A model generated the notes under the pieces. The model was not told the origin of the DNA. It saw only the letters and a list, made by a program, of their open reading frames with translations, and did not search any database. Shown piece by piece: positions 1 to 64,000 of a stretch of 64,000 bases of DNA; within the stretch, counting starts at the first letter, position 1; each line of letters begins with the position of its first letter. Made by a program: the position numbers and the translations under genes. This stretch comes from Epilithonimonas xixisoli (GTDB lineage Bacteria; Bacteroidota; Bacteroidia; Flavobacteriales; Weeksellaceae): assembly GCF_004365655.1 (NCBI RefSeq), contig NZ_SOEO01000003.1:124001-188000 (forward strand), read 5' to 3'.

Positions 1-1119
1 CAGGATAGAAAGTTGTCCGTTTTCCAATTCTTCGTGGATGATTTTACGCTCGGCAGTTTTGGAAGAACCCGTCAAAAGTCGAACGTTGATATTCGTATTT
101 TGAAGTAATTCTTTGATGGAATTAAAATGTTGTTGTGCGAGAATTTCTGTCGGTGCCATCAGACAAGATTGAAAACCATTGTCCATCGCAATTAGCATTG
201 TCAAAAGTGCAACCATCGTTTTCCCCGAACCAACATCGCCTTGAAGCAACCGGTTCATTTGGGTCGAGCGTTTCATATCAATTCTGATTTCTTTCAGAAC
301 GCGTTTCTGTGCATTTGTAAGTTCGAACGGAAGATTATTTTCATAAAAACTGGTGAAATATTCGCCGACAATTGGAAACGGATTTCCGAATGATTTTGTT
401 TTTTGATGAAGTTTCTTCAAGCCGTAACCAAGTTGGAAAAAGAAAGCTTCCTCGAACTTCAAGCGCCTGTTGGCTTCATCAAATTGTTTTAAATCTTTTG
501 GGAAATGAATGAAATAAAAGGAATTAAGTCTTCCAATCAACTTCATCGATTTCATCAAATAATCCGGCAGATTTTCCTGAATTAAGTTTTGTAAATCTTT
601 CAGCAGATTGAAAATTACGGTTTGAAATGATTTATTTGTAATGCCTCGTTTAGTCAGCTTTTCACTTCCAGGATAAACCGGGAGAAGCGTTCCCTGCAAA
701 GCTTTTTTCTCATCAACCTCGATTTCCGGATGAGGCATCGAGAAGTTTCCATTAAAGAAATTGACCTTTCCAAAAATGAAAATTTCCTGATTCAATGGAA
801 TCGCATCTTTCATCCAATTCGTATATCGGAACCAGACCAAATCCATCGTTCCGGTCTCGTCCCGGAATTTCGCAGACAGGCGTTTTCCCTTCTCATAAAC
901 CACTTCTTGTATGTCCGTAATTTTTCCTTTCAACTGAATGTCAGCTTCAGAGTCTTTAGCTATATTCCCAATTTTGTGGATTTTACTTTTATCGATGTAT
1001 CGGATTGGGTAAAAAGTGAGCAAATCTTCCACAGTCGAAATCCCCAACACGTTTCTGATGAGTTTTGCGCGTTCGGTGCCGATGCCTTTGAGAAATTCTA
1101 TGGAAGTTTCTAATGTCAA
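1..1119 (-). CDS. recG: ATP-dependent DNA helicase RecG, N-terminal 373 residues (3' part outside window)
   Basis: Branch-migration helicase that remodels stalled forks and Holliday junctions. The visible part holds the N-terminal wedge/OB-fold region and the first helicase motifs: a Walker A GDVGSGKT begins near residue 294, followed by the APTEILAQQH motif Ia and LLTGS. The reading frame runs off the left edge, so only about half of the usual 700 residues is here. I chose the TTG at 1117-1119 as start (protein begins MTLETSIEFLKGIG, the usual family start); an in-frame TAA lies a short way upstream and there is no ATG in between. A solo repeat (1162-1181) sits in the promoter region. Identity is firm, the start moderately sure. 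Confidence 0.93.
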   Translation of the reverse strand, partial: MTLETSIEFLKGIGTERAKLIRNVLGISTVEDLLTFYPIRYIDKSKIHKIGNIAKDSEADIQLKGKITDIQEVVYEKGKRLSAKFRDETGTMDLVWFRYTNWMKDAIPLNQEIFIFGKVNFFNGNFSMPHPEIEVDEKKALQGTLLPVYPGSEKLTKRGITNKSFQTVIFNLLKDLQNLIQENLPDYLMKSMKLIGRLNSFYFIHFPKDLKQFDEANRRLKFEEAFFFQLGYGLKKLHQKTKSFGNPFPIVGEYFTSFYENNLPFELTNAQKRVLKEIRIDMKRSTQMNRLLQGDVGSGKTMVALLTMLIAMDNGFQSCLMAPTEILAQQHFNSIKELLQNTNINVRLLTGSSKTAERKIIHEELENGQLSIL

Positions 1120-1161
1120 GAAAGGAAAATTTGTTCCGACGAATTTCGGGAATTAAAATCT

Positions 1162-1181
1162 AACCACAAAAGTCACAAAAG
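1162..1181 (+). repeat. Solo arm of the AACCACAAAAGTCAC inverted-repeat element
   Basis: Twenty bases identical to the left arm of the complete element at 7660-7785, here without a matching right arm. It lies between the recG start and the end of the thioredoxin gene. Confidence 0.7.
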
Positions 1182-1251
1182 AAAAACGCAATATTGTTAT
1201 TCTGAAGGAATCTAATTTTACTTTTCTTTTGAAATAGTTTTAAAAAAAATA

Positions 1252-1788
1252 TTAATCCTTAATCTTCGACTTAAACTTCTTCTGATAACCTTCCCATTCT
1301 CGTCGGGATTTGATGGTTTTGTAATCGTTGGACGCAATCATCGAGAAATAAGGCTCCACTTCTTTCGCTTTCAGAAATCCGGAAAGACTAGTAATCGGGT
1401 CGGTTTTTTCATCAAGGAAGACCATCGTCGGAATCATATTGATGTTCATATATTTGGAAAACTGATGAAGCGTTGATTTTCCTTTTTTTCCTTTGTATTC
1501 TGGATTTGTAAACTTGTGTCCAAGAAAATTAACGGTGGAATTTCCGTCGCTTTCAAACTTCACAGCGTAGAAATTTTCATTGATGATTTTTGCAATCTCG
1601 GGATGGTTGTAAGTGTTTTTGTCCATTTCTTTGCACGGCTCGCACCAATCTGCGTAGAAATCGATAAGGATTTTCTTCGGGTTGCTTTTCTGAGCTTCCA
1701 ACGCTTGTGAAATCGTCATCCATTGGACTTGCGCCATTCCAGCAGTTGGAATCACGAAGAGAATCATTAAAATTAATATTTTTTTCAT
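1252..1788 (-). CDS. Secreted thioredoxin-fold protein
   Basis: A 178-residue thioredoxin-like protein of the Thioredoxin_7/DUF255-like type. Residues 1-19 form a Sec signal peptide ending in GMAQ, so it acts in the periplasm. The redox motif WCEPCKEM places the active cysteines at 49 and 52. A cis-Pro-containing segment (MIPTMVFLD) follows near residue 120. It probably reduces or shuffles disulfides in exported proteins; the substrate cannot be read from sequence. It follows the POT transporter gene on the same strand with a 38-base gap, so they may share a transcript, though a functional link is not obvious. Confidence 0.88.
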   Translation of the reverse strand: MKKILILMILFVIPTAGMAQVQWMTISQALEAQKSNPKKILIDFYADWCEPCKEMDKNTYNHPEIAKIINENFYAVKFESDGNSTVNFLGHKFTNPEYKGKKGKSTLHQFSKYMNINMIPTMVFLDEKTDPITSLSGFLKAKEVEPYFSMIASNDYKTIKSRREWEGYQKKFKSKIKD

Positions 1789-1826
1789 CTGTGTTTGGAT
1801 TGTTGAAAAGGACTTTAGTTAAATCA

Positions 1827-3362
1827 TTATCTCACTTCTTGCATTAGTTTTTTTACGAGAGGAGAAATCAAAATTAGCACAACGCCGGCAATTAAGGCGT
1901 ATAAACCCAATTGTTTGTATCCATCGGTGTAAGTGATGAGGGCGTCGTAATTGTTGGCGCCGGTTTTTACTTTTGCCATTCCTGCACCGATTTGTCCTGC
2001 TACATATTGCCCGTAAGCAGAGGCCAAAAACCACATTCCCATCATCATTCCCTGCAGTTTTTCGGTGGAAAGTTTTGTCATAATCGATAATCCGATGGGA
2101 GAGAGGCACAATTCCCCGAAAGTGATGACCAGCAATGCGATTGTAAAAATATTTAGTGAAGTGATTCCTTGTAAAGTTGCAAAGAATTTGGTTGCAAAAA
2201 GCACGTAATATCCTAAACCAAGGAAGATGAATCCTAAACCGAATTTTATTAATGTATTTGGTTCCAATTTTCTTTTGCTCAGCCAAATCCACAGCAAACC
2301 AACGATTGGTGCCAGGAAAATAATAAAGAATGCACCTCCGGAATTGTTCACGCCATTCGGGTCTAATCCCAATAAATCTTTGTTCAGATTGTTCGCTGCG
2401 AAAATACTTAATGAACCTCCAGATTGCTCATAAATTCCCCAGAAAACGATTGAGAAAATGATGAAAACCAAGGCTGCCCAAAGTTTGTTTCTTTCGGATG
2501 AGCTTACTTTTGTCATTTCATAAAATAGATAAATCAGCGTCAAAGGGCCGACTGTCCACATAAAATAATCTGTATATTCTGGAACAGAAACCATTATCAT
2601 AATTAATGGAATAAAGACGAGAGATAAAATATAAACGCTGTACTCATTCCATTTTGCTAAGGCTGAGAAAGTGCCGTCTGCATTTAGCCTTTGAGGTTGA
2701 AGTCCTATTGGACCTAATTGTCTTTGAGTGAAAATAAAATTAACCAAACTAATGACCATCACGATGGCCGCCAAACCGAAAGCCACATTCCATCTTTTGT
2801 GTTCTGGGATTAAGTGTGATAACATTTCGCCTTTTCCGATGGCAATGCAAAGATAACCACCCAAAAGTGCTCCCAAATTGATTCCTGCATAGAAAAGTGA
2901 AAAACCTGCATCGGTTCTGGTGTCTCCGGATTTATATAATTTTCCAACCATTGTGGAAATATTCGGCTTGAAGAAACCAGTTCCTACAACAGTAAATGAA
3001 ATTCCGAGGAAGAAATATTCGTGTGGGTTAACAGCGAGAATCAAACTCCCAATAATCATTAAAATACCGCCCCAAAATAAAGATTTCCTGAATCCTAAAA
3101 TTTTATCGGCAAAAAGTCCACCCACAAACGTAAATGCATAAACAAATGCTTGAATTGCAGCATATTGCAAATTGGCCAGTTCATCTTTTTCTGCAGGTTT
3201 TAAAGTGGAATTTTCAAAAATTACATTTATAATAAAGAATGTTAACATTCCACGCATTCCATAAAAGCAGAAACGTTCCCACATTTCGGAGAAAAAGAGT
3301 GACCAGATTTGTTTTGGATATTTTCCTTTGAAGTTTTGAATTTCTTCGAGAGTTAAGTTCAT
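1827..3362 (-). CDS. POT-family proton-dependent peptide transporter (paralog 1)
   Basis: Major-facilitator protein of the proton-dependent oligopeptide transporter family (PTR2/DtpT type), 511 residues, inner membrane, importing di- and tripeptides with protons. The proton-coupling motif ExxERF appears as EMWERFCFYG near residue 26, and the second PTR2 signature as FYAGINLGALLG near residue 155. About 12-14 hydrophobic segments are visible. It is the shortest of three POT paralogs in 6 kb, all on the minus strand. The gap to the upstream paralog contains that gene's terminator, so this gene probably has its own promoter. Confidence 0.93.
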   Translation of the reverse strand: MNLTLEEIQNFKGKYPKQIWSLFFSEMWERFCFYGMRGMLTFFIINVIFENSTLKPAEKDELANLQYAAIQAFVYAFTFVGGLFADKILGFRKSLFWGGILMIIGSLILAVNPHEYFFLGISFTVVGTGFFKPNISTMVGKLYKSGDTRTDAGFSLFYAGINLGALLGGYLCIAIGKGEMLSHLIPEHKRWNVAFGLAAIVMVISLVNFIFTQRQLGPIGLQPQRLNADGTFSALAKWNEYSVYILSLVFIPLIMIMVSVPEYTDYFMWTVGPLTLIYLFYEMTKVSSSERNKLWAALVFIIFSIVFWGIYEQSGGSLSIFAANNLNKDLLGLDPNGVNNSGGAFFIIFLAPIVGLLWIWLSKRKLEPNTLIKFGLGFIFLGLGYYVLFATKFFATLQGITSLNIFTIALLVITFGELCLSPIGLSIMTKLSTEKLQGMMMGMWFLASAYGQYVAGQIGAGMAKVKTGANNYDALITYTDGYKQLGLYALIAGVVLILISPLVKKLMQEVR

Positions 3363-3440
3363 ATTGATAAATGGTAATTGAGAATTAATTCAATTGTTGA
3401 TTTAATGCGTTAACAATTGAGATTTACACCATACGAATTT

Positions 3441-3472
3441 AACAAAAAAAACCTCTGAAAAAATCAGAGGTT
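3441..3472 (-). terminator. Rho-independent terminator of POT paralog 2
   Basis: Nine-base stem AACCTCTGA with a five-base loop, followed on the minus strand by an eight-T run. It lies 25 bases past the stop codon of the gene ending at 3497. Confidence 0.9.
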
Positions 3473-3496
3473 CGGATATTATTTTTAAAAATGTCT

Positions 3497-5215
3497 TTAG
3501 CTTACGCCGTGCATCATTTTCTTCAATCTTGGTGATAAAATCGCAAGAATCACAGCTGCAATTCCACAAAGTACAACGAATACCATAAAGAACTCAAACA
3601 AGTTATGAATTTCAACGCCAGCGAAAGTAGTGTTAGCGATTGGCAATTGTTCTTTTTCAAATAAAGCAACTTGCTCGGGTGTCAAGGTTACTTTTTTGTC
3701 CAAAACGTCTTGAAGATTTACGCCCAATTTTTCGGCTTTTACAAATTTGTCGCCTGTTGCAGGAATGATTGCTCCCAATGAACCAGCCAGTGCATAACCA
3801 GCCGCATTTGAAATAAAGAATACACCATATAATAAAGAAGCAAATCTTTTTGGCGCTAATTTCCCTACCAAAGATAATCCGATTGGAGATAAACAAAGTT
3901 CACCCATTGTTTGGATTAAGTATAATAACATCAACCATTTGATAGCCAATAATCCTGTGTTTCCAAGGTCTTTTACGTTGTAAGCGATAATGAAATAGGA
4001 TAGAGCGATCAATGCTAGTCCCATTGCTTGCTTCATTGGAGAAACGGGTTCTTTTCCTTCTGCTCTCAATTTATCCCAAAGCAAACTGAATGGTAAAGCC
4101 AATGCAACTACGAATAAACCGTTAAAGATTTGAACCATTGATGGTGGCATATTCCAACCAAAAATATCTCTATCGGTTTGATTATCAGCGATGAAAGTTA
4201 ATGATGAACCAGCTTGTTCAAAAGCCGCCCAGAAGAAGATAATAAAGAAAGAAACGATGTAGATCACCCAGATTCTTTGTCTTTCGATCTTATTTTCGGC
4301 AGAACTCATTATCAGAAATGCTAATGAAATCCCTGCAGCGTAGATGAATGGATAAATAATCCCTTTGATCAATTGTCCCATTCCTACAGAACTGAATCCA
4401 ACCTCGCTTACCAAAATATATCTGAACACAAAGAATAGCGCAACGAACAACAAACCTGCGATTCCCATATTTTTTCCAGAGAATTGAGCTGTTTGTGTTT
4501 CGCCTTCTTCGAAATCTTCGCTCGTGTTGTTTTTTGGCAATCCACCAATTGGTCGGCCTTCCGGCGTTACTACATATTTGTTTTTAAGGATGAAGAAAGT
4601 GACAGTTCCTATCAACATTGCGATAGAAGCGGCCAAGAATCCCCATTTGAAAGCGAAGATATCTCTCACACCACCAGCATCTTTCACATCACCTAAATAT
4701 GGGCAAATGAATTGTCCCAAGAACGCTCCGATGTTGATTCCCATATAGAAAATCGTAAAAGCAGAATCCAGTTTTGACTTCTCTTGCTTCGGATAGAGAC
4801 TTCCAACCATTGATGAAATGTTCGGTTTGAAGAATCCGTTTCCGAAAATAATGATGAATAATGCCAACCACATCAATCCTTTTGCTGTACCAAGATCTGC
4901 TGAAAACGTTGAAGCACTGAAGAACAAAAGCAATTGTCCAATTGCCATCAAACTTCCACCCACCAAAATCGCATTTCTATTTCCAATGTATTTGTCAGCG
5001 ATGAAACCGCCTAAAAGTGGGGTCAAATAACACAAGGCGAGAAATCCTCCATAGATGATTGCGGCATCTGCTTCCTTGATCAGGAGAGAGTTTACCATAA
5101 ACAAAGTAAGCAAAGCTCGCATTCCGTAGAAATTGAAACGCTCCCACATTTCTGTTCCGAAAAGTACCCATAAACCTTTTGGGTGTTTGGTTTTCGCTTG
5201 AACGGCTGTATCCAT
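3497..5215 (-). CDS. POT-family proton-dependent peptide transporter (paralog 2)
   Basis: Second POT/PTR2 transporter, 572 residues. It has EMWERFNFYG near residue 22 for proton coupling and FYMGINIGAFLG near residue 155. Compared with paralog 1 it carries a longer segment before the last transmembrane helix (around residues 475-535, containing several Lys/Glu residues and LTPEQVALFEKEQ), which is probably a loop. It is preceded by a clear TTG-N17-TATATTTG promoter and followed by a strong terminator, so it looks monocistronic. Substrate range relative to the other two copies is unknown. Confidence 0.93.
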   Translation of the reverse strand: MDTAVQAKTKHPKGLWVLFGTEMWERFNFYGMRALLTLFMVNSLLIKEADAAIIYGGFLALCYLTPLLGGFIADKYIGNRNAILVGGSLMAIGQLLLFFSASTFSADLGTAKGLMWLALFIIIFGNGFFKPNISSMVGSLYPKQEKSKLDSAFTIFYMGINIGAFLGQFICPYLGDVKDAGGVRDIFAFKWGFLAASIAMLIGTVTFFILKNKYVVTPEGRPIGGLPKNNTSEDFEEGETQTAQFSGKNMGIAGLLFVALFFVFRYILVSEVGFSSVGMGQLIKGIIYPFIYAAGISLAFLIMSSAENKIERQRIWVIYIVSFFIIFFWAAFEQAGSSLTFIADNQTDRDIFGWNMPPSMVQIFNGLFVVALALPFSLLWDKLRAEGKEPVSPMKQAMGLALIALSYFIIAYNVKDLGNTGLLAIKWLMLLYLIQTMGELCLSPIGLSLVGKLAPKRFASLLYGVFFISNAAGYALAGSLGAIIPATGDKFVKAEKLGVNLQDVLDKKVTLTPEQVALFEKEQLPIANTTFAGVEIHNLFEFFMVFVVLCGIAAVILAILSPRLKKMMHGVS

Positions 5216-5243
5216 ATTTTAATTGTTAATTTTTAAAGATTAG

Positions 5244-5271
5244 CAAATATAGTTTTTTTTCCGAAACACAA
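5244..5271 (-). promoter_or_regulatory. Flavobacterial promoter of POT paralog 2
   Basis: Minus-strand TTG (5269-5271), exactly 17 bases, then TATATTTG (5244-5251), matching the Bacteroidetes -33/-7 pattern TTG-N17-TAnnTTTG. It leaves a short leader before the ATG at 5215. Confidence 0.8.
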
Positions 5272-5306
5272 CGATAATTCCTGCTTTCTTGGAGCTTTAA
5301 GTTTGT

Positions 5307-5314
5307 TATTTTTG
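5307..5314 (+). promoter_or_regulatory. Probable -7 element of the GNAT gene
   Basis: TATTTTTG matches TAnnTTTG, 20 bases before the ATG. A TTG at 5289-5291 lies 15 bases upstream, slightly closer than usual. Confidence 0.5.
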
Positions 5315-5334
5315 TAATAATTAATTCTACTAAA

Positions 5335-5829
5335 ATGGAAATTAGAAAAGCAAAAGCCGACGAAATAGATTCTTTGATGGAAATGATAAACCATTCCCGA
5401 GAGTTGATGCGCCAAAGTGGAAACACAATTCAATGGACAAATGGCTATCCTCAGAGAGAATTAATCCTAAATGATATCAAGGACAATCAACAATTTGTAA
5501 TCGAAGAAAATGGAGAATTGGTGGGCACTTTTTGTCTCATTATTGGCGAAGACCCAAATTATAAAATCATAGAAAAAGGAAATTGGCTGAATGACGAAAA
5601 ATACGGAGTCATCCACAGATTGGCATCCAACGGAAAGGCAAAAGGCTTAGCCAAATTCTGCTTCGAATGGAGCATCCAACAAATTCCAAACATCAGAATA
5701 GACACCCACGAATCCAACATCGCAATGCAAAAAGTCTTAGAGAAACTTGGCTACGAAAAGTGTGGAATTATCTACGTTTCAGACGGAACTGCGAGATTGG
5801 CTTTTCAGAAAATAGATGATAATAGATAA
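5335..5829 (+). CDS. GNAT-family N-acetyltransferase
   Basis: A 164-residue cytoplasmic acetyltransferase of the GCN5-related superfamily, transferring acetyl from acetyl-CoA to an amine. It shows the family order: N-terminal EIRKAKADEID strand-helix, a central VGTFCLIIGEDPNY strand pair, the acetyl-CoA loop region HRLASNGKAKGLAKFCFEW (near residues 98-116), and a terminal NIAMQKVLEKLGYEKCGIIY. The acceptor cannot be told from sequence. It is the only plus-strand gene among the three POT transporters and converges with paralog 3. Confidence 0.88.
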   Translation: MEIRKAKADEIDSLMEMINHSRELMRQSGNTIQWTNGYPQRELILNDIKDNQQFVIEENGELVGTFCLIIGEDPNYKIIEKGNWLNDEKYGVIHRLASNGKAKGLAKFCFEWSIQQIPNIRIDTHESNIAMQKVLEKLGYEKCGIIYVSDGTARLAFQKIDDNR

Positions 5830-5867
5830 ATGATAATCGATTAGCTTTAAATCAATTATCATTTATC
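5825..5867. terminator. Hairpin between converging GNAT and POT paralog 3 genes
   Basis: Two 18-base arms (5825-5842 and 5850-5867) pair with a single mismatch around a 7-base loop. The GNAT stop codon lies inside the left arm. The AT-rich stem could end transcription from both sides; there is no long T run. Confidence 0.6.
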
Positions 5868-5882
5868 AACCATCAATTATAA

Positions 5883-7553
5883 TTAATGTCCGCTTTCCTT
5901 CATTATTTTGTTCAGTCTCTTCAACATAGATACGCCTAACAAAGTAGCGAAAATCAGAAGTCCGAAATTAACTAAGAAATAATTGGCTTTGTTTTCATAA
6001 TTGTACCAAGTGCTCGCAAGAATTCCAGATAATTTATTTCCCACGGAATTTGCTAAGAAAAATCCGCCCATCATCAAGGCTGTCAATCTTGCAGGAGATA
6101 ATTTGGAGACGAATGACAATCCCATTGGCGAAAGACAAAGTTCACCAATCGTTACAACACCATAACCGGCTACAAGCCAAAGTGCGGAGACTTTTTCAGC
6201 GCCGTTGTTTCCGGCGTAAACTGCTCCAACCATTACCAAACAAGACAAACTGGTGATGAATAATCCTAAAACAATCTTCGAAGGCGTGAGAGGTTCTTTG
6301 CCTTTTCTTCTTAATAATGCCCAAAAACCTACAACAACCGGCGTGAGTGCAATCACCCAAAATGGATTGATAGATTGGAAAAGTTCTGTGTTATAAAGAA
6401 AAACAGGCTTGTCAATTTTAGCTTCCAGTTCTGCTTTTCTCTCAGCGGAAACATTTCTAAAGTAAATATCTTTTCCTGTCTCTTTCAAAGTTTTTCCATC
6501 AGCATCTTTTTGAGAACGGAATTGTTCATCAAAAACGGGAGTTTCTTTATTCGCATAACTTTTTTCTTCCACGAGATAAAGTGAAGCTAAAGGTTTTTCT
6601 ACCGATTCGGAAACGCTTCTATCAGTGTAATAATTTGCCCAACGCGTCAGCGCAGTTCCATTTTGCTTGAAAACTGCCCAGAAAAACATACTGATCAAAA
6701 ATATCGAAAGCAAAGCGCCAATCGCAGGTTTCTCCAAAGGATTGGATTTGAAATAAAGAGAAACATAAAAATAAATTACAGGAACACAAGCGAAGATAAA
6801 TGCGTCTGTATTTGTACTACCGAAAATATTAGTTCCCAAAATCATTGTTGGAACAAACCAACCAATAACGCCTGCCACAATCGCTGGAACGAACACTTTC
6901 ATCAAAATTTCAGACAGTTTCGTATCGCCTTCCTGACTTGGTTTCATAATCGCTGCGTGTCTGTAATGTTTGAGTCCAATTGTGAAAATTACCAATCCAA
7001 GCAACATCCCAACGCCGGCTGTGATAAAAGCCTCGCCCCAACCAAATTTGTTACGCATAAACGCCGCGATAATATTACAGATAAACGCACCAATATTGAT
7101 TCCCATATAGAAAATATTGTAGCCGGAATCTTTGTTAGCCTTGTAAGGTTCTTCGGAATAAAGATTTCCCAAAAGTGTGGAAATCGTAGGTTTGAAGAAT
7201 CCATTTCCGATGATAATCAATGCGAGTGAGCCATAAAAAAATGGCAACTCTTTGAATACACCAACGCCGATGTAACCCAACGCCATCAGAATTCCGCCAA
7301 GATAAATGGATTTGATATAACCCAAAACTCTATCTGCCAAAAATCCGCCAAGAAATGGTGTCAAATATGTAAGTGCAATGAAAGTCCCGAAAATATCGTC
7401 AGCATCTTTATCAGGAAATCCCAATCCTCCGGCGATTCCTTGTGGTTCAATCAAATAAAGAACAAAAATCCCGAGAATCAAATAATAACCGAAACGTTCC
7501 CACATCTCGGTAAAAAACAAATAAGGTAAACCTTTTGGATGTTTAGTTTTCAT
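5883..7553 (-). CDS. POT-family proton-dependent peptide transporter (paralog 3)
   Basis: Third POT/PTR2 transporter, 556 residues with the start at 7553 (MKTKHPKGLPYLFF), which aligns with the starts of the other paralogs; the 19 residues in front of it in the open frame are unlike the family. It has EMWERFGYYL and FYMGINIGAFIC. A hydrophilic insertion of about 85 residues, rich in Lys and Glu, interrupts the hydrophobic pattern around residues 310-400, in the middle of the C-terminal half, and is predicted to face outside the membrane core. This insert is absent from paralogs 1 and 2. Confidence 0.92.
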   Translation of the reverse strand: MKTKHPKGLPYLFFTEMWERFGYYLILGIFVLYLIEPQGIAGGLGFPDKDADDIFGTFIALTYLTPFLGGFLADRVLGYIKSIYLGGILMALGYIGVGVFKELPFFYGSLALIIIGNGFFKPTISTLLGNLYSEEPYKANKDSGYNIFYMGINIGAFICNIIAAFMRNKFGWGEAFITAGVGMLLGLVIFTIGLKHYRHAAIMKPSQEGDTKLSEILMKVFVPAIVAGVIGWFVPTMILGTNIFGSTNTDAFIFACVPVIYFYVSLYFKSNPLEKPAIGALLSIFLISMFFWAVFKQNGTALTRWANYYTDRSVSESVEKPLASLYLVEEKSYANKETPVFDEQFRSQKDADGKTLKETGKDIYFRNVSAERKAELEAKIDKPVFLYNTELFQSINPFWVIALTPVVVGFWALLRRKGKEPLTPSKIVLGLFITSLSCLVMVGAVYAGNNGAEKVSALWLVAGYGVVTIGELCLSPMGLSFVSKLSPARLTALMMGGFFLANSVGNKLSGILASTWYNYENKANYFLVNFGLLIFATLLGVSMLKRLNKIMKESGH

Positions 7554-7659
7554 AAGTAGCTGTTTTCTGAATTCGTAAAAATAGGTTTTTATGTTCAATT
7601 GATGTAACAAAAATGTATTTCGGATTGTCTATTTCTTAAAGTTTAGCGGAATTTGACTT

Positions 7660-7785
7660 AAACCACAAAAGTCACAAAAGAAAAACTTGAGTAAGAGAAA
7701 AAAAAGCAAGCCTTTAAAAGTATGATTCTTTTTGAACTTTTCAAGATTGAAAAAAGGTCCTAACTATTGTGACTTTTGTGGTTTT
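7660..7785. repeat. Complete AACCACAAAAGTCAC inverted-repeat element (copy 1)
   Basis: A 126-base element bounded by perfect 17-base inverted repeats (7660-7676 and 7769-7785). The AT-rich interior has no reading frame. It fills most of the 331-base gap between the POT and receptor genes. A second copy is at 23401-23518 and half copies are at 1162 and 57841. Confidence 0.85.
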
Positions 7786-7884
7786 AAAAAAATTAAATGA
7801 ACATCAGTAACATTTTTTTTCTTGCTCATACTTATCAGCAAATTCTGAAAAGGATTGATAAAATAAATTAAAAACTAAAAGGTG

Positions 7885-10308
7885 ATGAAAAAACTACTTT
7901 TTCTTTTGGCAATCGTACTTTCCACGATAACTTTTGCCCAGAATTCTCTGACTGGGAAAATCCTTGGGAAAGACAATTTGCCAATTCCGGATGTTCAGGT
8001 TTTGCTCATCAATGCTTCTAATGAGGAAACTTTGAAAGTTGTCATTACTGATAAAGAAGGAAAATTCGAAATCGAAAATGTAAAGTTTGATGAAGCTAAA
8101 ATCGTTATCGAACAATCGGATTATGAGAAATATACATCAGATTTAATCAAACCTTCCGAAGCGAATATTAATCTTCCCGATATTAATTTGAAAAGCGGAA
8201 CCAAATCTATTGAAGCTGTAACTATTGTGGCGAAAAAACCTTTTGTGACGCAGAAAATCGATAGAGTGGTCATCAATCCAGATGCTTTGATTAGCAATGC
8301 TGGGACAACGGCTTTGGATGTTTTGGGAAAATCGCCGTCGGTGAATGTGGATTTTAATGATAATGTTTCGCTTCGTGGGAAAAGTGGCGTTCAGATTTTC
8401 ATTGATGACAAACCGACGTATCTCGCAGGTTCGGATTTGGCGGATTATCTCCGTTCGATTCCGTCGTCCAATATAGAAAGTATCGAGGTTATCCCAAATC
8501 CGCCAGCGAAATATGATGCTTCCGGAAATGCGGGAATCATCAATATTAGACTCAAAAAAACTTTGGCAAAAGGTTTCAACGGTGGTTTCAATTTGGCTTA
8601 TGGACAAGGAAAATATATGAGAAGTGTGAACAGCGCCAATTTCAATTATAGAATTCAGAAATGGAATTTCTTTACCAATCTCAGTGTCAATAAAACCAGA
8701 AGTTATCAGGATTTGACAATTAAAAGAGAATATTTCACGCCAGAAGGCGAACGAACTTCCATTTTTACGCAAAATTCCTACATCACGCCAACCAACAGAA
8801 CCAATTCTATGAAAATTGGCGCAGATTTCTATGCGAATGACAAAACGACTTTTGGAATTGTGCTGAATGGTTTCATCAATCCATCGGAAAGAAATACGAT
8901 GAACAATGCGGTAATTCAGGATAATAATTTGCAGACAATCAATAAAATCGAGGCTAATATTCCAATGGATGTAATGTTCAAAAATGGTTCTGTTAATTTG
9001 AATATGACTCGGAAAATCAAAGATAAACAAGAGTTGAGCATCAATGCAGATTATATTAAATATGATTCGAAAATCGAGCAAAGTCAATTCAACAAAACTT
9101 TGAATCCGGATAATTCTGTTTTTGCAGATACGAGAATCGATTCCAAATTGCCTTCGGATGTGACGATTAAAGTTTTGAAAGCCGATTATAGTGGAATCAA
9201 TTTATTTGGAGGAAGTTTCGACTTAGGCGCAAAATCAAGTTTTGTGAAAACAGGAAACGTCGCCGATTTCCGAGATGTGAAAGATGGAATTGAAACGCCC
9301 AATTACACTTTCTCCAACAATTTCGATTACAAAGAAAATATCCACGCCGTTTACACCAATTACGCCAAGGAATTTGATAAAATCTCGATTCAGCTTGGTT
9401 TGAGGATGGAATATTCTGACATCAAAGGTTATCAAAAAGGAAATCCAGTGGTGAAAGATTCTGCATTTACCAAAAGATATGCAAGCCTTTTCCCAACGTT
9501 TTTCATTCAATATCGTGCAGATTCTTTGCAAAATCACGTTGTAGGATTATCGCTTGGAAGAAGGATTGACAGACCAAATTACAAGGATATGAATCCGTTT
9601 ACGTATCCGATGGATAACTATACTTTCTACGGCGGAAATCCGTTTTTGGAACCTACTTTTTCCTATAATGCAGATTTGAATTATACCTTCAAAAAGAATT
9701 ATACGTTAGGCTTCAATTACAGTTATATCGACAATTTGATTTCCGAAACCAATGAGCAAAGAAACGGCATCTACTACAGCCGACCGGGAAATTTTGACAG
9801 ACAGATTTCGTACGGATTTACTTTTAACAGTTCTACAAATATTACGAAATGGTGGACTTTTCAACTTTATACAGAGCTGATACACAACGCTTTCAAAAGT
9901 GATGTCTATACAGAAAAGCTGAATGATTCCAAATGGAATTGGTTTGTGATGCCGACCAATCAATTTACGATTAGCAAAAAATGGAGCGCAGAATTGGCTG
10001 GGCAATATCAAACCTCAATACTTTCTGGGCAATTCTTGATTTCGCCAATTGGTTCCATCCGCGCAGGAATCTCGACCAAAATCCTGAAAGACCAAGGAAC
10101 GCTGAAACTGAATGTTTCCGATATGTTCTACACCAATCAAGTAGAAGGCGAAATCCGAAATATCCAGAATGCAAAAGCCGGCTGGTTCAGTTATATGGAT
10201 TCCAGAGTCGTGACTTTGTCTTTCTCTTACCGCTTTAGCAAAGGAAATACTTTGAAAATTAGACAATCCGGAGGTTCTGAGACTGAGCAGAGTAGGGTGA
10301 AGATTTAG
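7885..10308 (+). CDS. TonB-dependent-receptor-like outer-membrane beta-barrel protein
   Basis: An 807-residue outer-membrane protein of the Bacteroidetes OMP beta-barrel/TonB receptor type. After an 18-residue signal peptide (ends TFAQ) comes a carboxypeptidase-regulatory-like beta-sandwich (about 22-95), a plug-like region (about 110-210, with SIEVIPNPPAKYDASGNAG), and a long barrel with alternating aromatic strands. The ligand is unknown. I prefer the ATG at 7885; a GTG three bases earlier is possible. It is followed by a shared terminator with the convergent peptidase gene. Nearby peptidase and peptide transporters hint at peptide use but do not prove it. Confidence 0.88.
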   Translation: MKKLLFLLAIVLSTITFAQNSLTGKILGKDNLPIPDVQVLLINASNEETLKVVITDKEGKFEIENVKFDEAKIVIEQSDYEKYTSDLIKPSEANINLPDINLKSGTKSIEAVTIVAKKPFVTQKIDRVVINPDALISNAGTTALDVLGKSPSVNVDFNDNVSLRGKSGVQIFIDDKPTYLAGSDLADYLRSIPSSNIESIEVIPNPPAKYDASGNAGIINIRLKKTLAKGFNGGFNLAYGQGKYMRSVNSANFNYRIQKWNFFTNLSVNKTRSYQDLTIKREYFTPEGERTSIFTQNSYITPTNRTNSMKIGADFYANDKTTFGIVLNGFINPSERNTMNNAVIQDNNLQTINKIEANIPMDVMFKNGSVNLNMTRKIKDKQELSINADYIKYDSKIEQSQFNKTLNPDNSVFADTRIDSKLPSDVTIKVLKADYSGINLFGGSFDLGAKSSFVKTGNVADFRDVKDGIETPNYTFSNNFDYKENIHAVYTNYAKEFDKISIQLGLRMEYSDIKGYQKGNPVVKDSAFTKRYASLFPTFFIQYRADSLQNHVVGLSLGRRIDRPNYKDMNPFTYPMDNYTFYGGNPFLEPTFSYNADLNYTFKKNYTLGFNYSYIDNLISETNEQRNGIYYSRPGNFDRQISYGFTFNSSTNITKWWTFQLYTELIHNAFKSDVYTEKLNDSKWNWFVMPTNQFTISKKWSAELAGQYQTSILSGQFLISPIGSIRAGISTKILKDQGTLKLNVSDMFYTNQVEGEIRNIQNAKAGWFSYMDSRVVTLSFSYRFSKGNTLKIRQSGGSETEQSRVKI

Positions 10309-10334
10309 AAATTATCTATAATTTAGCTAAGCAT

Positions 10335-10372
10335 AAAAAATCCGCAAAAGAAAACATCTTCTGCGGATTTTT
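10335..10372. terminator. Bidirectional terminator between receptor and S9 peptidase genes
   Basis: Stem AAAATCCGCA (10337-10346) pairs with TGCGGATTTT (10362-10371), with extra AAG/CTT pairing inside; A and T runs flank it on both sides, serving both converging genes. Confidence 0.9.
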
Positions 10373-10407
10373 AACTTCCGTCCTCGGACTTCCATCTTCC
10401 AACTTTC

Positions 10408-12543
10408 CTACAAATTCTCCAAAATAAAATTCGTCATTTTCTCATAAAGCTGAGGTCTGGTTTGTCCACCATAAATGCCGTGATTTTTGTCTGGATAAGC
10501 CATAAATTCGAACTGTTTTTTGTTTTGAATCAACGCTTCAGAAAACTCCATTGAGTTTTGGAAATGTACATTGTCGTCAGCTGTTCCGTGAATTAATAGG
10601 AATTTTCCTTTCAATAATTGCGCAAAAGTCGTTGGTGAGTTTTGGTCGTAACCTTCTGGATTTTCTTGTGGTGTTTGCAGGAATTTTTCTGTGTAAACGC
10701 TGTCATAATATCTCCAGTTTGTCACCGGTGCAACAGCAATTCCCAATTTGAAAACATCTGCACCTTTTGTCATCGCCAATGAACTCATATATCCACCATA
10801 GCTCCATCCAAAAATCCCGATTCTGGACTTGTCGATATAAGATTGATTGCCAAACCATTGTGCAGAAGAAATTTGGTCTTCGATTTCATATTTCCCCAAT
10901 TGTTTGTAAATCACTTTTTTGAATTTCGCACCTTTAAAACCAGTTCCACGTCCGTCCACACAAGCTACAACGTAACCTTTTTGAGCCAGCATTTCGAACC
11001 AGATTGCGTTTCCGCCGTCCCAAGAATTTGAAACTTGTTGAGAACCCGGACCAGAATATTGGAACATAAATAATGGATATTTTTTGTTCGGGTCAAAGTT
11101 TTTCGGTTTAATAATCCAGGCATTCAGTTGGTCGCCTGCTGAATTTGGGATTTTGATGAATTCCTTTGTTACAAAACTGTCTTTCTGAAGTTTGGAAAGC
11201 AATTCATTATTGTTTTGAAGTTCCTTGATTTCCTTTCCAGAAGCATCTTTCAAGACATATTTATAAGGTGTTCCTGCGGTAGAATTTGTATTAATGAAAT
11301 AATTAAAAGTCTTGCTGAAACTTGCCGAGTTATTTCCTTCAGGATAAGAAATCAAGGTTGTTTTTCCAGAATTGATATTCAGTTTTGAAACCACTTTGTT
11401 CAAGCTTCCTTTTTCTGTAGTTTGGATGTAAGCTTCTTTGGTTTTCGGGTTGTAACCATAGTAATCTGTGATTTCCCAATTGCCTTTAGCTACTTGTTTT
11501 TTCAGTTTTCCGGATTTGTCGTACCAATATAATTGTCTGTATCCATCACGTTCCGAAGCCCAAAGGAAAGAATTGTCATCCAAAAACTCCAATGTCAGGT
11601 TGTCTGTTTCTATCCAAGCGTTGTCTGTTTCTGAGAATAATTTGGTTAAGTTTCCTGATTTTGTATCCACTTTAATCAAATCAACTTTGCTGTGATGTCT
11701 GTTGCTTGTTGCAATGACGATTTCATTGGCGTCGTTCGTTTGCCAAAGTTGTGGAATGTAATGATTCTCAAAACTTCCAAGATTCAATGCTGTTGTTTTT
11801 GCTGAATTTAATTGATATAATTGAGCAGAAACCGTTGAGTTGGTTTCTCCGGCTTTTGGATATTTGTATCGCATTTCGGTTGGATAAAGCGATTTTCCGT
11901 AGATTGGAATATAGATTTCCGGAACTTTTGATTCGTCAAATTTTACGAAAACAATTGCGTCGCCCGCTTTGTTCCATTGATAATAATCTGCGTGACCAAA
12001 TTCCTCTTCATAAACCCAATCGCCAAGTCCGTTGATGATAGAATTTTTCTTTCCGTCGTTTGTGATTTGAGTGATTTTTCCAGAAGTCAAATCTTGATAA
12101 AACAAATTATTTTCAACAATAAAAGCGACTTTGCTTCCGTCCGGAGAGAATTTTGGTTCTTGGATGTAGTTGCCATTATTAAGAGGCATTACTTTGTTTG
12201 ATTTCAAATCCTTTACATCAAATTTCCCCAAAAATGAATGTCTGTAAATAGACTCACTTTCTTTTTGCAACAAGATTTTAGATTCATCGGCAGAGAAAAT
12301 GTACGATTCGAATTTCCCATCCACGATGTTTCCGGATTTTTGAGACGTTTTGTAATTGTATTTTGCAATGCCATCTTTCTCGATGGTTGCGTAGTTTTCG
12401 CCGTCATTTAAGGATGCAATTCCTGCGATTCCTTTTCCGCGGTAGTAGCCGGAATAGATTTTATCGAGTGTAATTTCTTGAGCATAAGTATTTTGTGAGA
12501 AAACTGCTGTCATCAAAACAACAGATAAGAAAACTTTCTTCAT
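10408..12543 (-). CDS. S9 family peptidase, dipeptidyl-peptidase IV-like
   Basis: A 711-residue serine peptidase expected to release N-terminal dipeptides (often Xaa-Pro) in the periplasm. Signal peptide 1-21 (ends TYAQ); the DPP-IV N-terminal propeller spans about 60-480 and carries the Glu pair in DWVYEEEFG that binds the free N-terminus in this family; the alpha/beta-hydrolase domain follows. The catalytic triad is S581 (GWSYGG), D657 (HGTADDNVH) and H688 (DKNHGIYGG). All key residues are present. Its dipeptide products are the natural substrates of the three POT transporters 3-9 kb away. Confidence 0.95.
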   Translation of the reverse strand: MKKVFLSVVLMTAVFSQNTYAQEITLDKIYSGYYRGKGIAGIASLNDGENYATIEKDGIAKYNYKTSQKSGNIVDGKFESYIFSADESKILLQKESESIYRHSFLGKFDVKDLKSNKVMPLNNGNYIQEPKFSPDGSKVAFIVENNLFYQDLTSGKITQITNDGKKNSIINGLGDWVYEEEFGHADYYQWNKAGDAIVFVKFDESKVPEIYIPIYGKSLYPTEMRYKYPKAGETNSTVSAQLYQLNSAKTTALNLGSFENHYIPQLWQTNDANEIVIATSNRHHSKVDLIKVDTKSGNLTKLFSETDNAWIETDNLTLEFLDDNSFLWASERDGYRQLYWYDKSGKLKKQVAKGNWEITDYYGYNPKTKEAYIQTTEKGSLNKVVSKLNINSGKTTLISYPEGNNSASFSKTFNYFINTNSTAGTPYKYVLKDASGKEIKELQNNNELLSKLQKDSFVTKEFIKIPNSAGDQLNAWIIKPKNFDPNKKYPLFMFQYSGPGSQQVSNSWDGGNAIWFEMLAQKGYVVACVDGRGTGFKGAKFKKVIYKQLGKYEIEDQISSAQWFGNQSYIDKSRIGIFGWSYGGYMSSLAMTKGADVFKLGIAVAPVTNWRYYDSVYTEKFLQTPQENPEGYDQNSPTTFAQLLKGKFLLIHGTADDNVHFQNSMEFSEALIQNKKQFEFMAYPDKNHGIYGGQTRPQLYEKMTNFILENL

Positions 12544-12620
12544 TTTTAAGATTTTAATGACGTAAATATAATAAAGATATATCGTTTTGAACCTAATTAT
12601 TGAAACGTGGAATTGCTAAT

Positions 12621-12736
12621 GCGTGAGGGATAGTAGTGGAAATCCTTTTTTGCTGGGAATTGGTGTGGGGAAAAGATTGTAGCGGATAGCCCGACCCGAG
12701 CGGTGGCATTAGGGTTGGCGAGGGGCACGCCCAAAT
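12621..12736 (+). repeat. Interspersed structured repeat, copy A
   Basis: Starts with GCGTG and ends with CACGC followed by CCAAAT, so the ends pair. It contains GTGGAAATCC, a T-rich segment, GATTGTAGCGGA and GACCCGAGCGGTGGC. Its last 20 bases are identical to copy B. It sits in the gap between the S9 peptidase and trhO, 40 bases before the trhO promoter. Confidence 0.85.
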
Positions 12737-12775
12737 ACTGATAACTGTCAACCGAAAACTTTCGACCAAATTTCT

Positions 12776-12783
12776 TATCTTTG
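12776..12783 (+). promoter_or_regulatory. -7 element of trhO
   Basis: TATCTTTG, the strongest form of the flavobacterial -7 box, 34 bases before the ATG. No good TTG is seen at the -33 distance. Confidence 0.65.
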
Positions 12784-12817
12784 CGCCATTATTTTTCTCA
12801 CTTAAAACGTTTATAGC

Positions 12818-14161
12818 ATGCAACTGTACAACACCTTGAGCGCAGAAGAAAGAGCCAGACTTATTGATGAAGCTGGTAAGGAACGCCTTACATTGTCTTT
12901 CTATGCGTATGCCAAAATTGAAAACCCAAAGAAATTTCGCGACGATTTATTTATAGCTTGGAACGCCCTGGATGCGCTCGGGCGAATCTATGTGGCGCAC
13001 GAAGGAATCAATGCTCAGATGAGTGTTCCTGCGGACCAATTTGAGGCTTTTCGTGAAACTTTGGAAGCTTATGATTTTATGAAAGGCATTCGTTTGAATG
13101 TGGCTGTAGAGCAGGATAATCACTCTTTTTTGAAGTTGACGATTAAAGTTCGAAACAAAATTGTTGCGGATGGTTTGAATGACGAGACTTTTGATGTGAC
13201 TAATAAAGGGATTCACTTGAAAGCTCAGGAATTCAATGATTTGCTGGCGAATCCGGATACGATTGTAGTGGATTTCAGGAATCATTACGAGAGTGAAGTG
13301 GGGCATTTTGAAGGTGCGATAACGCCGGATGTTGAGAATTTTCGAGAAAGTTTGCCGATTATCAATGAGCAATTACAGGATTTCAAAGAAGATAAAAACC
13401 TCTTAATGTATTGTACTGGCGGAATCCGGTGTGAAAAGGCAAGTGCGTATTTTAAACATCAGGGTTTCAAAAATGTTTACCAATTGGAAGGCGGAATTAT
13501 CGAATATGCGCGTCAGGTAAAGGAAGAAGGTGTTGAAAGTAAGTTTGTTGGGAAAAACTTTGTGTTTGACCACAGATTAGGCGAAAGAATTACGGACGAT
13601 ATTATAGCACAATGTCATCAATGCGGAAAACCTTGTGATAATCATACAAATTGTGCGAATGATGCTTGTCATTTGCTTTTTATTCAATGTGATGATTGTA
13701 AAGCTGTGATGGAAAATACCTGTTCTTCAGAATGTCTTGAAATCATTCATTTGCCCGTAGAAGAACAATTGGCGTTGAGAAAAGGACTTCAGGTTGGTAA
13801 TAAAGTATTTCGAAAAGGAAAGTCTGAAGCTTTGAAATTCAAAAATTCTGGCGATTTGACAGATAAACCTTTGGCTAAAGCAAATGATATTCGTCAGAAG
13901 ATAAAATTGAAGAAAAGCTTGATTGGAAAAGCGGAACATTATTATACGAGGTCAAAGATTGCTCAGTTTTTACTTTCAAATGAACTTTTTGTTGGTGATA
14001 AAGTTTTGATTTCTGGGCCTACGACTGGAGAGCAAGAGATTGTTATTAATGAAATGGTTGTTGAAGGAAATTCGGTTCAAACTGCGAAAGCTGAAGACCA
14101 AATTACTTTTGAGCTTCCATTCAGAGTGAGATTGTCTGACAAATTATATAAAATCTTATAA
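12818..14161 (+). CDS. trhO: tRNA uridine(34) hydroxylase TrhO (rhodanese) with C-terminal beta-barrel
   Basis: TrhO/YceA makes 5-hydroxyuridine at the tRNA wobble position. The 447 residues are arranged as an N-terminal acylphosphatase-like domain (about 1-120), a rhodanese domain with catalytic C199 in CTGGIRCEKA, and a cysteine-rich cluster (about 262-310, at least eight Cys) that may bind zinc. The last 80 residues (about 367-447) are not typical of E. coli TrhO: IGKAEHYY, VGDKVLISGPTTGEQE, and LPFRVRLSDKLYKI closely resemble the C-terminal translation-factor-like barrel of U32 peptidase/TrhP proteins, which make the same modification by another route. The resemblance is from memory of the families. 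Confidence 0.92.
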   Translation: MQLYNTLSAEERARLIDEAGKERLTLSFYAYAKIENPKKFRDDLFIAWNALDALGRIYVAHEGINAQMSVPADQFEAFRETLEAYDFMKGIRLNVAVEQDNHSFLKLTIKVRNKIVADGLNDETFDVTNKGIHLKAQEFNDLLANPDTIVVDFRNHYESEVGHFEGAITPDVENFRESLPIINEQLQDFKEDKNLLMYCTGGIRCEKASAYFKHQGFKNVYQLEGGIIEYARQVKEEGVESKFVGKNFVFDHRLGERITDDIIAQCHQCGKPCDNHTNCANDACHLLFIQCDDCKAVMENTCSSECLEIIHLPVEEQLALRKGLQVGNKVFRKGKSEALKFKNSGDLTDKPLAKANDIRQKIKLKKSLIGKAEHYYTRSKIAQFLLSNELFVGDKVLISGPTTGEQEIVINEMVVEGNSVQTAKAEDQITFELPFRVRLSDKLYKIL

Positions 14162-14169
14162 AAATAAAG

Positions 14170-14739
14170 ATGAATCTTAGTCTCACAAAAAGCGAACTTA
14201 GAACACTTTATAAAGCAAAAAGAATGGCCTTGTCTCAAGATGAGGTCAATTTTTTGTCTCAAAAACTGCTGAAAAACTTTATTTTACAATTTAATCCTAT
14301 TGAAAATCAAAAGGTTAATGTTTTTATGTCGATTGAAAAGTTTAAAGAAGTCAATACTCAAGTTTTCATTAATTATTTTTTTCAGAATAAAATCAGAGTT
14401 TTTGTGCCGAAGATCCAAGGTGAAAAAATCATTTCAGTAGAGATTTTTACCAATTCTGAATTTGAAATTAACAGATGGGGAATCAAAGAACCTATTTCAA
14501 ATATCGCTTCAAATGTAGAACTGGACTGTGTTTTGACGCCTTTGCTTTATTGTGATAAATTTGGAAATAGGGTTGGCTACGGAAAAGGTTTCTACGATCA
14601 GTTCTTTTCTGATTATCGAAATATTGAAAAAAAAGTAGGACTAAATTTCTTTCAACCCAATGAAATTATCACTGATGTTTATGAAAAAGATGTGCAATTA
14701 AATGCTTTGATCACGCCGGATCAAATTTTGAAATTTTAA
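14170..14739 (+). CDS. 5-formyltetrahydrofolate cyclo-ligase
   Basis: ATP-dependent conversion of 5-formyl-THF to 5,10-methenyl-THF in the cytoplasm (MTHFS/YgfA family). The 189 residues include the N-terminal KSELRTLYKAKR helix and the C-terminal nucleotide/folate motif GNRVGYGKGFYDQFF near residues 135-150, followed by VGLNFFQP. Length matches the family. It starts 8 bases after trhO and is probably cotranscribed with it. The common symbol in other genomes is fau or ygfA. Confidence 0.92.
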   Translation: MNLSLTKSELRTLYKAKRMALSQDEVNFLSQKLLKNFILQFNPIENQKVNVFMSIEKFKEVNTQVFINYFFQNKIRVFVPKIQGEKIISVEIFTNSEFEINRWGIKEPISNIASNVELDCVLTPLLYCDKFGNRVGYGKGFYDQFFSDYRNIEKKVGLNFFQPNEIITDVYEKDVQLNALITPDQILKF

Positions 14740-14830
14740 TTAAATATCTGATTTTCAATTATATTAATTTGTAAAATAATTTTACAGAGCTATTACAAGT
14801 TATTTTTTAATGATTTTTGTCAGACGGTGC

Positions 14831-14838
14831 TACTTTTG
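14831..14838 (+). promoter_or_regulatory. -7 element of mini-lipoprotein 1
   Basis: TACTTTTG in the context GGTGC-TACTTTTG-TC. The same box in a near-identical context (GGTG-TACTTTTG-TC) lies before the paralog at 17037. It implies a leader of about 60 bases. Confidence 0.6.
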
Positions 14839-14906
14839 TCTTGTAATTATTACACAATAATTAATGAAACAATTCAATAATAATAATTAATTTAAAATTT
14901 TAGAAC

Positions 14907-15143
14907 ATGAAAAAGTCATTATTTGTAGCTGCTTTCGCTGCTATCGCTCTTGTAGCTTGTAAAAAAACTGATAACGTAGAAGCTGCTGCTGTTGACTCTG
15001 TTGACGCTACTGCTGATTCTGCTGTTGCTGCTATCGATTCTACAGCTACTGCTACAGTTGATTCTGTAAAAGCTACTGCTGATTCTGCTAAAGCTGAAGT
15101 AAAAGCTGAAGAAAAAGCTGTAAAAGAAGAAATCAAAAAATAA
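14907..15143 (+). CDS. Small Ala/Asp/Ser-rich lipoprotein with heptad pattern (paralog 1)
   Basis: A 78-residue lipoprotein: signal peptide with lipobox LVAC and acylated C18, then a 60-residue mature chain of almost pure Ala, Asp, Ser, Thr, Val, Lys and Glu. Asp-Ser pairs recur at residues 30, 37, 44, 52 and 59, and hydrophobic residues at 29, 43, 51, 65 and 72, giving a heptad pattern with one 8-residue step, so it should form an amphipathic helix or coiled coil. It ends in two Lys. Size, helix and C-terminal Lys recall Braun lipoprotein, but no homology is claimed. A paralog lies at 17037. Function unknown. Confidence 0.85.
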   Translation: MKKSLFVAAFAAIALVACKKTDNVEAAAVDSVDATADSAVAAIDSTATATVDSVKATADSAKAEVKAEEKAVKEEIKK

Positions 15144-15166
15144 TTAAATCCCAGATTTAATTAAAA

Positions 15167-15192
15167 CAAAACCCGCTAATTAGCGGGTTTTG
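15167..15192. terminator. Bidirectional palindromic terminator
   Basis: A perfect 26-base palindrome with core ACCCGCTAATTAGCGGGT and flanking A/T runs, shared by mini-lipoprotein 1 and the converging lipoprotein gene; the latter's stop codon lies inside it. Confidence 0.9.
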
Positions 15193-15772
15193 TTGTTTTT
15201 GTAGTATCAGATTCTTTTTTGTAAAAGCTATCAAAATAAAACTTAAACTCTTTCTTGAATTTTACCGGAGATGCTTTCAACATATATTGTGCTTTACGCT
15301 GGACTGTTGTAAGATAAGTTCTCTTTTTGTCATAATATTCAACATCAAAGTTGGCAAAATCCAAAGTGTCTTTTTCCACTACAGATTTCGAGGTGCTAAG
15401 ATTGCTAACCTTTGCATAACGAACGTTCAGGCTGTCCATCTCTTTTAATAGTGGTTTCAGATTGTTGGAATCCTTTGTCAGAAAGTGCGCCTGCATCTGC
15501 GTATAAATCACGGAATCAATCTCTGTATCTTTGTTACCAGAGGTGTAGAGTGTAGAAAGATCCAACAAATCCTGAACTTTTTGAGACGTAATAAGATTAA
15601 TGGCTTGCAAACTGTCAAGTTTTGATTTTGAGTAAGTTACGTTATTGTTGGCATTCCGGATAGTCTCCAAAGAATTGTCATCGCCTTCATATTTTTTATT
15701 GCAGGAGTGCATTCCTACTATTATCATTGGAAAAGATAATAGCCACCAAATATTTTTATTTAATTTTTTCAT
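15176..15772 (-). CDS. Hypothetical lipoprotein
   Basis: A 198-residue protein with no family I recognise. The N-terminus has a hydrophobic segment ending in GMHSC, a plausible lipobox with Cys24. The rest is polar, helical in composition (many Lys, Leu, Ser, Asp), with a KSKLDSLQAINLITSQKVQDLLDLS segment broken here into its likely helix around residues 50-75. Its start overlaps the end of the upstream membrane protein gene by 17 bases, so the two are translated from one transcript. They sit between the two mini-lipoprotein paralogs. Confidence 0.75.
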   Translation of the reverse strand: MKKLNKNIWWLLSFPMIIVGMHSCNKKYEGDDNSLETIRNANNNVTYSKSKLDSLQAINLITSQKVQDLLDLSTLYTSGNKDTEIDSVIYTQMQAHFLTKDSNNLKPLLKEMDSLNVRYAKVSNLSTSKSVVEKDTLDFANFDVEYYDKKRTYLTTVQRKAQYMLKASPVKFKKEFKFYFDSFYKKESDTTKTTKPAN

Positions 15773-16868
15773 CTTCTGTTATTTTAAATTTAATCATTAC
15801 AATTTTTCCGTTTTCCATTTGAGAGTCAATCACTTCTAGGTTCTCAAGAGAAGTCGTCGGAAGCGTAACCAGCGAGATGTATTTTTGCTTGTCCAAAGTT
15901 TCGATGCCGTAGATGTCGCTATCTACCACTTGATAAATCAAAGCTTTGTCACTTATCAATCGATTCAGTTGGTCTGTTTTTTTCTTAAAGTCTTTAATCG
16001 ATTTTGAATAATAGAATAACTGAATAGCGTAGTCATTCGGTTTTAGCTCTATATTTTCGGATTCCGGTGCAGACTTAAGATCTCGCGTTACGGTGTCGGT
16101 TCTATAAAATGGTGATGAGATGACCATTTTCAAACTTTTACTTTTCGTTTCATACACAAACGGTGAATTTGGTTTTACTTTGAAAAGAATAGGCGATTCG
16201 TTTTGTCGAATGATTTTTACATCCAATTCCCCTTTGATAGATGAGTTTCTGTCTGCATCTGTAAAGGCGTAAGTGTATTTTTTATAGAATAAATTGTCAT
16301 AAAAAACAAGGATCAAAACCGTTGCAAAAAGAAAGACCGAAATGCCCAACCAAAGATATCTACGCAGAAAACTCGGCTTCGTATTATCAAGGTCAATGTT
16401 TTGATTGATTTCGTCAAAAGCCTGGTTGTCTATGGATATTTGAGTCTTTTCGCTTTCTTTCTCAGTCGTTTTTTCTAGATCTACAGCTGGTTCTGTAGGA
16501 GTGTTGTCAAGAGTTTGGTGTCTCTTTTCTTCTGTAGTCTGCGGTATTTCCGCTTTCTCTTCCAACTCGATTTCGATTGGATTTTTCTTTTTAAATTCTG
16601 ACCACGAGTTGTATCCTATGTAGATGGTTAGAATATTAAGCATATCAATTCTAGGAATTTTCTCCTGCGAATTGTTTTTGAAGTAGGTGTAAAACGTTTT
16701 TTCGCTGATGTTGCCTTTAGCCTTTTGCCGTAGATCTTCTTGGAAATAGATAATATCAATTCCTTTCCATTTAGAAATATCACTGTAAGACGGGGAATGA
16801 GTCTCAAGATATTTTTCCTGAACCGCTTTTTTTAAGGACTGAAAATGTAAAAATTCGATCTCGCTCAA
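15756..16868 (-). CDS. Single-pass membrane protein with conserved cytoplasmic N-terminal domain
   Basis: 370 residues: a cytoplasmic domain of about 95 residues with ISKWKGIDIIYFQEDL, ISEKTFYTYFKN and PRIDMLNILTIYIGYNSWSEF; a Glu/Thr-rich linker (about 97-165); one transmembrane helix (171-190); and a periplasmic C-terminal domain of about 180 residues rich in beta strands. I recall similar N-terminal domains in other flavobacterial proteins with varied C-termini, which suggests a signalling adapter, but I know no assigned function. The start is a TTG at 16866-16868; the next Met is far inside the domain. Translationally overlaps the lipoprotein gene downstream. Confidence 0.78.
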   Translation of the reverse strand: MSEIEFLHFQSLKKAVQEKYLETHSPSYSDISKWKGIDIIYFQEDLRQKAKGNISEKTFYTYFKNNSQEKIPRIDMLNILTIYIGYNSWSEFKKKNPIEIELEEKAEIPQTTEEKRHQTLDNTPTEPAVDLEKTTEKESEKTQISIDNQAFDEINQNIDLDNTKPSFLRRYLWLGISVFLFATVLILVFYDNLFYKKYTYAFTDADRNSSIKGELDVKIIRQNESPILFKVKPNSPFVYETKSKSLKMVISSPFYRTDTVTRDLKSAPESENIELKPNDYAIQLFYYSKSIKDFKKKTDQLNRLISDKALIYQVVDSDIYGIETLDKQKYISLVTLPTTSLENLEVIDSQMENGKIVMIKFKITEDEKIK

Positions 16869-16975
16869 AGTTGTGAAAATTCTTAATTTATTGATTTACA
16901 GTGATTCTTAATTGTAAATCTCGTTTTACAAATATATTACAATTAATATTCAAATGCAAGATTAATTTATCGGTG

Positions 16976-16983
16976 TACTTTTG
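16976..16983 (+). promoter_or_regulatory. -7 element of mini-lipoprotein 2
   Basis: TACTTTTG 54 bases before the ATG, in nearly the same sequence context as the box at 14831, indicating that promoter and gene were duplicated together. Confidence 0.6.
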
Positions 16984-17036
16984 TCCCGTTCAATTGAGAA
17001 CAAATCTATTAACTAACAATTTTAAATTTAATTATT

Positions 17037-17252
17037 ATGAAAAAGTCATTATTTGTAGCTGCTATCGCCGCTTTTGCTCTTGTAGCTTGTAAAAAAACTG
17101 AAACTGTAGATACTGCTTCTGCTGATTCTGCAAACGTTGATTCTGCTGTTGCTGTAGTTGATTCTGCTGCTACTGCTGGTGTTGATTCAGTTAAAGCTGC
17201 TGCTGATTCAGCTGTTGCAAAAGTTGATTCTGCTGCTACTGCTAAAAAATAA
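17037..17252 (+). CDS. Small Ala/Asp/Ser-rich lipoprotein with heptad pattern (paralog 2)
   Basis: A 71-residue paralog of the protein at 14907. The first 21 residues differ at only two positions (signal peptide, LVAC lipobox, C18, KKT). The mature chain again has Asp-Ser pairs at residues 30, 35, 42, 50, 57 and 64, with the same 7-8-7-7 spacing, and ends in two Lys. Codon use is strongly biased to GCT and GAT, typical of highly expressed genes, and the promoter matches that of paralog 1. Function unknown; an abundant envelope spacer is a guess. Confidence 0.85.
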   Translation: MKKSLFVAAIAAFALVACKKTETVDTASADSANVDSAVAVVDSAATAGVDSVKAAADSAVAKVDSAATAKK

Positions 17253-17275
17253 TCTTAACCTAGTTAAGAATTTGA

Positions 17276-17304
17276 AACCGTTTCTTTCGAGAAGCGGTTT
17301 TTTT
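17276..17304 (+). terminator. Terminator of mini-lipoprotein 2
   Basis: AACCGTTTCT pairs with AGAAGCGGTT around a TTCG tetraloop, followed by a T run on the plus strand. The stop of the converging methyltransferase gene lies in the run. Confidence 0.88.
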
Positions 17305-18073
17305 ATTTCTCTAATTTCTGTCTAAGGATTTCGTAGCAAGTAATGGCCGCCGCATTACTAAGATTCAAAGAGTCGATGGTTCCTGCCATTGGAATCAGAA
17401 CGTTTTCTCCTTTTTGTTTCCAGAAGTCACTCAAACCGGAGTGTTCTGTTCCGAATAAAATCGCCGATTTACTTTTCAAATCCTTTTCTTGAATATGTTT
17501 TGCATCGTCACTCATAAAAGTGGTGAAGATTTGATACTCATTGATTTTTAGGAATTCCAAAGTTTCTTCGTTCGAAGCTTGAAAGATATTCATTCCGAAA
17601 AGACAGCCAACACTCGAGCGAATCACATTTGGATTGTAGAAATCTGTTTTTGGGTCGGTGACAATTAGCGCATTGATTCCGAAAGCTTCGCAACTTCTGA
17701 GGATAGCGCCAAGATTTCCTGGTTTTTCTACACTTTCTAGAATAATAATTGCTGAATCTTTTTTCGGTTTGAAATCTTCTAAAGTTCTGGATTCCAATTT
17801 GTAAATCCCGATTATTCCTTCTGTCGTTCCGCGATACGCGATTTTTTCGTATAATTTTTCCGAAACGTAATGGATTTTTGTCGTTGGTAATTTTCCTTTG
17901 AAGATGTTTTCGCAGATGTAATATTCCTCTGGCAGATTTCCAAATTCCAAAGCGCGCTCGTTTTCCTGCTGACCTTCCACGATGAAAACGCCGGCTTTTC
18001 TTCTTTCCTGATTTTTGGTGAGAAGTCTGGTCAGTCTTTTGATTTTTTCGTTTTGAAGGCTTTCTATCAGCAT
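17303..18073 (-). CDS. TrmH/SpoU-family RNA 2'-O-methyltransferase
   Basis: SAM-dependent rRNA or tRNA ribose methyltransferase with the SPOUT knot fold, 256 residues from the start I chose (MLIESLQNEKIKRLTRLL at 18073). The open frame extends 23 more codons into an AT tandem repeat, but those residues are low-complexity and unlike the family. N-terminal substrate-binding domain (KNQERRKAGVFIVEG), then the SpoU motifs VEKPGNLGAILRSCEAFG, LFGTEHSGL and MAGTIDSLNLSNAAAI. The target nucleotide cannot be told from sequence. Confidence 0.9.
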   Translation of the reverse strand: MLIESLQNEKIKRLTRLLTKNQERRKAGVFIVEGQQENERALEFGNLPEEYYICENIFKGKLPTTKIHYVSEKLYEKIAYRGTTEGIIGIYKLESRTLEDFKPKKDSAIIILESVEKPGNLGAILRSCEAFGINALIVTDPKTDFYNPNVIRSSVGCLFGMNIFQASNEETLEFLKINEYQIFTTFMSDDAKHIQEKDLKSKSAILFGTEHSGLSDFWKQKGENVLIPMAGTIDSLNLSNAAAITCYEILRQKLEK

Positions 18074-18096
18074 TTTTGGAAATTTTTCACAAATGT

Positions 18097-18166
18097 ACAA
18101 TGTATAAAGTATAATGTAAAATGTATAATGTAAAAAGTACAATGTAGAAAGTATAATGTAAAATGT
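18097..18166. repeat. Degenerate AT tandem repeat
   Basis: Two 28-base units (18097-18124 and 18139-18166) differ at one base, are offset by 42 bases, and are built from smaller AATGTA/AAAGTA steps. It directly precedes the methyltransferase gene. Confidence 0.85.
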
Positions 18167-18203
18167 CCGTTGTTAAATGTTGTATGTTCAATCGGGGCGA
18201 AGC

Positions 18204-18312
18204 GCGTGAGGGATTGCAGTGGAAAGCCCGGAGCGAGGCAACGAGTGAGGACTTGCAACGGAAAGCCTGACCCGAGCGGTGGCCTTAGTGCTGGCGAGGG
18301 GCACGCCCAAAT
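18204..18312 (+). repeat. Interspersed structured repeat, copy B
   Basis: Starts GCGTG, ends CACGC then CCAAAT, with internal TTGCAGTGGAAAGCCC and TTGCAACGGAAAGCC. It shares 20 terminal bases and GACCCGAGCGGTGGC with copy A. It is GC-rich against the AT-rich surroundings and lies between the AT tandem repeat and lptB. Confidence 0.88.
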
Positions 18313-18399
18313 TTTTGTCATCATCGAAATATTTTCTTACAGTCTGTTAAAAAGTATGGAGATGAACTTCCAGCTTCCCTACTTCCAGCAAAAAATATA

Positions 18400-18407
18400 T
18401 ATCTTTG
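18400..18407 (+). promoter_or_regulatory. -7 element just before lptB
   Basis: TATCTTTG ends four bases before the lptB ATG. Since flavobacterial transcription starts about 5-8 bases past this box, the mRNA would be nearly leaderless. No TTG is seen at the -33 distance. Confidence 0.55.
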
Positions 18408-18411
18408 TTTT

Positions 18412-19140
18412 ATGATTTTACGAGGAGAAAATTTAATCAAAGAATACGGACCGAAAAAGGTAGTGAAAGGCGTATCATTGGAAGTACAGCAAGGCGAAAT
18501 CGTCGGACTTTTGGGACCAAATGGTGCGGGAAAAACAACTTCGTTTTATATGATTGTTGGATTGGTGAAACCGACTTTAGGAAACGTTTTCCTTGATAAT
18601 CAAAATATTACGAAGGACGCGATGTACAAACGTGCGCAAAATGGCATCGGCTATCTGGCGCAGGAAGCATCGGTTTTCAGGAAGTTGTCTGTGGAAGATA
18701 ATATTCTTGGTGTTTTGCAACTGACGAAGCTTTCCAAAAAAGAACAGCAGAAAAAATGTGACGAATTGATTGAGGAATTCCATCTGGAACACGTTCGTAA
18801 AAACCGTGGCGATTTGCTTTCCGGAGGTGAAAGACGTCGGACGGAAATCGCGCGTTGTTTGGCGACAAGTCCGAATTTTATCCTTTTGGATGAGCCGTTT
18901 GCGGGTGTTGACCCGATTGCGGTGGAGGATATTCAAAAAATCGTGAGGTCTCTGGTGGAGAAAAATATCGGGATATTGATTACCGACCACAACGTTCAGC
19001 AGACTTTGGCGATTACCAACAAAACCTATATTATGTTCGAAGGGAAAATCCTGAAAGAGGGAATTCCTGAGGATTTGGCGAATGACCCCGAAGTGAGACA
19101 GGCTTATCTTGGGGAGAATTTTAGGTTTGAGAAGATTTAG
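18412..19140 (+). CDS. lptB: LPS export ABC transporter ATP-binding protein LptB
   Basis: Cytoplasmic ATPase that, with LptFG, extracts LPS from the inner membrane for transport to the outer membrane. The 242 residues include Walker [10 protein letters not shown] (near 38), Q-loop region [14 protein letters not shown], signature [16 protein letters not shown], Walker [14 protein letters not shown] and the switch His in ITDHNVQQT, plus the Lpt-specific [13 protein letters not shown] at the C-terminus. Length matches the family. The start [13 protein letters not shown] is the usual one. Confidence 0.96.
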
Positions 19141-19149
19141 GTTTTATAT

Positions 19150-19815
19150 ATGGAAGATATTAAAGTTTGTCCAAATTGTTCCACAAAAGTAAAAGGTTTT
19201 TTTGCTAATGGACATATGTTGTCTCAAAATCAAATTGATTTTATAAATAAATATCATCAAGATAAAAAAGAGAGCTATTGTTCAGTTTGCTCTACTCCTA
19301 TTCTGCAAAAAATAAATTCTACATTAATTGAGAGCAAAAATGACCTTAATAATAGATTAAAGACTTTAATTAAGTTCTTACCTATTATATCTTCCGAAGC
19401 ACCAACGAATTGGGAATATGAAGTAATTGAAATGGTCTCTACTCAGCAAACTTCAGGAACTGGTTTTGCTACAGAATTGTCTAGAAGTTGGAACGATTTT
19501 TTTGGAACAGGTTCTAATGCAACAAATAAGAAAATTTATAACGCAACCGAACTTTGTAAAACTGATTTAAGAATTCAATGTGCAATGCTAGGTGGAAATG
19601 CAGTAATTTCAACAGATATTGATTTTAATGAAATTGGAGCAGGTTCGACTAATATGTTAATGGTATGTATGGCAGGAACTGCAGTGCAAATAAAGAATTT
19701 AGAAAAATCAAATATTCGAAACTATGAATATTTATCAGAAATTATTGAAATATCTGAACAACTAGATATTATAAATAATAAAGTAAAAGAAAAGAATGTT
19801 GCTTTAAATTCGTAA
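19150..19815 (+). CDS. Zinc-ribbon protein with YbjQ/DUF74-like domain
   Basis: 221 residues. Two CxxC pairs (C7/C10 and C44/C47) look like a zinc ribbon. The C-terminal part (about 95-200) resembles the YbjQ/DUF74 family: a variable strand, then a helix with CKTDLRIQCAMLGGNAVISTDID and a terminal MVCMAGTAVQI. The YbjQ family forms pentamers of unknown function, sometimes named heavy-metal-binding. The combination with a ribbon is less familiar to me. It starts 9 bases after lptB stops, so they may be cotranscribed, but the lower GC content suggests separate origins. Confidence 0.72.
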   Translation: MEDIKVCPNCSTKVKGFFANGHMLSQNQIDFINKYHQDKKESYCSVCSTPILQKINSTLIESKNDLNNRLKTLIKFLPIISSEAPTNWEYEVIEMVSTQQTSGTGFATELSRSWNDFFGTGSNATNKKIYNATELCKTDLRIQCAMLGGNAVISTDIDFNEIGAGSTNMLMVCMAGTAVQIKNLEKSNIRNYEYLSEIIEISEQLDIINNKVKEKNVALNS

Positions 19816-19829
19816 ATAAAAATTTCTAC

Positions 19830-19845
19830 TGACAAACAGCTGTCA
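19830..19845 (+). promoter_or_regulatory. Candidate operator upstream of dinB-family gene
   Basis: Inverted repeat TGACA-N6-TGTCA lies 11 bases before a TACATTTG -7 box (19857-19864), an ideal place for a repressor or activator. The broken WYL regulator encoded about 600 bases away is the obvious candidate binder; this is inference. Confidence 0.5.
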
Positions 19846-19856
19846 CAACCTCGCTG

Positions 19857-19864
19857 TACATTTG
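19857..19864 (+). promoter_or_regulatory. -7 element of the DinB-family gene
   Basis: TACATTTG matches TAnnTTTG, 21 bases before the ATG at 19886. Confidence 0.6.
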
Positions 19865-19885
19865 TATCAAATAAAACAAACTATT

Positions 19886-20368
19886 ATGAATGCAACAGCC
19901 ACAGTCCTCAGCTCACAACAACTGTTAATCCATTGGCAAGGTCACAGAAATCTGACAAGAAGAGTCATCGAAGCTTTTCCTGAAAAAGATTTATTCGAAT
20001 TTTCAATCGGTGGAATGAGACCATTTTCGAAATTGGTTTTGGAAATGATTGCCATCGGCGGACCAGCTTTGAAATCTATTGTAGATGGAACAATCAATGA
20101 ATTTGATGAGAAAGCTTTCCGGCCAACTACAAAAGCTGAAATCCTTACAAAATGGGATGAGCAGACAGAAATCATCAATGAATATTTCAGTCAGATTTCG
20201 GAAGAACGTTTTCAGGAGACTTTCAATTTGTTTGGTCAATATGAATTTCCGGTTTATCAGAATATTCTTTATTTTGTTGATAATGAGATTCATCACCGTG
20301 GTCAAGGTTACGTTTACCTGAGAGCATTGGGAATCGAGCCACCTTTTTTCTGGGAAAGAGAGAGATAA
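19886..20368 (+). CDS. DinB-family protein
   Basis: 160-residue four-helix-bundle protein of the DinB/YfiT superfamily, thought to bind a metal and act in thiol-dependent or stress-related reactions. The metal-ligand pattern is visible: HWQGHRNLTRR near residue 20 and the strongly conserved DNEIHHRGQGYVYLRALG near residues 130-147. I chose the ATG at 19886 (MNATATVLS) because eight extra residues in the longer frame overlap the -7 box. A palindromic operator candidate lies upstream, and a WYL-regulator pseudogene converges from the right. Confidence 0.85.
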   Translation: MNATATVLSSQQLLIHWQGHRNLTRRVIEAFPEKDLFEFSIGGMRPFSKLVLEMIAIGGPALKSIVDGTINEFDEKAFRPTTKAEILTKWDEQTEIINEYFSQISEERFQETFNLFGQYEFPVYQNILYFVDNEIHHRGQGYVYLRALGIEPPFFWERER

Positions 20369-20412
20369 GATATAAGAGTAAAGTAAAAAGAATCAAGGAA
20401 GATTCAAGATTT

Positions 20413-20449
20413 AGCTTTGTCAAAGTTCTGAACTTTGACAAAGCTTTTT
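20413..20449. terminator. Bidirectional terminator between DinB gene and WYL pseudogene
   Basis: A near-perfect 33-base palindrome: AGCTTTGTCAAAGTTC at 20413-20428 pairs with its complement at 20430-20445. A T run follows on the plus strand. Confidence 0.88.
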
Positions 20450-21404
20450 ATTTTAATTTCTTTGTAATGTTGCCGATTAAAGTACTCATCGTATCCTTGA
20501 GATATTCCGGTTCAATAATCTCCGCATAATCCGCAAAGGTAATCAGCCAGCGCGGAAAACCCTCATCTATCCAGCTCGTTTCGAAGGTGATGAGCATTCC
20601 GTTTTCCGTTTCTTCATCGGCAGTCCAACCGTAATATTTCAGCGAGTGCATAATGTGAGGCATTACTTTCTTTTCGACCAAAAGCTTGACTTGGACTTTT
20701 TCCGTATTCGATTTTTGCTTGTAATCGGCGACCTTTCCATATTCCTGATGAAAAGGATTTTCGGTTTTAATGATTTTTAAAATACGGTCAACACGGAATT
20801 GTCAGTAATCTTTCCGCATCGTACAAAACGCCATCACATACCAATAATTGAATTCATAAAAAATCCCGACCGCTTCAATTATCCGTTCCGAAGCTTCGGT
20901 TTTTGCACTTTCATAATTGATTTTCAGTTGCGTTTTATCAGAAATACTTTCCAGAATGGTCGGAATAATATTTTTTATCGAATCCGTTTTTTCCGGTTGA
21001 TAAGAATAGATGTTGATTTGATTTTCAATATCAGTCACGAGATTTTTCTCTGAACTTCGAAGGACAGATTTCACTTTTTCCATCGCTGAATTATAATGAG
21101 AACCGAGACTTTCGTGCGAGAAATTCTGCATCAGTTTTTCGGCCGTGATGAAACTGAGAACTTCCTCTTTCGTAAACATCACAGGCGGAAGTTTGTAACC
21201 ATCCACCAAAGAATAGCCAGAACCAGCTTCTCCAAAAATCGGAATGCCAGCATTTTCTAAAGTTTTGATATCTCTGTAAATTGTTCTGACACTCACTTCG
21301 AATTTATCCGCCAAATCCTGCGCACGAACAATCGGTTTACTTTGCAATTGCACAAGAATCGAAGTGACGCGGTCTATTTTTTTTATGTAATGGTCTTCAT
21401 TCAT
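20448..21404 (-). pseudogene. YafY-type WYL-domain transcriptional regulator interrupted by one in-frame TGA
   Basis: The intact protein would have 318 residues: an N-terminal winged helix (VRAQDLADKFEVSVRTIYRDIKTL broken by positions 25-50) and a WYL effector domain. The frame stops at a TGA at 20802-20804, just after NYWYVMAFCTMRKDY, and continues without shift for 117 codons (QFRVDRILKIIK onward, ending at 20448). In relatives the stop position holds the conserved Arg of the R-x-FRxDRI motif, so a single CGA-to-TGA change explains it. The N-terminal 200 residues could still be made and might bind DNA. A sequencing error is the alternative. Confidence 0.88.
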
Positions 21405-21431
21405 CTGTTTTAGTTTCTGTTAAATTGTTTC

Positions 21432-21501
21432 TCTCGCAGATTTAGCCGATAATGCAAATTTGTTTATCCGAAAATCTGCTGAATTTGTTAAATCTGCGAG
21501 A
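21432..21501. repeat. TCTCGCAGATTTA inverted-repeat element
   Basis: Perfect 13-base arms at 21432-21444 and 21489-21501, with further CAAATT/AATTTG pairing inside. A half copy lies at 44154-44175. It fills the space between the regulator and the ABC transporter genes. Confidence 0.8.
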
Positions 21502-21525
21502 ATGAAATTTATCAAGAAAATTTGT

Positions 21526-23337
21526 CTAATTTTCATCTTTATAAGTTTTCACCAATCTATCAAGATTCAAACTTCTTGCAGACGCATCGAAGATTTCACG
21601 GTAAGTTCCGTCTTTTTCATACAATTCTTCGTGTGTTCCGTTTTCCACTACTGCACCTTTTTTCATCACATAAATCATATCCGAATCCAAAATCTGCGAC
21701 AAAGAATGTGAGATAATAACAACAGTTCTCCCTTGTTTTATGGCATCGAGAGAATTTTTAATTTGTTCCGTAGCAATGGCGTCCAAACTTGCAGTTGGTT
21801 CATCAAGGAAGATAATTGGTGGATTTTTTAGGAATAATCTGGCGATGGCAATTCTTTGTTGCTGACCGCCGGAAAGTTGCGTGGCGTCGTGGTTGTACGC
21901 TTCCGGTAAATCCATAATCTGCTCGTGGAGATAGGCTTTTGTGGAAGCTTCTTTTATCTCGTCAAATGTGGCGTGCAGATTTCCGTAACGGATATTATCC
22001 TCGATACTTCCTTTGAAAATATGATTTTTTTGAAGCACCAATCCAAGGTCATCACGCAGAAAGTCGTTATCAAAATCATTAAGATTGTTGCCATCCAAAA
22101 GGATTTCGCCGGAATCTGGTTCGTAGAATTTACAAAGCAAATTGATGATTGTCGATTTTCCCGCGCCACTGAGTCCAACCAAAGCGGTCGTTTTTCCATT
22201 TTCGATTTTCAGGGAAACGTTGTGAAGCGCTTTCATCCCGTTTGGATAAGTGAAATCCACATTTTTGATTTCGAAATTTCCTTTGATGGGAATGTTGTTG
22301 ATGGTTCCGCTTGGTTCGGTTTCTTCGTCGGCATTCAGGATTTCAAAATAACCTTCGGCATAAATAAAGGCGTCATTCATATCATCATAAATCCTGTGAA
22401 GCTGGCGAATAGGCGCAGAAACGTTGTTGAACAGCATAATGTGAAGCATAATCGCACCAATCGTCATCTGCTGGTCGAGCACAAGGTAAACCGTCAAAAG
22501 GATAATCAAAACGACACCGAATTGCTCGATGAAAGTCTTTAAACCATCATAAATAAAACTGGTTCGTCTTGTGTACAATTGACTTTCCATCAGCTTCATT
22601 TGAAGATTGTACTGTTTGCTTCCCTCAAATTTTTCACGGACAAAACTTTTGATAACCATTATCGAATTAATCAAATTCAAAAGTCCGGAAGTTTTCTGCT
22701 CCCGTTGATTTCTGAGTGTTCGTCTTACATTTCCTAATTTTTTCGCCTGTCTTGATGTAACATAAAAGTAAATAGGAATTACAAAAGTAGAGACCAAACC
22801 AACGTAAATATTCTGCATATACATCACAATCAGCGCAATAATCGCCGTTGAAAAAAGCGGAAGAATATCGATGAAGAAATTTTGAACGAGTTTTGTTAAG
22901 CTCTCAATTCCTCGGTCGATTCGGATTTGAAGTTTTCCAGATTCGTGATTTTCGTCATTGTAATAGGCAATTCGGTAAGTTAGTATTTTGTTGATGGCTT
23001 CTTGTGCGAGTTCGGAACTGACATTAATTCTAATTTTTTCACCATAAAATTTCTGTCCAAACTGAATGAAAATATTCGCCAATTCTTTTCCCAAAAGGAT
23101 GATTGAAATAAGCGTCAAAACGTGGATTCCTTGTTCCATTGGATTTGGAAGTTGGGTCAGTTTTGTCACTTCGTCCACCGTGTATTTCAAAACCAAAGGA
23201 TTGACTTGGGCAAATAAAGCACCGATAAAAGTCAACAGCAATGTTACGAAAATCATCATTCGGTAAGGCTTGATGAAGCGTCGCAACTGCTGATAAATAT
23301 GAATGAGATTGGTGGTTTTTTGAAATGGCTTTTTCAT
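21526..23337 (-). CDS. ABC transporter, fused permease and ATP-binding domains
   Basis: 603-residue half-transporter of the MsbA/multidrug exporter type, working as a dimer in the inner membrane. Six transmembrane segments span about residues 20-310. The nucleotide-binding domain has Walker A GLSGAGKST (near 386), signature LSGGQQQRIAIARL, Walker B IIFLDEPTASLD and switch His in IISHSLSQI. Substrate unknown; lipid or drug export are both possible. It is a single gene with no partner half-transporter next to it. Confidence 0.92.
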   Translation of the reverse strand: MKKPFQKTTNLIHIYQQLRRFIKPYRMMIFVTLLLTFIGALFAQVNPLVLKYTVDEVTKLTQLPNPMEQGIHVLTLISIILLGKELANIFIQFGQKFYGEKIRINVSSELAQEAINKILTYRIAYYNDENHESGKLQIRIDRGIESLTKLVQNFFIDILPLFSTAIIALIVMYMQNIYVGLVSTFVIPIYFYVTSRQAKKLGNVRRTLRNQREQKTSGLLNLINSIMVIKSFVREKFEGSKQYNLQMKLMESQLYTRRTSFIYDGLKTFIEQFGVVLIILLTVYLVLDQQMTIGAIMLHIMLFNNVSAPIRQLHRIYDDMNDAFIYAEGYFEILNADEETEPSGTINNIPIKGNFEIKNVDFTYPNGMKALHNVSLKIENGKTTALVGLSGAGKSTIINLLCKFYEPDSGEILLDGNNLNDFDNDFLRDDLGLVLQKNHIFKGSIEDNIRYGNLHATFDEIKEASTKAYLHEQIMDLPEAYNHDATQLSGGQQQRIAIARLFLKNPPIIFLDEPTASLDAIATEQIKNSLDAIKQGRTVVIISHSLSQILDSDMIYVMKKGAVVENGTHEELYEKDGTYREIFDASARSLNLDRLVKTYKDEN

Positions 23338-23400
23338 TTGTACAATTTAAGAAAAATATGAAAGCGATATAAATCTTAACCATTCAGTTTTAGATTAATT

Positions 23401-23518
23401 AACCACAAAAGGCACAAAAAATTTTTTGAGAGAAAAAAAAGATAATCTTGCAAACATTTTTCTTTTTTGCTCTTTTGAATTAATAAAAAGAGTGACTGCT
23501 TTTGTGACTTTTGTGGTT
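23401..23518. repeat. Complete AACCACAAAAGTCAC inverted-repeat element (copy 2)
   Basis: 118 bases bounded by 19-base inverted repeats (23401-23419 and 23500-23518) that differ at one base. It lies between divergent genes, upstream of both the ABC transporter and the adenosyltransferase. Confidence 0.85.
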
Positions 23519-23577
23519 CAAAAATCTACGCGTTCAAAAATAAAAACCTTAATTTTAAACTTTCATAAAAACTAAAA

Positions 23578-24150
23578 ATGAAAATATACACAAAAACCGG
23601 CGACAAAGGCGAAACCGGACTTTACGGCGGAAGTAGAATCTCCAAAGCCAGCGCAAGAGTAGAATCTTACGGCAACATCGATGAGCTGAATGCAAACATT
23701 GGCGTTGCAAAATCTCATATTAAAGATGAAGAAGTTATTTCTCAACTTAAGAAAATCCAATTTGATTTGTTTACAGTTGGTTCCGAAGCTTCAACACCGA
23801 TTGATAAATTGTTTTTGGCGAATGGAAAAGCCAGATTACCATTGGTGATTTCAGACAAAGAAATCGAAGAATTGGAAACTTGGATGGATGCGATGGAAGA
23901 GAAAGTGGAACCTTTGCAATATTTCATTTTGCCGGGCGGTGGAAAAGCGTCAACGTTTCTTCACGTGGCGAGAACCGTTTGCAGACGCGCAGAACGCAGT
24001 TTGGTTTTCCTGAATCAGTCGGAAGAAGTGCGAGCGGAATTAATCAAATATCTGAATCGTTTGTCGGATTATCTTTTTGTTTTGGCGAGATATGTTTCAA
24101 AATTGAATAATGAGCCGGAGGAATATTGGAATCCGAATGATAGAAGTTAG
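23578..24150 (+). CDS. Cob(I)yrinic acid a,c-diamide adenosyltransferase, PduO type
   Basis: Transfers the adenosyl group of ATP to cobalt(I) of corrinoids, making adenosylcobalamin. The 190 residues show the N-terminal ATP motif YTKTGDKGETGLYGGSR, SYGNIDELNANIG, the RTVCRRAERSLV motif near residue 125-137 and the terminal LNRLSDYLFVLARY. Length matches PduO. The genome may salvage B12 rather than make it; no other cobalamin gene is nearby. Confidence 0.94.
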   Translation: MKIYTKTGDKGETGLYGGSRISKASARVESYGNIDELNANIGVAKSHIKDEEVISQLKKIQFDLFTVGSEASTPIDKLFLANGKARLPLVISDKEIEELETWMDAMEEKVEPLQYFILPGGGKASTFLHVARTVCRRAERSLVFLNQSEEVRAELIKYLNRLSDYLFVLARYVSKLNNEPEEYWNPNDRS

Positions 24151-24169
24151 ATTGAAATATAGTCTATCA

Positions 24170-24835
24170 ATGAAGAAATTTTTTCTGTTAATTATTTTAC
24201 TTTGTTCAAATTTTATTTTTTCTCAGAAAGCTGACACAGAAAGTCTTGTCAACTCTTTCACAAAGGATTTTGTTTCTAAAGATTTTGAATATTATAATTT
24301 GTTAGATGAAAGTTTCAGTATTAATTTTGACGTTGATAATTTAAATGAAGCAATTGAAAGTTATGGACTTGAAAAAGAAATTTCATTTAAAAAACAAGAT
24401 TTTATAATCTCAAAATCTAAAATAAATTGGAACGAATTTAATCTTAACAAAGCAAAAGTTTATTCCGATGATAAAATTCCAAAATTTAAAAGTTCATTTT
24501 ATGAATATATTTTAGTTGATAAGAAAATGAGTCAAAAGAAATTTGATAGTATCATCAGTAATAAAAAATATAATCAGATTTTTGTGAGAGTCAATCCTAA
24601 ATGGAATGAAGAAAAGAAAAGAAAGGAATGTCATATAGAATTAAAAAAGCAAGAGGGTAATATTAAAAAAGAAGACCAAGATTTTTATTCAATATCAACA
24701 CCTATTTTTTCTGTAGACAAAAAATTTGCAATAATTTCTTTCAGAGATTGTTGTCATACTGTGGGATACTTGTATTTTTATTCAAATAAGAATTGGCAAC
24801 AATATTTTGAATTTTATAGACTAGTAAGCAATTGA
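24170..24835 (+). CDS. Hypothetical secreted protein
   Basis: 221 residues from the start I chose (MKKFFLLIILLCSNFIFSQ, a clear signal peptide). The open frame extends upstream into the adenosyltransferase gene, but that part is not conserved-looking. The mature protein is Lys/Asn/Asp-rich with many aromatic residues; it ends in DCCHTVGYLYFYSNKNWQQ, and I recognise no domain. Low GC content and high Lys/Asn fit a fast-evolving lineage gene. Its stop codon overlaps the TTG start of the next gene, indicating translational coupling. Confidence 0.72.
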   Translation: MKKFFLLIILLCSNFIFSQKADTESLVNSFTKDFVSKDFEYYNLLDESFSINFDVDNLNEAIESYGLEKEISFKKQDFIISKSKINWNEFNLNKAKVYSDDKIPKFKSSFYEYILVDKKMSQKKFDSIISNKKYNQIFVRVNPKWNEEKKRKECHIELKKQEGNIKKEDQDFYSISTPIFSVDKKFAIISFRDCCHTVGYLYFYSNKNWQQYFEFYRLVSN

Positions 24836-25464
24836 AAAAAGCACTTTTATTCATCAACGGCGAACCACCAAAAGAATTTCCAAATCTGTCAGATTATGAG
24901 TTAATTGCTTGTACAGATGGTGCTTTTCATTATTTGAAAGATTTGAATTTTCCATTAGATAAATTGGATTTTATTTCCGGCGATTTTGATTCTTACACAG
25001 AGTCCTTCGACTCCGCTCAGGATGACAGACAGTACGATTTTGAAATCATAGAGACGCCTGACCAGAACAAAACCGATTTTCATAAAGCAATAGAAATTAT
25101 TCTTGAGAAAGGTTTTGAAAACATTGATGTTTACGGCGCAAGTGGAGGTGAGCAAGACCATTTTCTTGGGAACTTGAGTGTCGCTTTTGCTTTTAAAGAT
25201 AAAGCAAATCTTCAGTTTTTTGATGATTATTCGTCATATTACTTTATCCCGAAAAAATTCACAATTTCTGATGTCAAAGGAAAAATGATTTCCTTAATGC
25301 CTTTTCCAATTGCCAAAAACATCGAAACCAAAGGATTGAAATGGCCTTTGTACAAAGAAGATTTGATTCTCGGAGAAAGAATCGGAACTCGAAATATTGC
25401 TGAAAATAAAGAGGTTGTGATTAAATATAAAAAAGGCGATTTGCTGATTTTTGTCGGGAATTAA
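24832..25464 (+). CDS. Thiamine pyrophosphokinase, with repeat-derived in-frame insertion
   Basis: Transfers pyrophosphate from ATP to thiamine, forming TPP. The 210 residues show the TPK order: ACTDGAFHYL (near 27), ISGDFDS (48-54), ETPDQNKTDFHKAI (72-85) and GASGGEQDHFLGN (near 103). The start is a TTG overlapping the upstream stop (TTGA). Between GDFDS and EIIETPD lies ESFDSAQDDR (58-67), encoded by 25003-25027, which reads as a copy of a dispersed palindromic DNA repeat I recognise from other bacteria. The insert falls in a surface loop before the Mg-binding motif, so activity may be kept. Confidence 0.9.
   Translation: MKKALLFINGEPPKEFPNLSDYELIACTDGAFHYLKDLNFPLDKLDFISGDFDSYTESFDSAQDDRQYDFEIIETPDQNKTDFHKAIEIILEKGFENIDVYGASGGEQDHFLGNLSVAFAFKDKANLQFFDDYSSYYFIPKKFTISDVKGKMISLMPFPIAKNIETKGLKWPLYKEDLILGERIGTRNIAENKEVVIKYKKGDLLIFVGN
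25003..25027 (+). repeat. Dispersed repeat inserted in frame in the thiamine pyrophosphokinase gene
   Basis: The segment TCCTTCGACTCCGCTCAGGA plus TGACA matches a repeat I remember from many genomes (usually seen as GTCATCCTGAGCGGAGTCG). It has TCCT/AGGA ends. It adds ESFDSAQDDR to the protein without shifting the frame. Confidence 0.7.
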
Positions 25465-25554
25465 TTCATTAATTTTTATAGAATTATTAACGTATATATT
25501 CAGTTTTTTTAATCATTTTTGTACCGTAAAACAATTAAATTTTTTTAGCCAGAA

Positions 25555-26946
25555 ATGAAAATAAAATATTCTGAACTAATTGACCAAACGCTCTATTTTC
25601 CTACAGAAGAATTCAATGTAGAAGAGAATAGTCTGAAATTTCACGACATCAACCTGATGGAAGTTGTGGAAAAATTCGGAACTCCTTTGAAGTTCAATTA
25701 TTTACCAAAAATTTCTCAGAATATTGAAAGGGCAAAATTCTGGTTCAAGGAAGCTTTTGAAAAGAACGATTACCAAAAAACTTACAGATATTGCTACTGC
25801 ACGAAGTCCAGCCATTTTGCTTTTGTAGTAGAAGAAGCGTTGAAAAATGACATCAGTCTGGAAACATCTTCCGCTTACGATATGGACATCGTGAAATCCC
25901 TTTATGACAAAGGAAAAGTGACGAAAGATATCGAAGTAATTTGCAATGGTTTTAAAACCGACGATTATTTGGTGAAAATTTCTGATTTGATTAATAGCGG
26001 TTTCGAAAATATCACACCGATTCTTGATAATTATAGAGAACTGGATAAGCTGACAGAAAGCATCGACAGAACTTTTAACATCGGAATCAGAATCGCAGCG
26101 GAGGAAGAACCGAAGTTCGAATTTTACACCTCAAGATTAGGAATAGGATACAAAGATATCATCCCATATTACAGTCAGAAAATCGCTGAACATCCGAATG
26201 CAAGGTTGAAAATGCTTCACTTTTTCATCAACACAGGAATCAAAGATACGGCGTACTATTGGAACGAATTGTACAAATGTCTCCGCGTCTATGCAAGATT
26301 GAAAAAAATTGCGCCGGAAGTTGATTCTCTTAATATTGGTGGTGGTTTTCCAATCAAAACTTCACTTAATTTCGATTATGACTATCAATATATGGTCAAC
26401 GAAATTGTTTCTCAAATTAAAAAATTCTGTGAGGAAGAAGGTGTTGAAGAACCAAATATCTACACCGAATTCGGAAGTTTTACGGTTGGAGAAAGTGGTG
26501 GACATTTGTATAAAATCATTTCTCAGAAACGTCAAAACGACAGAGAAAAATGGAATATGATTGACTCATCATTTATGACGACTTTGCCTGACACTTGGGC
26601 GATTTCCCGTCACTTCATTATGTTGCCATTGAATCGTTGGGAAGATTCCTACGAAAGGGTTTTTCTTGGTGGATTGACTTGTGATTCAGATGATTATTAC
26701 AATTCCGAACAGCATACGAATGCAATTTATCTTCCGGTTTTCAATGAGACAAAATCTTTGTACATCGGATTTTTCCACACGGGCGCTTATCAGGAAACGA
26801 TTGGCGGTTACGGCGGTGTTCACCACTGTTTGATGCCTCAGCCAAAACATATTTTGATTGATAAGGACGAAGATGGAAACTTTACTTATGAATTGTTCCG
26901 AGAAGAGCAAAGAGCGGAAGATGTTCTGAAGCTTTTGGGATATTAA
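25555..26946 (+). CDS. Arginine decarboxylase, PLP fold III
   Basis: 463-residue alanine-racemase-fold decarboxylase, in Bacteroidetes annotated as biosynthetic arginine decarboxylase, giving agmatine for polyamine synthesis. The PLP lysine is probably K84 in YCYCTKSSHFAF. Other marks are IGIRIAAEE, LHFFINTGIKD, the phosphate-binding LNIGGGFPIKT near 258-268 and the C-terminal GGYGGVHHC. It is shorter than E. coli SpeA (658) but normal for this group. No other polyamine gene adjoins it. Related decarboxylases for other diamino acids share the fold, so substrate is inferred from family memory. Confidence 0.88.
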   Translation: MKIKYSELIDQTLYFPTEEFNVEENSLKFHDINLMEVVEKFGTPLKFNYLPKISQNIERAKFWFKEAFEKNDYQKTYRYCYCTKSSHFAFVVEEALKNDISLETSSAYDMDIVKSLYDKGKVTKDIEVICNGFKTDDYLVKISDLINSGFENITPILDNYRELDKLTESIDRTFNIGIRIAAEEEPKFEFYTSRLGIGYKDIIPYYSQKIAEHPNARLKMLHFFINTGIKDTAYYWNELYKCLRVYARLKKIAPEVDSLNIGGGFPIKTSLNFDYDYQYMVNEIVSQIKKFCEEEGVEEPNIYTEFGSFTVGESGGHLYKIISQKRQNDREKWNMIDSSFMTTLPDTWAISRHFIMLPLNRWEDSYERVFLGGLTCDSDDYYNSEQHTNAIYLPVFNETKSLYIGFFHTGAYQETIGGYGGVHHCLMPQPKHILIDKDEDGNFTYELFREEQRAEDVLKLLGY

Positions 26947-27010
26947 AATAGCAGATGATTTGAAATTCCAATCAATCAATTTCAAGTAGAGGAATCTAAA
27001 TTCTAAACAT

Positions 27011-27045
27011 AAAAAAAGGGCTTTTCAATCTGAAAAGCCTTTTTT
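27011..27045. terminator. Bidirectional terminator
   Basis: AAAAGGGCTTTTC pairs with GAAAAGCCTTTT around a short loop, with A and T runs on both sides; it ends both the decarboxylase gene and the converging T9SS gene. Confidence 0.9.
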
Positions 27046-27061
27046 CGTTAATAAAGAAAAC

Positions 27062-28333
27062 CTATTTTTTAATGATTTTCTCTGTTGTTTTAGCACCATT
27101 GATATCGGTCATTATCAACAAATAATTTCCGCGTGCGATATTTGAAATATCAAATTCTCTTTCTTTTGCATCTAACGTTTTAATTATCTTACCAGTATAA
27201 TCTGAAAGCTTAATTTCCGTGAATTTTTTATCTGTATCAATCTTCAAATAATTGGAAACAGGATTAGGATAAACAGTGATCTTGTTTGCCTTCAAAAGAT
27301 TCTCTACAGCCAATGATTTATCTTTTACAATCACGATTTTGCCTGTTGTGACGTTGGTGCCGTAGTTGTAGGAGTATGTTGTGAAAGCATAGCAACCAGC
27401 GCCACAAGAAGTCATCGATTTTGTAGTTCCTTGAACGTTTGGAATTGGTGTACTGTCTTTCAGCAAGAAAGTATTTGGATTGAATCTCTTGAAAGTGATA
27501 TTCCCGGAAGAATATTCAGAACTTGCATAGGCTACAGATTGAGTAGCTGTGTCAAAAGTATTTGCGCCTGTTGTATTTGTAAATTGACCCAGCAAGAATG
27601 GCGTTCCAGCTGAGATGTCAACTACTTTTCCGTCTGTAGAATACAAAAAATTACCTTCTCTTATAAAATCAATACTGAAGTTGGAAAAGAGATTGGGATA
27701 AACGGTGCCTTGTGTTGCTCCTGAAGAGGTAATGTTGACTTTTCTCAAGCCAAATTCAGTAGTTTCGTTATTATATCCCCAAAGTAGATTGTTGCTTGCG
27801 AATTCGATTCTGTTGCTTCCGGTGTGATCTTGGGTGGTAGTAGGTCTTCTTACATCGTTGTCATAGATTGCAACGCCTTCGTGTTTTGGAGAGAAACCCA
27901 CATTCCTTCTAGAGATAGCAATTGTATTAGGGTTTCCTGGCATCACCTCCATGTCTTCTACAAACAAAGCTCCAAGCGAAGGATCAGCACCTAATGAGAA
28001 TTGTAAGTTGACAGATTTGCTGGCTATGTCCCATCTTCTTACCAGAGAGGCGCTTTCAAAACCAACATATAGATATTGATTGTTATCAGAAATAGCTAGT
28101 ACATTTGGTTCGCTGCCAATGAAATAAGTATTTTCAAGAGTTTGGCTTACTGGATCTATGACGCCGATGCTGTTTCCGTTTGCGCCATTTGCGCTTGGAA
28201 TGCTGGCGTAGATTTTTTTCGCATTTGAGTCATAAATGACCTGATTTGCAATGATATCGAGGACTTTCACTTCTAACTGAGCGTTACAAAATAATCCTGC
28301 GAAGAGTAATGAAAATGATAGAGTTGTACGCAT
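27062..28333 (-). CDS. T9SS type A sorting-domain protein, propeller-like
   Basis: 423 residues with a signal peptide (LLFAGLFCNAQ), a repetitive beta-rich body (about 25-340) that reads like a YVTN/WD-type propeller (KIYASIPSANGANGNSIGV, NNQYLYVGFESASLVRRWD), and a C-terminal type IX secretion domain (about 350-423: ITVYPNPVSNYLKI, KLSDYTGKII, FDISNIARGNYLLI). It is exported to the cell surface or medium. Function beyond export unknown. Confidence 0.85.
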   Translation of the reverse strand: MRTTLSFSLLFAGLFCNAQLEVKVLDIIANQVIYDSNAKKIYASIPSANGANGNSIGVIDPVSQTLENTYFIGSEPNVLAISDNNQYLYVGFESASLVRRWDIASKSVNLQFSLGADPSLGALFVEDMEVMPGNPNTIAISRRNVGFSPKHEGVAIYDNDVRRPTTTQDHTGSNRIEFASNNLLWGYNNETTEFGLRKVNITSSGATQGTVYPNLFSNFSIDFIREGNFLYSTDGKVVDISAGTPFLLGQFTNTTGANTFDTATQSVAYASSEYSSGNITFKRFNPNTFLLKDSTPIPNVQGTTKSMTSCGAGCYAFTTYSYNYGTNVTTGKIVIVKDKSLAVENLLKANKITVYPNPVSNYLKIDTDKKFTEIKLSDYTGKIIKTLDAKEREFDISNIARGNYLLIMTDINGAKTTEKIIKK

Positions 28334-28411
28334 TAATTTTTTTTTGCAAAAATACAGTTTTTATCTATAAGTGAATGACTTCCGACTAAATTCTACGAAC
28401 TTTAAATGTTA

Positions 28412-28446
28412 AAAAAAGCGTCCCGATATTTTCGGGACGCTTTTTT
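28412..28446. terminator. Bidirectional terminator
   Basis: AAGCGTCCCGA pairs with TCGGGACGCTT, flanked by six A and six T. It lies between the start of the T9SS gene and the end of the nitroreductase gene, so it mainly serves the latter. Confidence 0.92.
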
Positions 28447-28450
28447 CTAT

Positions 28451-29083
28451 TTATTTTAATTCTGTGATGAATTCTTCGTTTGGCGTTCTGTATTTTTTCA
28501 GATTTACCAGCCAGTCTCCGCTTGTGTCTCTGTAACCTAAAGGCAGAATCACAACGCTTTTGAGACCTTTTTCTCTCAAGCCTAAAAGTTCGTCAAGCGC
28601 ATTCATATCAAAACCTTCCATTGGTGTCGCATCTACTTTTTGTTCAGCGGCCGCGGCAATTGCCAATGCAAAAGAAATGTAAGCTTGTTTTGCTGCGTGA
28701 GTTGCGTGCCATTCACTTCCAAGTGGTTCGTACATTCCCCAAAGTCTGGCTTTGTAGTCGTCCATCGCTTCGGTTGGAATTCCTCTTTCTGCAGTCGTTT
28801 TTTCGAAAACTTCAGAAATACTGTTGTGAGAATAGCCGTCCCAAGCTGCCCAAACCAAAAGGTGAGAACCATCCGTAATCTGAGCTTGATCCCAAGAGAT
28901 TGGTTTTATTTTTTCTAATAATTCTCTGTTTGTGATTACGAAAATCCTGTAAGGTTGTAATCCTGAGGAAGAAGGCGCCAATCTTGCGACTTCCAAAATG
29001 TAATCTACTTTATCTTGAGGAACGATTTCTCCGTTCATTTTCTTTGTTGCATAACGCCAGTTTAAGTCTTCTAATAAGCTCAT
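28451..29083 (-). CDS. NAD(P)H-dependent nitroreductase family protein
   Basis: 211-residue FMN-dependent oxidoreductase of the NfsB type. It has LNWRYATKKMNGE (FMN phosphate-binding Arg/Lys), EVARLAPSSSGLQPYRIFV, and the C-terminal LGLREKGLKSVVILPLGYR. I chose the ATG at 29083. A gene for an HxlR-type regulator is transcribed divergently, the standard arrangement for redox or electrophile-induced reductases. Physiological substrate unknown. Confidence 0.9.
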   Translation of the reverse strand: MSLLEDLNWRYATKKMNGEIVPQDKVDYILEVARLAPSSSGLQPYRIFVITNRELLEKIKPISWDQAQITDGSHLLVWAAWDGYSHNSISEVFEKTTAERGIPTEAMDDYKARLWGMYEPLGSEWHATHAAKQAYISFALAIAAAAEQKVDATPMEGFDMNALDELLGLREKGLKSVVILPLGYRDTSGDWLVNLKKYRTPNEEFITELK

Positions 29084-29233
29084 TTTCAATAATTTTTTAA
29101 TTGAGAGTACAAAGGTAAAGAAGAAAAGTTTATATTTGTAATTAAGTTACAAAATGTTACTGTTACTAAAAAGTAACCTATTTGATAATTAATGAGTTAA
29201 TAAATTGATAGAATGAAATTATAATCTTTATTT

Positions 29234-29602
29234 ATGATGAAAAATACAGACGGTATGAAAATTAAATGTTGTAAAACCAATCTTCTTGCGGTTCAGGATA
29301 CCATGGATATTTTGAAAGGTCGTTGGAAAGTCCAGATCATTGCAGCGCTGTGTTATAACAAAATGCGTTTTTCTGATTTGCAAAAAGAGATTGCAGGCGT
29401 TTCTGCAAAAATGCTCAGTAGCGAATTGAAAGATTTAGAAATCAATCAATTGGTGAGTAGAACTGTTCTCAATACGCAACCTATCAGTGTAGAATATGAA
29501 TTGACAGATTACGGACGAACACTGAAAAAAATCATTGAACATCTTGCAGATTGGGGCGTTGAACACAGAAAAAAAATTATCGGAAAAGTAATGGAAAACT
29601 AA
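29234..29602 (+). CDS. HxlR-family transcriptional regulator
   Basis: 122-residue winged-helix regulator. It shows the family core: DTMDILKGRWKVQIIAAL, RFSDLQKEIAGVSAKMLSSELKDLE and VEYELTDYGRTLKKII. Cys13 and Cys14 in IKCCKTN near the N-terminus are in the place where HxlR/QorR/HypR proteins carry a redox-sensing Cys. It is divergent from the nitroreductase gene and probably controls it. Confidence 0.92.
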   Translation: MMKNTDGMKIKCCKTNLLAVQDTMDILKGRWKVQIIAALCYNKMRFSDLQKEIAGVSAKMLSSELKDLEINQLVSRTVLNTQPISVEYELTDYGRTLKKIIEHLADWGVEHRKKIIGKVMEN

Positions 29603-29629
29603 ATGAGATTAATAATATAAATATTAGGC

Positions 29630-29660
29630 ATAAAAAACTTCCAATTAGGAAGTTTTTTAT
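29630..29660. terminator. Bidirectional terminator
   Basis: Thirteen-base arms ATAAAAAACTTCC and GGAAGTTTTTTAT around a five-base loop, between the converging HxlR and hypothetical genes. Confidence 0.92.
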
Positions 29661-29672
29661 GTAAGTCTAAAA

Positions 29673-30398
29673 TTACTTAGAAGAATTTGCTTCTTCTGCC
29701 GGTTTTACATATTCGCTGTAACTAATCGGCGAATATACTTTTTGCTGAAGATTACTATATTTTTTCGCTTTCCAGAAATTTTCATCAAATTTTTTCGAAA
29801 TCGTTACAGAACAAATAGGGTTATTTTTAGTGATTTTCAATTTGACTAATGTGATGTAATTAACGTCGGAATAGAAAAACTGAGGAATTTTTTCAGAAGA
29901 TTCTTGTACTTCTCCGTTTGCGTAACTGACTGACCATTTGTATGTGTAACTTGTAGGATTTCCGTTGGGAAAAAAGGAAATGATAGATTCACTCACTTTC
30001 ACGTCTTTGAAATCATCAACTGGGATTCCACAGCTATTTTCTATAATATTTTGCTTTGATTCTTTCACCGCAGGAGTTGCGGCGACTAGAGCTGGGACAG
30101 CAACATTTATAATCTTTTCACATTGTTGCAAACCTTGATTTGTAAAAACAGAAACGGATATGGTGCTTTTTCCAATCTGTGAACTTGAAACATCTATTTT
30201 GTTGGTTTTCGTTTTGCCATCAATTTTAATGTTAAGATCAGAAGATTTCCACGAGTAGCACTCATCACACTGTGCTTTTGCATCCACAGTTAGGGATGTT
30301 GTTTCATTGGGTTTGATGTTGTCATTTCCCGCAATAGTACATTGCGCATAAGTTGAGCTAGCCAGAAAACCGGCAGCCAGTAATAATAAATTTTTCAT
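29673..30398 (-). CDS. Hypothetical secreted protein
   Basis: 241 residues with a signal peptide (LLAAGFLASSTYAQ). The N-terminal part (about 20-100) looks like an immunoglobulin or PKD-like sandwich (NETTSLTVDAKAQCDECYSWKSSD, STISVSVFTNQG). A second half has YTYKWSVSYANGEVQESS and KLKITKNNPICSVTISKKF. There is no T9SS sorting domain at the end. I do not recognise the family. Several Cys suggest disulfides in the periplasm. Confidence 0.7.
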   Translation of the reverse strand: MKNLLLLAAGFLASSTYAQCTIAGNDNIKPNETTSLTVDAKAQCDECYSWKSSDLNIKIDGKTKTNKIDVSSSQIGKSTISVSVFTNQGLQQCEKIINVAVPALVAATPAVKESKQNIIENSCGIPVDDFKDVKVSESIISFFPNGNPTSYTYKWSVSYANGEVQESSEKIPQFFYSDVNYITLVKLKITKNNPICSVTISKKFDENFWKAKKYSNLQQKVYSPISYSEYVKPAEEANSSK

Positions 30399-30438
30399 CG
30401 TTTTGTGTTTTTACTTTCCTAATTCATCATAGCAAAAT

Positions 30439-32067
30439 TTATACCTGAATAACTCCGAGGTTAAATTTTTCTGTAATTGGGGAATGATTTGCTGCTTCTA
30501 TTCCCATGCTTATCCATTTTCTTGTATCTAGAGGGTTGATGATTGCGTCTGTCCAAAGTCTTGCCGCAGCGTAAGTCGGTTGGAGCTGTCTGTTGTAATC
30601 TTTTAGGATTTTATCCAGAATTTCTTTTCTTTCCTCTTCAGAAATTTCTTTTCCTTGTTTTTTGAGCGATGATTCCTGGATTTGGAGCAAGACATTTCCG
30701 GCTTGAGATCCGCCCATAACAGCTAATTCTGCCCACGGCCACGCAACGATCAATCTTGGGTCGTAAGCTTTTCCGCACATAGCATAGTTTCCTGCGCCAT
30801 AAGAATTTCCTGTGATGATGGTGAATTTCGGAACAACTGAGTTGGAAACTGCATTCACCATCTTTGCACCATCTTTGATGATTCCACCTTGCTCTGACTT
30901 GGATCCAACCATAAATCCGGTCACATCCTGAAGGAAAACCAAGGGGATTTTTCTCTGATTACAATTGGCGATAAATCTCGTTGCTTTATCCGCAGAATCT
31001 GAATATATAACGCCTCCGAACTGCATTTCGCCTTTTCCGCTTTTGACTAATTTTCTTTGATTGGCAACAATTCCCACGCTCCAACCGTCAACTCGAGCAG
31101 TACAGCAGATGATGCTTTTTCCGTAATCTGGCTTATATTCCTCATATTCAGAATTGTCAACCAGACATTTGATGATTTCGAAAGTGTCATATTGCTCGGA
31201 TCTTACGGCTGGCATGATTCCAAAAATGTTGTCTGGATTCTCTTTTGGAGGAAAACTTTCTATCCTGTCAAATCCAGCTTTTTCATAATCACCAATGGAC
31301 TTCATAATATTTTTGATTCTATCCAAAGCGTCTTTGTCATCTTTAGCTTTGTAATCTACGACGCCGGAGATAGAGCTGTGCATTGTTGCGCCGCCCAAAG
31401 CTTCATTGTCGATAGATTCGCCAATTGCTGCCTTTACAAGATAACTTCCGGCTAGAAAAATACTTCCTGTTTTATCTACAATCATGGCTTCGTCACTCAT
31501 AATTGGAAGGTAAGCTCCTCCTGCCACGCAACTCCCCATAATTGCAGAAATTTGGATAATGCCGGACGAACTCATCTTCGCATTGTTTCGGAAAATTCTT
31601 CCAAACATTTCTTTGTCTGGGAAAATCTCATCTTGCATTGGCAGGTAAACGCCAGCAGAATCTACCAAATAAATGATTGGCAAACGATTTTCCATAGCAA
31701 TTTCCTGCGCTCTCAAATTCTTCTTCCCTGTGATAGGAAACCAAGCTCCAGCCTTTACAGTAGCGTCATTTGCTACAACGATGCATTGCTTTCCGGAGAC
31801 ATATCCTATTTTCACAATCACGCCACCAGCAGGACAACCACCTTCTTTTTCATACATCTCATAGCCTGCAAATGCGCCAACTTCAATAGATTCCGAATTT
31901 TTATCGAAAAGATAATCCAATCTTTCTCTGGCGGTCATTTTTCCTTGATCTCGTTGTTTTTGAAGCGCTTTTTCACCGCCTCCCAATTTGATTTTTGTTA
32001 AGGTTTTTTTGATCTCAGAAAGTTTCAGTTTATTGATGTCCTCTCGTTTATTGAATTCTAAATCCAT
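30439..32067 (-). CDS. Acyl-CoA carboxylase carboxyltransferase (beta) subunit
   Basis: 542-residue carboxyltransferase of the propionyl/methylcrotonyl-CoA carboxylase family, transferring CO2 from biotin to an acyl-CoA. N-terminal GGGEKALQKQRDQGKMTARERLDYLFD, acyl-CoA-binding GGAYLPIMSDEAMIVDKTG and the biotin-side motif GNSYGAGNYAMCGKAY are clear. The biotin-carrying alpha subunit is not in this window, so the substrate (propionyl, methylcrotonyl or geranyl) cannot be decided; the ELAVMGGSQAGNVL signature fits methylcrotonyl- or propionyl-CoA. Confidence 0.9.
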   Translation of the reverse strand: MDLEFNKREDINKLKLSEIKKTLTKIKLGGGEKALQKQRDQGKMTARERLDYLFDKNSESIEVGAFAGYEMYEKEGGCPAGGVIVKIGYVSGKQCIVVANDATVKAGAWFPITGKKNLRAQEIAMENRLPIIYLVDSAGVYLPMQDEIFPDKEMFGRIFRNNAKMSSSGIIQISAIMGSCVAGGAYLPIMSDEAMIVDKTGSIFLAGSYLVKAAIGESIDNEALGGATMHSSISGVVDYKAKDDKDALDRIKNIMKSIGDYEKAGFDRIESFPPKENPDNIFGIMPAVRSEQYDTFEIIKCLVDNSEYEEYKPDYGKSIICCTARVDGWSVGIVANQRKLVKSGKGEMQFGGVIYSDSADKATRFIANCNQRKIPLVFLQDVTGFMVGSKSEQGGIIKDGAKMVNAVSNSVVPKFTIITGNSYGAGNYAMCGKAYDPRLIVAWPWAELAVMGGSQAGNVLLQIQESSLKKQGKEISEEERKEILDKILKDYNRQLQPTYAAARLWTDAIINPLDTRKWISMGIEAANHSPITEKFNLGVIQV

Positions 32068-32159
32068 TATTTTTTTCTTTGGCGTCTAAGATAAACTTTT
32101 TTTAGAAAAATGATTACAGTTAAATGATGCAGATCAATGATGTGCTTTTTTTATGATGA

Positions 32160-32193
32160 AAAATCCATCCTACAGAAGCAAGATGGATTTTTT
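32160..32193 (-). terminator. Terminator of the large T9SS protein gene
   Basis: AAAATCCATC pairs with GATGGATTTT with a 12-base loop and flanking A/T runs, 16 bases past the stop at 32209. Confidence 0.85.
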
Positions 32194-32208
32194 CAAAAAC
32201 ATTAATTT

Positions 32209-34419
32209 TTAAAGGATAACTTTTTTAGTTTTGATTCCAGTTTTTTGAATCACTTTCACAATGTAAAATCCTTTAGCAAATGAAGTTGTGTTGATATTAA
32301 CATTCGCAGCGTTGTAATCTTTTGACAAAACAAGTTTTCCAGCAGCATCATAAATCTCAACTTTATTAATGTTTTGAGAATCTCTAATTACCAATCCTAA
32401 ACTATTTTTTGCAATGATGAGTTGATACTTTGTAATGTTATCCGTTCCTAAAACAGAGTTTTGATAGATAATTTTGAAACGGCTATTGTCTTCAATGGCA
32501 TCTGTGAAGAATGTATAATGCCCATCTTGCAAATTGTGAATATTCCCGTTAAAATTATCTTGTAAATAAATAGCTTGGCTAGCATCTTGTGAGAAAATAC
32601 CGTCTTTTCCGTCAATTGCTATCACATGGTTTCCAGCTGTTGAGCTTTTAATTCCAAGATCAACAATGTCATTGGTCTCAAAAGGATTTGCTCTAGCTTG
32701 TATTTGCAGTCTGTGAGCACCAACGTTTGAGAAAAAAGAATCATTTCCAACACTTAGAAGGTCTGCGTCGTAATCTGGATCATAATCATTGGTTGCGTTG
32801 TCGTTGTAGGCAACTAAGATTGTATTACCTACATTTTGAGGTGATACTAATTTCAGCCAATATCTATTCAAAGTTTCTGGCTCTTCTTCTTCTTCTTCTT
32901 CTTCAGATTTGTTCGATTGATTCTTATTAAAAAATATAGAGTCTGATGTATTGGAAGATCGGATATTATTATTGAAAAGCAATGGAGCATTATCATATTT
33001 AGCTTGCACAATAAAGCCTTGTCCAACTTTGGTAAAAGCTAAAGGTCTTAATGACACCACTTCTATGCTTGTTGAGATGTAAGTTGGACCTACGCCGCCA
33101 ACGCCAGCAACATATGTTGCGTAATTATTCCCTGCATAGCTCGATCCTTGTTGCGATTTTACTTCATTCAGATTTGTCCAAAACCATTGTTTGTTATAAA
33201 TAGAATTTCTGTTATTGCTGTAATTGAATAAACTGCTGAAATTAATATTAGATGGGTAAGGATTTCCTACAAGATTATAGCCCTTGTCTGCACCAGCACT
33301 TCTTTTTAGATTGATACTTATCAATCCTGAATTTGGAACGCCTGTGAAAGTGAAATTCTCATTAGTTGGTGTCGCGACTGCGTAACTGTTTTTACCTCGG
33401 ATTGCATAACCAATTCCAGCTTGGAAAGTAGAACTAGCATCAAGTCCTGTCGCTTCAAGTAGGTCGTTTACTTCATTATAACGATAGAAGCGATTGGTTG
33501 GCGTGCCTACCGAGAAATTAAAAAGATTTTGCCCAGAAACAGGTGAACTCCAGTAGTTGTAATCCATCCTTTTAAGATTTGCTCTTCTGTGAACAATGGC
33601 ATTGCCGGATCCCGAGTAAATATCTCCTAATTCCTGTAAAAAGGTAGCGTTGTTTTCTACTACCAAAGTGCCATTGTTTACAACATTTCCATATGATTTT
33701 AAAGAAAATCCTTCTGCAATGGTTACGATATTACCGGAATTAATAGTCATATTGTCTGTAGCGAAGACACTGTTAATGTTAAGATTTCCGTTTATAATGG
33801 CGTTGGTCTGGCTTCCAGGTTCACCATTGTCCCAAGAACTTCCATTCCAGGTAGAGTGATCTACAATGGTAAAATTAGCTTTGTAGGTACTTCCGCTGTT
33901 ATTAAGAAGTACCGTTCCGGAACCTGTAGTCATTTCGTAGTATATTTCAATGGTGTAAGTTCCTGCAGTTTCTACGACGCTGTTAGGTGGACCAGCAGAG
34001 ATAGCAATTCCATCGCCGCTTTCTATTTTTCTCCAAGTCTCATTTTCTCCTCCACATCCGTTAGCAGCGCCGCTGATTCTTGCATAGCTCAATGCTGTGA
34101 ATGCGCCAGGTGTAGTTCCAACTTTAAAAGCTCTGTAATGCATTGTTACCGCAGAGATAGTTTCGGATGTGCACCTAGAGACTTTAGCTTCTCCACCCAT
34201 CAATCGGAGTGAGTGTTTTCCTAAGAGTGATGTTCCAAGATCTGCTGCGTCATAAACGGTTCTTCCGCTGCAACCTCCACCATTATCGATGCAGTAATAT
34301 TTAATCGTGCCTGCAGATGCGCCTCGTTGTTTGAAAGCGGGAAATCCACCTGTGAAAGTTTGGGAATTCAATAAACCAAAAGTGATGGTTCCTAATAAGA
34401 GTAAAAATATTTTTTTCAT
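32209..34419 (-). CDS. T9SS type A sorting-domain protein, large
   Basis: 736 residues: signal peptide (LLLGTITFGLLNSQ), an N-terminal beta-rich region (about 20-190), a stretch typical of flavobacterial surface proteins (NGNLNINSVFATDNMTINSG, YNYWSSPVSGQNL, YNLVGNPYPSNI), a run of eight Glu near residue 510 coded by a GAA microsatellite, and a C-terminal type IX sorting domain (about 665-736, KVEIYDAAGKLVLSKDY and FAKGFYIVKVIQK). It is exported and probably anchored on the surface. Function unknown. Confidence 0.85.
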   Translation of the reverse strand: MKKIFLLLLGTITFGLLNSQTFTGGFPAFKQRGASAGTIKYYCIDNGGGCSGRTVYDAADLGTSLLGKHSLRLMGGEAKVSRCTSETISAVTMHYRAFKVGTTPGAFTALSYARISGAANGCGGENETWRKIESGDGIAISAGPPNSVVETAGTYTIEIYYEMTTGSGTVLLNNSGSTYKANFTIVDHSTWNGSSWDNGEPGSQTNAIINGNLNINSVFATDNMTINSGNIVTIAEGFSLKSYGNVVNNGTLVVENNATFLQELGDIYSGSGNAIVHRRANLKRMDYNYWSSPVSGQNLFNFSVGTPTNRFYRYNEVNDLLEATGLDASSTFQAGIGYAIRGKNSYAVATPTNENFTFTGVPNSGLISINLKRSAGADKGYNLVGNPYPSNINFSSLFNYSNNRNSIYNKQWFWTNLNEVKSQQGSSYAGNNYATYVAGVGGVGPTYISTSIEVVSLRPLAFTKVGQGFIVQAKYDNAPLLFNNNIRSSNTSDSIFFNKNQSNKSEEEEEEEEPETLNRYWLKLVSPQNVGNTILVAYNDNATNDYDPDYDADLLSVGNDSFFSNVGAHRLQIQARANPFETNDIVDLGIKSSTAGNHVIAIDGKDGIFSQDASQAIYLQDNFNGNIHNLQDGHYTFFTDAIEDNSRFKIIYQNSVLGTDNITKYQLIIAKNSLGLVIRDSQNINKVEIYDAAGKLVLSKDYNAANVNINTTSFAKGFYIVKVIQKTGIKTKKVIL
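32880..32904. repeat. GAA/TTC trinucleotide microsatellite in coding sequence
   Basis: About eight tandem TTC (GAA on the coding strand) triplets encoding eight Glu in the large T9SS protein. Changes in copy number would keep the frame. Confidence 0.9.
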
Positions 34420-34858
34420 AACTATTTGTTTTTACAAAAATAATCAATATGTATTAATTGTGAAAAAAAATATTCATATTTTGAATTCTAGATAATTATT
34501 AGTTATTTAATGAATTAGTTAATTTAAAATAAACGATTATTGTTGTGTTTAAAGTTGAAATAATTTAAAAATTTTAATTAATTATCAAAGGATTAAATTT
34601 TGGAGAATAGACACTTTTTGGGGATATTAATTTATTTCAAAACAATACAATAATCCGATGAATTCTACGTTTGTAATTGAGATAGATATAAATTTTTAGT
34701 TAGTTTATGTTATTTTTAATAAGTTCTTATTAGAAGATCCGCATAATTTATTATGCGGATTTTTTATCTGAAAAATGCAATTAGGCCTTAAGTTATTTTT
34801 ATAAATCAAGTCTGTAAATTTTATCTTATTTTCGCTCATAGAAAATCAATCGTTTCCA
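34420..34858. other. 439-base AT-rich intergenic region with an orphan terminator
   Basis: It separates two divergent genes. I see no convincing coding sequence; the only ATG frame of note is 13 codons at 34658-34699. The one clear signal is a terminator at 34737-34765 pointing right, with no annotated gene feeding it, so a small RNA or a gene remnant may lie between about 34560 and 34736. Confidence 0.5.
34737..34765 (+). terminator. Orphan rho-independent terminator
   Basis: ATCCGCATAA pairs with TTATGCGGAT around a TTTA loop, then a T run on the plus strand. It lies 93 bases before the EamA gene and more than 300 bases after the start of the divergent T9SS gene. Confidence 0.85.
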
Positions 34859-35758
34859 ATGAAGAATTCTTACTTGCTGAAGTTGCATTTTGTTGTGTTT
34901 TTATGGGGGTTTACAGCAATTTTAGGAAAACTGATTTTAGCGGACGCCAATGTCTTGGTATTCTACAGAATGTTATTCGCAGCGGCTTTTCTTTTTGTTT
35001 ATCTAAGATTCGTAACAAAAGAAAGTATCAAAGTTTCCTGGAAATTATTATTCAAATTGGTTGCAATTGGAAGTGTGATGGCTTTTCACTGGTTGTTTTT
35101 CTTCCAATCCATCAAGGTTTCCAACGTTTCTATTGCTTTGTCTTGTCTTTCATTGTCTACATTATTCGCAGCTTTGATAGAGCCATTAATTTTCCGTCGA
35201 AAACCCGATTGGGCAGAATTGATTATCGGAATCATCATTGTTGTTTGTATTTCACTGATTTTCAATGCGGAACTGAAATATAAAGAAGGCATTATTTATG
35301 GAATTCTATGTGCGCTTTTCGGAACAATATTCTCAGTTTTCAATGGTAAAATTTTCGGAAAAACCAGTCCAGGGAATATTATTTTTTACGAGATTGCTGG
35401 TGGTTGGCTGGTTGTCAGTTTATTTTTTCTTTTTACAGGACAAATTTCATCAGTTGGCGAAATAACTTACACAGATCTTGCGTTAATAGTATTGCTGGCT
35501 TCTGTCTTTACGGCTTATCCAATGCTAGAAAGTGTGAAGCTGATGAAGTTTATTTCCCCATTCACATTGATCCTAACCGTAAATCTGGAACCTGTTTATG
35601 GGATTATTTTAGCTTTCTTTATCTTTGGAGCGACAGAGCATATGAGTCCGATTTTTTATGGTGCTTCGTTTGTGATGATTGCATCAATTGTAGTCAATGG
35701 TGTCATCAAATCCAGAAGGAAAAAAGAAAACGCAATTACAGATTCGAAATCTCTGTAA
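34859..35758 (+). CDS. EamA-family (DMT superfamily) membrane transporter
   Basis: 299-residue inner-membrane protein with about ten hydrophobic helices in two EamA repeats (about 5-135 and 148-285). It starts with LLKLHFVVFLWGFTAILGKL, and repeat two ends with PVYGIILAFFIFGATEHMSPIFYGASFVM. The family exports metabolites or amino acids. Substrate unknown. The next gene starts 10 bases after its stop and is probably cotranscribed. Confidence 0.9.
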   Translation: MKNSYLLKLHFVVFLWGFTAILGKLILADANVLVFYRMLFAAAFLFVYLRFVTKESIKVSWKLLFKLVAIGSVMAFHWLFFFQSIKVSNVSIALSCLSLSTLFAALIEPLIFRRKPDWAELIIGIIIVVCISLIFNAELKYKEGIIYGILCALFGTIFSVFNGKIFGKTSPGNIIFYEIAGGWLVVSLFFLFTGQISSVGEITYTDLALIVLLASVFTAYPMLESVKLMKFISPFTLILTVNLEPVYGIILAFFIFGATEHMSPIFYGASFVMIASIVVNGVIKSRRKKENAITDSKSL

Positions 35759-35768
35759 ACACTTATTA

Positions 35769-36851
35769 ATGAAAAGATTTTTATTTTTTTTACTGATTAT
35801 TTTCACACAATTTTCTGATGCACAAATCATCAGAAAATACTCCAATGAATTTTTGAATATTGGCGCAGGTGCAAGAGGCCTCGCAATGGGTGGTGCAGTG
35901 GTTTCCAATCAGGACGATGTTTATTCCCCAATGTGGAATCCAGCTGGTTTGATGAAAATCGAAAATGACTGGCAAGTTGCCGCAATGCACGCAGAATATT
36001 TCGAATCCATCGCCAAGTACGATTATATCTCTTACGCGAAACCTTTAGATTATGGGAATGGTGTTTTTGCGATTTCTCTCGTAAGATTAGGCGTCGATAA
36101 TATTTTGAATACCACTCAATTGATTGATCCCGAGGGAAATGTCGATTATGATAAAATCAGTTCTTTCTCCACATCAGATTATGCCGCTTTGTTTTCTTAC
36201 GCTTTCCATCCAAATGGTAATCAAAAATTAGACGTTGGAGCAACTGCGAAAGTGGTTTACAGAAATGTTGGTAAATTTGCCAGCGGTTACGGTTTTGGGT
36301 TCGATATTGGCGCAGTTTATCGCACAGACACCGATTGGAATTATGGTGTTATGCTAAGAGATGCGACAACGACTGTAAACTTCTGGACCGTGAATCAGAA
36401 AGAATTATCAACGGTTGTGAATGGAGAAGAATTCAATCCCGCTCCGACGGACAAGATGGAAATCACGATGCCAAAACTTAATTTTGGAGTCAGCAGAACT
36501 TACGAGTTCAACAGAGATTTGAAACTTTTACCGGAATTTGGTCTTAATGTCGATTTTGCAAAAACTGCCGCTTTGGTTTCTACAGATTTCGCCAGCATCA
36601 CGCCTTACGCAGGTGGTGAATTGATTTTCCAAGATATGATTTTCGTGAGATTAGGTTTCAATAGATTTCAAACCATTTCTGATATTGAGGATTTAAAAAG
36701 GAAAGTTTCCTTTCAACCAAGTGCAGGAATTGGAATCAAATATAAAGGCTTAACTTTGGATTATGCGATTACAAATTCTGGAGTTGGCGGTTCTAATTTT
36801 TATTCTAATTTCTTTTCTTTGAAGTTGGATATGCAAGGTTTCAGAAACTAA
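35769..36851 (+). CDS. PorV/PorQ-family outer-membrane protein
   Basis: 360-residue outer-membrane beta-barrel of the PorV/PorQ type. I chose the ATG at 35769 because it opens a signal peptide (MKRFLFFLLIIFTQFSDAQ); the longer frame overlaps the EamA gene. The family hallmark GAGARGLAMGGAVV followed by YSPMWNPAGL lies near residues 31-60, and the C-terminus ends in alternating strands. PorV carries T9SS cargo to the attachment complex; this could be a paralog rather than PorV itself. Two T9SS cargo genes lie within 8 kb upstream. Confidence 0.85.
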   Translation: MKRFLFFLLIIFTQFSDAQIIRKYSNEFLNIGAGARGLAMGGAVVSNQDDVYSPMWNPAGLMKIENDWQVAAMHAEYFESIAKYDYISYAKPLDYGNGVFAISLVRLGVDNILNTTQLIDPEGNVDYDKISSFSTSDYAALFSYAFHPNGNQKLDVGATAKVVYRNVGKFASGYGFGFDIGAVYRTDTDWNYGVMLRDATTTVNFWTVNQKELSTVVNGEEFNPAPTDKMEITMPKLNFGVSRTYEFNRDLKLLPEFGLNVDFAKTAALVSTDFASITPYAGGELIFQDMIFVRLGFNRFQTISDIEDLKRKVSFQPSAGIGIKYKGLTLDYAITNSGVGGSNFYSNFFSLKLDMQGFRN

Positions 36852-36862
36852 AATCAATTTTT

Positions 36863-37615
36863 ATGAAAAAACTATCACTTCTATTTTCAATATTTTTAAT
36901 TGTATTAATAAAATCTCAAACCGTTTCCGATTACAAATATATTGTGATTCCAACTGAGTTTGCAGACTTCAAAGGCACAAAATCTTTTGGATTGAATACA
37001 TTGATAGAAAAATCATTGAAATCAAAAAAATACACAGTTCTTCCCGAAACAAAAAGCGATTGGCCTTCTGAAGCGCTTCAGAATCCTTGCGCGATTTTGA
37101 ATGCAGATCTTTCTGATGACAGCAATATGTTCAAAAACAGAGTGATTTTGCATTTCAAAGATTGTAATAATAAGGTTCTTTTATCACAAAAAGCAAATAG
37201 TTCAATCAAAGATTTTGAGCCAGGATATCAAGATGCTGTCAAAAATGCATTGGTTTCGATTCCAGTTTCGAATCCAAATTTGGAAAAGCTAGCAGGAACA
37301 AAAACTATAGAAACAAAACCTGTAGAAGAATTCAAAACAGTAGAAGCGAAAATTGAAACGACATCTGCTCAAAAATTCACAAATGGAAAATTGAATCTTC
37401 AAAAAATTCAAATCGATAATTCCCAATTTATTTTGGTTGATGGAAATAGTTCTGTTCCGTTTGCAACTTTCAAATCAACGACAAAAGCCGATGTTTTCCG
37501 AGTTAAATTAAGTTCAGGCGAATCTACAATTGGTTATTACGAAAATGGAAATATCGTCATCGAGCTTCCAAAAACCAACGGAGAATTTTCAAAAGAAATC
37601 TACAAAGCCAATTAA
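36863..37615 (+). CDS. Hypothetical secreted protein downstream of PorV-like gene
   Basis: 250 residues with a signal peptide (LLFSIFLIVLIKSQ). The N-terminal half (YKYIVIPTEFADFKGTKSFGLNTLIEKSLKSK broken around residues 25-55, then ADLSDDSNMFKNRVILHFKDC) looks like an alpha/beta fold seen in periplasmic proteins of this group. A Lys/Glu-rich linker (about 148-170) leads to a small beta domain. I know no function. It begins 11 bases after the PorV-like gene and is probably in the same operon. Confidence 0.75.
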   Translation: MKKLSLLFSIFLIVLIKSQTVSDYKYIVIPTEFADFKGTKSFGLNTLIEKSLKSKKYTVLPETKSDWPSEALQNPCAILNADLSDDSNMFKNRVILHFKDCNNKVLLSQKANSSIKDFEPGYQDAVKNALVSIPVSNPNLEKLAGTKTIETKPVEEFKTVEAKIETTSAQKFTNGKLNLQKIQIDNSQFILVDGNSSVPFATFKSTTKADVFRVKLSSGESTIGYYENGNIVIELPKTNGEFSKEIYKAN

Positions 37616-37644
37616 TTTTAGAATTAATTCAATTTAAAAAAAAC

Positions 37645-37678
37645 AAAAATGGTCAGAAGCAATTCCGACCATTTTTTA
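37645..37678. terminator. Bidirectional terminator
   Basis: AAAAATGGTC pairs with GACCATTTTT with a 12-base loop, between the plus-strand operon and the converging peroxiredoxin gene. Confidence 0.9.
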
Positions 37679-37720
37679 TTTAAAGCAAAGAGCCAAAAGC
37701 CATTAGCGATAAACCATTTG

Positions 37721-38356
37721 CTATTTATTCGGCTGAGGTGTATATCTCAAATAAGGTTTCACAACAGTCACGCCTTTCGTGAATTTTTTCTCAGCATCTT
37801 CCTGCGAAACTGCCGGCGGAATAATCACATCTTCACCATCTTTCCAATCAACTGGCGTTGCAACGCCATAGCCATCAACCAATTGCAAAGAATCCAAAAC
37901 TCGCAGGATTTCAGTAAAATTTCTTCCGGTAGAAGCCGGATAAGTAATGATGAGCCTTACTTTTTTATTTGGATCGATGATCAAAAGTGATCGTACTGTC
38001 AATGTTGCGCTCGCATTTGGATGGATGAAATCGTACAGTTCTGACACTTTTTTGTCTTGGTCTGCAATGATTGGAAATTCCACTTCCGTATTCTGAGTTT
38101 CGTTGATATCCGATATCCAGCCTTTGTGATTGTCGATGCCATCAACACTTAGAGCCAGAACTTTCGTATTTCTCTTGTCAAATTCCGGTTTCAATTGCGA
38201 TGTTTTTCCTAATTCTGTGGTGCAAACGGGCGTGTAATCTGCAGGATGGGAAAAAAGAATCCCCCAAGAATTGCCAAGATATTCGTAAAAATTAATATTT
38301 CCCAGACTGCTTTCTGCATCAAAATTCGGAGCAGTGTCGCCAAGTTTTATAGACAT
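37721..38356 (-). CDS. Peroxiredoxin, Prx6 (1-Cys) type
   Basis: Cytoplasmic peroxidase, 211 residues from the ATG at 38356 (MSIKLGDTAPNF); ten extra codons in the open frame do not fit the family. The peroxidatic Cys lies in SHPADYTPVCTTELG (residues 38-52), with the Arg in RSLLIIDPNKKVRL. The long C-terminal arm (FTEILRVLDSLQL, PPAVSQEDAEKKFTKG, PYLRYT) is the Prx6 dimerisation extension. It reduces hydrogen or organic peroxides. Confidence 0.94.
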   Translation of the reverse strand: MSIKLGDTAPNFDAESSLGNINFYEYLGNSWGILFSHPADYTPVCTTELGKTSQLKPEFDKRNTKVLALSVDGIDNHKGWISDINETQNTEVEFPIIADQDKKVSELYDFIHPNASATLTVRSLLIIDPNKKVRLIITYPASTGRNFTEILRVLDSLQLVDGYGVATPVDWKDGEDVIIPPAVSQEDAEKKFTKGVTVVKPYLRYTPQPNK

Positions 38357-38441
38357 ATTTTTATTTTTTTGATTAATGTATAACAAATTTAATAATAAAA
38401 ATTCAATTCATACTCGTTTGGTATAAATTAAATTTAACAAC

Positions 38442-38468
38442 AAAAAAAACCACAAATGAATGTGGTTT
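38442..38468 (-). terminator. Terminator of the lipoprotein gene at 38490
   Basis: AAACCACA pairs with TGTGGTTT around six bases, followed on the minus strand by eight T. Confidence 0.88.
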
Positions 38469-38489
38469 GATTTATTTTGGAATTTCAAA

Positions 38490-39017
38490 TTACAATTTTC
38501 CGATTTTGCTATCATCAATATTGTACAATCTGATTACTTCTTCGTAGCTCAATTTTCTAGGATCAACAGAACTTTTTCCGCCAAAGACCGCAGGAACCAA
38601 GACAATTCTGAAAGTTTGTCCATTAAGGTAAGTCGCTCTGAAATTATTATCTTGTTTTAAAGTAAGATCAAACTCAGAATTTAAGTCAATCTGCACATCG
38701 GCCGTTGTAAAATTGAATGTGTAATCCATTTCTCCTTCGTTAAAAAAATAAGTTTTAGGAAGTGGTTCCCAAACTGGACTGCTTTGCGAAGGATTATTTT
38801 TTCGATACACCAAAACAAGGTCTTGATTTAGTAAAGCACGATTAAACTCTACATTATAACCGAAATAGTTTGGCGCGTTTTGAACTAAATTTACATTGAT
38901 GTCATAAACCGTTGGATAGTCAACTTCAACTTGAACAATGTCGTCGTTATCATCTTTACAACTGAAGATAAATATACTGGAAATCAGTAGTAATACGAGG
39001 GGAAGGAATTTTTTCAT
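38490..39017 (-). CDS. Hypothetical lipoprotein with surface-export-like signal
   Basis: 175 residues. The signal peptide ends in IFIFSC (Cys20), and the next residues are KDDNDD. Acidic residues after Cys-Lys resemble the lipoprotein export signal described for Bacteroidetes surface lipoproteins, so this protein may face outward. The mature domain is beta-rich (DINVNLVQNAPNYFGYNVEF, DLVLVYRKNN) and short. I do not recognise the family. Confidence 0.78.
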   Translation of the reverse strand: MKKFLPLVLLLISSIFIFSCKDDNDDIVQVEVDYPTVYDINVNLVQNAPNYFGYNVEFNRALLNQDLVLVYRKNNPSQSSPVWEPLPKTYFFNEGEMDYTFNFTTADVQIDLNSEFDLTLKQDNNFRATYLNGQTFRIVLVPAVFGGKSSVDPRKLSYEEVIRLYNIDDSKIGKL

Positions 39018-39132
39018 AAGTTTAATTATTTACGTTAAGATTTTAATTACAAATAACAGACCATAAAAATAGCCATTTTCAGCGGATTTAATATCTTTAT
39101 GGAAAGTTTTCTAAAATTTAGATATCAAAAAA

Positions 39133-40884
39133 ATGAAAAGGTTAAGTCTTATAATAATAACTTTTGTTTCGCAATTTTATTTTCCTCAGTACCAGCCAAA
39201 AAATCTCTCCAGTTCCGATCTCAAAAAAGCAAACGATTGGGTTGATAAAACCTACAACGCGCTTTCACAGGAAGAAAAGCTCGGTCAGCTTTTTATCGTT
39301 GCACTTTATACAAATAAGGACGAAGCGCACATCAACCAAATCCGAAATATCGTTTTGAATGACAAAATTGGTGGATTGATTTTAATGCAAGACGATGCGG
39401 CGAGAGAAATTAATTTAGTGAATGAATTCCAATCCAAGTCAAAAGTGCCGTTGATGATTGGGATGGATGCAGAATGGGGTGTTTTCCAGAGGATTGCAAA
39501 AGCGCATAAATATCCGTGGGCAATCACTTTGGGAGCTATTCAAGATAAAAATCTGATTCACGATATGGCGTCCAAAATTGCTGAAGATTGCAAGCGAATG
39601 GGCATCAATTGGGATTTTGCACCCGTTGTAGATGTGAATACAAATCCAAACAATCCAATCATTGGGAACAGAAGTTTCGGTTCTGATGTCAATAATGTTG
39701 TGAATTCCGCTTTGGCTTATTCCAATGGTTTGCAAGACAACAAAGTTTTGGGAGCGATTAAACATTTCCCTGGTCACGGCGATACGGACAAAGATTCTCA
39801 TTTGGATTTGCCTGTTGTTTCCCACAATATGGAACGATTGGAAAAAACCGAATTGGCGCCTTTCAAAGCCTTGATGGATAAAGGAATTGGTGGCGTGATG
39901 GTTGCGCATCTGTACGTTCCAAGTCTTGAAAGCGAAAAGGGAATTCCAGCTTCCATTTCTAAAAAAATTATCACTGGATTATTAAAAGAAAAATACGGCT
40001 ATAAAGGTTTGATTATCACGGATGCGCTTAATATGGGCGCGGTGGCAAACAAATTCAAAGCGGGGGAATTGGATGCGCTGGCTTTCAAAGCAGGAAATGA
40101 TATTATGTTGTTTTCGCAAGATGTTGCAACCGGAAAAAGATTGATTCAGAAAGCTATTGATAATAAAGAAATTTCTCAAAGCAGAGTAGAGGAGAGCGTG
40201 AAGAAAATTCTGTTGACCAAATATTTTTTAGGTCTTGAGAAATATTCTAATATCAATCCGGAAAACATCAATGGAGATTTGAACAACGCTTCACATTCCG
40301 AAATTGTTCAGAAAATGTACTCCAACGCTTTGACATTAATTAAAGATGACAAAAAACTGTTGCCACTTGATTGCAAAGAAACTTATTATTACGTTCCGTT
40401 GGAAGAAGCGCCTTACGAAACTTTCCTCAATCAATTGAATACTGGAACAACTGTAATTTTGAAAAAAGCTTCGGAAATCAATTCAATTCCAGCCAACTCA
40501 AAAGTGATTGTTGGTTTCCATAAAGATAATTCCACAGCTTACAAACCATATAAAATCTCAGATTCAAGCAAAAAAATTCTTTCAGATTTAAGTAAAAACC
40601 AAACTGTGATTCTGGATGTTTTCGGAAGCCCTTATGCTTTGAAAGATATTGATATTTCTAAAGTTTCCACGGTCCTAGTTTCATATGAAAATAATGACGA
40701 CGCAATGAAAGCCACAGCAAACGGACTTTTAGGTCAAACAAAAATCTGGGGAAGATTGCCAGTTTTAGTAAATGACAACTTAAAATTCGGAATGGGAATG
40801 GATATTGACGCAAAAATCCCAACCAATCAAACCGATAGAAAAAATAGTTCAGAATCAAAAAATTCTAAGACGGTAATTGAGTAA
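39133..40884 (+). CDS. Glycoside hydrolase family 3 protein, beta-N-acetylhexosaminidase type
   Basis: 583 residues with a signal peptide (about 1-18). The TIM-barrel domain covers about 35-370: MIGMDAEWGVFQR, INWDFAPVVDVN, the NagZ-type acid/base loop KHFPGHGDTDKDSH (near 213-226), and the nucleophile D297 in IITDALNMGAV. The remaining 200 residues form a GH3 C-terminal-like domain. It probably removes N-acetylglucosamine from muropeptides or chitin fragments. Flavobacterial relatives often carry an extra beta-lactamase-like domain; this one does not. Confidence 0.9.
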   Translation: MKRLSLIIITFVSQFYFPQYQPKNLSSSDLKKANDWVDKTYNALSQEEKLGQLFIVALYTNKDEAHINQIRNIVLNDKIGGLILMQDDAAREINLVNEFQSKSKVPLMIGMDAEWGVFQRIAKAHKYPWAITLGAIQDKNLIHDMASKIAEDCKRMGINWDFAPVVDVNTNPNNPIIGNRSFGSDVNNVVNSALAYSNGLQDNKVLGAIKHFPGHGDTDKDSHLDLPVVSHNMERLEKTELAPFKALMDKGIGGVMVAHLYVPSLESEKGIPASISKKIITGLLKEKYGYKGLIITDALNMGAVANKFKAGELDALAFKAGNDIMLFSQDVATGKRLIQKAIDNKEISQSRVEESVKKILLTKYFLGLEKYSNINPENINGDLNNASHSEIVQKMYSNALTLIKDDKKLLPLDCKETYYYVPLEEAPYETFLNQLNTGTTVILKKASEINSIPANSKVIVGFHKDNSTAYKPYKISDSSKKILSDLSKNQTVILDVFGSPYALKDIDISKVSTVLVSYENNDDAMKATANGLLGQTKIWGRLPVLVNDNLKFGMGMDIDAKIPTNQTDRKNSSESKNSKTVIE

Positions 40885-40961
40885 ATTTGAAATGTTATTT
40901 TTAGAATAAAATCAGATAAAAAGTCTTGCTACTTTTTACATAATACATTGTACAAAAAGAA

Positions 40962-42119
40962 ATGAAAATAGGAATACTTTGTTACCCAACTTACGGCGGA
41001 AGCGGAATTGTGGCAACTGAATTAGGAATGAGTCTGGCCGACAAAGGCTATGAAGTTCATTTCATAAGTTCTGCATTGCCGGCACGTTTGGACGTTACCA
41101 ATCCGAACATTTTCTTCCATAAAGTGAATGTTCAGACCTATCCGCTGTTCCAATATCAGCCTTACGATATCGCGTTGTCATCGATGATTTATCGCGTTGT
41201 CAACCTATATAAATTGGATATTCTGCACGCCCATTATGCGATTCCTTATGCTTACGCAGCGTTTACGGCGAAGCAAATGTTGAAGGCCGAACACAAAGAT
41301 GTGCCTTTGGTGACAACACTTCACGGGACAGATATTACCTTGGTTGGTCAACATCCAAGTTACAAACACGCTGTCGAATTCTCTATAAATCAGAGTGATA
41401 CGATAACTTCGGTTTCCGAAAGTCTTAAAAAAGACACATTGCAATTTTTCAATATTCAGAAAGAAATCCAGGTGATTACCAATTTTATTGATAATTCTGT
41501 TTTTGATGATTGCACAACTTGCCAACGTGAGCAATTTGCGACGGATGACGAAAAAATTCTGATTCACGTTTCCAATCTTCGTCCTGTCAAAAGGATTCAG
41601 GATGTTTTGGAGATTTTCAAGAATGTCAATAGAAAAGTACAATCCAAACTCATCATCATTGGAGAAGGTCCGGAAATGGAGAAAATCAACCAATTCTTGG
41701 AAGAAAATCCAGAACTGATTGGTAAAATCAAATTGCTTGGAAAAGTCAACGACCTTTATAGAATTCTACAACTTTCAGACGTGTTTCTTTTACCTTCCGA
41801 GCAGGAAAGTTTCGGATTGGCGGCTCTGGAAGCAATGGCGGCAAAAACGCCCGTAATCAGCAGTAATGCTGGTGGAATCCCAGAAGTCAATATTCAAGGT
41901 GAAACTGGTTTCTTGGCAGAAATCGGCAATGTGGAAGCGATGTCCAACTACTGCATCAAACTTTTGAGCAATGAAGACCTTCTTGCCGAAATGAAAAAGA
42001 ACGCCAAAGCACAAGCACTGAAATTCGACCTAAAAAATATCCTGCCAATCTACATCGAGATGTACGAAACGACGATTGCGAAGTTTGAAGAAGCAAAGTT
42101 GATTGACGCAGGGAATTAA
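40962..42119 (+). CDS. bshA: N-acetyl-alpha-D-glucosaminyl L-malate synthase BshA
   Basis: First enzyme of bacillithiol synthesis, joining GlcNAc from UDP-GlcNAc to L-malate. A 385-residue GT-B glycosyltransferase (family GT4): N-terminal CYPTYGGSGIVATELG, HFISSALPARLD, HAHYAIPYAYAAF, TLHGTDITLVG; C-terminal domain with HVSNLRPVKRIQDV, the nucleotide-sugar site EQESFGLAALEAMA and NAGGIPEVN. Bacillithiol is the main low-molecular thiol in this group. The downstream 500 bases are repeats only; bshB and bshC are not here. Confidence 0.95.
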   Translation: MKIGILCYPTYGGSGIVATELGMSLADKGYEVHFISSALPARLDVTNPNIFFHKVNVQTYPLFQYQPYDIALSSMIYRVVNLYKLDILHAHYAIPYAYAAFTAKQMLKAEHKDVPLVTTLHGTDITLVGQHPSYKHAVEFSINQSDTITSVSESLKKDTLQFFNIQKEIQVITNFIDNSVFDDCTTCQREQFATDDEKILIHVSNLRPVKRIQDVLEIFKNVNRKVQSKLIIIGEGPEMEKINQFLEENPELIGKIKLLGKVNDLYRILQLSDVFLLPSEQESFGLAALEAMAAKTPVISSNAGGIPEVNIQGETGFLAEIGNVEAMSNYCIKLLSNEDLLAEMKKNAKAQALKFDLKNILPIYIEMYETTIAKFEEAKLIDAGN

Positions 42120-42144
42120 GATAATTTGACTTTAATAAGCAAGT

Positions 42145-42279
42145 TTTGGGCAGCTTTTCCGCCTTCCGCTCCCAAACCTAACGAAGTGGTTCGACGAAGT
42201 CAATCTTTTTTGCAGACGATTTCAGTTTAATTAGAACTTGAGTAGAAGCAAAAAAGGATTTCCGCTCAAGTCGGGCTGC
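42145..42279 (-). repeat. Interspersed structured repeat, copy D, with inserted module
   Basis: On the minus strand it starts GCAGC and ends GCTGC then CCAAA. It has GCGGAAATCCTTTTTTGC near the start, pairing with GCAAAAAAGATT later. Compared with copy C it has about 27 extra bases after GATT (GACTTCGTCGAACCACTTCG and on), and a longer hairpin loop. Confidence 0.85.
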
Positions 42280-42320
42280 ATATTCGGTATATAACAACAT
42301 TAGTCCTAAAAACCAAATTT

Positions 42321-42400
42321 TGTCATTCCGTAGGAAACCTAACGAAGTGGTTCGATGCAGTCAATCTAAACTTCGCTGTCGAGATTCCTACGGAATGACA
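42321..42400. repeat. 80-base inverted-repeat element
   Basis: Perfect 15-base arms TGTCATTCCGTAGGA (42321-42335) and its complement (42386-42400). The interior contains ACCTAACGAAGTGGTTCGA, nearly the same as the module inserted in copy D 140 bases away. Confidence 0.88.
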
Positions 42401-42434
42401 AATAGGTCTTGAAATTGTCTCTCTTCTTTGATGA

Positions 42435-42510
42435 GTTTTACGTCTTTGCGAATCTTAAAATATTTTCAGCAATTATAAACAAATCTTTGCGGGCTTTGCG
42501 TTAAACTTTA
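42435..42510. repeat. CTTTGCG-type direct repeat
   Basis: Three CTTTGCG words (near 42443, 42485 and 42494) separated by AT-rich sequence, reading on the minus strand as AACGCAAAGCCCGCAAAGAT. It resembles dispersed repeats I recall from related genomes; in this window it is the only copy. Confidence 0.5.
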
Positions 42511-42562
42511 TTACCGCTTTTCGCTGTCAAAATAATTAGAAATTTCCAAAATTTTTATAACT

Positions 42563-42599
42563 TAACCCTTTCGAAGTCTCGTATTTTGAAGGGGTTTTT
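42563..42599. terminator. Hairpin with T run before the DUF2851 gene
   Basis: AACCCTT pairs with AAGGGGTT with one bulge, then TTTTTG. It lies 24 bases upstream of the DUF2851 start and far from bshA, so its role as terminator or leader element is unclear. Confidence 0.5.
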
Positions 42600-42623
42600 G
42601 TTTAACGAAAATCAAACACACAA

Positions 42624-43892
42624 ATGAATGAAGAAATATTACAATATCTCTGGAATTTCAAAAAATTCCGGCGTTTCGATTTTGTTTCCGTCGATGGAAA
42701 GAATATCGAAATCTTAGACTTTGGCGAATGGAATAAGAATTCGGGACCGGATTTTTTGTTTGCAAAGATTAAAATCGACGACATCATTTTCGCCGGAAAC
42801 ATCGAGATTCACACCAAAGCATCCGATTGGTTTTTCCACAACCATTCCGGAAATCCTGAGTTTGGAAATCTGATTCTTCACGCCGTTTACATCAACGATT
42901 GCGACATTCCCGAACTGAAAAATCAGCAGATTCCGACTTTGGAACTCAGAGATTATATTGATGAAACCTTAATTCAAAAACATCAGAATTTGAGGGAAGA
43001 ACATTCATTTATTCCTTGTGAAAATTTGTTTGATAAGGATAAAATTCCATTGTTTTTTGAAGAAGAAGTTTTGCTCAAAAAATTGGATTTCAAATCGGAA
43101 TCTTTGGAATTGTCCTTAAAGAAAAATCAAAATAATTACGAAGCTGTTTTGTTCCAACAATTGGCTTACACTTTTGGATTGAAAGTTAATGCGGAGATTT
43201 TCCTACAATTAGCTGAAAGTTTGGATTTTTCTCTCATTCAAAAAATCAAACAGAATAAACTGCAGTTGGAAGCTTTATTATTCGGGATTTGTAATTTTCT
43301 GGATGAGCCAAAAGATGAAATGATGAAAGTCTGGAAACGCGAATTTCATTTTCTGAAGATTAAATTTAATTTGAAGGAAGTCAGAATCGCTCCGAAATTC
43401 TCAAAACTTCGTCCACCAAATTTCCCTACGATTCGCCTTTCACAATTGGCGAATCTTTATCATTCTCAACCGAATCTATTTTCGAAGATTATTGAGGCGA
43501 AAACGATTGATGATTTGTATTTAATTTTCGAGAACATTTCAGCTTCGGAATATTGGGATAATCATTTTAATTTTGGGAAGATTTCGCCGGTTGAAAGTCA
43601 AAAATTATTAAGCAAAGATTTCATCGATTTGATTATCATCAATGCGATTCTGCCGATTAAATATTTTTATCAAAAGAATCACAACCCGGAAATCGTGGAT
43701 GATATTTTTGAATTCTACAAACAGCTGAAACCGGAGAAGAATTCTGTTCTTGATGAATGGAAAAACTTGGGTATGAAATTTGAAAATGCGTTGAAGACAC
43801 AGGCTTTTCTCTACCAATACAAAACGTTTTGCACTCAAAAAAAATGCTTAAATTGCAGTATCGGTTTTCAGTTGTTGAAGAGCCAAGATTAA
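42624..43892 (+). CDS. DUF2851 family protein
   Basis: 422 residues, cytoplasmic (no signal peptide). It starts with EEILQYLWNFKKF, DFGEWNKNSGPDFLFAKIKID and GNIEIHTKASDWFFHNH, which I recognise as the start of DUF2851, a Bacteroidetes family of unknown function. The early part looks like a PD-(D/E)xK nuclease core (GPDF...IEIH), an inference only. The C-terminus has FCTQKKCLNCSIGFQLLK, whose Cys residues could bind zinc. A PspC-domain gene follows 15 bases later. Confidence 0.85.
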   Translation: MNEEILQYLWNFKKFRRFDFVSVDGKNIEILDFGEWNKNSGPDFLFAKIKIDDIIFAGNIEIHTKASDWFFHNHSGNPEFGNLILHAVYINDCDIPELKNQQIPTLELRDYIDETLIQKHQNLREEHSFIPCENLFDKDKIPLFFEEEVLLKKLDFKSESLELSLKKNQNNYEAVLFQQLAYTFGLKVNAEIFLQLAESLDFSLIQKIKQNKLQLEALLFGICNFLDEPKDEMMKVWKREFHFLKIKFNLKEVRIAPKFSKLRPPNFPTIRLSQLANLYHSQPNLFSKIIEAKTIDDLYLIFENISASEYWDNHFNFGKISPVESQKLLSKDFIDLIIINAILPIKYFYQKNHNPEIVDDIFEFYKQLKPEKNSVLDEWKNLGMKFENALKTQAFLYQYKTFCTQKKCLNCSIGFQLLKSQD

Positions 43893-43907
43893 AGTAATAA
43901 ATCCAAA

Positions 43908-44144
43908 ATGAAAGAGCCAATTGTAATCAACGGAATGCGCCACAAAATGGAAAGAGAATGGTTTGGCGTGCTCACACGATATGGAACCAAACTCGGAATT
44001 CCGGTTTCGAAACTGCGTGTGTTCTTTATTTATTCAACGTTTGCGACGGCTGGGATTTTCTTTTTGTTTTATCTTGGATTGGCGTTTATGCTTTGGATAA
44101 AGGATTGTATTGTGACGAAGAGGCCGAGTGTTTTTGATCTGTAA
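43908..44144 (+). CDS. PspC-domain membrane protein
   Basis: 78 residues. A cytoplasmic N-terminal segment (VLTRYGTKLGIPVSKLRVFFIYST) and one or two transmembrane helices (about 45-65) match the PspC domain of phage-shock regulators. It is a minimal single-domain version. It lies directly after the DUF2851 gene and is probably cotranscribed with it. Confidence 0.85.
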   Translation: MKEPIVINGMRHKMEREWFGVLTRYGTKLGIPVSKLRVFFIYSTFATAGIFFLFYLGLAFMLWIKDCIVTKRPSVFDL

Positions 44145-44153
44145 AAAAAATAA

Positions 44154-44175
44154 TCTCGCAGATTTAGCAAATTTT
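44154..44175 (+). repeat. Half copy of the TCTCGCAGATTTA element
   Basis: TCTCGCAGATTTAGC is identical to the left arm of the element at 21432; there is no right arm. It lies 50 bases before structured repeat copy C. Confidence 0.7.
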
Positions 44176-44225
44176 GAAGACAAACTTTGTATTTATAGAC
44201 AAATATTGTTTTTATGCAGAATCCC

Positions 44226-44315
44226 GCAGCCCGGCTTGAGTGGAAATCCTTTTTTGTGGCTGGAAAAGCGGTGGCAAAAAGATTGGGAACGGAAGACGGA
44301 AACAGCTGCCCAAAT
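44226..44315 (+). repeat. Interspersed structured repeat, copy C
   Basis: Starts GCAGC, ends GCTGC then CCAAAT. Contains GAGTGGAAATCCTTTTTTG, CAAAAAGATT and GGGAACGGAAGACGG. At 90 bases it is nearly the shortest copy and shows the core without inserted modules. Confidence 0.88.
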
Positions 44316-44409
44316 AATAATCCACAAAAAAATCCGATTGAAAAACTCAACCGGATTTGTATTTTGAAATATTAGTCTAAATTCTAATATCTAACTTCTA
44401 AAATCTAGA

Positions 44410-45183
44410 TTATGGATTTGCAGTTTTAAGGTTTGCAGATGCATATTCTCTGTTCATTCTTGCGATGTTCTCTAGAGAGATTCCTTTCGGACATTCTACT
44501 TCACAAGCGCCGGTATTGGAACAGTTTCCGAAGCCTTCTTCGTCCATTGCTTTTACCATATTCAGAACTCTTCTTGTAGCTTCTACGCGACCTTGTGGCA
44601 ACAATGCGAACTGAGATACTTTTGCACCCACGAACAACATTGCTGAACCGTTTTTACAAGAAGCAACACAAGCTCCACACCCGATACACGCCGCAGCATC
44701 CATCGCTTTGTCAGCGTCTTCTTTTGGAACTAGGATTGCGTTGGCATCCAAAGTGTTTCCGGAAGTATTCACAGATACGAATCCGCCTGCAGCCATTACT
44801 CTGTCAAAAGCACTTCTGTCAACCACCAAATCCTTAATTACCGGAAAAGCAGCACTTCTCCAAGGTTCGATGTGGATGGTTTCGCCATCTTTGAAATGAC
44901 GCATATGCAACTGGCAAGTTGTGATTCCTGTATCTGGTCCGTGCGCTCTACCATTGATGTAAAGTGAACACATTCCGCAGATTCCCTCGCGACAATCGTG
45001 ATCGAAGGCAACAGGATCTTGTCCGTTGTTGATCAACTGCTCGTTTAGGATATCCAACATTTCCAGGAATGAAGAATCCGTGGAAACATCGGACAGTTTG
45101 TAGCTTTCGAACTGACCTTTTGTTTTATTATTTTTTTGTCTCCAAATTTTCAGCGTAAGATTTAAGCCTTTTTTTGCACTCAT
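44410..45183 (-). CDS. sdhB: Succinate dehydrogenase/fumarate reductase iron-sulfur subunit
   Basis: 257-residue subunit carrying electrons from FAD to quinone. The [2Fe-2S] ligands are in CREGICGMC and the following ITTC; the [4Fe-4S] and [3Fe-4S] clusters are bound by [11 protein letters not shown] and [12 protein letters not shown]. All ligands are present. It is the last gene of sdhCAB, 23 bases after sdhA. The set matches the B. subtilis/Wolinella type of complex II with one cytochrome b subunit. Confidence 0.95.
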
Positions 45184-45206
45184 TTTTATATATTTTTGAA
45201 TGGAGA

Positions 45207-47216
45207 TTATTTGTAACTTCTTGCTTTAACTTCGATGTTTTCGTACACCAAATCTTCCTTGTGAACCACAGATTGGTTGATGTCCATCCCTTTATATTCC
45301 CACGCAGCAACGTATTTGAAATTCACATCGTCACGTTCCGCTTCACCTTCCGGTGTTGCGTGGTCTTCACGGAAATGTCCTCCACAAGATTCATTTCTGT
45401 TTAGTGCATCAATTGCCATCAATTGTCCTAATTCCAAGAAATCAGCAACTCTGAAAGCTTTTTCCAATTCAGGATTCAAATTGTCTGCGTCACCAGGAAC
45501 TCTTACATCTTTCCAGAAGTTGTTTCTTACTTCTTCGATTTCTTTGATAGCTTCTCTTAGTCCTTCAGGAGTTCTTCCCATCCCAACTTTGTTCCACATA
45601 ATGTGACCCAATTGTTTGTGGAAATGATCTACCGTATGTGTTCCTTTATTCGTCAAGAAGAAATTGATTTTATCCTTGATTTCTTTTTCAGCCTCGTTGA
45701 ATTCCGGAGTTTCTGTTGAGATTTTTCCAGTTCTAATATCAGCAGAAAGATAATCTGCAATGGTGTAAGGTAAAACGAAATATCCGTCTGCCAAACCTTG
45801 CATCAAAGCAGAAGCTCCAAGTCTGTTTGCTCCGTGGTCTGAGAAGTTAGCTTCTCCAACAACGAAACATCCAGGAATTGTAGATTGCAAATTGTAATCT
45901 ACCCAAACGCCACCCATCGTGTAGTGAACGGCAGGATAAATCTTCATTGGCGTTGTGTAAGGATCATCAGCAGTGATTTTCTCATACATTACGAATAAGT
46001 TACCGTATTTTTCCTCGATCCACTTTTTACCAAGATCATAAATCTGTTGCTCGGATGGATTGTGAATATTTTTTTCGATAGCGGCTTCTCTACCTTTTTT
46101 CATAATTTCTGTTGAGAAATCTAGGTAAACGCCTTCTTTCGTATCATTGTTTTCGATTCCGTAACCTGCGTCACATCTTTCTTTTCCAGCTCTGGAAGCA
46201 ACGTCTCTTGGAACCAAGTTTCCAAATGCAGGATATCTTCTTTCAAGATAATAATCTCTGTTTTCTTCTGCGATATTTTCTGGTCTCAATTTTCCTTCTC
46301 TGATGGCAACAGAATCTTCAATATTTTTAGGAACCCAGATTCTTCCTGAGTTTCTTAGAGATTCTGACATTAAAGTTAATTTGGACTGCTGAGTTCCGTG
46401 AACAGGAATACAAGTCGGGTGAATCTGAACATAACAAGGATTTGCGAAATACGCTCCTTTTTTATGAATTTTCCAAGCTGCAGAAACGTTTGAACCCATT
46501 GCGTTTGTTGAAAGGAAATAGACATTTCCATAACCTCCAGAAGCAATTACAACAGCGTGAGCAGAATGTTTTTCAATTTCTCCAGTTACAAGATTTCTTG
46601 CGATGATTCCTCTTGCTTTTCCATCAACGATTACTAAGTCTAGCATCTCGTGACGGTTGAACATCTGAATTCTACCTTTACCGATTTGACGGCTCATTGC
46701 AGAATATGCTCCTAATAATAACTGTTGTCCAGTTTGTCCCTTTGCATAGAAAGTTCTTTTTACCTGAACGCCACCAAATGAACGGTTATCTAATTGTCCG
46801 CCGTACTCACGTCCGAAAGGAACACCTTGAGCAACACATTGATCAATGATGTTTGCAGAAACTTCCGCTAATCTGTAAACGTTAGCTTCTCTTGCACGGT
46901 AATCTCCACCTTTGATCGTATCGTAGAACAATCTGTAAGTTGAATCCCCATCACCTTGATAATTCTTAGCAGCATTGATACCACCTTGAGCAGCAATAGA
47001 GTGTGCTCTTCTTGGAGAATCCTGATAGCAGAATGCCTTTACATTGTATCCTTGCTCGGCAAGAGTCGCAGCAGCAGAGCCACCGGCCAATCCTGTTCCA
47101 ACAATTATGATATCTATTTTGTCTCGGTTGTTTGGAGCAACCAAGTTCATATGATCTTTATGATTTTTCCATTTATCCTTAAGTGGACCGTGAGGAATTT
47201 TTGAATCTAAACCCAT
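45207..47216 (-). CDS. sdhA: Succinate dehydrogenase/fumarate reductase flavoprotein subunit
   Basis: 669-residue FAD subunit that oxidises succinate to fumarate. The dinucleotide fold is [17 protein letters not shown] (near 40-56), the FAD-linking His is in [20 protein letters not shown], and the active-site region HPTCIPVHG and the C-terminal [16 protein letters not shown] are clear. It lies in the middle of sdhCAB, 14 bases after sdhC. Enzyme direction (dehydrogenase in aerobic cells) is inferred from lifestyle, not sequence. Confidence 0.95.
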
Positions 47217-47230
47217 AATTTATTTTATGA

Positions 47231-47890
47231 TTATTGAGTAACGAAATGATAAACAGCGATGATGATAAATCCAAGTGGAATGATGATAGAATACCAATTT
47301 CCGAATGCTTTGATAGCAGGCGTGTACTTTGGATGTCTAGCTCCAACAGATTGGAAAGAAGACTGGAAGCCGTGCGCCAAGTGCAAACCTAACAAAACGA
47401 AAGCCACTACATAAAGCACAACTCTCCACAAATCGTGAAACTTGTGATGCAACTCTTCCCAATATCTCATCTCATCTGGATTGTTACCTTGGATGTACTT
47501 GTAGCTGATCTCTGGAAACCAAAAATCGTAAAAGTGCAAGGCAATAAATGCTAAGATCACAGCGCCCGAAATAATCATATTTCTGGACATCCAAGTGGAG
47601 TTTGCAGAACCTTGGTTCATTGCGTACTTCACAGGTCTTGCGCTGTTGTTTCTGATTTCCAAAACGAATCCCATCACAAAATGGAAAACGACTGCGAAAA
47701 TCAAAATCGGTTGCATCAGAAACTGAACCGCCGGATTGTATCCCATAAAATGTGAAGCCGCGTTGAACGCATCCTCGCTAAAAATGGAAATCATGTTGGT
47801 GGATAAGTGCATCACCAAAAAAATCAGCAAAAACATTGCTGAAATTGCCATAGCATATTTTCTGCCTATAGAAGACGTAATCCCTGCCAT
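47231..47890 (-). CDS. sdhC: Succinate dehydrogenase cytochrome b subunit
   Basis: 219-residue membrane anchor with five transmembrane helices, binding heme and quinone. I chose the ATG at 47890 (MAGITSSIGRKYAMAISAM); the longer frame begins with a GTG inside the -7 box. Heme-ligand His residues are in LVMHLSTNM, FHFVMGFVLE, FIALHFYDFW and LGLHLAHGFQ. First gene of sdhCAB. Confidence 0.93.
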   Translation of the reverse strand: MAGITSSIGRKYAMAISAMFLLIFLVMHLSTNMISIFSEDAFNAASHFMGYNPAVQFLMQPILIFAVVFHFVMGFVLEIRNNSARPVKYAMNQGSANSTWMSRNMIISGAVILAFIALHFYDFWFPEISYKYIQGNNPDEMRYWEELHHKFHDLWRVVLYVVAFVLLGLHLAHGFQSSFQSVGARHPKYTPAIKAFGNWYSIIIPLGFIIIAVYHFVTQ

Positions 47891-47916
47891 AATTCTATTG
47901 TTATTTTGAATTTTCA

Positions 47917-47924
47917 CAAATTTA
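47917..47924 (-). promoter_or_regulatory. -7 element of sdhCAB
   Basis: Minus-strand TAAATTTG, 26 bases before the sdhC ATG. No TTG is visible at the -33 distance. A terminator of rpoN lies on the opposite side of the gap. Confidence 0.5.
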
Positions 47925-48050
47925 GAAAAATGTTGACTGACTTAACATTGAGAAATGTCAGAAAAATACAGTTTGTAATCTTTCTAAATAACTTTAATAG
48001 AATGTTAACAATATTTCTACTTTAATAATCATTCTGTATTAAATATTAAT

Positions 48051-48077
48051 AAAAAACCTCGAAAAATAATTCCGAGG
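48051..48077 (-). terminator. Terminator of rpoN
   Basis: CCTCG pairs with CGAGG around an AT-rich loop, then six T on the minus strand, just past the rpoN stop. Confidence 0.75.
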
Positions 48078-48084
48078 CTTTGTT

Positions 48085-49548
48085 TTATAACTCTTTTCTC
48101 AATCTTGCGACTGGGATGTTCAATTGTTCTCTGTATTTTGCAATCGTTCTTCTGGCGATGTTGTAGCCTTTTTCTTTCAAGATTCCTACAAGAGCATCGT
48201 CTGTGTAAGGTTTTCTCTTGTTTTCTTTGCCAATCGCTTCCTGTAAATGTTGTTTGATTTCTTTTGTGGAAACTTCCTCGCCGTCATCGTTTGTTAATGA
48301 ATCTGAGAACAAATTTTTCAAATAAACAATTCCGTTTGGCGTGTCGGCATATTTGCTTTTTACCACTCTGGAGATTGTAGAAATATCAAAACCGGTAATG
48401 TCGGCAACATCTTTCAAGATCATTGGTCTGATGTTTTTCTCATCGCCAGAAATGAAATAATCTTTCTGAAGTTTCACAATCGCTGTAATGGTTTGCAACA
48501 ATGTGTTTTGTCTTTGATTAATAGCATCGATGTACCATTTTGCTGCATCCAGTTTTTGTTTGATGAAAAGGGCAGCTTGCTTGTGTTCAGCAGATTTCTT
48601 ATCGTGAGAGTAAGTTGTTAAGATTTCTTTGTACTCATCAGAAACTCGAAGGGAAGGCGCATTTTTATTATTTAAAGTCGGAATCACTTGATTGTCCTTC
48701 ACTTGGATCATAAAATCTGGAATGATCTCTTGGTTGATTGTAATCGTTTGAGTATCAAAGTTTCCGCCAACTTTTGGAGATAATCTGGAGATTTCATCCA
48801 AAGCATCTTTCAAATCTTCTTCTTCTATGTCGTATTTCTGAAGAATCTTGTTATAATGCTTATTCGCAAGGGCGTCAAATTGATTTCTTAAAATGTTGCC
48901 TGCTAAAATAACAGTTTGATCTGAACTTACTTTTTTCTCGATTTGAAGCAAAAGACATTCTCTTAAATCTCGCGCGCCAACGCCTGGTGGATCTAATTTT
49001 TGAACATAATTTTCAAGAATGTCGGTCACTTTTTCTATCGTGGTGTAAATGCCTTGTGAAAAAGCTAAATCATCAACAATAGATTTAATATCTCTTCTCA
49101 AATAGCCGTCTGTGTCGAGGTTTCCGATAACGTATTCGCAAATTTTCAAATCTTCTTCATCTACGCTTGACAGACGAATTTGCTCCAAAAGATAATCATA
49201 AAGTGTTTGTCCTTCTGTTAAAAGTGATTGGTTGTCAAAATCTTCGTCGTCTGCAGAATAGTTGCTGGAAGCGGTTTTGTAGCTTGGCTCATCATCGTAA
49301 AGATATTCATCAACATCAAAATCTGTTTCTATGCTTTCGCTCCCTTCGCTTTCGTACTCTTCGTCCGCTTTGGAATATTCTTCCTCAGAATTTTCGTCCG
49401 CAACCTTTTCTAAAGCTGGGTTTTCTTCTAGTTCACGTTCAAGTTCTTCTTCAAATTCCAAAGTATGAAGCTGTATGAGTTTCATCAGTTGAATCTGTTG
49501 AGGAGCGAGCTTTTGCCCGAGTCGCATTTGTAGATTTTGCTTTAGCAT
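48085..49548 (-). CDS. rpoN: RNA polymerase sigma-54 factor
   Basis: 487-residue alternative sigma factor. Region I is QNLQMRLGQKLAPQQIQLMKLIQL with Gln/Leu-rich pattern; region II is an acidic stretch (about 40-90, many Glu/Asp); the core-binding domain follows; the C-terminal RpoN box is ARRTIAKYREQL. Its enhancer-binding activators are not in the window. Function in Bacteroidetes is poorly defined. Confidence 0.95.
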   Translation of the reverse strand: MLKQNLQMRLGQKLAPQQIQLMKLIQLHTLEFEEELERELEENPALEKVADENSEEEYSKADEEYESEGSESIETDFDVDEYLYDDEPSYKTASSNYSADDEDFDNQSLLTEGQTLYDYLLEQIRLSSVDEEDLKICEYVIGNLDTDGYLRRDIKSIVDDLAFSQGIYTTIEKVTDILENYVQKLDPPGVGARDLRECLLLQIEKKVSSDQTVILAGNILRNQFDALANKHYNKILQKYDIEEEDLKDALDEISRLSPKVGGNFDTQTITINQEIIPDFMIQVKDNQVIPTLNNKNAPSLRVSDEYKEILTTYSHDKKSAEHKQAALFIKQKLDAAKWYIDAINQRQNTLLQTITAIVKLQKDYFISGDEKNIRPMILKDVADITGFDISTISRVVKSKYADTPNGIVYLKNLFSDSLTNDDGEEVSTKEIKQHLQEAIGKENKRKPYTDDALVGILKEKGYNIARRTIAKYREQLNIPVARLRKEL

Positions 49549-49653
49549 AATTTTTGACGTTTATCAATAATGATTAACTTTTACGAAGTTAGAAATTTAT
49601 TTTCAAAAAACAACAAGTTTAGCACGATTTTTGATGAGTTAATAAAAGTTAAC

Positions 49654-49687
49654 AAAAAAACCTTCAGAATGTTCTGAAGGTTTTTTT
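49654..49687 (-). terminator. Terminator of the M13 peptidase gene
   Basis: AACCTTCAGA pairs with TCTGAAGGTT around four bases, with seven A and eight T on the flanks; it lies just after the stop at 49695. Confidence 0.92.
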
Positions 49688-49694
49688 TGTTTTA

Positions 49695-51776
49695 TTACCA
49701 GATTTTGATTCTCTTTTCCGGAGCTACATATAGTTTGTCTCCGGGTTTAACATCAAAGGCTTTTTGGAAAGAATCCATATTCACCAATGGTCCAAAACTT
49801 CTGTAATAACCCGGCGAATGCGGATCTGTTTTTACTTGATTGGTCATATATTTATCTGTGGATTTGGTTCTCCAAACCGTTGCCCAACTCATAAAGAATC
49901 TTTGATCTTGAGTCAAATCGCTTATTTTTCCTGGATTTCCGTGGTCTTTCAAATACATTTGTAGCGCTGTGTAAGCGACATTAATTCCGCCTAAATCTCC
50001 AATGTTTTCTCCGCTGGTAAATTTTCCATTTACGAAACTTCCTGTCACTGGTTCATATTTATCATATTGCGATGCCAATTGTCCAACTTTTTCGTCGAAG
50101 TTTTTTCTGTCACTTTCTGTCCACCAATTGTTTAAGTTTCCGTCTCCGTCAAATCTAGAACCGCTGTCATCAAATCCGTGAGAAATCTCGTGACCGATAA
50201 CGCCACCAATTCCTCCAAAGTTAACTGCAGGATCTGCATTGAAATTGAAAAACGGCGGTTGCAAGATGGCCGCTGGGAAAACAATTTCATTATTAGATGA
50301 GCTGTAATAAGCGTTCACCGTTTGTGGTGACATTCCCCATTCCGTTTTATCTACTGGTTTTCCTATTTTGTCAAGGTTTTTTGCGTAACTCCACTCAGAG
50401 ATTTTCTCGAGATTGTTGTAATAAGTTCCATTGTTGGAAGCTAATTGTAAATTTAATTTAGAATAATCTTTCCATTTGTCCGGATAGGCGATCTTCACTT
50501 TGAATTTTGATAACTTTTCCAAAGCTTTTTCTCTCGTTACCGGAGACATCCATTCCAGATTTTCTATATGAACTTTGAAAGCTTTCTTGATGTAATCTAC
50601 ATAAGTTTCCATCTTTTGTTTCGCTTCTGGTGAGAAATTTTTCTCTACATAAAGTTTTCCAAAAGCTTCACCAAGAACACCATTTACCAAACCAAGTCCG
50701 CGTTTTTCCATAGAACGTTGCTCTTGCTGGCCTTGCAGATATTTGGAATAAAAATCAAAACGAATGTTATCCAGATTCTGATCAAGATTTCCCGCATTGC
50801 TGTTCAAAAGGTCATATTTCATATATTCTTTAATCAGACCGATGTTTTTATCCGTCATCCAAGAATCCATATTTTGGTAATATTTTAATTCCCCAATGAT
50901 AACTTTGTCAGTATTGGCACCAACTGTTTTAAGATAGTCAGGAAGATTAACATTTTTTACCAATGGTTTTAGTTCCGCAACAGTTTTAGGATTGTATCGC
51001 AAATTCGCATCACGACCTTGTTCCAAAGTCAAAAGATCCTGAGCTAGTTTTTTCTCAAAATCAACAATTTGCTGAGCTGTCGCATCTGGAGTTTTGCTTC
51101 CAAGAACTGTTTGTAGCTTGGCAACGTAATTTTTATATTCGGCTAATGTTTTGGTGTTGGCTTCGTTGGCTTTTTGATAATAATCTTTACCCAAGCCTAA
51201 ACTTGGTCCGCCAAGATAAACAGCGTTCATTACAGAGTTTTTCATATCTGCGCCAACTCTCCATCCGTAAAAAGGATTGTCGCCGGAAGGAGTAGCTTCG
51301 ATAAGATAGTTCTGCAAATCTTTTACATTTTTAATCGCATCGATTTTTGTCAGTTGAGATTTGATTGGAGTAATCCCTTCTGCGTTTCTCTTGTTCCAAT
51401 CGATGAAAGTGCCATATAGCGCTTGGATTTTTTCGCCTTCGGAATTAGAATCGAATTTTTCTGAAAGTACTTTATTCAAAATATCCAATGACGCAACATC
51501 CACATCTTCCCTCAAAGCATTGAATGAGCCCCAACTTGGTTTGTCCGAAGGAATTACCGCGGTTTTCATCCAGCCACCGTTTACATAATTATAGAAATCA
51601 TCTTGAGGTCTTACACTTGTGTCCATATAAGAAAGGTTGAGTCCTTCTTCTTTAATGGTTTTCGGAACTTCTGATTCTGTTTTTGGTTGTTCTGCTGTAG
51701 TTTTTTGTGATGTGGAGCAAGATTCTAAGTAGAATGTTGCAGCAATCGTCATCACGTAAATACTGATCTTTTTCAT
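49695..51776 (-). CDS. M13 family metallopeptidase (neprilysin/PepO type)
   Basis: 693-residue zinc oligopeptidase. The N-terminus has a lipoprotein-type signal (FYLESCSTSQK, Cys20), so it is anchored in the envelope. The zinc site is HEISH in GGVIGHEISHGFDDSGS, the third ligand Glu is in GENIGDLGG, and the substrate-binding NAYYSSSNNEIVFPAAIL precedes them. The C-terminal SPGYYRSFGPLVNMDSFQKAF is typical. It would shorten peptides in the periplasm, feeding the POT importers. Confidence 0.94.
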   Translation of the reverse strand: MKKISIYVMTIAATFYLESCSTSQKTTAEQPKTESEVPKTIKEEGLNLSYMDTSVRPQDDFYNYVNGGWMKTAVIPSDKPSWGSFNALREDVDVASLDILNKVLSEKFDSNSEGEKIQALYGTFIDWNKRNAEGITPIKSQLTKIDAIKNVKDLQNYLIEATPSGDNPFYGWRVGADMKNSVMNAVYLGGPSLGLGKDYYQKANEANTKTLAEYKNYVAKLQTVLGSKTPDATAQQIVDFEKKLAQDLLTLEQGRDANLRYNPKTVAELKPLVKNVNLPDYLKTVGANTDKVIIGELKYYQNMDSWMTDKNIGLIKEYMKYDLLNSNAGNLDQNLDNIRFDFYSKYLQGQQEQRSMEKRGLGLVNGVLGEAFGKLYVEKNFSPEAKQKMETYVDYIKKAFKVHIENLEWMSPVTREKALEKLSKFKVKIAYPDKWKDYSKLNLQLASNNGTYYNNLEKISEWSYAKNLDKIGKPVDKTEWGMSPQTVNAYYSSSNNEIVFPAAILQPPFFNFNADPAVNFGGIGGVIGHEISHGFDDSGSRFDGDGNLNNWWTESDRKNFDEKVGQLASQYDKYEPVTGSFVNGKFTSGENIGDLGGINVAYTALQMYLKDHGNPGKISDLTQDQRFFMSWATVWRTKSTDKYMTNQVKTDPHSPGYYRSFGPLVNMDSFQKAFDVKPGDKLYVAPEKRIKIW

Positions 51777-51840
51777 TGAGATTTATTTTAATACTTTCAA
51801 AAGTATGGAATTTTAATTTTTTAGAGGTCTTCTGAAATGA

Positions 51841-51867
51841 AAAATCCCACTCGATATGAATGGGATA
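51841..51867 (-). terminator. Terminator of the toxin-antitoxin operon
   Basis: ATCCCA pairs with TGGGAT around 11 bases, followed by T residues on the minus strand, 16 bases past the toxin stop. Confidence 0.65.
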
Positions 51868-51882
51868 TACGAAATACTGTAT

Positions 51883-52176
51883 TTATAGTTCAAGATTATC
51901 TGGGTTTCTTCTGTTGTCCCAAAAGGCTAAAATTTCGATTTTATCATTTTGAAATCTGAAGAATAATGAATAATATTTAAGGATTTTAATTTTATATATT
52001 TCATCAAAGGCAGTCTTTATTCCAATTTTAGGATTTTCAGATAGCTCTAATTGTTTTTTCTTGACTTCAAGTCTTAATTTTTTCGAAAAAGTTTCGGATG
52101 AATTATGAATATTCCAATATTTTAAAGTTTCTGCTAAATCTAGCAAAGCTTTTTTCGTCCATTTTATTTGAAACAT
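51883..52176 (-). CDS. Type II toxin, RelE/ParE family
   Basis: 97 residues with the ParE/RelE layout: FQIKWTKKALLDLAETLKYW, a helix pair, PKIGIKTAFDEIYKIKILKYYSLFFRFQNDKIEILAFWDNRRNP. The C-terminal strand with WDNRRNP is the usual active or target-contact region. It overlaps the antitoxin gene by 13 bases, typical of these modules. Whether it blocks gyrase or cuts mRNA cannot be told. Confidence 0.88.
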   Translation of the reverse strand: MFQIKWTKKALLDLAETLKYWNIHNSSETFSKKLRLEVKKKQLELSENPKIGIKTAFDEIYKIKILKYYSLFFRFQNDKIEILAFWDNRRNPDNLEL

Positions 52177-52379
52177 TTATCAAGAATTTTTTCAGCTTCA
52201 TCCTCAGTGAAGAATTCACCTTGATTGGCTTGTTCAATGCCTTCTTGCAATTGTTTTCTCTGCCAATCTGTTAACTTTTCTTTTTTTGAAACCTCAAATT
52301 TTATATTCAATTCCTTCAGAAGCGCTTCAATTAATTTTAATTGATTTTCTGACTCGTTATGTAAAGTGATGGTGCTCAT
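52164..52379 (-). CDS. Antitoxin of the RelE/ParE-type module
   Basis: 71 residues. The N-terminal strand-helix (STITLHNESENQLKLIEALLKELNI) would bind DNA or dimerise, and the C-terminal half (QQLEGIEQANQGEF-like acidic region, EDEAEKILDKCFK) would wrap the toxin. Gene order antitoxin-then-toxin with overlap supports the call. It lies between the asnS terminator and the toxin. Confidence 0.82.
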   Translation of the reverse strand: MSTITLHNESENQLKLIEALLKELNIKFEVSKKEKLTDWQRKQLQEGIEQANQGEFFTEDEAEKILDKCFK

Positions 52380-52407
52380 TTTTAAAATTTAAGTAAAGTT
52401 AATAAAA

Positions 52408-52435
52408 AATTCCTTCAATTAAAACTGAAGGAATT
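52408..52435 (-). terminator. Terminator of asnS
   Basis: AATTCCTTCA pairs with TGAAGGAATT around an eight-base loop, followed by T residues on the minus strand, between asnS and the antitoxin gene. Confidence 0.88.
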
Positions 52436-52459
52436 TGCTTTTTTATATTTAATTAATGC

Positions 52460-53908
52460 TTAGAATTCTGCATTTTTAGGTGTTCTCGGGAAAGGAATCA
52501 CATCTCTGATGTTCGTCATTCCAGTTACGAAAAGTACCAATCTTTCCAATCCTAAACCAAATCCAGCGTGCGGAACAGAACCGAATTTTCTAGTGTCAAG
52601 ATACCACCAAAGCTCGTGTTCGTCAACACCGAAGTCTTTCATTTTCTCTAGAAGAACATCGTGTCTCGCTTCTCTCTCAGAACCACCGATGATTTCGCCA
52701 ATTCCTGGGAAAAGAACGTCCATTGCGGCAACTGTTTTTCCGTCGTCATTCAGTTTCATATAGAAGGCCTTGATTTCTTTCGGATAATCGAAGAGGACAA
52801 CTGGTGTTTCGAAGTGTTTCTCTACCAAATATCTCTCGTGCTCAGACTGCAAATCGGTTCCCCATTTCTCAATCGGATATTGGAATTTGCCTTTTTTATT
52901 TTCTTTTGAGTTTAATAAAATCTCAATCGCTTCCGTATAAGAAACTCTCTTGAAACGCTTCGCAACCACGTTAGTGAGTTTTTCAATCAAGCCTTCTTTA
53001 GCTCTGTCTTTTTCAGGTTTTCCTTTTTGCTCTTCTTCGAAACGCTTGTCAAGGAACTCCAAATCATCTTTGCAATTGTCCAAAACGTACTGAATCACAT
53101 ATTTCAAGAAATCCTCTGCAAGGTCAATATTATTTTCAAGATTGTTGAACGCAACTTCTGGCTCAATCATCCAAAACTCAGCAAGGTGACGCGTCGTATT
53201 AGAATTTTCTGCACGGAAAGTCGGTCCGAAAGTGTAAATTCTTCCCAATCCCATCGCTGCAGTTTCACCTTCCAATTGTCCTGAAACTGTCAAGTTGGTT
53301 TTCTTTCCGAAAAAGTCTTGAGAAAAATCGATGTCTCCTTCTTCGGTTTTAGGCATATTATTAAGGTCAAAATTTGTAACGCCAAACATTTCTCCAGCGC
53401 CTTCTGCATCAGCTCCAGTGATAACCGGCGTGTTGATGTAGAAAAATTGATTTTGATTGAAGAACGAGTGAATCGCAAAACTCACCGAGTGACGGATTCT
53501 GAAAACCGCTCCAAAAACATTAGTTCTGAATCTCAAATGTGCCTGCTCACGCAATTTCTCCAAACTGTGTTTCTTTGGCTGAAGAATCGTGGATTGCAAT
53601 TCCTCAAAGAAATTGTCGCCCAGAATCGTGATTTTTTTTGCAATGATTTCCACGGTTTGTCCAGCGCCTTGGCTTTCCACCACTTCACCTACAATTTTCA
53701 AAGACGAAGCCGTATTGATTTTCTTGATGGTTTCCTCATCAAAACTTTCAAAATCAACCACGATTTGCAAATTATTAATCGTAGAACCATCATTTAGCGC
53801 GATAAAACGATTGGAACGGAAAGCCCGAACCCAACCTTGAACGGTAATGTCGTGATGTAATACTTTTTTGTAATCTGCTAATAGGTCTTTAATTGTCTGT
53901 CGTTTCAT
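52460..53908 (-). CDS. asnS: Asparaginyl-tRNA synthetase
   Basis: 482-residue class II synthetase charging tRNA-Asn. OB-fold anticodon domain (about 15-115, [20 protein letters not shown]), motif 2 [22 protein letters not shown], and motif 3 [16 protein letters not shown] chose ATG 53908 ([10 protein letters not shown]); two codons earlier is a TTG. It follows a TAAATTTG box at 53928-53935. Confidence 0.96.
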
Positions 53909-53927
53909 TATCAAAAATTAGTGAGTG

Positions 53928-53935
53928 CAAATTTA
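53928..53935 (-). promoter_or_regulatory. -7 element of asnS
   Basis: Minus-strand TAAATTTG, 19 bases before the ATG. Confidence 0.5.
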
Positions 53936-54024
53936 CGAAAAAACGTTGTAAATAGATATTAGATATTGGACTTTAGATGTTAGATTGAAAATTAATGATT
54001 AAAATTCTCAATTATTTGAAATTT

Positions 54025-54624
54025 TTAATTCAACAAAACAGATTTTTTCAACATTTTTCCGTTTCGGATTTTCCAGGCGTGATAGGAACTTGGAACATCA
54101 TATTGCCATTTCGGTAAAATTAAAATAATCAAAATAACATCCAAATGCGAGATAAAACCCAAAATCACGCAGAGATAAAATGCCCAGCCAGCCTCAGAAA
54201 ATCCAATGAGAGAAGTGAAAGCGATGAGTAAACTCAATCCCCAAAGTTTGGAAAGCCAAGCGTGCGTGCAAGTTTCCTTCCCGAATTTCCAAAGACTGAC
54301 GATGTAGCATAAAGCTTCCATTACGAAAATCAAAGCGATATTTTTCCAATGTTCTTGGATGATTTCGGGATTCAGAAAATAAGTGGCGAAACCGATTGAT
54401 AACCAAAAAACCAAATCGGTTTGGCTGTCCAATCGTCTTAGTTTTTCTGATGAAACACCGACTTTTCGAGCGATGATGCCATCAAGAATATCGGTGAACA
54501 ATCCGAAGTACATTAATATAAAAATTAAATTCCGAGAATTTTCAATTTCAAAATAAGCCAGCAGAAATATGATTGGCGCAAGTAGAAATCTTGTCGCGAT
54601 GAGAATGTATGGTAATTTTTTCAT
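54025..54624 (-). CDS. CDP-alcohol phosphatidyltransferase family protein
   Basis: 199-residue membrane protein with about six helices. The catalytic motif of the family, DGxxARx8Gx3Dx3D, reads DGIIAR-(8)-L-RRL-D-SQT-D (near residues 49-71): all Asp and Arg are present but the central Gly is Leu. The substrate would be a CDP-linked lipid. The family includes phosphatidylglycerophosphate, phosphatidylserine and inositol-phosphate synthases; I cannot choose. Confidence 0.85.
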   Translation of the reverse strand: MKKLPYILIATRFLLAPIIFLLAYFEIENSRNLIFILMYFGLFTDILDGIIARKVGVSSEKLRRLDSQTDLVFWLSIGFATYFLNPEIIQEHWKNIALIFVMEALCYIVSLWKFGKETCTHAWLSKLWGLSLLIAFTSLIGFSEAGWAFYLCVILGFISHLDVILIILILPKWQYDVPSSYHAWKIRNGKMLKKSVLLN

Positions 54625-54641
54625 AATTAATGTTTTAAATA

Positions 54642-55209
54642 TTATTGAATACGGTTGAATTTCTCTGCGTAATTAATCGTTCTGCCGGCCCACATAAGAA
54701 AAAGGAAAGAACCGTTGTTGTCGTTGTAGCTGTGAATCACGAGATTGTTATCTGCCGTCAAACCGATTCTGGATTGGGAAACTTCGCATCCACCAAGAAA
54801 GTAAGGGATTCCGGTGCATTTTGTCGTTCGGTTTTTCAAGGTCAAGATTCCGTTTTTCAAAGTGGCGTTCAGCTTGTAAGAATGTTTTACAGAATCATTT
54901 TTGAATAATGTCAATTCCAATTCGTAGAGTTTGCTGTCCATTTTTTTTAGATTTAATTTCCAAAAAATCGCAATCTTCCAAATCTTGATTTTTCAAATCC
55001 AACATTCTGGCAATTCCGATGGATTCTACAGGTTTTGATAATAATGAACTTGAGTTGTCGTAACCTTTGAATTTATACTTTCCTTCGATTGATTTCCCGT
55101 TGTTTTCGGAAATATTTGTCAAATCGTTTTTGATTAATTTTCTGTCAAAGCTGACGCAGGAAGTGAGCGTTGTCAGAAGAATGGCGAGTCCTAATAATTG
55201 CGTTTTCAT
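54642..55209 (-). pseudogene. Lipoprotein gene with a one-base frameshift at an A8 tract
   Basis: Two overlapping frames read as one 188-residue protein if one A is removed from the eight-A run at 54942-54949. Frame one starts at 55209 with a signal peptide ending LTSC (Cys18) and runs to ...DFLEIKSKK; frame two continues MDSKLYELELTLFKN to FNRIQ at 54642. Read as written, frame one ends after 15 further unrelated residues. The tract could be a real mutation, a phase-variable or slippage site, or a sequencing error. The intact product would be a secreted lipoprotein of a family I do not recognise. Confidence 0.75.
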
Positions 55210-55288
55210 AATTATATCTTTTAATGATGATGTAAAATTATATTCGAAACTCCACCTTCTCAATGCGGAAAAGAATTAATATTTTTTC

Positions 55289-55296
55289 TAAATTTG
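55289..55296 (+). promoter_or_regulatory. -7 element of the regulator gene at 55312
   Basis: TAAATTTG 15 bases before the ATG. Confidence 0.5.
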
Positions 55297-55311
55297 TGAA
55301 AATCGCAAAAG

Positions 55312-56247
55312 ATGTATCAGGAACTTTTATTGAAAGAAATCAGAAACAAAATCGGAGACAAATCTCTGAATGATGAATTAGCGAATGTCCTCAACATTAG
55401 TTATGATGCTGCGCACAGAAGAACATCGATGAAGTCTAAATTTTCTCTAGAAGAAAGTTTACAGCTTGCGAAGTTTTATAATATTTCTTTAGATAGATTT
55501 CTTGAAAATAGCGACAATCTTTTGGTAAAGAAGACGAAAGCCGTTAGTAAAACGGAAGATTTGCATTCGTTTTTTGATAATACTTTGGATATTTTAAGTT
55601 CAATTCAATTTTCAGAAGATTCTGTGATTTATTATTCGGCGAAGGATATTCCGTTTTTTTATACGGTTTCGGATACGCTTTTGTCAAGATTCAAAATTTA
55701 TGTTTGGATGAATCTTCTGAATTCTAAACAGGTTTTTATCCCGTTTCAGGATTTTCAGCCACCACAATTTGATTCAAAAACAAAAATTCTGAGAGAGATT
55801 TACGAAGAACAAAATGTAATAGAATTATGGAATGATATGACGATTTCCAGCATTCTTTTGCAGATTTCGTTCTATTTTGAAATTGGACTTCTCAAAAAAG
55901 AAGATGCTGTAAACATACTTTCAGAACTGGATGATTTGATTCGTTACATCGAAAATAAAACGGAAACTAATCCTCGTTTTCAAATTTATCAAAACGAATT
56001 GGTTCATCTTTCCAATGATATTTTTGTTAATAATGGTCAACAATCTACCTTAGCAATTCCGTGCAATATGTTTGGTTATCTGTTAATGAATGATTCCAAA
56101 ACTTGCAAAGAAACGATGAACTATTTTGAACATCAAATCAAAAATTGCAAATCTCTGAACACGGCCGGAAATCGTGATAGGAAACTGTTTTTCAACAGGA
56201 TGTATCAGAAAATAGAAATACAGAGAAAATCTATAACAGATTTTTAA
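55312..56247 (+). CDS. Probable HTH transcriptional regulator
   Basis: 311 residues. The first 60 residues form a helix-turn-helix-like region (NDELANVLNISYDAAHRRTSMKSKFSLEESLQLAKFYNISLDRF) similar to XRE or BetR-type DNA binding in Bacteroidetes. The rest is helical (about 80-310) with no catalytic motif I know and may sense a ligand. It is transcribed away from the frameshifted lipoprotein gene and may have controlled it. Confidence 0.72.
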   Translation: MYQELLLKEIRNKIGDKSLNDELANVLNISYDAAHRRTSMKSKFSLEESLQLAKFYNISLDRFLENSDNLLVKKTKAVSKTEDLHSFFDNTLDILSSIQFSEDSVIYYSAKDIPFFYTVSDTLLSRFKIYVWMNLLNSKQVFIPFQDFQPPQFDSKTKILREIYEEQNVIELWNDMTISSILLQISFYFEIGLLKKEDAVNILSELDDLIRYIENKTETNPRFQIYQNELVHLSNDIFVNNGQQSTLAIPCNMFGYLLMNDSKTCKETMNYFEHQIKNCKSLNTAGNRDRKLFFNRMYQKIEIQRKSITDF

Positions 56248-56250
56248 AAA

Positions 56251-56793
56251 TTACTCATCCTTTTTAGAAGGAACCAAGAAAACATCCATCAAGCCTTCTG
56301 GCAAAAACATTTTGATGAATTTCTCCTCACGGTTCACTTGTAGAATCCAATCTCTGATTAGTGGAATGATGATTTCTTTTCCGGCAAGATTAAGGATGAA
56401 ATAATTTTGAGCAGTCTGGTCATTGATGGAAACGATATTTCCACAAGATTTCCCATCCTCTTCACGGATTTCAAAACCAACAACCTCGTGATAATAGAAT
56501 TTTTTCCCCGTCAACGGCGGAAGCGTAGAAAGCGGAAGATAAACACCTTTTCCAATCGATTGATTCACCAATGCTTCGGAAGAATTTTTGAAAGTAATGA
56601 TTTTAGTATCGCCTCTGGACCAAGATTGTTTTTCCACAAAGAAAGGAACCAACAAACCATTGATATCTAAAAAAATCGATGTCAGTTTATCATACATTTC
56701 AGGTTGGTCTGTATCCAGTTTTAGGATCACGTTGCCTTGTAGGCCGTGTGTTCTGGTAATGGTTCCTAAAAAATAGCAGTCTTCTTTTTTCAT
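56251..56793 (-). CDS. rimM: 16S rRNA processing protein RimM
   Basis: 180-residue ribosome assembly factor that binds S19 in the 30S head. N-terminal barrel DCYFLGTITRTHGLQGNVILKLDTD; C-terminal PRC-barrel FYYHEVVGFEIREEDGKSCGNI and NREEKFIKMFLPEGLMDVF. It follows rpsP in the usual order. A hairpin lies between the two genes. Confidence 0.95.
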   Translation of the reverse strand: MKKEDCYFLGTITRTHGLQGNVILKLDTDQPEMYDKLTSIFLDINGLLVPFFVEKQSWSRGDTKIITFKNSSEALVNQSIGKGVYLPLSTLPPLTGKKFYYHEVVGFEIREEDGKSCGNIVSINDQTAQNYFILNLAGKEIIIPLIRDWILQVNREEKFIKMFLPEGLMDVFLVPSKKDE

Positions 56794-56822
56794 TATTTCC
56801 GGTGGTAAATTTTATTAAACAA

Positions 56823-56849
56823 CAAAGACACGAGATTATCGTGTCTTTG
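56823..56849 (-). promoter_or_regulatory. Hairpin between rpsP and rimM
   Basis: Eleven-base arms CAAAGACACGA and TCGTGTCTTTG around a five-base loop, without a proper T run after it on the minus strand. It may be a partial terminator or an mRNA-stabilising stem that sets the ratio of S16 to RimM. Confidence 0.7.
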
Positions 56850-56871
56850 AGATTGTATCTTTTGTAAAGAA

Positions 56872-57444
56872 TTAAGCCTGAGTTTCTTCAGTCCCTTCTG
56901 CTTCAGCAGTTGGCTCTTCAGTCGCAACTTCTTCTGTTGCAACTTCTTCAGCAGGCGCGTTAGCAGCCTCTTCAGCAGCTTTTGCATCAGCTTCAGCTTT
57001 CGCAGCAGCATCAATTCTTGCTTGGTTTACTTTAGCCTCAGCTTCCAAAGCCGCTTTTTTAGCGTCAGATTTTGCTGTAGATAAACCTTCTACTTTACCT
57101 TGTACTTTAGCATCTTTTGCATCAACCCAAGCAGCGAATCTCTTCTCAGCTTCAGCCTCGTCAAAAGCACCTTTAGCAACACCACCTTGAAGGTGTTTTT
57201 TGTACAAAGCACCTTTGTAAGAAAGGATAGCTCTTGCAGTGTCAGTTGGCTGAGCACCGTTGTTCAACCATTTAACAGCAGAATCAACGTTCAAGTCGAT
57301 AGTTGCTGGGTTTGTAATTGGGTTGTAAGTTCCTAGTTTCTCGATGAATCTACCATCTCTTCTAGCTCTTGCATCTGCAACTACGATGTGGAAGAAAGGT
57401 TTCCCTTTAGACCCGTGTCTTTGTAATCTGATTTTTACTGACAT
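56872..57444 (-). CDS. rpsP: 30S ribosomal protein S16 with long Ala/Glu-rich tail
   Basis: 190 residues. The conserved S16 core is the first 80 or so ([59 protein letters not shown]). The remaining 110 residues are an Ala/Glu/Lys-rich, low-complexity, helical then acidic tail ([33 protein letters not shown]). Long S16 tails are common in Bacteroidetes. It has a perfect flavobacterial promoter and is followed by rimM. Confidence 0.96.
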
Positions 57445-57457
57445 ATGTTTAAAAATT

Positions 57458-57476
57458 TTGGGAACACGTCCCGGTT
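57458..57476 (-). promoter_or_regulatory. Small hairpin in the rpsP leader
   Basis: GGGA-CGTGT-TCCC lies in the middle of the 40-base leader. Ribosomal-protein leaders often bind their own product; I cannot tell if this one does. Confidence 0.35.
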
Positions 57477-57490
57477 AAATATTAAGTGTG

Positions 57491-57518
57491 CAAAGATAAT
57501 AAAATTTTTTGGTTACAA
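57491..57518 (-). promoter_or_regulatory. Promoter of rpsP-rimM
   Basis: Minus-strand TTG (57516-57518), 17 bases, TATCTTTG (57491-57498): a perfect match to the flavobacterial consensus, fitting a highly expressed gene. Confidence 0.85.
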
Positions 57519-57596
57519 AAATTTTTGTCAGAAGTTGGAAGTCAGATGTCAGAAGTTTTTCAAACCTCGAATTTTGAACAAATAAGACGTTGAATC

Positions 57597-57685
57597 TTTG
57601 GAGCCGGGAACCTGCTTTCCGTTGCAATTCCTCGCGCCTTGCTTTTCCCATCGCTTACTGTGGGATTTCCACTGCAATCAGGGCT
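57597..57685 (-). repeat. Interspersed structured repeat, copy E
   Basis: On the minus strand it starts AGCC, has TGATTGCAGTGGAAATCCC and AATTGCAACGGAAAGC, and ends GGCT then CCAAAG. The terminal stem AGCC/GGCT differs from those of copies A-D but pairs within this copy. Confidence 0.8.
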
Positions 57686-57840
57686 ATGGGTTTTGTCATC
57701 CAATCAAGATTTGTCAAAATTTAGATAGTTATCAAAAATTCTAATAAAATGATTAAATCAAAAAAAACGAAGATTTCAGAACTTATGTGTACTTAACTGC
57801 ACTACCTCACAAATCTTATCATCAACTTAAGTGTTAAAAA

Positions 57841-57860
57841 CTTTTGCGTCTTTTGTGGTT
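57841..57860 (-). repeat. Solo arm of the AACCACAAAAG element at the photolyase stop codon
   Basis: Minus-strand AACCACAAAAGACGCAAAAG, one arm of the element with two base changes. The preceding T makes the photolyase stop codon TAA part of the repeat. Confidence 0.65.
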
Positions 57861-59160
57861 AAAAACATCCGTTTAAAGCTTTCTTATAAGTCTCCAAAGC
57901 CCTTTCCCTAGCAAATTTATGCTCCACGATTCTATTTTCAATAACATCCTTTTCAAAATCAGGATTCCATTTTCGAATATATTTCAAATCCTTATCAAAC
58001 TTCTTCGTTTGCTCATCCGGATTGAAAACCCGGAAATATGGCGCCGCATCGCAACCGCAACCTGCTGCCCATTGCCAGTTTCCGTTGTTGGCTGATAAAT
58101 CATAATCCAAAAGTTTTTTAGCGAAATAAGCTTCGCCCCAACGCCAATCTATCAGAAGATGTTTTGTGAGAAAACTTGCGACCACCATTCGGATTCGGTT
58201 GTGCATTCGTCCGGTTTGGTTCAGTTGGCGCATTCCGGCATCTACGATTGGATAGCCAGTTTCGCCGTTGCACCATTTTTCAAATTCGGATTCGTTGTTT
58301 CGCCACGGGATATTTTCATATTTCTCTTTGAAACAATAATTGACCACTTTCGGAAAATGAAAAAGGATTTGCATAAAGAATTCCCGCCAAATCAATTCAT
58401 TCAGCCAGGTTTCGTTGTGACTAAGGGCAAATTTCACACACTTTCGAACTGAGATTGTTCCAAATCGAAGTGCAATTCCCAGATTTGTGGTTCCATTTTG
58501 TGCTGGAAAATCACGTGTTTCATCATAATTATTAATGATTTTTGATTCCAACTTAGGTTCTTCAAAATCAAAATCTGTTTTCTCAAATCCGATTTCTTTC
58601 AGACTTAATATTTTCTTCGAAGGTAGTTTAAGAAAATGGGTTTTATCAATTTTAACCGAAGCGTAATCTTTTTCAGTCAGAAGTTTTTTCCATTTGTTGG
58701 AGAAAGGCGTGTAAACTGTGTAAGGCTCGCCGTTATCTTTAGCAACTTCATTTTTGTCAAAAATCACTTGGTCTTTGAAATCACGAAAATCAATCTTTTT
58801 TGAATTAAGAAATTCCCTTATTTTCTCATCTCTTTTGATGGCTGACAGTTCATAATCCCGATTGCAATAGACGGATTGTAAATCATAATCTTTCTGCAAT
58901 TGTTGGAAAATATCCATAGGTTTTCCGTGGAAAGTCAGAAGATTGCTTTCGGATTCCTTCAGTTCTAGATTTATTTTTTCTAAAGCCTGATGAATATAAT
59001 CGACTCTTCGATCGTATTTATCTTCAAGCTGACCCAAGATTTCTTTATCGAAAATAAAAATCGGAATCACTTTCTCGCCGGAATTCAAAGCCTCGGACAA
59101 ACCTTTGTTGTCTTCCAAACGAAGGTCACGCCGAAACCAGAATATTGAAACTTTTTGCAT
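57859..59160 (-). CDS. phrB: Deoxyribodipyrimidine photolyase
   Basis: 433-residue light-driven DNA repair flavoprotein, from the ATG at 59160 (MQKVSIFWFRRDLRLEDN). N-terminal antenna domain (about 1-130); FAD domain with LIWREFFMQILFHFP, DAGMRQLNQTGRMHNRIRMVVASFLTKHLLIDWRWGE (broken around 312-350) and NNGNWQWAAGCGCDAAPYFRVFNP. The usual GTGTDA is GCGCDA here. It is a class I CPD photolyase by motif order; a cryptochrome function is less likely. Its stop codon falls in a repeat arm. Confidence 0.93.
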   Translation of the reverse strand: MQKVSIFWFRRDLRLEDNKGLSEALNSGEKVIPIFIFDKEILGQLEDKYDRRVDYIHQALEKINLELKESESNLLTFHGKPMDIFQQLQKDYDLQSVYCNRDYELSAIKRDEKIREFLNSKKIDFRDFKDQVIFDKNEVAKDNGEPYTVYTPFSNKWKKLLTEKDYASVKIDKTHFLKLPSKKILSLKEIGFEKTDFDFEEPKLESKIINNYDETRDFPAQNGTTNLGIALRFGTISVRKCVKFALSHNETWLNELIWREFFMQILFHFPKVVNYCFKEKYENIPWRNNESEFEKWCNGETGYPIVDAGMRQLNQTGRMHNRIRMVVASFLTKHLLIDWRWGEAYFAKKLLDYDLSANNGNWQWAAGCGCDAAPYFRVFNPDEQTKKFDKDLKYIRKWNPDFEKDVIENRIVEHKFARERALETYKKALNGCF

Positions 59161-59188
59161 TGATAATTTTATAAACAATCAATAAAAA

Positions 59189-59701
59189 TTATTCTAAACT
59201 TCCCATATAAAACAATCCCAAACATTGTTGGTTTTCTTCGATGGTCAAAGAGTCTTTCAGTTGTTCAACGATTTTTGGGGAGCTCCAGTAACAGCCGATA
59301 TTATTTGCCGTGCAGGTCAAATACATATTCTGAACCGCCATAGAAACAGCTGATACTTCCTCCCAATCCGGAACCAATCCGCTGAAGTTGACAACGATTG
59401 AAATAACAACATTTGCTTTCGAGATTTTGAATCCAATATCATCATATTTCTTCTGCAAAAACTGAGCTTCCGCCGTCGAATTTTTATAAATGTTTTGAAG
59501 TTCCAATCCCAATTTTTGTTTTTCCTCGCCTTTGAAAGTTTTGAAACGCCAAGGTTTTGTGTGCTTATGATTTGGAGCAAGGACGGCGTTGCTTAGGATT
59601 TCGTCAAGAATATGTTGTGAGATTTCTTTGTCGGTGTAATCTTTTGGGAAGATGCTTCTGCGCTCTTCTATGATGTTTTTTAAAATTTTAGCGTTTTCCA
59701 T
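59189..59701 (-). CDS. Nitroreductase family protein
   Basis: 170-residue FMN oxidoreductase of the small YdjA-like type. It shows NIIEERRSIFPKDYTD, ILSNAVLAPNHKHTKPWRFKTF (FMN contact) and QNMYLTCTANNIGCYWSSPKIV. It lacks the longer lid of NfsB. It is 28 bases upstream of the photolyase gene on the same strand, so they may be cotranscribed. Confidence 0.88.
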   Translation of the reverse strand: MENAKILKNIIEERRSIFPKDYTDKEISQHILDEILSNAVLAPNHKHTKPWRFKTFKGEEKQKLGLELQNIYKNSTAEAQFLQKKYDDIGFKISKANVVISIVVNFSGLVPDWEEVSAVSMAVQNMYLTCTANNIGCYWSSPKIVEQLKDSLTIEENQQCLGLFYMGSLE

Positions 59702-59779
59702 AGTTCAAAGATACGGGAAGAAAGATAAAAGAGCAAAGAGGAAAGAAACAAGAATAAAGTAAAAAGAGTCAAGTATTAA

Positions 59780-59835
59780 CCAGCCCGTAAAAAATTTTTC
59801 AAATTTTCGCCACCCCTCCAGAGGAGGGGAATTTT
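59780..59835 (-). repeat. Palindromic repeat with GGAGGGG arms
   Basis: CCCCTCC-AGA-GGAGGGG (59813-59829) flanked by AATTCC on one side and GTGGCGAAAATTTG-AAAAATTTTTT-ACGGGCTGG on the other (minus strand). It matches a repeat I recall from many Bacteroidetes genomes. It lies between the GreA-like and nitroreductase genes. Confidence 0.6.
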
Positions 59836-60285
59836 TTAGAAAATCTCTATAATTTCCTGCCCGATTTTATTGAGGACAAAAGAATCGCCTGCTTGCATTC
59901 CCATCATCGTTTGTGCCATTGGACTTTCTGGCGAGATGGCGTAGAAACGGTCGCCTTGAAAGAAAAATTCCCCCAAAGAAACCGAAATATAAAAACGTGC
60001 TTTGTTTGTGATGACCAATGAACCGAGTTTCACTTTGTCGGAAACGGAGTTCAGAACTCTTCGCATTTCGCGTTGCATATTTTTCAACGAAACCATTTGC
60101 TTGTCCAAAAGATAAATTTCCTCCTGAATTTCCTCTCTTATCGAATCGTATTTTGAAGTTTTCTTGATGTCTCGGCTGGCTTCCAGAGAGAAATTGAGGT
60201 AAAACTCAAGCGTTTTCACTTTCCCCGAAATGCTGTCATTCACAAAATTGCGCAACTCACTTTTATCGTAAACCGTCTTCTGCAT
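59836..60285 (-). CDS. GreA/GreB-like protein
   Basis: 149 residues: a helical N-terminal part (about 1-80, likely coiled coil) and a C-terminal FKBP-like domain (VKLGSLVITNKARFYISVSL, FYAISPESPMAQTMMGMQAGDSFVLNKIGQEIIEIF) resembling GreA/GreB/Rnk. The acidic tip of GreA is not obvious, so it may not act in transcript cleavage. Cytoplasmic. Confidence 0.8.
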   Translation of the reverse strand: MQKTVYDKSELRNFVNDSISGKVKTLEFYLNFSLEASRDIKKTSKYDSIREEIQEEIYLLDKQMVSLKNMQREMRRVLNSVSDKVKLGSLVITNKARFYISVSLGEFFFQGDRFYAISPESPMAQTMMGMQAGDSFVLNKIGQEIIEIF

Positions 60286-60326
60286 AAATCCAATTTTGAA
60301 TAAAGATAATAATTAATAAAACAAAT

Positions 60327-60358
60327 AAAAAACCTCTCTAAAAATATTTAGAAAGGTA
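60327..60358 (-). terminator. Terminator of the beta-lactamase gene
   Basis: ACCTTTCTAAA pairs with TTTAGAGAGGT with one G-U pair, followed by T residues on the minus strand. Confidence 0.75.
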
Positions 60359-60403
60359 TATTTCAACTATGAAAATCATAAATTATTCCAAAACCAACGC
60401 TGT

Positions 60404-61291
60404 TTATTTCTTGATAAAATAATTCCAAGTCGCTCTTGTAATATCTGCGATGATTTTCTCCGTGTCTTCCCTTGATTCGGTAATGTTTTTCAGATAAATG
60501 GAAAGGATAAAATGTTTTCCATTCGGAAGTTTAATGATTCCTATATCGTTCATTGAAACGCGAAGGTTTTTATCATTAGTTCCGGAAATTCCTGTTCTGT
60601 GCGCCAATTCGGTTCCTGCGGGAAGTCCGGCTTTCATCCAGGTTGTGCCTCGGGAACATTCGACCATTATTTGGTAAAGGTATTTTGTAGTGGTTTTTTT
60701 CAAAACTTTTCCGTTGTAGAATTTCTCTAACAATTTTGTCGTGGCAATCGGCGTTGTGGTGTTGATGTAGAGATTTTCCCAAGTCCGCATTTGGTCTTCA
60801 TTCATTTTGATTGTAAAATCCTTGATGCCGTTTTTATTAATGAATTTCTGAACCGTTTCTGTTCCGCCAATCAATTCCAAAAGAATATCGCAACCGTTAT
60901 TATCGCTGTGAGAAACGGTGTAGCGCAACAATTGGTCTAAGGTCAAATCCATATTTCCATTGGGAAATTCCTCACGGATTGGGCTCCAAGTATCTTCCTT
61001 CAAATCTTCTTTTTTAATAAAAATTTTCTGATTCAAAGCAAGTTTTCCTCTGTCCACTTCATTCAAAACTGCCAAGGCAATATGGAATTTGAACACGCTC
61101 ATCATTGGCATATTCATATTTCCATTGATGCTTAACGTGTCTTTGTTTTCGATTCCTTTTAATGAAATTCCGACCGTTGCATTCTTTGTTGAGATGATTT
61201 GATTAAGTTCTTTCCGAAGTTCAACTAAGTTTTGAGCAAACGATTGAACCGAGAAAAGAGAAAGACTGAGAATTAATATTAATTTTTTCAT
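60404..61291 (-). CDS. Class A beta-lactamase, subclass A2
   Basis: 295-residue periplasmic serine beta-lactamase. Signal peptide 1-19 (ends SFAQ). Active-site S65 and K68 (SVFK), the SDN loop at 129-131 (VSHSDNNGCD), the general-base Glu at about 165 in MNEDQM, and HRTG at 231-234 in place of KTG. The omega loop NEDQM...NTTTP and the longer spacing are typical of subclass A2 (PER, VEB, CfxA and the CIA/CGA enzymes of Chryseobacterium). Spectrum is probably extended but is not provable from sequence. Confidence 0.93.
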   Translation of the reverse strand: MKKLILILSLSLFSVQSFAQNLVELRKELNQIISTKNATVGISLKGIENKDTLSINGNMNMPMMSVFKFHIALAVLNEVDRGKLALNQKIFIKKEDLKEDTWSPIREEFPNGNMDLTLDQLLRYTVSHSDNNGCDILLELIGGTETVQKFINKNGIKDFTIKMNEDQMRTWENLYINTTTPIATTKLLEKFYNGKVLKKTTTKYLYQIMVECSRGTTWMKAGLPAGTELAHRTGISGTNDKNLRVSMNDIGIIKLPNGKHFILSIYLKNITESREDTEKIIADITRATWNYFIKK

Positions 61292-61297
61292 CGGATA

Positions 61298-62353
61298 TTA
61301 ATTCAAAAGTTTAGAATCCATCACAATCTTTCTGATTTCCTGCTCGAAATAATAAGCAATATCAAAATTTTCATTCGCCACATTTTCCATTACGATAACG
61401 CTCGTTTTGGTCTTAGGATAATATAAATTGACCGCCGTAAAACCTTCACCTGGATGAAAACCTGTGTGCCCGATTTCATTAATGTCAGCTTTGTCATTGA
61501 TTCTCAAACCGTATCCATAACCAATCGGATTTTTGCCGAAAAGTTGATGCGTTGCGGTTGTGGAATAATTGGTCATCAATTTATAAGTTTCCGGTTTCAA
61601 GAGTTTGCCGTTGTGCAGACATTCGTTCCATTTGGCTAAGTCTGGGGCAGTTACAATCAGATGACTTCCAAAATAGTAAGAAGTATCAAAGCCTGATTTT
61701 TCATTCAGTTTAAAACTTCCGTCTTTTCTGATGGTATGACCTTTTACCAGAAATTTGCTGTTGGTCTCATTAGGATAAAAACTGTCATTCATCTTGCATT
61801 TTTTGAACAATGCCGTCACCAATTCCTTATAACTTTTCCCGCTTTGCTTTTCCAAAACCAACCCTGCGACAGAATATCCAACATTAGAATAACTGAATTC
61901 CGTTCCAGTTTTCAATTTCAAATTCGGTTTCAAATCATCGCTGTAAAGTCCCGAAGTGTGATTCAGCAAATGATGAACAGTAATGCTATCTGCCCAAGAA
62001 TATTTGAAATCCGGTAAATATTTTCGAATTGGTACGTGTAAATCAATCGTTCCTTTTTCCACTTCCTGCAAAATCAATGTCGCTGTAATCTGCTTTGCGA
62101 TGGACATTGTCGAAAATTTATCAGTGGTTTTCAAAGGTTTTTTCTTGTTGAAATCAACATTGCCAAAAGCTTTCGCATATTTTTCCTTCCCGTTTTGTTG
62201 AATTAAAACCACGCCGTTGAAAGTTCTTGGATTAATGTTTTTTATTAAGCTGTCAATTTGTGCTGAATAATCGTTTTTCTGTTGAGCCGATGAATTACAG
62301 GAAGTGAATAACGTAATAATAGCAACCGAAGCCAGTTTGAAAAAGTTTTTCAT
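61298..62353 (-). CDS. Serine hydrolase, beta-lactamase class C-like (S12)
   Basis: 351 residues with a lipoprotein signal (FTSCNSSAQQ, Cys19). The S12 motifs are SIAK in FSTMSIAKQITATLI (near 84), YSN in FSYSNVGYS, and HTG in GHTGFHPGEGF. It is not a chromosomal AmpC by sequence; such proteins act as D-aminopeptidases, esterases or unknown. It begins 6 bases upstream of the beta-lactamase gene on the same strand, so the two are probably one transcript. Confidence 0.9.
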   Translation of the reverse strand: MKNFFKLASVAIITLFTSCNSSAQQKNDYSAQIDSLIKNINPRTFNGVVLIQQNGKEKYAKAFGNVDFNKKKPLKTTDKFSTMSIAKQITATLILQEVEKGTIDLHVPIRKYLPDFKYSWADSITVHHLLNHTSGLYSDDLKPNLKLKTGTEFSYSNVGYSVAGLVLEKQSGKSYKELVTALFKKCKMNDSFYPNETNSKFLVKGHTIRKDGSFKLNEKSGFDTSYYFGSHLIVTAPDLAKWNECLHNGKLLKPETYKLMTNYSTTATHQLFGKNPIGYGYGLRINDKADINEIGHTGFHPGEGFTAVNLYYPKTKTSVIVMENVANENFDIAYYFEQEIRKIVMDSKLLN

Positions 62354-62392
62354 TGATGTTTTTAAATTAAGGTTTATGGTAATTAGAAAATT

Positions 62393-63370
62393 TTATTTCA
62401 GCCATTTTTCAATCGATTCAAGAAATACTTGCTGTTGGTCGACAAACAAATAATGAGAACAATTATCAATGATTTTGAAATTATTTTTTGTTACAATCTT
62501 CTCCATATCATCCAATTGTTTGACGGAAAAAATATGGTCTTGTTGTCCGTAGATTGCAAATATTTTTATCTTCTTTTTCAATTTTTTCAGAATTGGTTTT
62601 GTGTCAATATTATTTCTGCTTTCATTTTGATAGAATAAAATGGGTGCATTATCATTTCGGATATTATTTTTTCCAAATTCGCTCGCTTCATACTCTTCCC
62701 GAAGTTGATTGGCATCTGCTGTTGGAAACGGCATTTTAAAATAATTATTTTTACTCGCCACTTCATAAACTTCTTTTCTGTATTCAGCAGAGTTTTTCGG
62801 AAGTTTTTCTATTCCCGAAATTTTAGAAAGCATCAAACTGTCTTTAGTTTTTTGATAATTTTTTCTGGTTGAATTTAAAATATGGTCGTAAGTTTCTTGC
62901 TGAGAAAATAATGCGCCGGCTAAAATTAATGATGATACTTTTTCAGGATTTTGTTCTGTGAAAATTGTTGAAACCAAACCTCCAAAACTATGAGCGATGA
63001 TATTTGCTTTGCCGATGTTGTGGGTTTTGTACAGCTCATTCAAATCATTATTCGCTTCCTGAAAAGTAAAAGTTGCAGTTGAGTCTATAGAACGTCCTTC
63101 GCCACGTCTGTCATAGACAATAACGTAAAAACCTTTGTCGGCCAAGTTTTGAGCAGTGGTTCCTTCAAAAAGTGTGGAATTTCCTCTCGGTCCGCCGTGA
63201 ACAAAAATAATCGCTGGATTTTTTCTGTTTCCGTAAGCTTTAGAATAAATTTTTATACGACTTTGGGAGATGGATTTTAAAGAAGAATTGTCTTTTTGTT
63301 GAGCTTGAGAATTAAAATTAATTAATAAAAAAGCCACAACAAAGAAAGGCAGTTTGAAAAAATGTCTCAT
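62393..63370 (-). CDS. Secreted alpha/beta hydrolase
   Basis: 325 residues with a signal peptide (LINFNSQAQQ). Alpha/beta hydrolase fold: oxyanion HGGPRGN, nucleophile Ser in AHSFGGLV (near 129), acid Asp probably in YGQQDHIF and catalytic His in DNCSHYLF. HGGPG-like motif and size resemble proline iminopeptidases, but substrate is unknown. It lies 39 bases upstream of the S12 hydrolase gene and may open the three-gene operon. Confidence 0.88.
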   Translation of the reverse strand: MRHFFKLPFFVVAFLLINFNSQAQQKDNSSLKSISQSRIKIYSKAYGNRKNPAIIFVHGGPRGNSTLFEGTTAQNLADKGFYVIVYDRRGEGRSIDSTATFTFQEANNDLNELYKTHNIGKANIIAHSFGGLVSTIFTEQNPEKVSSLILAGALFSQQETYDHILNSTRKNYQKTKDSLMLSKISGIEKLPKNSAEYRKEVYEVASKNNYFKMPFPTADANQLREEYEASEFGKNNIRNDNAPILFYQNESRNNIDTKPILKKLKKKIKIFAIYGQQDHIFSVKQLDDMEKIVTKNNFKIIDNCSHYLFVDQQQVFLESIEKWLK

Positions 63371-63416
63371 TTGTTTTTTGAATTTGGTTAAGTTTTTTTA
63401 GTTTGATGAAAAGGAT

Positions 63417-64000
63417 TTACTCCAAAAGGTCAGGTCGCCTTTCCTTCGTCACTCTCACCGCTTCATCGTGCAACCAATCCTCAATAGCTGATGTATTGCC
63501 ACTTAATAAGATTTTCGGGACAGATAATCCTTTGTAAGTTTCTGGTCTTGTGTAGATTGGTGGCGAAAGTAGATTGTCCTGAAAACTGTCTGTCAATGCA
63601 CTTTGCTCGTCATTCAAAACGCCAGGCAAAAGTCGAATTACGGAATCTGCCAAAACGCAGGCCGCCAATTCTCCGCCTGTCAAAACATAATCGCCGATGG
63701 AAATTTCTTTTGTGATATGAAGGTCACGAACACGTTGGTCAACGCCTTTATAATGTCCACAAAGAAAAATTAGATTTTTTTTGATAGAAAGTGTATTGGC
63801 AATTCTTTGATTCAAGGTTTCGCCTTCTGGTGTGAGATAGATGATTTCGTCGTAGTCTCTTTGGGATTTCAGTTCAGAAATACAAAGGTCCAAAGGTTCC
63901 ACAGTCATTATCATTCCTGCGCCGCCACCGTAAGGTTCATCATCTACTTTGCGGTGTTTGCTGGTGCTCCAGTCTCGTATATTGTGAAAATGCACTTCTG
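63417..64000 (-). CDS. trmD: tRNA (guanine(37)-N1)-methyltransferase, N-terminus outside window
   Basis: SPOUT methyltransferase making m1G37, which prevents frameshifting. The visible 194 residues hold [47 protein letters not shown] and the knot residues [32 protein letters not shown]. About 30 N-terminal residues lie past the right edge. The internal GTG at 63993-63995 is not the start. In many genomes trmD follows rpsP-rimM; here it lies 6 kb away. Confidence 0.95.

Follow-up and report, generated by a model that had tools for sequence, protein, structure and literature searches.

Five intergenic repeats of Epilithonimonas xixisoli belong to a Flavo-1 superfamily whose sites are mostly shared between related species

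Five related sequences are scattered between the genes of the window, the whole 64,000-nucleotide stretch of Epilithonimonas xixisoli DNA analysed here, and raise the question of whether they represent a conserved RNA, a mobile element or chance resemblance. The preliminary description had located copies A (12621..12736, plus strand), B (18204..18312, plus strand), D (42145..42279, minus strand), C (44226..44315, plus strand) and E (57597..57685, minus strand), and these coordinates were correct for all five when checked against the window sequence. The terminal words said to be shared were present overall, with small deviations in D, where GCGGAAATCC replaces GTGG, and in A (GCGGATAGC) and C (ACGGAAGAC). 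CCAAA forms the terminus of every copy, and the outermost bases pair as GCGTG/CACGC in A and B, GCAGC/GCTGC in C and D and AGCC/GGCT in E, as had been described. For copy A, the closing stem joins 12621-12625 (GCGTG) to 12726-12730 (CACGC) and the second helix is CCCGAGC..GGCGAGGG; the 3' half of copy D contains about 28 extra bases, and the 3' end of copy E reads TTCCCGGCTCC. Copy D is sharp-ended, with at least 12 matches elsewhere in the genus sharing its borders (window 42144/42145 to 42279/42280). The intergenic placement of all five copies agreed with the open reading frame map; B and C are overlapped by short frames of 81-93 amino acids, which are probably spurious.

The identity of the family was examined with the Rfam Flavo-1 model (RF01705; 76 positions, gathering cut-off of 42 bits) and with three models built here, R1 (training set including E but excluding A, C and D), R2 (including C and D) and R3 (including A and B). 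Copies A (52.5 bits) and E (42.8 bits) exceeded the Rfam cut-off, C (31.3 bits) and B (27.3 bits, E 0.15) fell below it, and D gave no match to this model. Model R1 matched C at 48.8 bits, A at 42.0 bits and D at 31.3 bits (E 1.4e-5), all absent from its training set, but missed B. Scores for copies included in a model were 67.9 bits for E with R1, 111.1 bits for C and 66.5 bits for D with R2, and 124.6 bits for A and 106.9 bits for B with R3. The earlier guess of Flavo-1 was thereby borne out, A and E being above the cut-off and B, C and D being relatives through cross-matches between models. The five copies form one superfamily together with RF01705, divided by closing structure into class 1 (E, the Rfam Flavo-1 type), class 2 (C and D) and class 3 (A and B, a three-way junction). 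A search of the window at E<=1 with R1, R2 and R3 returned exactly these five sites and no sixth copy.

Elements of this superfamily are about 90-135 nt long and have a conserved fold confined to one strand. It consists of a covarying closing stem, stems of 2-4 bp that alternate with G/A-rich 3x3 loops, and an apical module that can be exchanged. The covariation score was higher than in 500 of 500 shuffles for each of the three subclass alignments, with a control that ignores relatedness, and covariation was also detected over 56, 65 and 16 distinct copies. The class 1 alignment (A1) covaried, with inner stems alike in classes 2 and 3. Paired changes between A/B and C/D had been put forward as a mark of selection on structure; that difference separates the subclasses. 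Covariation of the closing stem is, however, seen inside class 2 and inside class 3 as well. Half lengths were coupled in class 1 (23/18 in 30 and 24/19 in 28 of 58 entries, mixed in 0), and a mismatch in class 2 switched between A.G (47) and G.A (17) among 65 copies. Single copies folded no more stably than dinucleotide shuffles, with either RNA or DNA folding, so that support for the structure comes from covariation and not from stability. Together with the Rfam matches and the cross-matches between models, this covariation confirmed a conserved structured family.

At least 160 copies of the superfamily are dispersed over the E. xixisoli genome, and Flavo-1 was present in 38 of the 59 genomes searched. 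Stretches of two related genomes, G003 and G015 (92.5% identical), were compared; 66 copies were kept after the R1, R2 and R3 results had been merged by hand and six weak matches (E 0.092 to 0.73) dropped. Of the 32 placeable G003 copies from one 400-kb stretch, 28 kept their site, strand and class in G015. Orthologues were found in the six close species examined for A (6/6), B (4/6) and E (6/6). Among the 16 genus loci scanned, D had orthologues in 6, one of them shortened, and C in 6, with a further one recognised by eye in G001; C and D are thus missing from most of these loci, a counter-point to the explanation preferred below. Same-site copies had paired bases and loops altered in place between species. 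Elements were 92.2% identical, compared with 80.8% and 88.3% for the flanks, in 27 comparisons restricted to sites where an element had been detected; at many sites, the near flanks of G003 and G015 resembled each other about as much as the elements did. Sites are mostly shared, with strand and class, between related species.

Gene context was analysed at 89 of 90 loci from the top of the Rfam match list of the E. xixisoli genome and was tandem antisense in 45, tandem sense in 19, divergent in 14 and convergent in 11. The antisense bias in this genome was 46 to 17, or 45 to 19 when genes were called by codon usage (binomial p 0.0016). Antisense orientation was dropped as a rule, since 64 of the 66 G003 and G015 copies comprised 11 antisense and 16 sense cases, with 24 divergent and 13 convergent. 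A cis-regulatory RNA, terminator or leader was likewise rejected, position and strand relative to genes being inconsistent and contexts mixed, and strand counts per contig bin and the GC skew of the loci gave no clear replichore pattern indicative of a replication-strand bias.

The best explanation, to which we give about an even chance, is that Flavo-1 is an old dispersed repeat that folds as a single strand, is inherited in place and is homogenised by exchange between copies, with a presumptive function. The elements may have spread in an ancestor and would now be largely immobile. Gene conversion between copies, with selection on the folded single strand, would keep the stems paired, and a putative protein may read, or may once have read, the folded strand, either as RNA or in the form of single-stranded DNA. 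Stem variants and loops that differ at the same site between species count for this explanation. Exchange between copies is, on the other side, read from sequence patterns, and no binding protein for the elements emerged from the analyses run. A bolder version, which we regard as speculative and unlikely, is that some 200-300 long-lived, genus-wide sites (a number extrapolated from density) would form a network whose folded strand is bound by a putative host protein. The network would show concerted evolution, with whole stem-and-loop variants passing between sites that themselves remain fixed.

A somewhat unlikely reading, though the strongest of the rivals, is that the copies represent genes for small RNAs, the type under which Rfam files them, or else RNA elements within transcripts, with the fold selected as RNA. 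Covariation in the subclass alignments is consistent with this, as are the three-way junction and G/A loops, which occur on a single strand only, and the minimum-energy RNA fold of copy C, which equals the consensus fold while DNA parameters yield weaker folds. The mixture of divergent, convergent, sense and antisense contexts argues against it, as does the Flavobacterium psychrophilum transcriptome, in the parts concerning Flavo-1, where matches are without a consistent strand, lying sense or antisense indistinctly and in many cases outside transcribed regions (PMC9723704). G-T pairs were also rare: they made up 5 of 629 cells (class 3 inner two-pair stem left out) and, across the three subclass alignments, 14 of about 1128 standard pairs, compared with 55 of 696 in tRNAs of the same genome, whose loci served as the control because the compared stretches held few tRNAs. 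This point is weaker for class 3, whose alignment alone had 11 G-U pairs in 278; at one pair of its inner two-pair stem, U-G occurred in 2 of 10.

Less probable still are functionless relics with stems kept paired by a mutation process, for instance template switching or an exchange that takes place between arms or between copies, and not by selection. Several paired changes found together at one site and the scarcity of G-T intermediates would fit such a process, and hairpins are reported to arise and persist through template switching (PMC8794818, in the part bearing on hairpins). Repair templated by the opposite arm would, however, be expected to erase the conserved loops of G/A mismatches, and likewise the switch from A.G to G.A at one mismatch.

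The preliminary description had also allowed for a mobile REP-like element. Present mobility of this kind was not supported, and active mobilisation by a RAYT (Y1) transposase is very improbable. The high copy number, the Y1 genes of the E. xixisoli genome and the finding that Flavo-1 carriers among the 59 genomes mostly also have a Y1 match all speak for it. Against it, sites are mostly conserved; no clean empty site or precise insertion was detected at three of four unmatched G003 copies in the comparison between species; and G005 and G017 have many copies, yet no Y1 match at E<=0.001. A search of 44 Y1 loci with R1 and R3 only yielded no inverted Flavo-1 pair around a RAYT gene, and the matches were a clear copy at L328, on one side of the gene, and a weak one at L072. 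The RAYT-like genes examined are flanked by other palindromes. Chance matches of GC-rich words, to which the unremarkable folding of single sequences might have pointed, are effectively refuted by the two Rfam matches above cut-off, the recognition by R1 of C, A and D, none of which had gone into that model, the copy number and the conserved sites.

With a larger family of three classes that is mostly fixed in place and shows no link to the examined RAYT genes, the question of whether RNA or DNA is the selected molecule becomes testable. Flavo-1 also illustrates that covariation is by itself no proof of an RNA gene.

The REP/BIME sequences of RAYT (TnpA_REP), which are GTAG-tagged (PMC2817692, PMC3733652, in their sections on these repeats), resemble Flavo-1 in that over 100 palindromic, structured copies lie between genes, with alternative complementary residues in the stems. 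Flavo-1 differs from them in being several times longer, in its conserved sites and in that pairs of it did not flank the RAYT-like genes examined. No GT(A/G)G tag was found at the foot of a palindrome in the five copies; GTGG or GCGG sits inside the structure, 10-16 bases from the start, and varies as GT/GC/AC. GT pairing, often seen in GTAG stems (PMC3733652), is rare in Flavo-1. The CGTC-tagged repeats, as presented in the same source, are without a dedicated transposase and include Bacteroidetes among their phyla, but have 8-9-bp stems and 4-5-base loops, whereas Flavo-1 forms a long hairpin or three-way junction. Structures flanking Bacteroidetes TnpA_REP subclass 2.6 genes share the phylum, are dispersed and, in the relevant part of PMC6006769, are without a GT[AG]G tag; at locus L033, a gene that contains the YIHQNP motif is bordered on either side by GAGC-type palindromes, which are not related to Flavo-1. 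Flavo-1 is listed in the passage naming it (PMC9029176) as an abundant Rfam sRNA family without a function, and it did not appear in titles or abstracts of the flavobacterial repeat and RAYT literature searched. The available portion of its original description (Weinberg et al. 2010, PMC2864571) did not mention how many copies there are, whether sites are conserved or exchange in place. The motif and the copies analysed here have the same apical stem, G/A loops and inner stems. The closing structures of classes 2 and 3 extend past the 76-position Rfam model, and this known but unexplained family exceeds its catalogued extent.

The repeat family represented in the window is the known Rfam motif Flavo-1 (RF01705), extended by two subclasses. 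A reading of the sequence confirmed the coordinates, shared words and closing stems reported in the preliminary description for copies A (12621-12736, plus strand), B (18204-18312, plus), C (44226-44315, plus), D (42145-42279, minus) and E (57597-57685, minus), apart from slight departures in D, A and C. The identity with Flavo-1 that it had raised held only in part: with Rfam cmscan, A (52.5 bits) and E (42.8 bits) exceeded the RF01705 cut-off of 42, C (31.3 bits) and B (27.3 bits) fell below it and D gave no match. Covariance models, which had been proposed as a check, were built from alignments of class 1 (E; the Flavo-1 type), class 2 (C and D) and class 3 (A and B). These models, termed R1, R2 and R3, recovered the same five places, and no sixth copy was detected with them in the whole window at E<=1. 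The majority of these matches were to copies already forming rows of the matching model; R1 contains only E among the five, and its matches to other copies are a fair test. R1 matched C (E 7e-11), A (8e-9) and D (1.4e-5), none of which it contains. B was not matched by R1 in the window search and is linked to A through R3, whose rows include both copies, and to Flavo-1 through the weak Rfam match. A weak Rfam match to Ysr141 at 89-305 (27.9 bits against a cut-off of 196; E 0.0011) is probably due to chance.

All classes have in common two short stems between 3x3 loops, mostly of the G-N-A/G-G-A type, and, beyond these, an apical stem with a loop of either short or long form. Class 1 has the form TAGCCCCGAT..GCGGGATTAAGCTCC and class 2 GCAGCCCG..CGGANAAGCTGCCCAAAT; in class 3, GCGTGAGGGAT..ATAGCCC is followed by CCCGAGC..GGCGAGGG, which forms a second helix, and by CACGCCCAAA, and the RNAalifold consensus is a three-way junction. 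The half lengths of class 1 were matched, with 23/18 in 30 of 58 entries, 24/19 in 28 and mixed lengths in none, the entries being distinct by half or loop and several having identical halves. A piece of ~28 bases (GACTTCGTCGAACCACTTCGTTAGGTTT, minus strand; 42174-42201) lies within the 3' half of D and is present at the same point in some class 2 copies of other genomes and absent from most. A palindromic stretch (TGTCATTCCGTAGGAA..; 42201-42505) that lies next to D and overlaps it has many partial matches in genomes of the genus, indicating that it is a second dispersed repeat. An insert of ~31 bases was seen near the 5' end in the B orthologues of three species (fetched loci L223 7127-7269, L221 977-1085 and L204 14797-14902) and is lacking in G000 and the related genome G003.

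The covariation of stems noted in the preliminary description was upheld in each class alignment by a score above those of all 500 shuffles, which ignore relatedness: 0.420 against a shuffle mean of 0.176 for class 1 (31 sequences), 0.100 against 0.048 for class 2 (15 sequences) and 0.404 against 0.180 for class 3 (10 sequences). Further copies (56, 65 and 16 distinct sequences) were found by a pattern search in which chosen pair positions were free and invariant positions exact, so that degenerate copies were excluded. Their 629 pair cells, a sum excluding the class 1 invariant p1 column, the class 2 mismatch and the class 3 inner two-pair stem, comprised 621 Watson-Crick pairs, 5 G-T pairs and 3 others; the class 2 mismatch was A.G in 47 copies, G.A in 17 and G.G in 1. 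Among standard pairs in the alignments, G-U was rare in class 1 (2 of ~520) and class 2 (1 of 330) and commoner in class 3 (11 of 278, chiefly in the apical helix); the stems of 33 distinct tRNAs of the same genome had 55 of 696. As the copies are not independent, this contrast is no more than suggestive. The scarcity of G-U and G-T may reflect base pairing at the DNA level, transfer of sequence from one copy to another or helices that are too short to accommodate a wobble pair. Window copies folded no clearly better than their own shuffles on either strand (RNA z -1.63 to +1.22; DNA z -0.65 to +1.30); for copy C, the consensus fold is the RNA minimum-energy fold. A folded single strand, of either RNA or DNA, is favoured by the G/A loops, present on one strand only, and by the three-way junction.

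In the E. xixisoli genome (GCF_004365655.1), at least 114 matches to RF01705 were obtained at E<=1 and at least 112 at E<=0.01, and at least 114 to R2 at E<=0.01 (150 candidates scored in each case), the two sets at E<=0.01 together covering at least 160 places; R3 gave at least 13 at E<=1e-10 (60 candidates scored). All 22 searched relatives of the genus had RF01705 matches, from 46 to at least 66 each. Among 59 genomes, this one included, 38 had a match to RF01705 (E<=0.001), 32 to R2 (E<=1e-6) and 34 to R3 (E<=1e-10). G003 has 33 copies in a stretch of 400 kb, which would extrapolate to some 300 copies per genome.

Gene contexts of the family are mixed. Copies in the E. xixisoli genome (n = 89) were tandem antisense in 45 cases, tandem sense in 19, divergent in 14 and convergent in 11, those of G003 and the related genome G015 (n = 64) were distributed as 11, 16, 24 and 13, respectively, and the intergenic background (n = 232) comprised 127 tandem, 78 divergent and 27 convergent. 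The excess of antisense over sense between tandem genes of E. xixisoli (loci L001-L030 and L084-L143; p 0.0016) was not seen in G003 and G015. For F. psychrophilum, the passages of PMC9723704 on Flavo-1 describe matches as sense or antisense indistinctly, with many outside transcribed regions.

The family is a dispersed, folded repeat that is mostly stable at its sites. The alignment of G003 with G015 spans 296 kb at 92.5% identity. When the 33 G003 copies were lifted to G015, 28 coincided with a copy there (one found only by reverse-direction lifting), with strand and class identical in all 28; four lacked a G015 copy and one was not placeable. Three of the four unmatched sites were read and none was a clean empty site, the intergenic stretch being wholly different or containing a reading frame. 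Other palindromic repeats were polymorphic in the same stretches, and flanks at many sites were about as similar as the element. Orthologues were present in six of six close species examined for sites A and E and in four of six for site B. At sites C and D, R2 matched in 6 of 16 genus loci each (E<=0.1), the E. tenax copy at D being truncated, and neither R1 nor R2 matched in 16 loci from other genera. In 27 comparisons with window copies, at sites selected for presence of the element, identity was 92.2% (10% gaps) for elements, 80.8% (32%) for upstream flanks and 88.3% (17%) for downstream flanks.

Copies at one site can differ in their modules. The pair at G003 123432 and G015 103981 has a different loop and three changed base pairs with pairing kept throughout, and at G003 127588 and G015 108102 inner stem and apical module are both altered and still paired. 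Site D has the closing stem GCATC/GATGC in place of GCAGC/GCTGC in the related genome PS02293, and a different inner stem, a different apical module and a reversed A/G mismatch in G022; site E has a different apical module in G021. We infer that these in-place changes result from copying between family members.

REP-like mobility, also suggested in the preliminary description, is disfavoured by the retention of sites between G003 and G015, by the lack of a clean empty site at the three unmatched sites read and by the near absence of R1 and R3 matches from loci of the Y1 transposase family (PF01797), genes of which are carried by the E. xixisoli genome. A search of 44 Y1 loci with R1 and R3 detected one clear copy (L328), ~190 bases past the gene end, and one weak class 3 match (L072), and the genomes G005 and G017 have many family copies yet no Y1 match at E<=0.001. 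By eye, palindromes of other sequence flank at least 15 of 17 genes found by motif search in 20 fetched loci. The two RAYT-like genes (Y1-type transposases of REP elements) noted in E. xixisoli, L033 1252-1803 and L034 1462-2067, each have, again by eye, their own flanking palindromes, of GAGC/GCTCG type and CCCCTTCAGAGTTT type, respectively, and not Flavo-1. Atypical structures on the flanks of subclass 2.6 genes of Bacteroidetes are described in the sections of PMC6006769 on this subclass, and the protein encoded at L033 carries YIHQNP, a motif given there for subclass 2.6.
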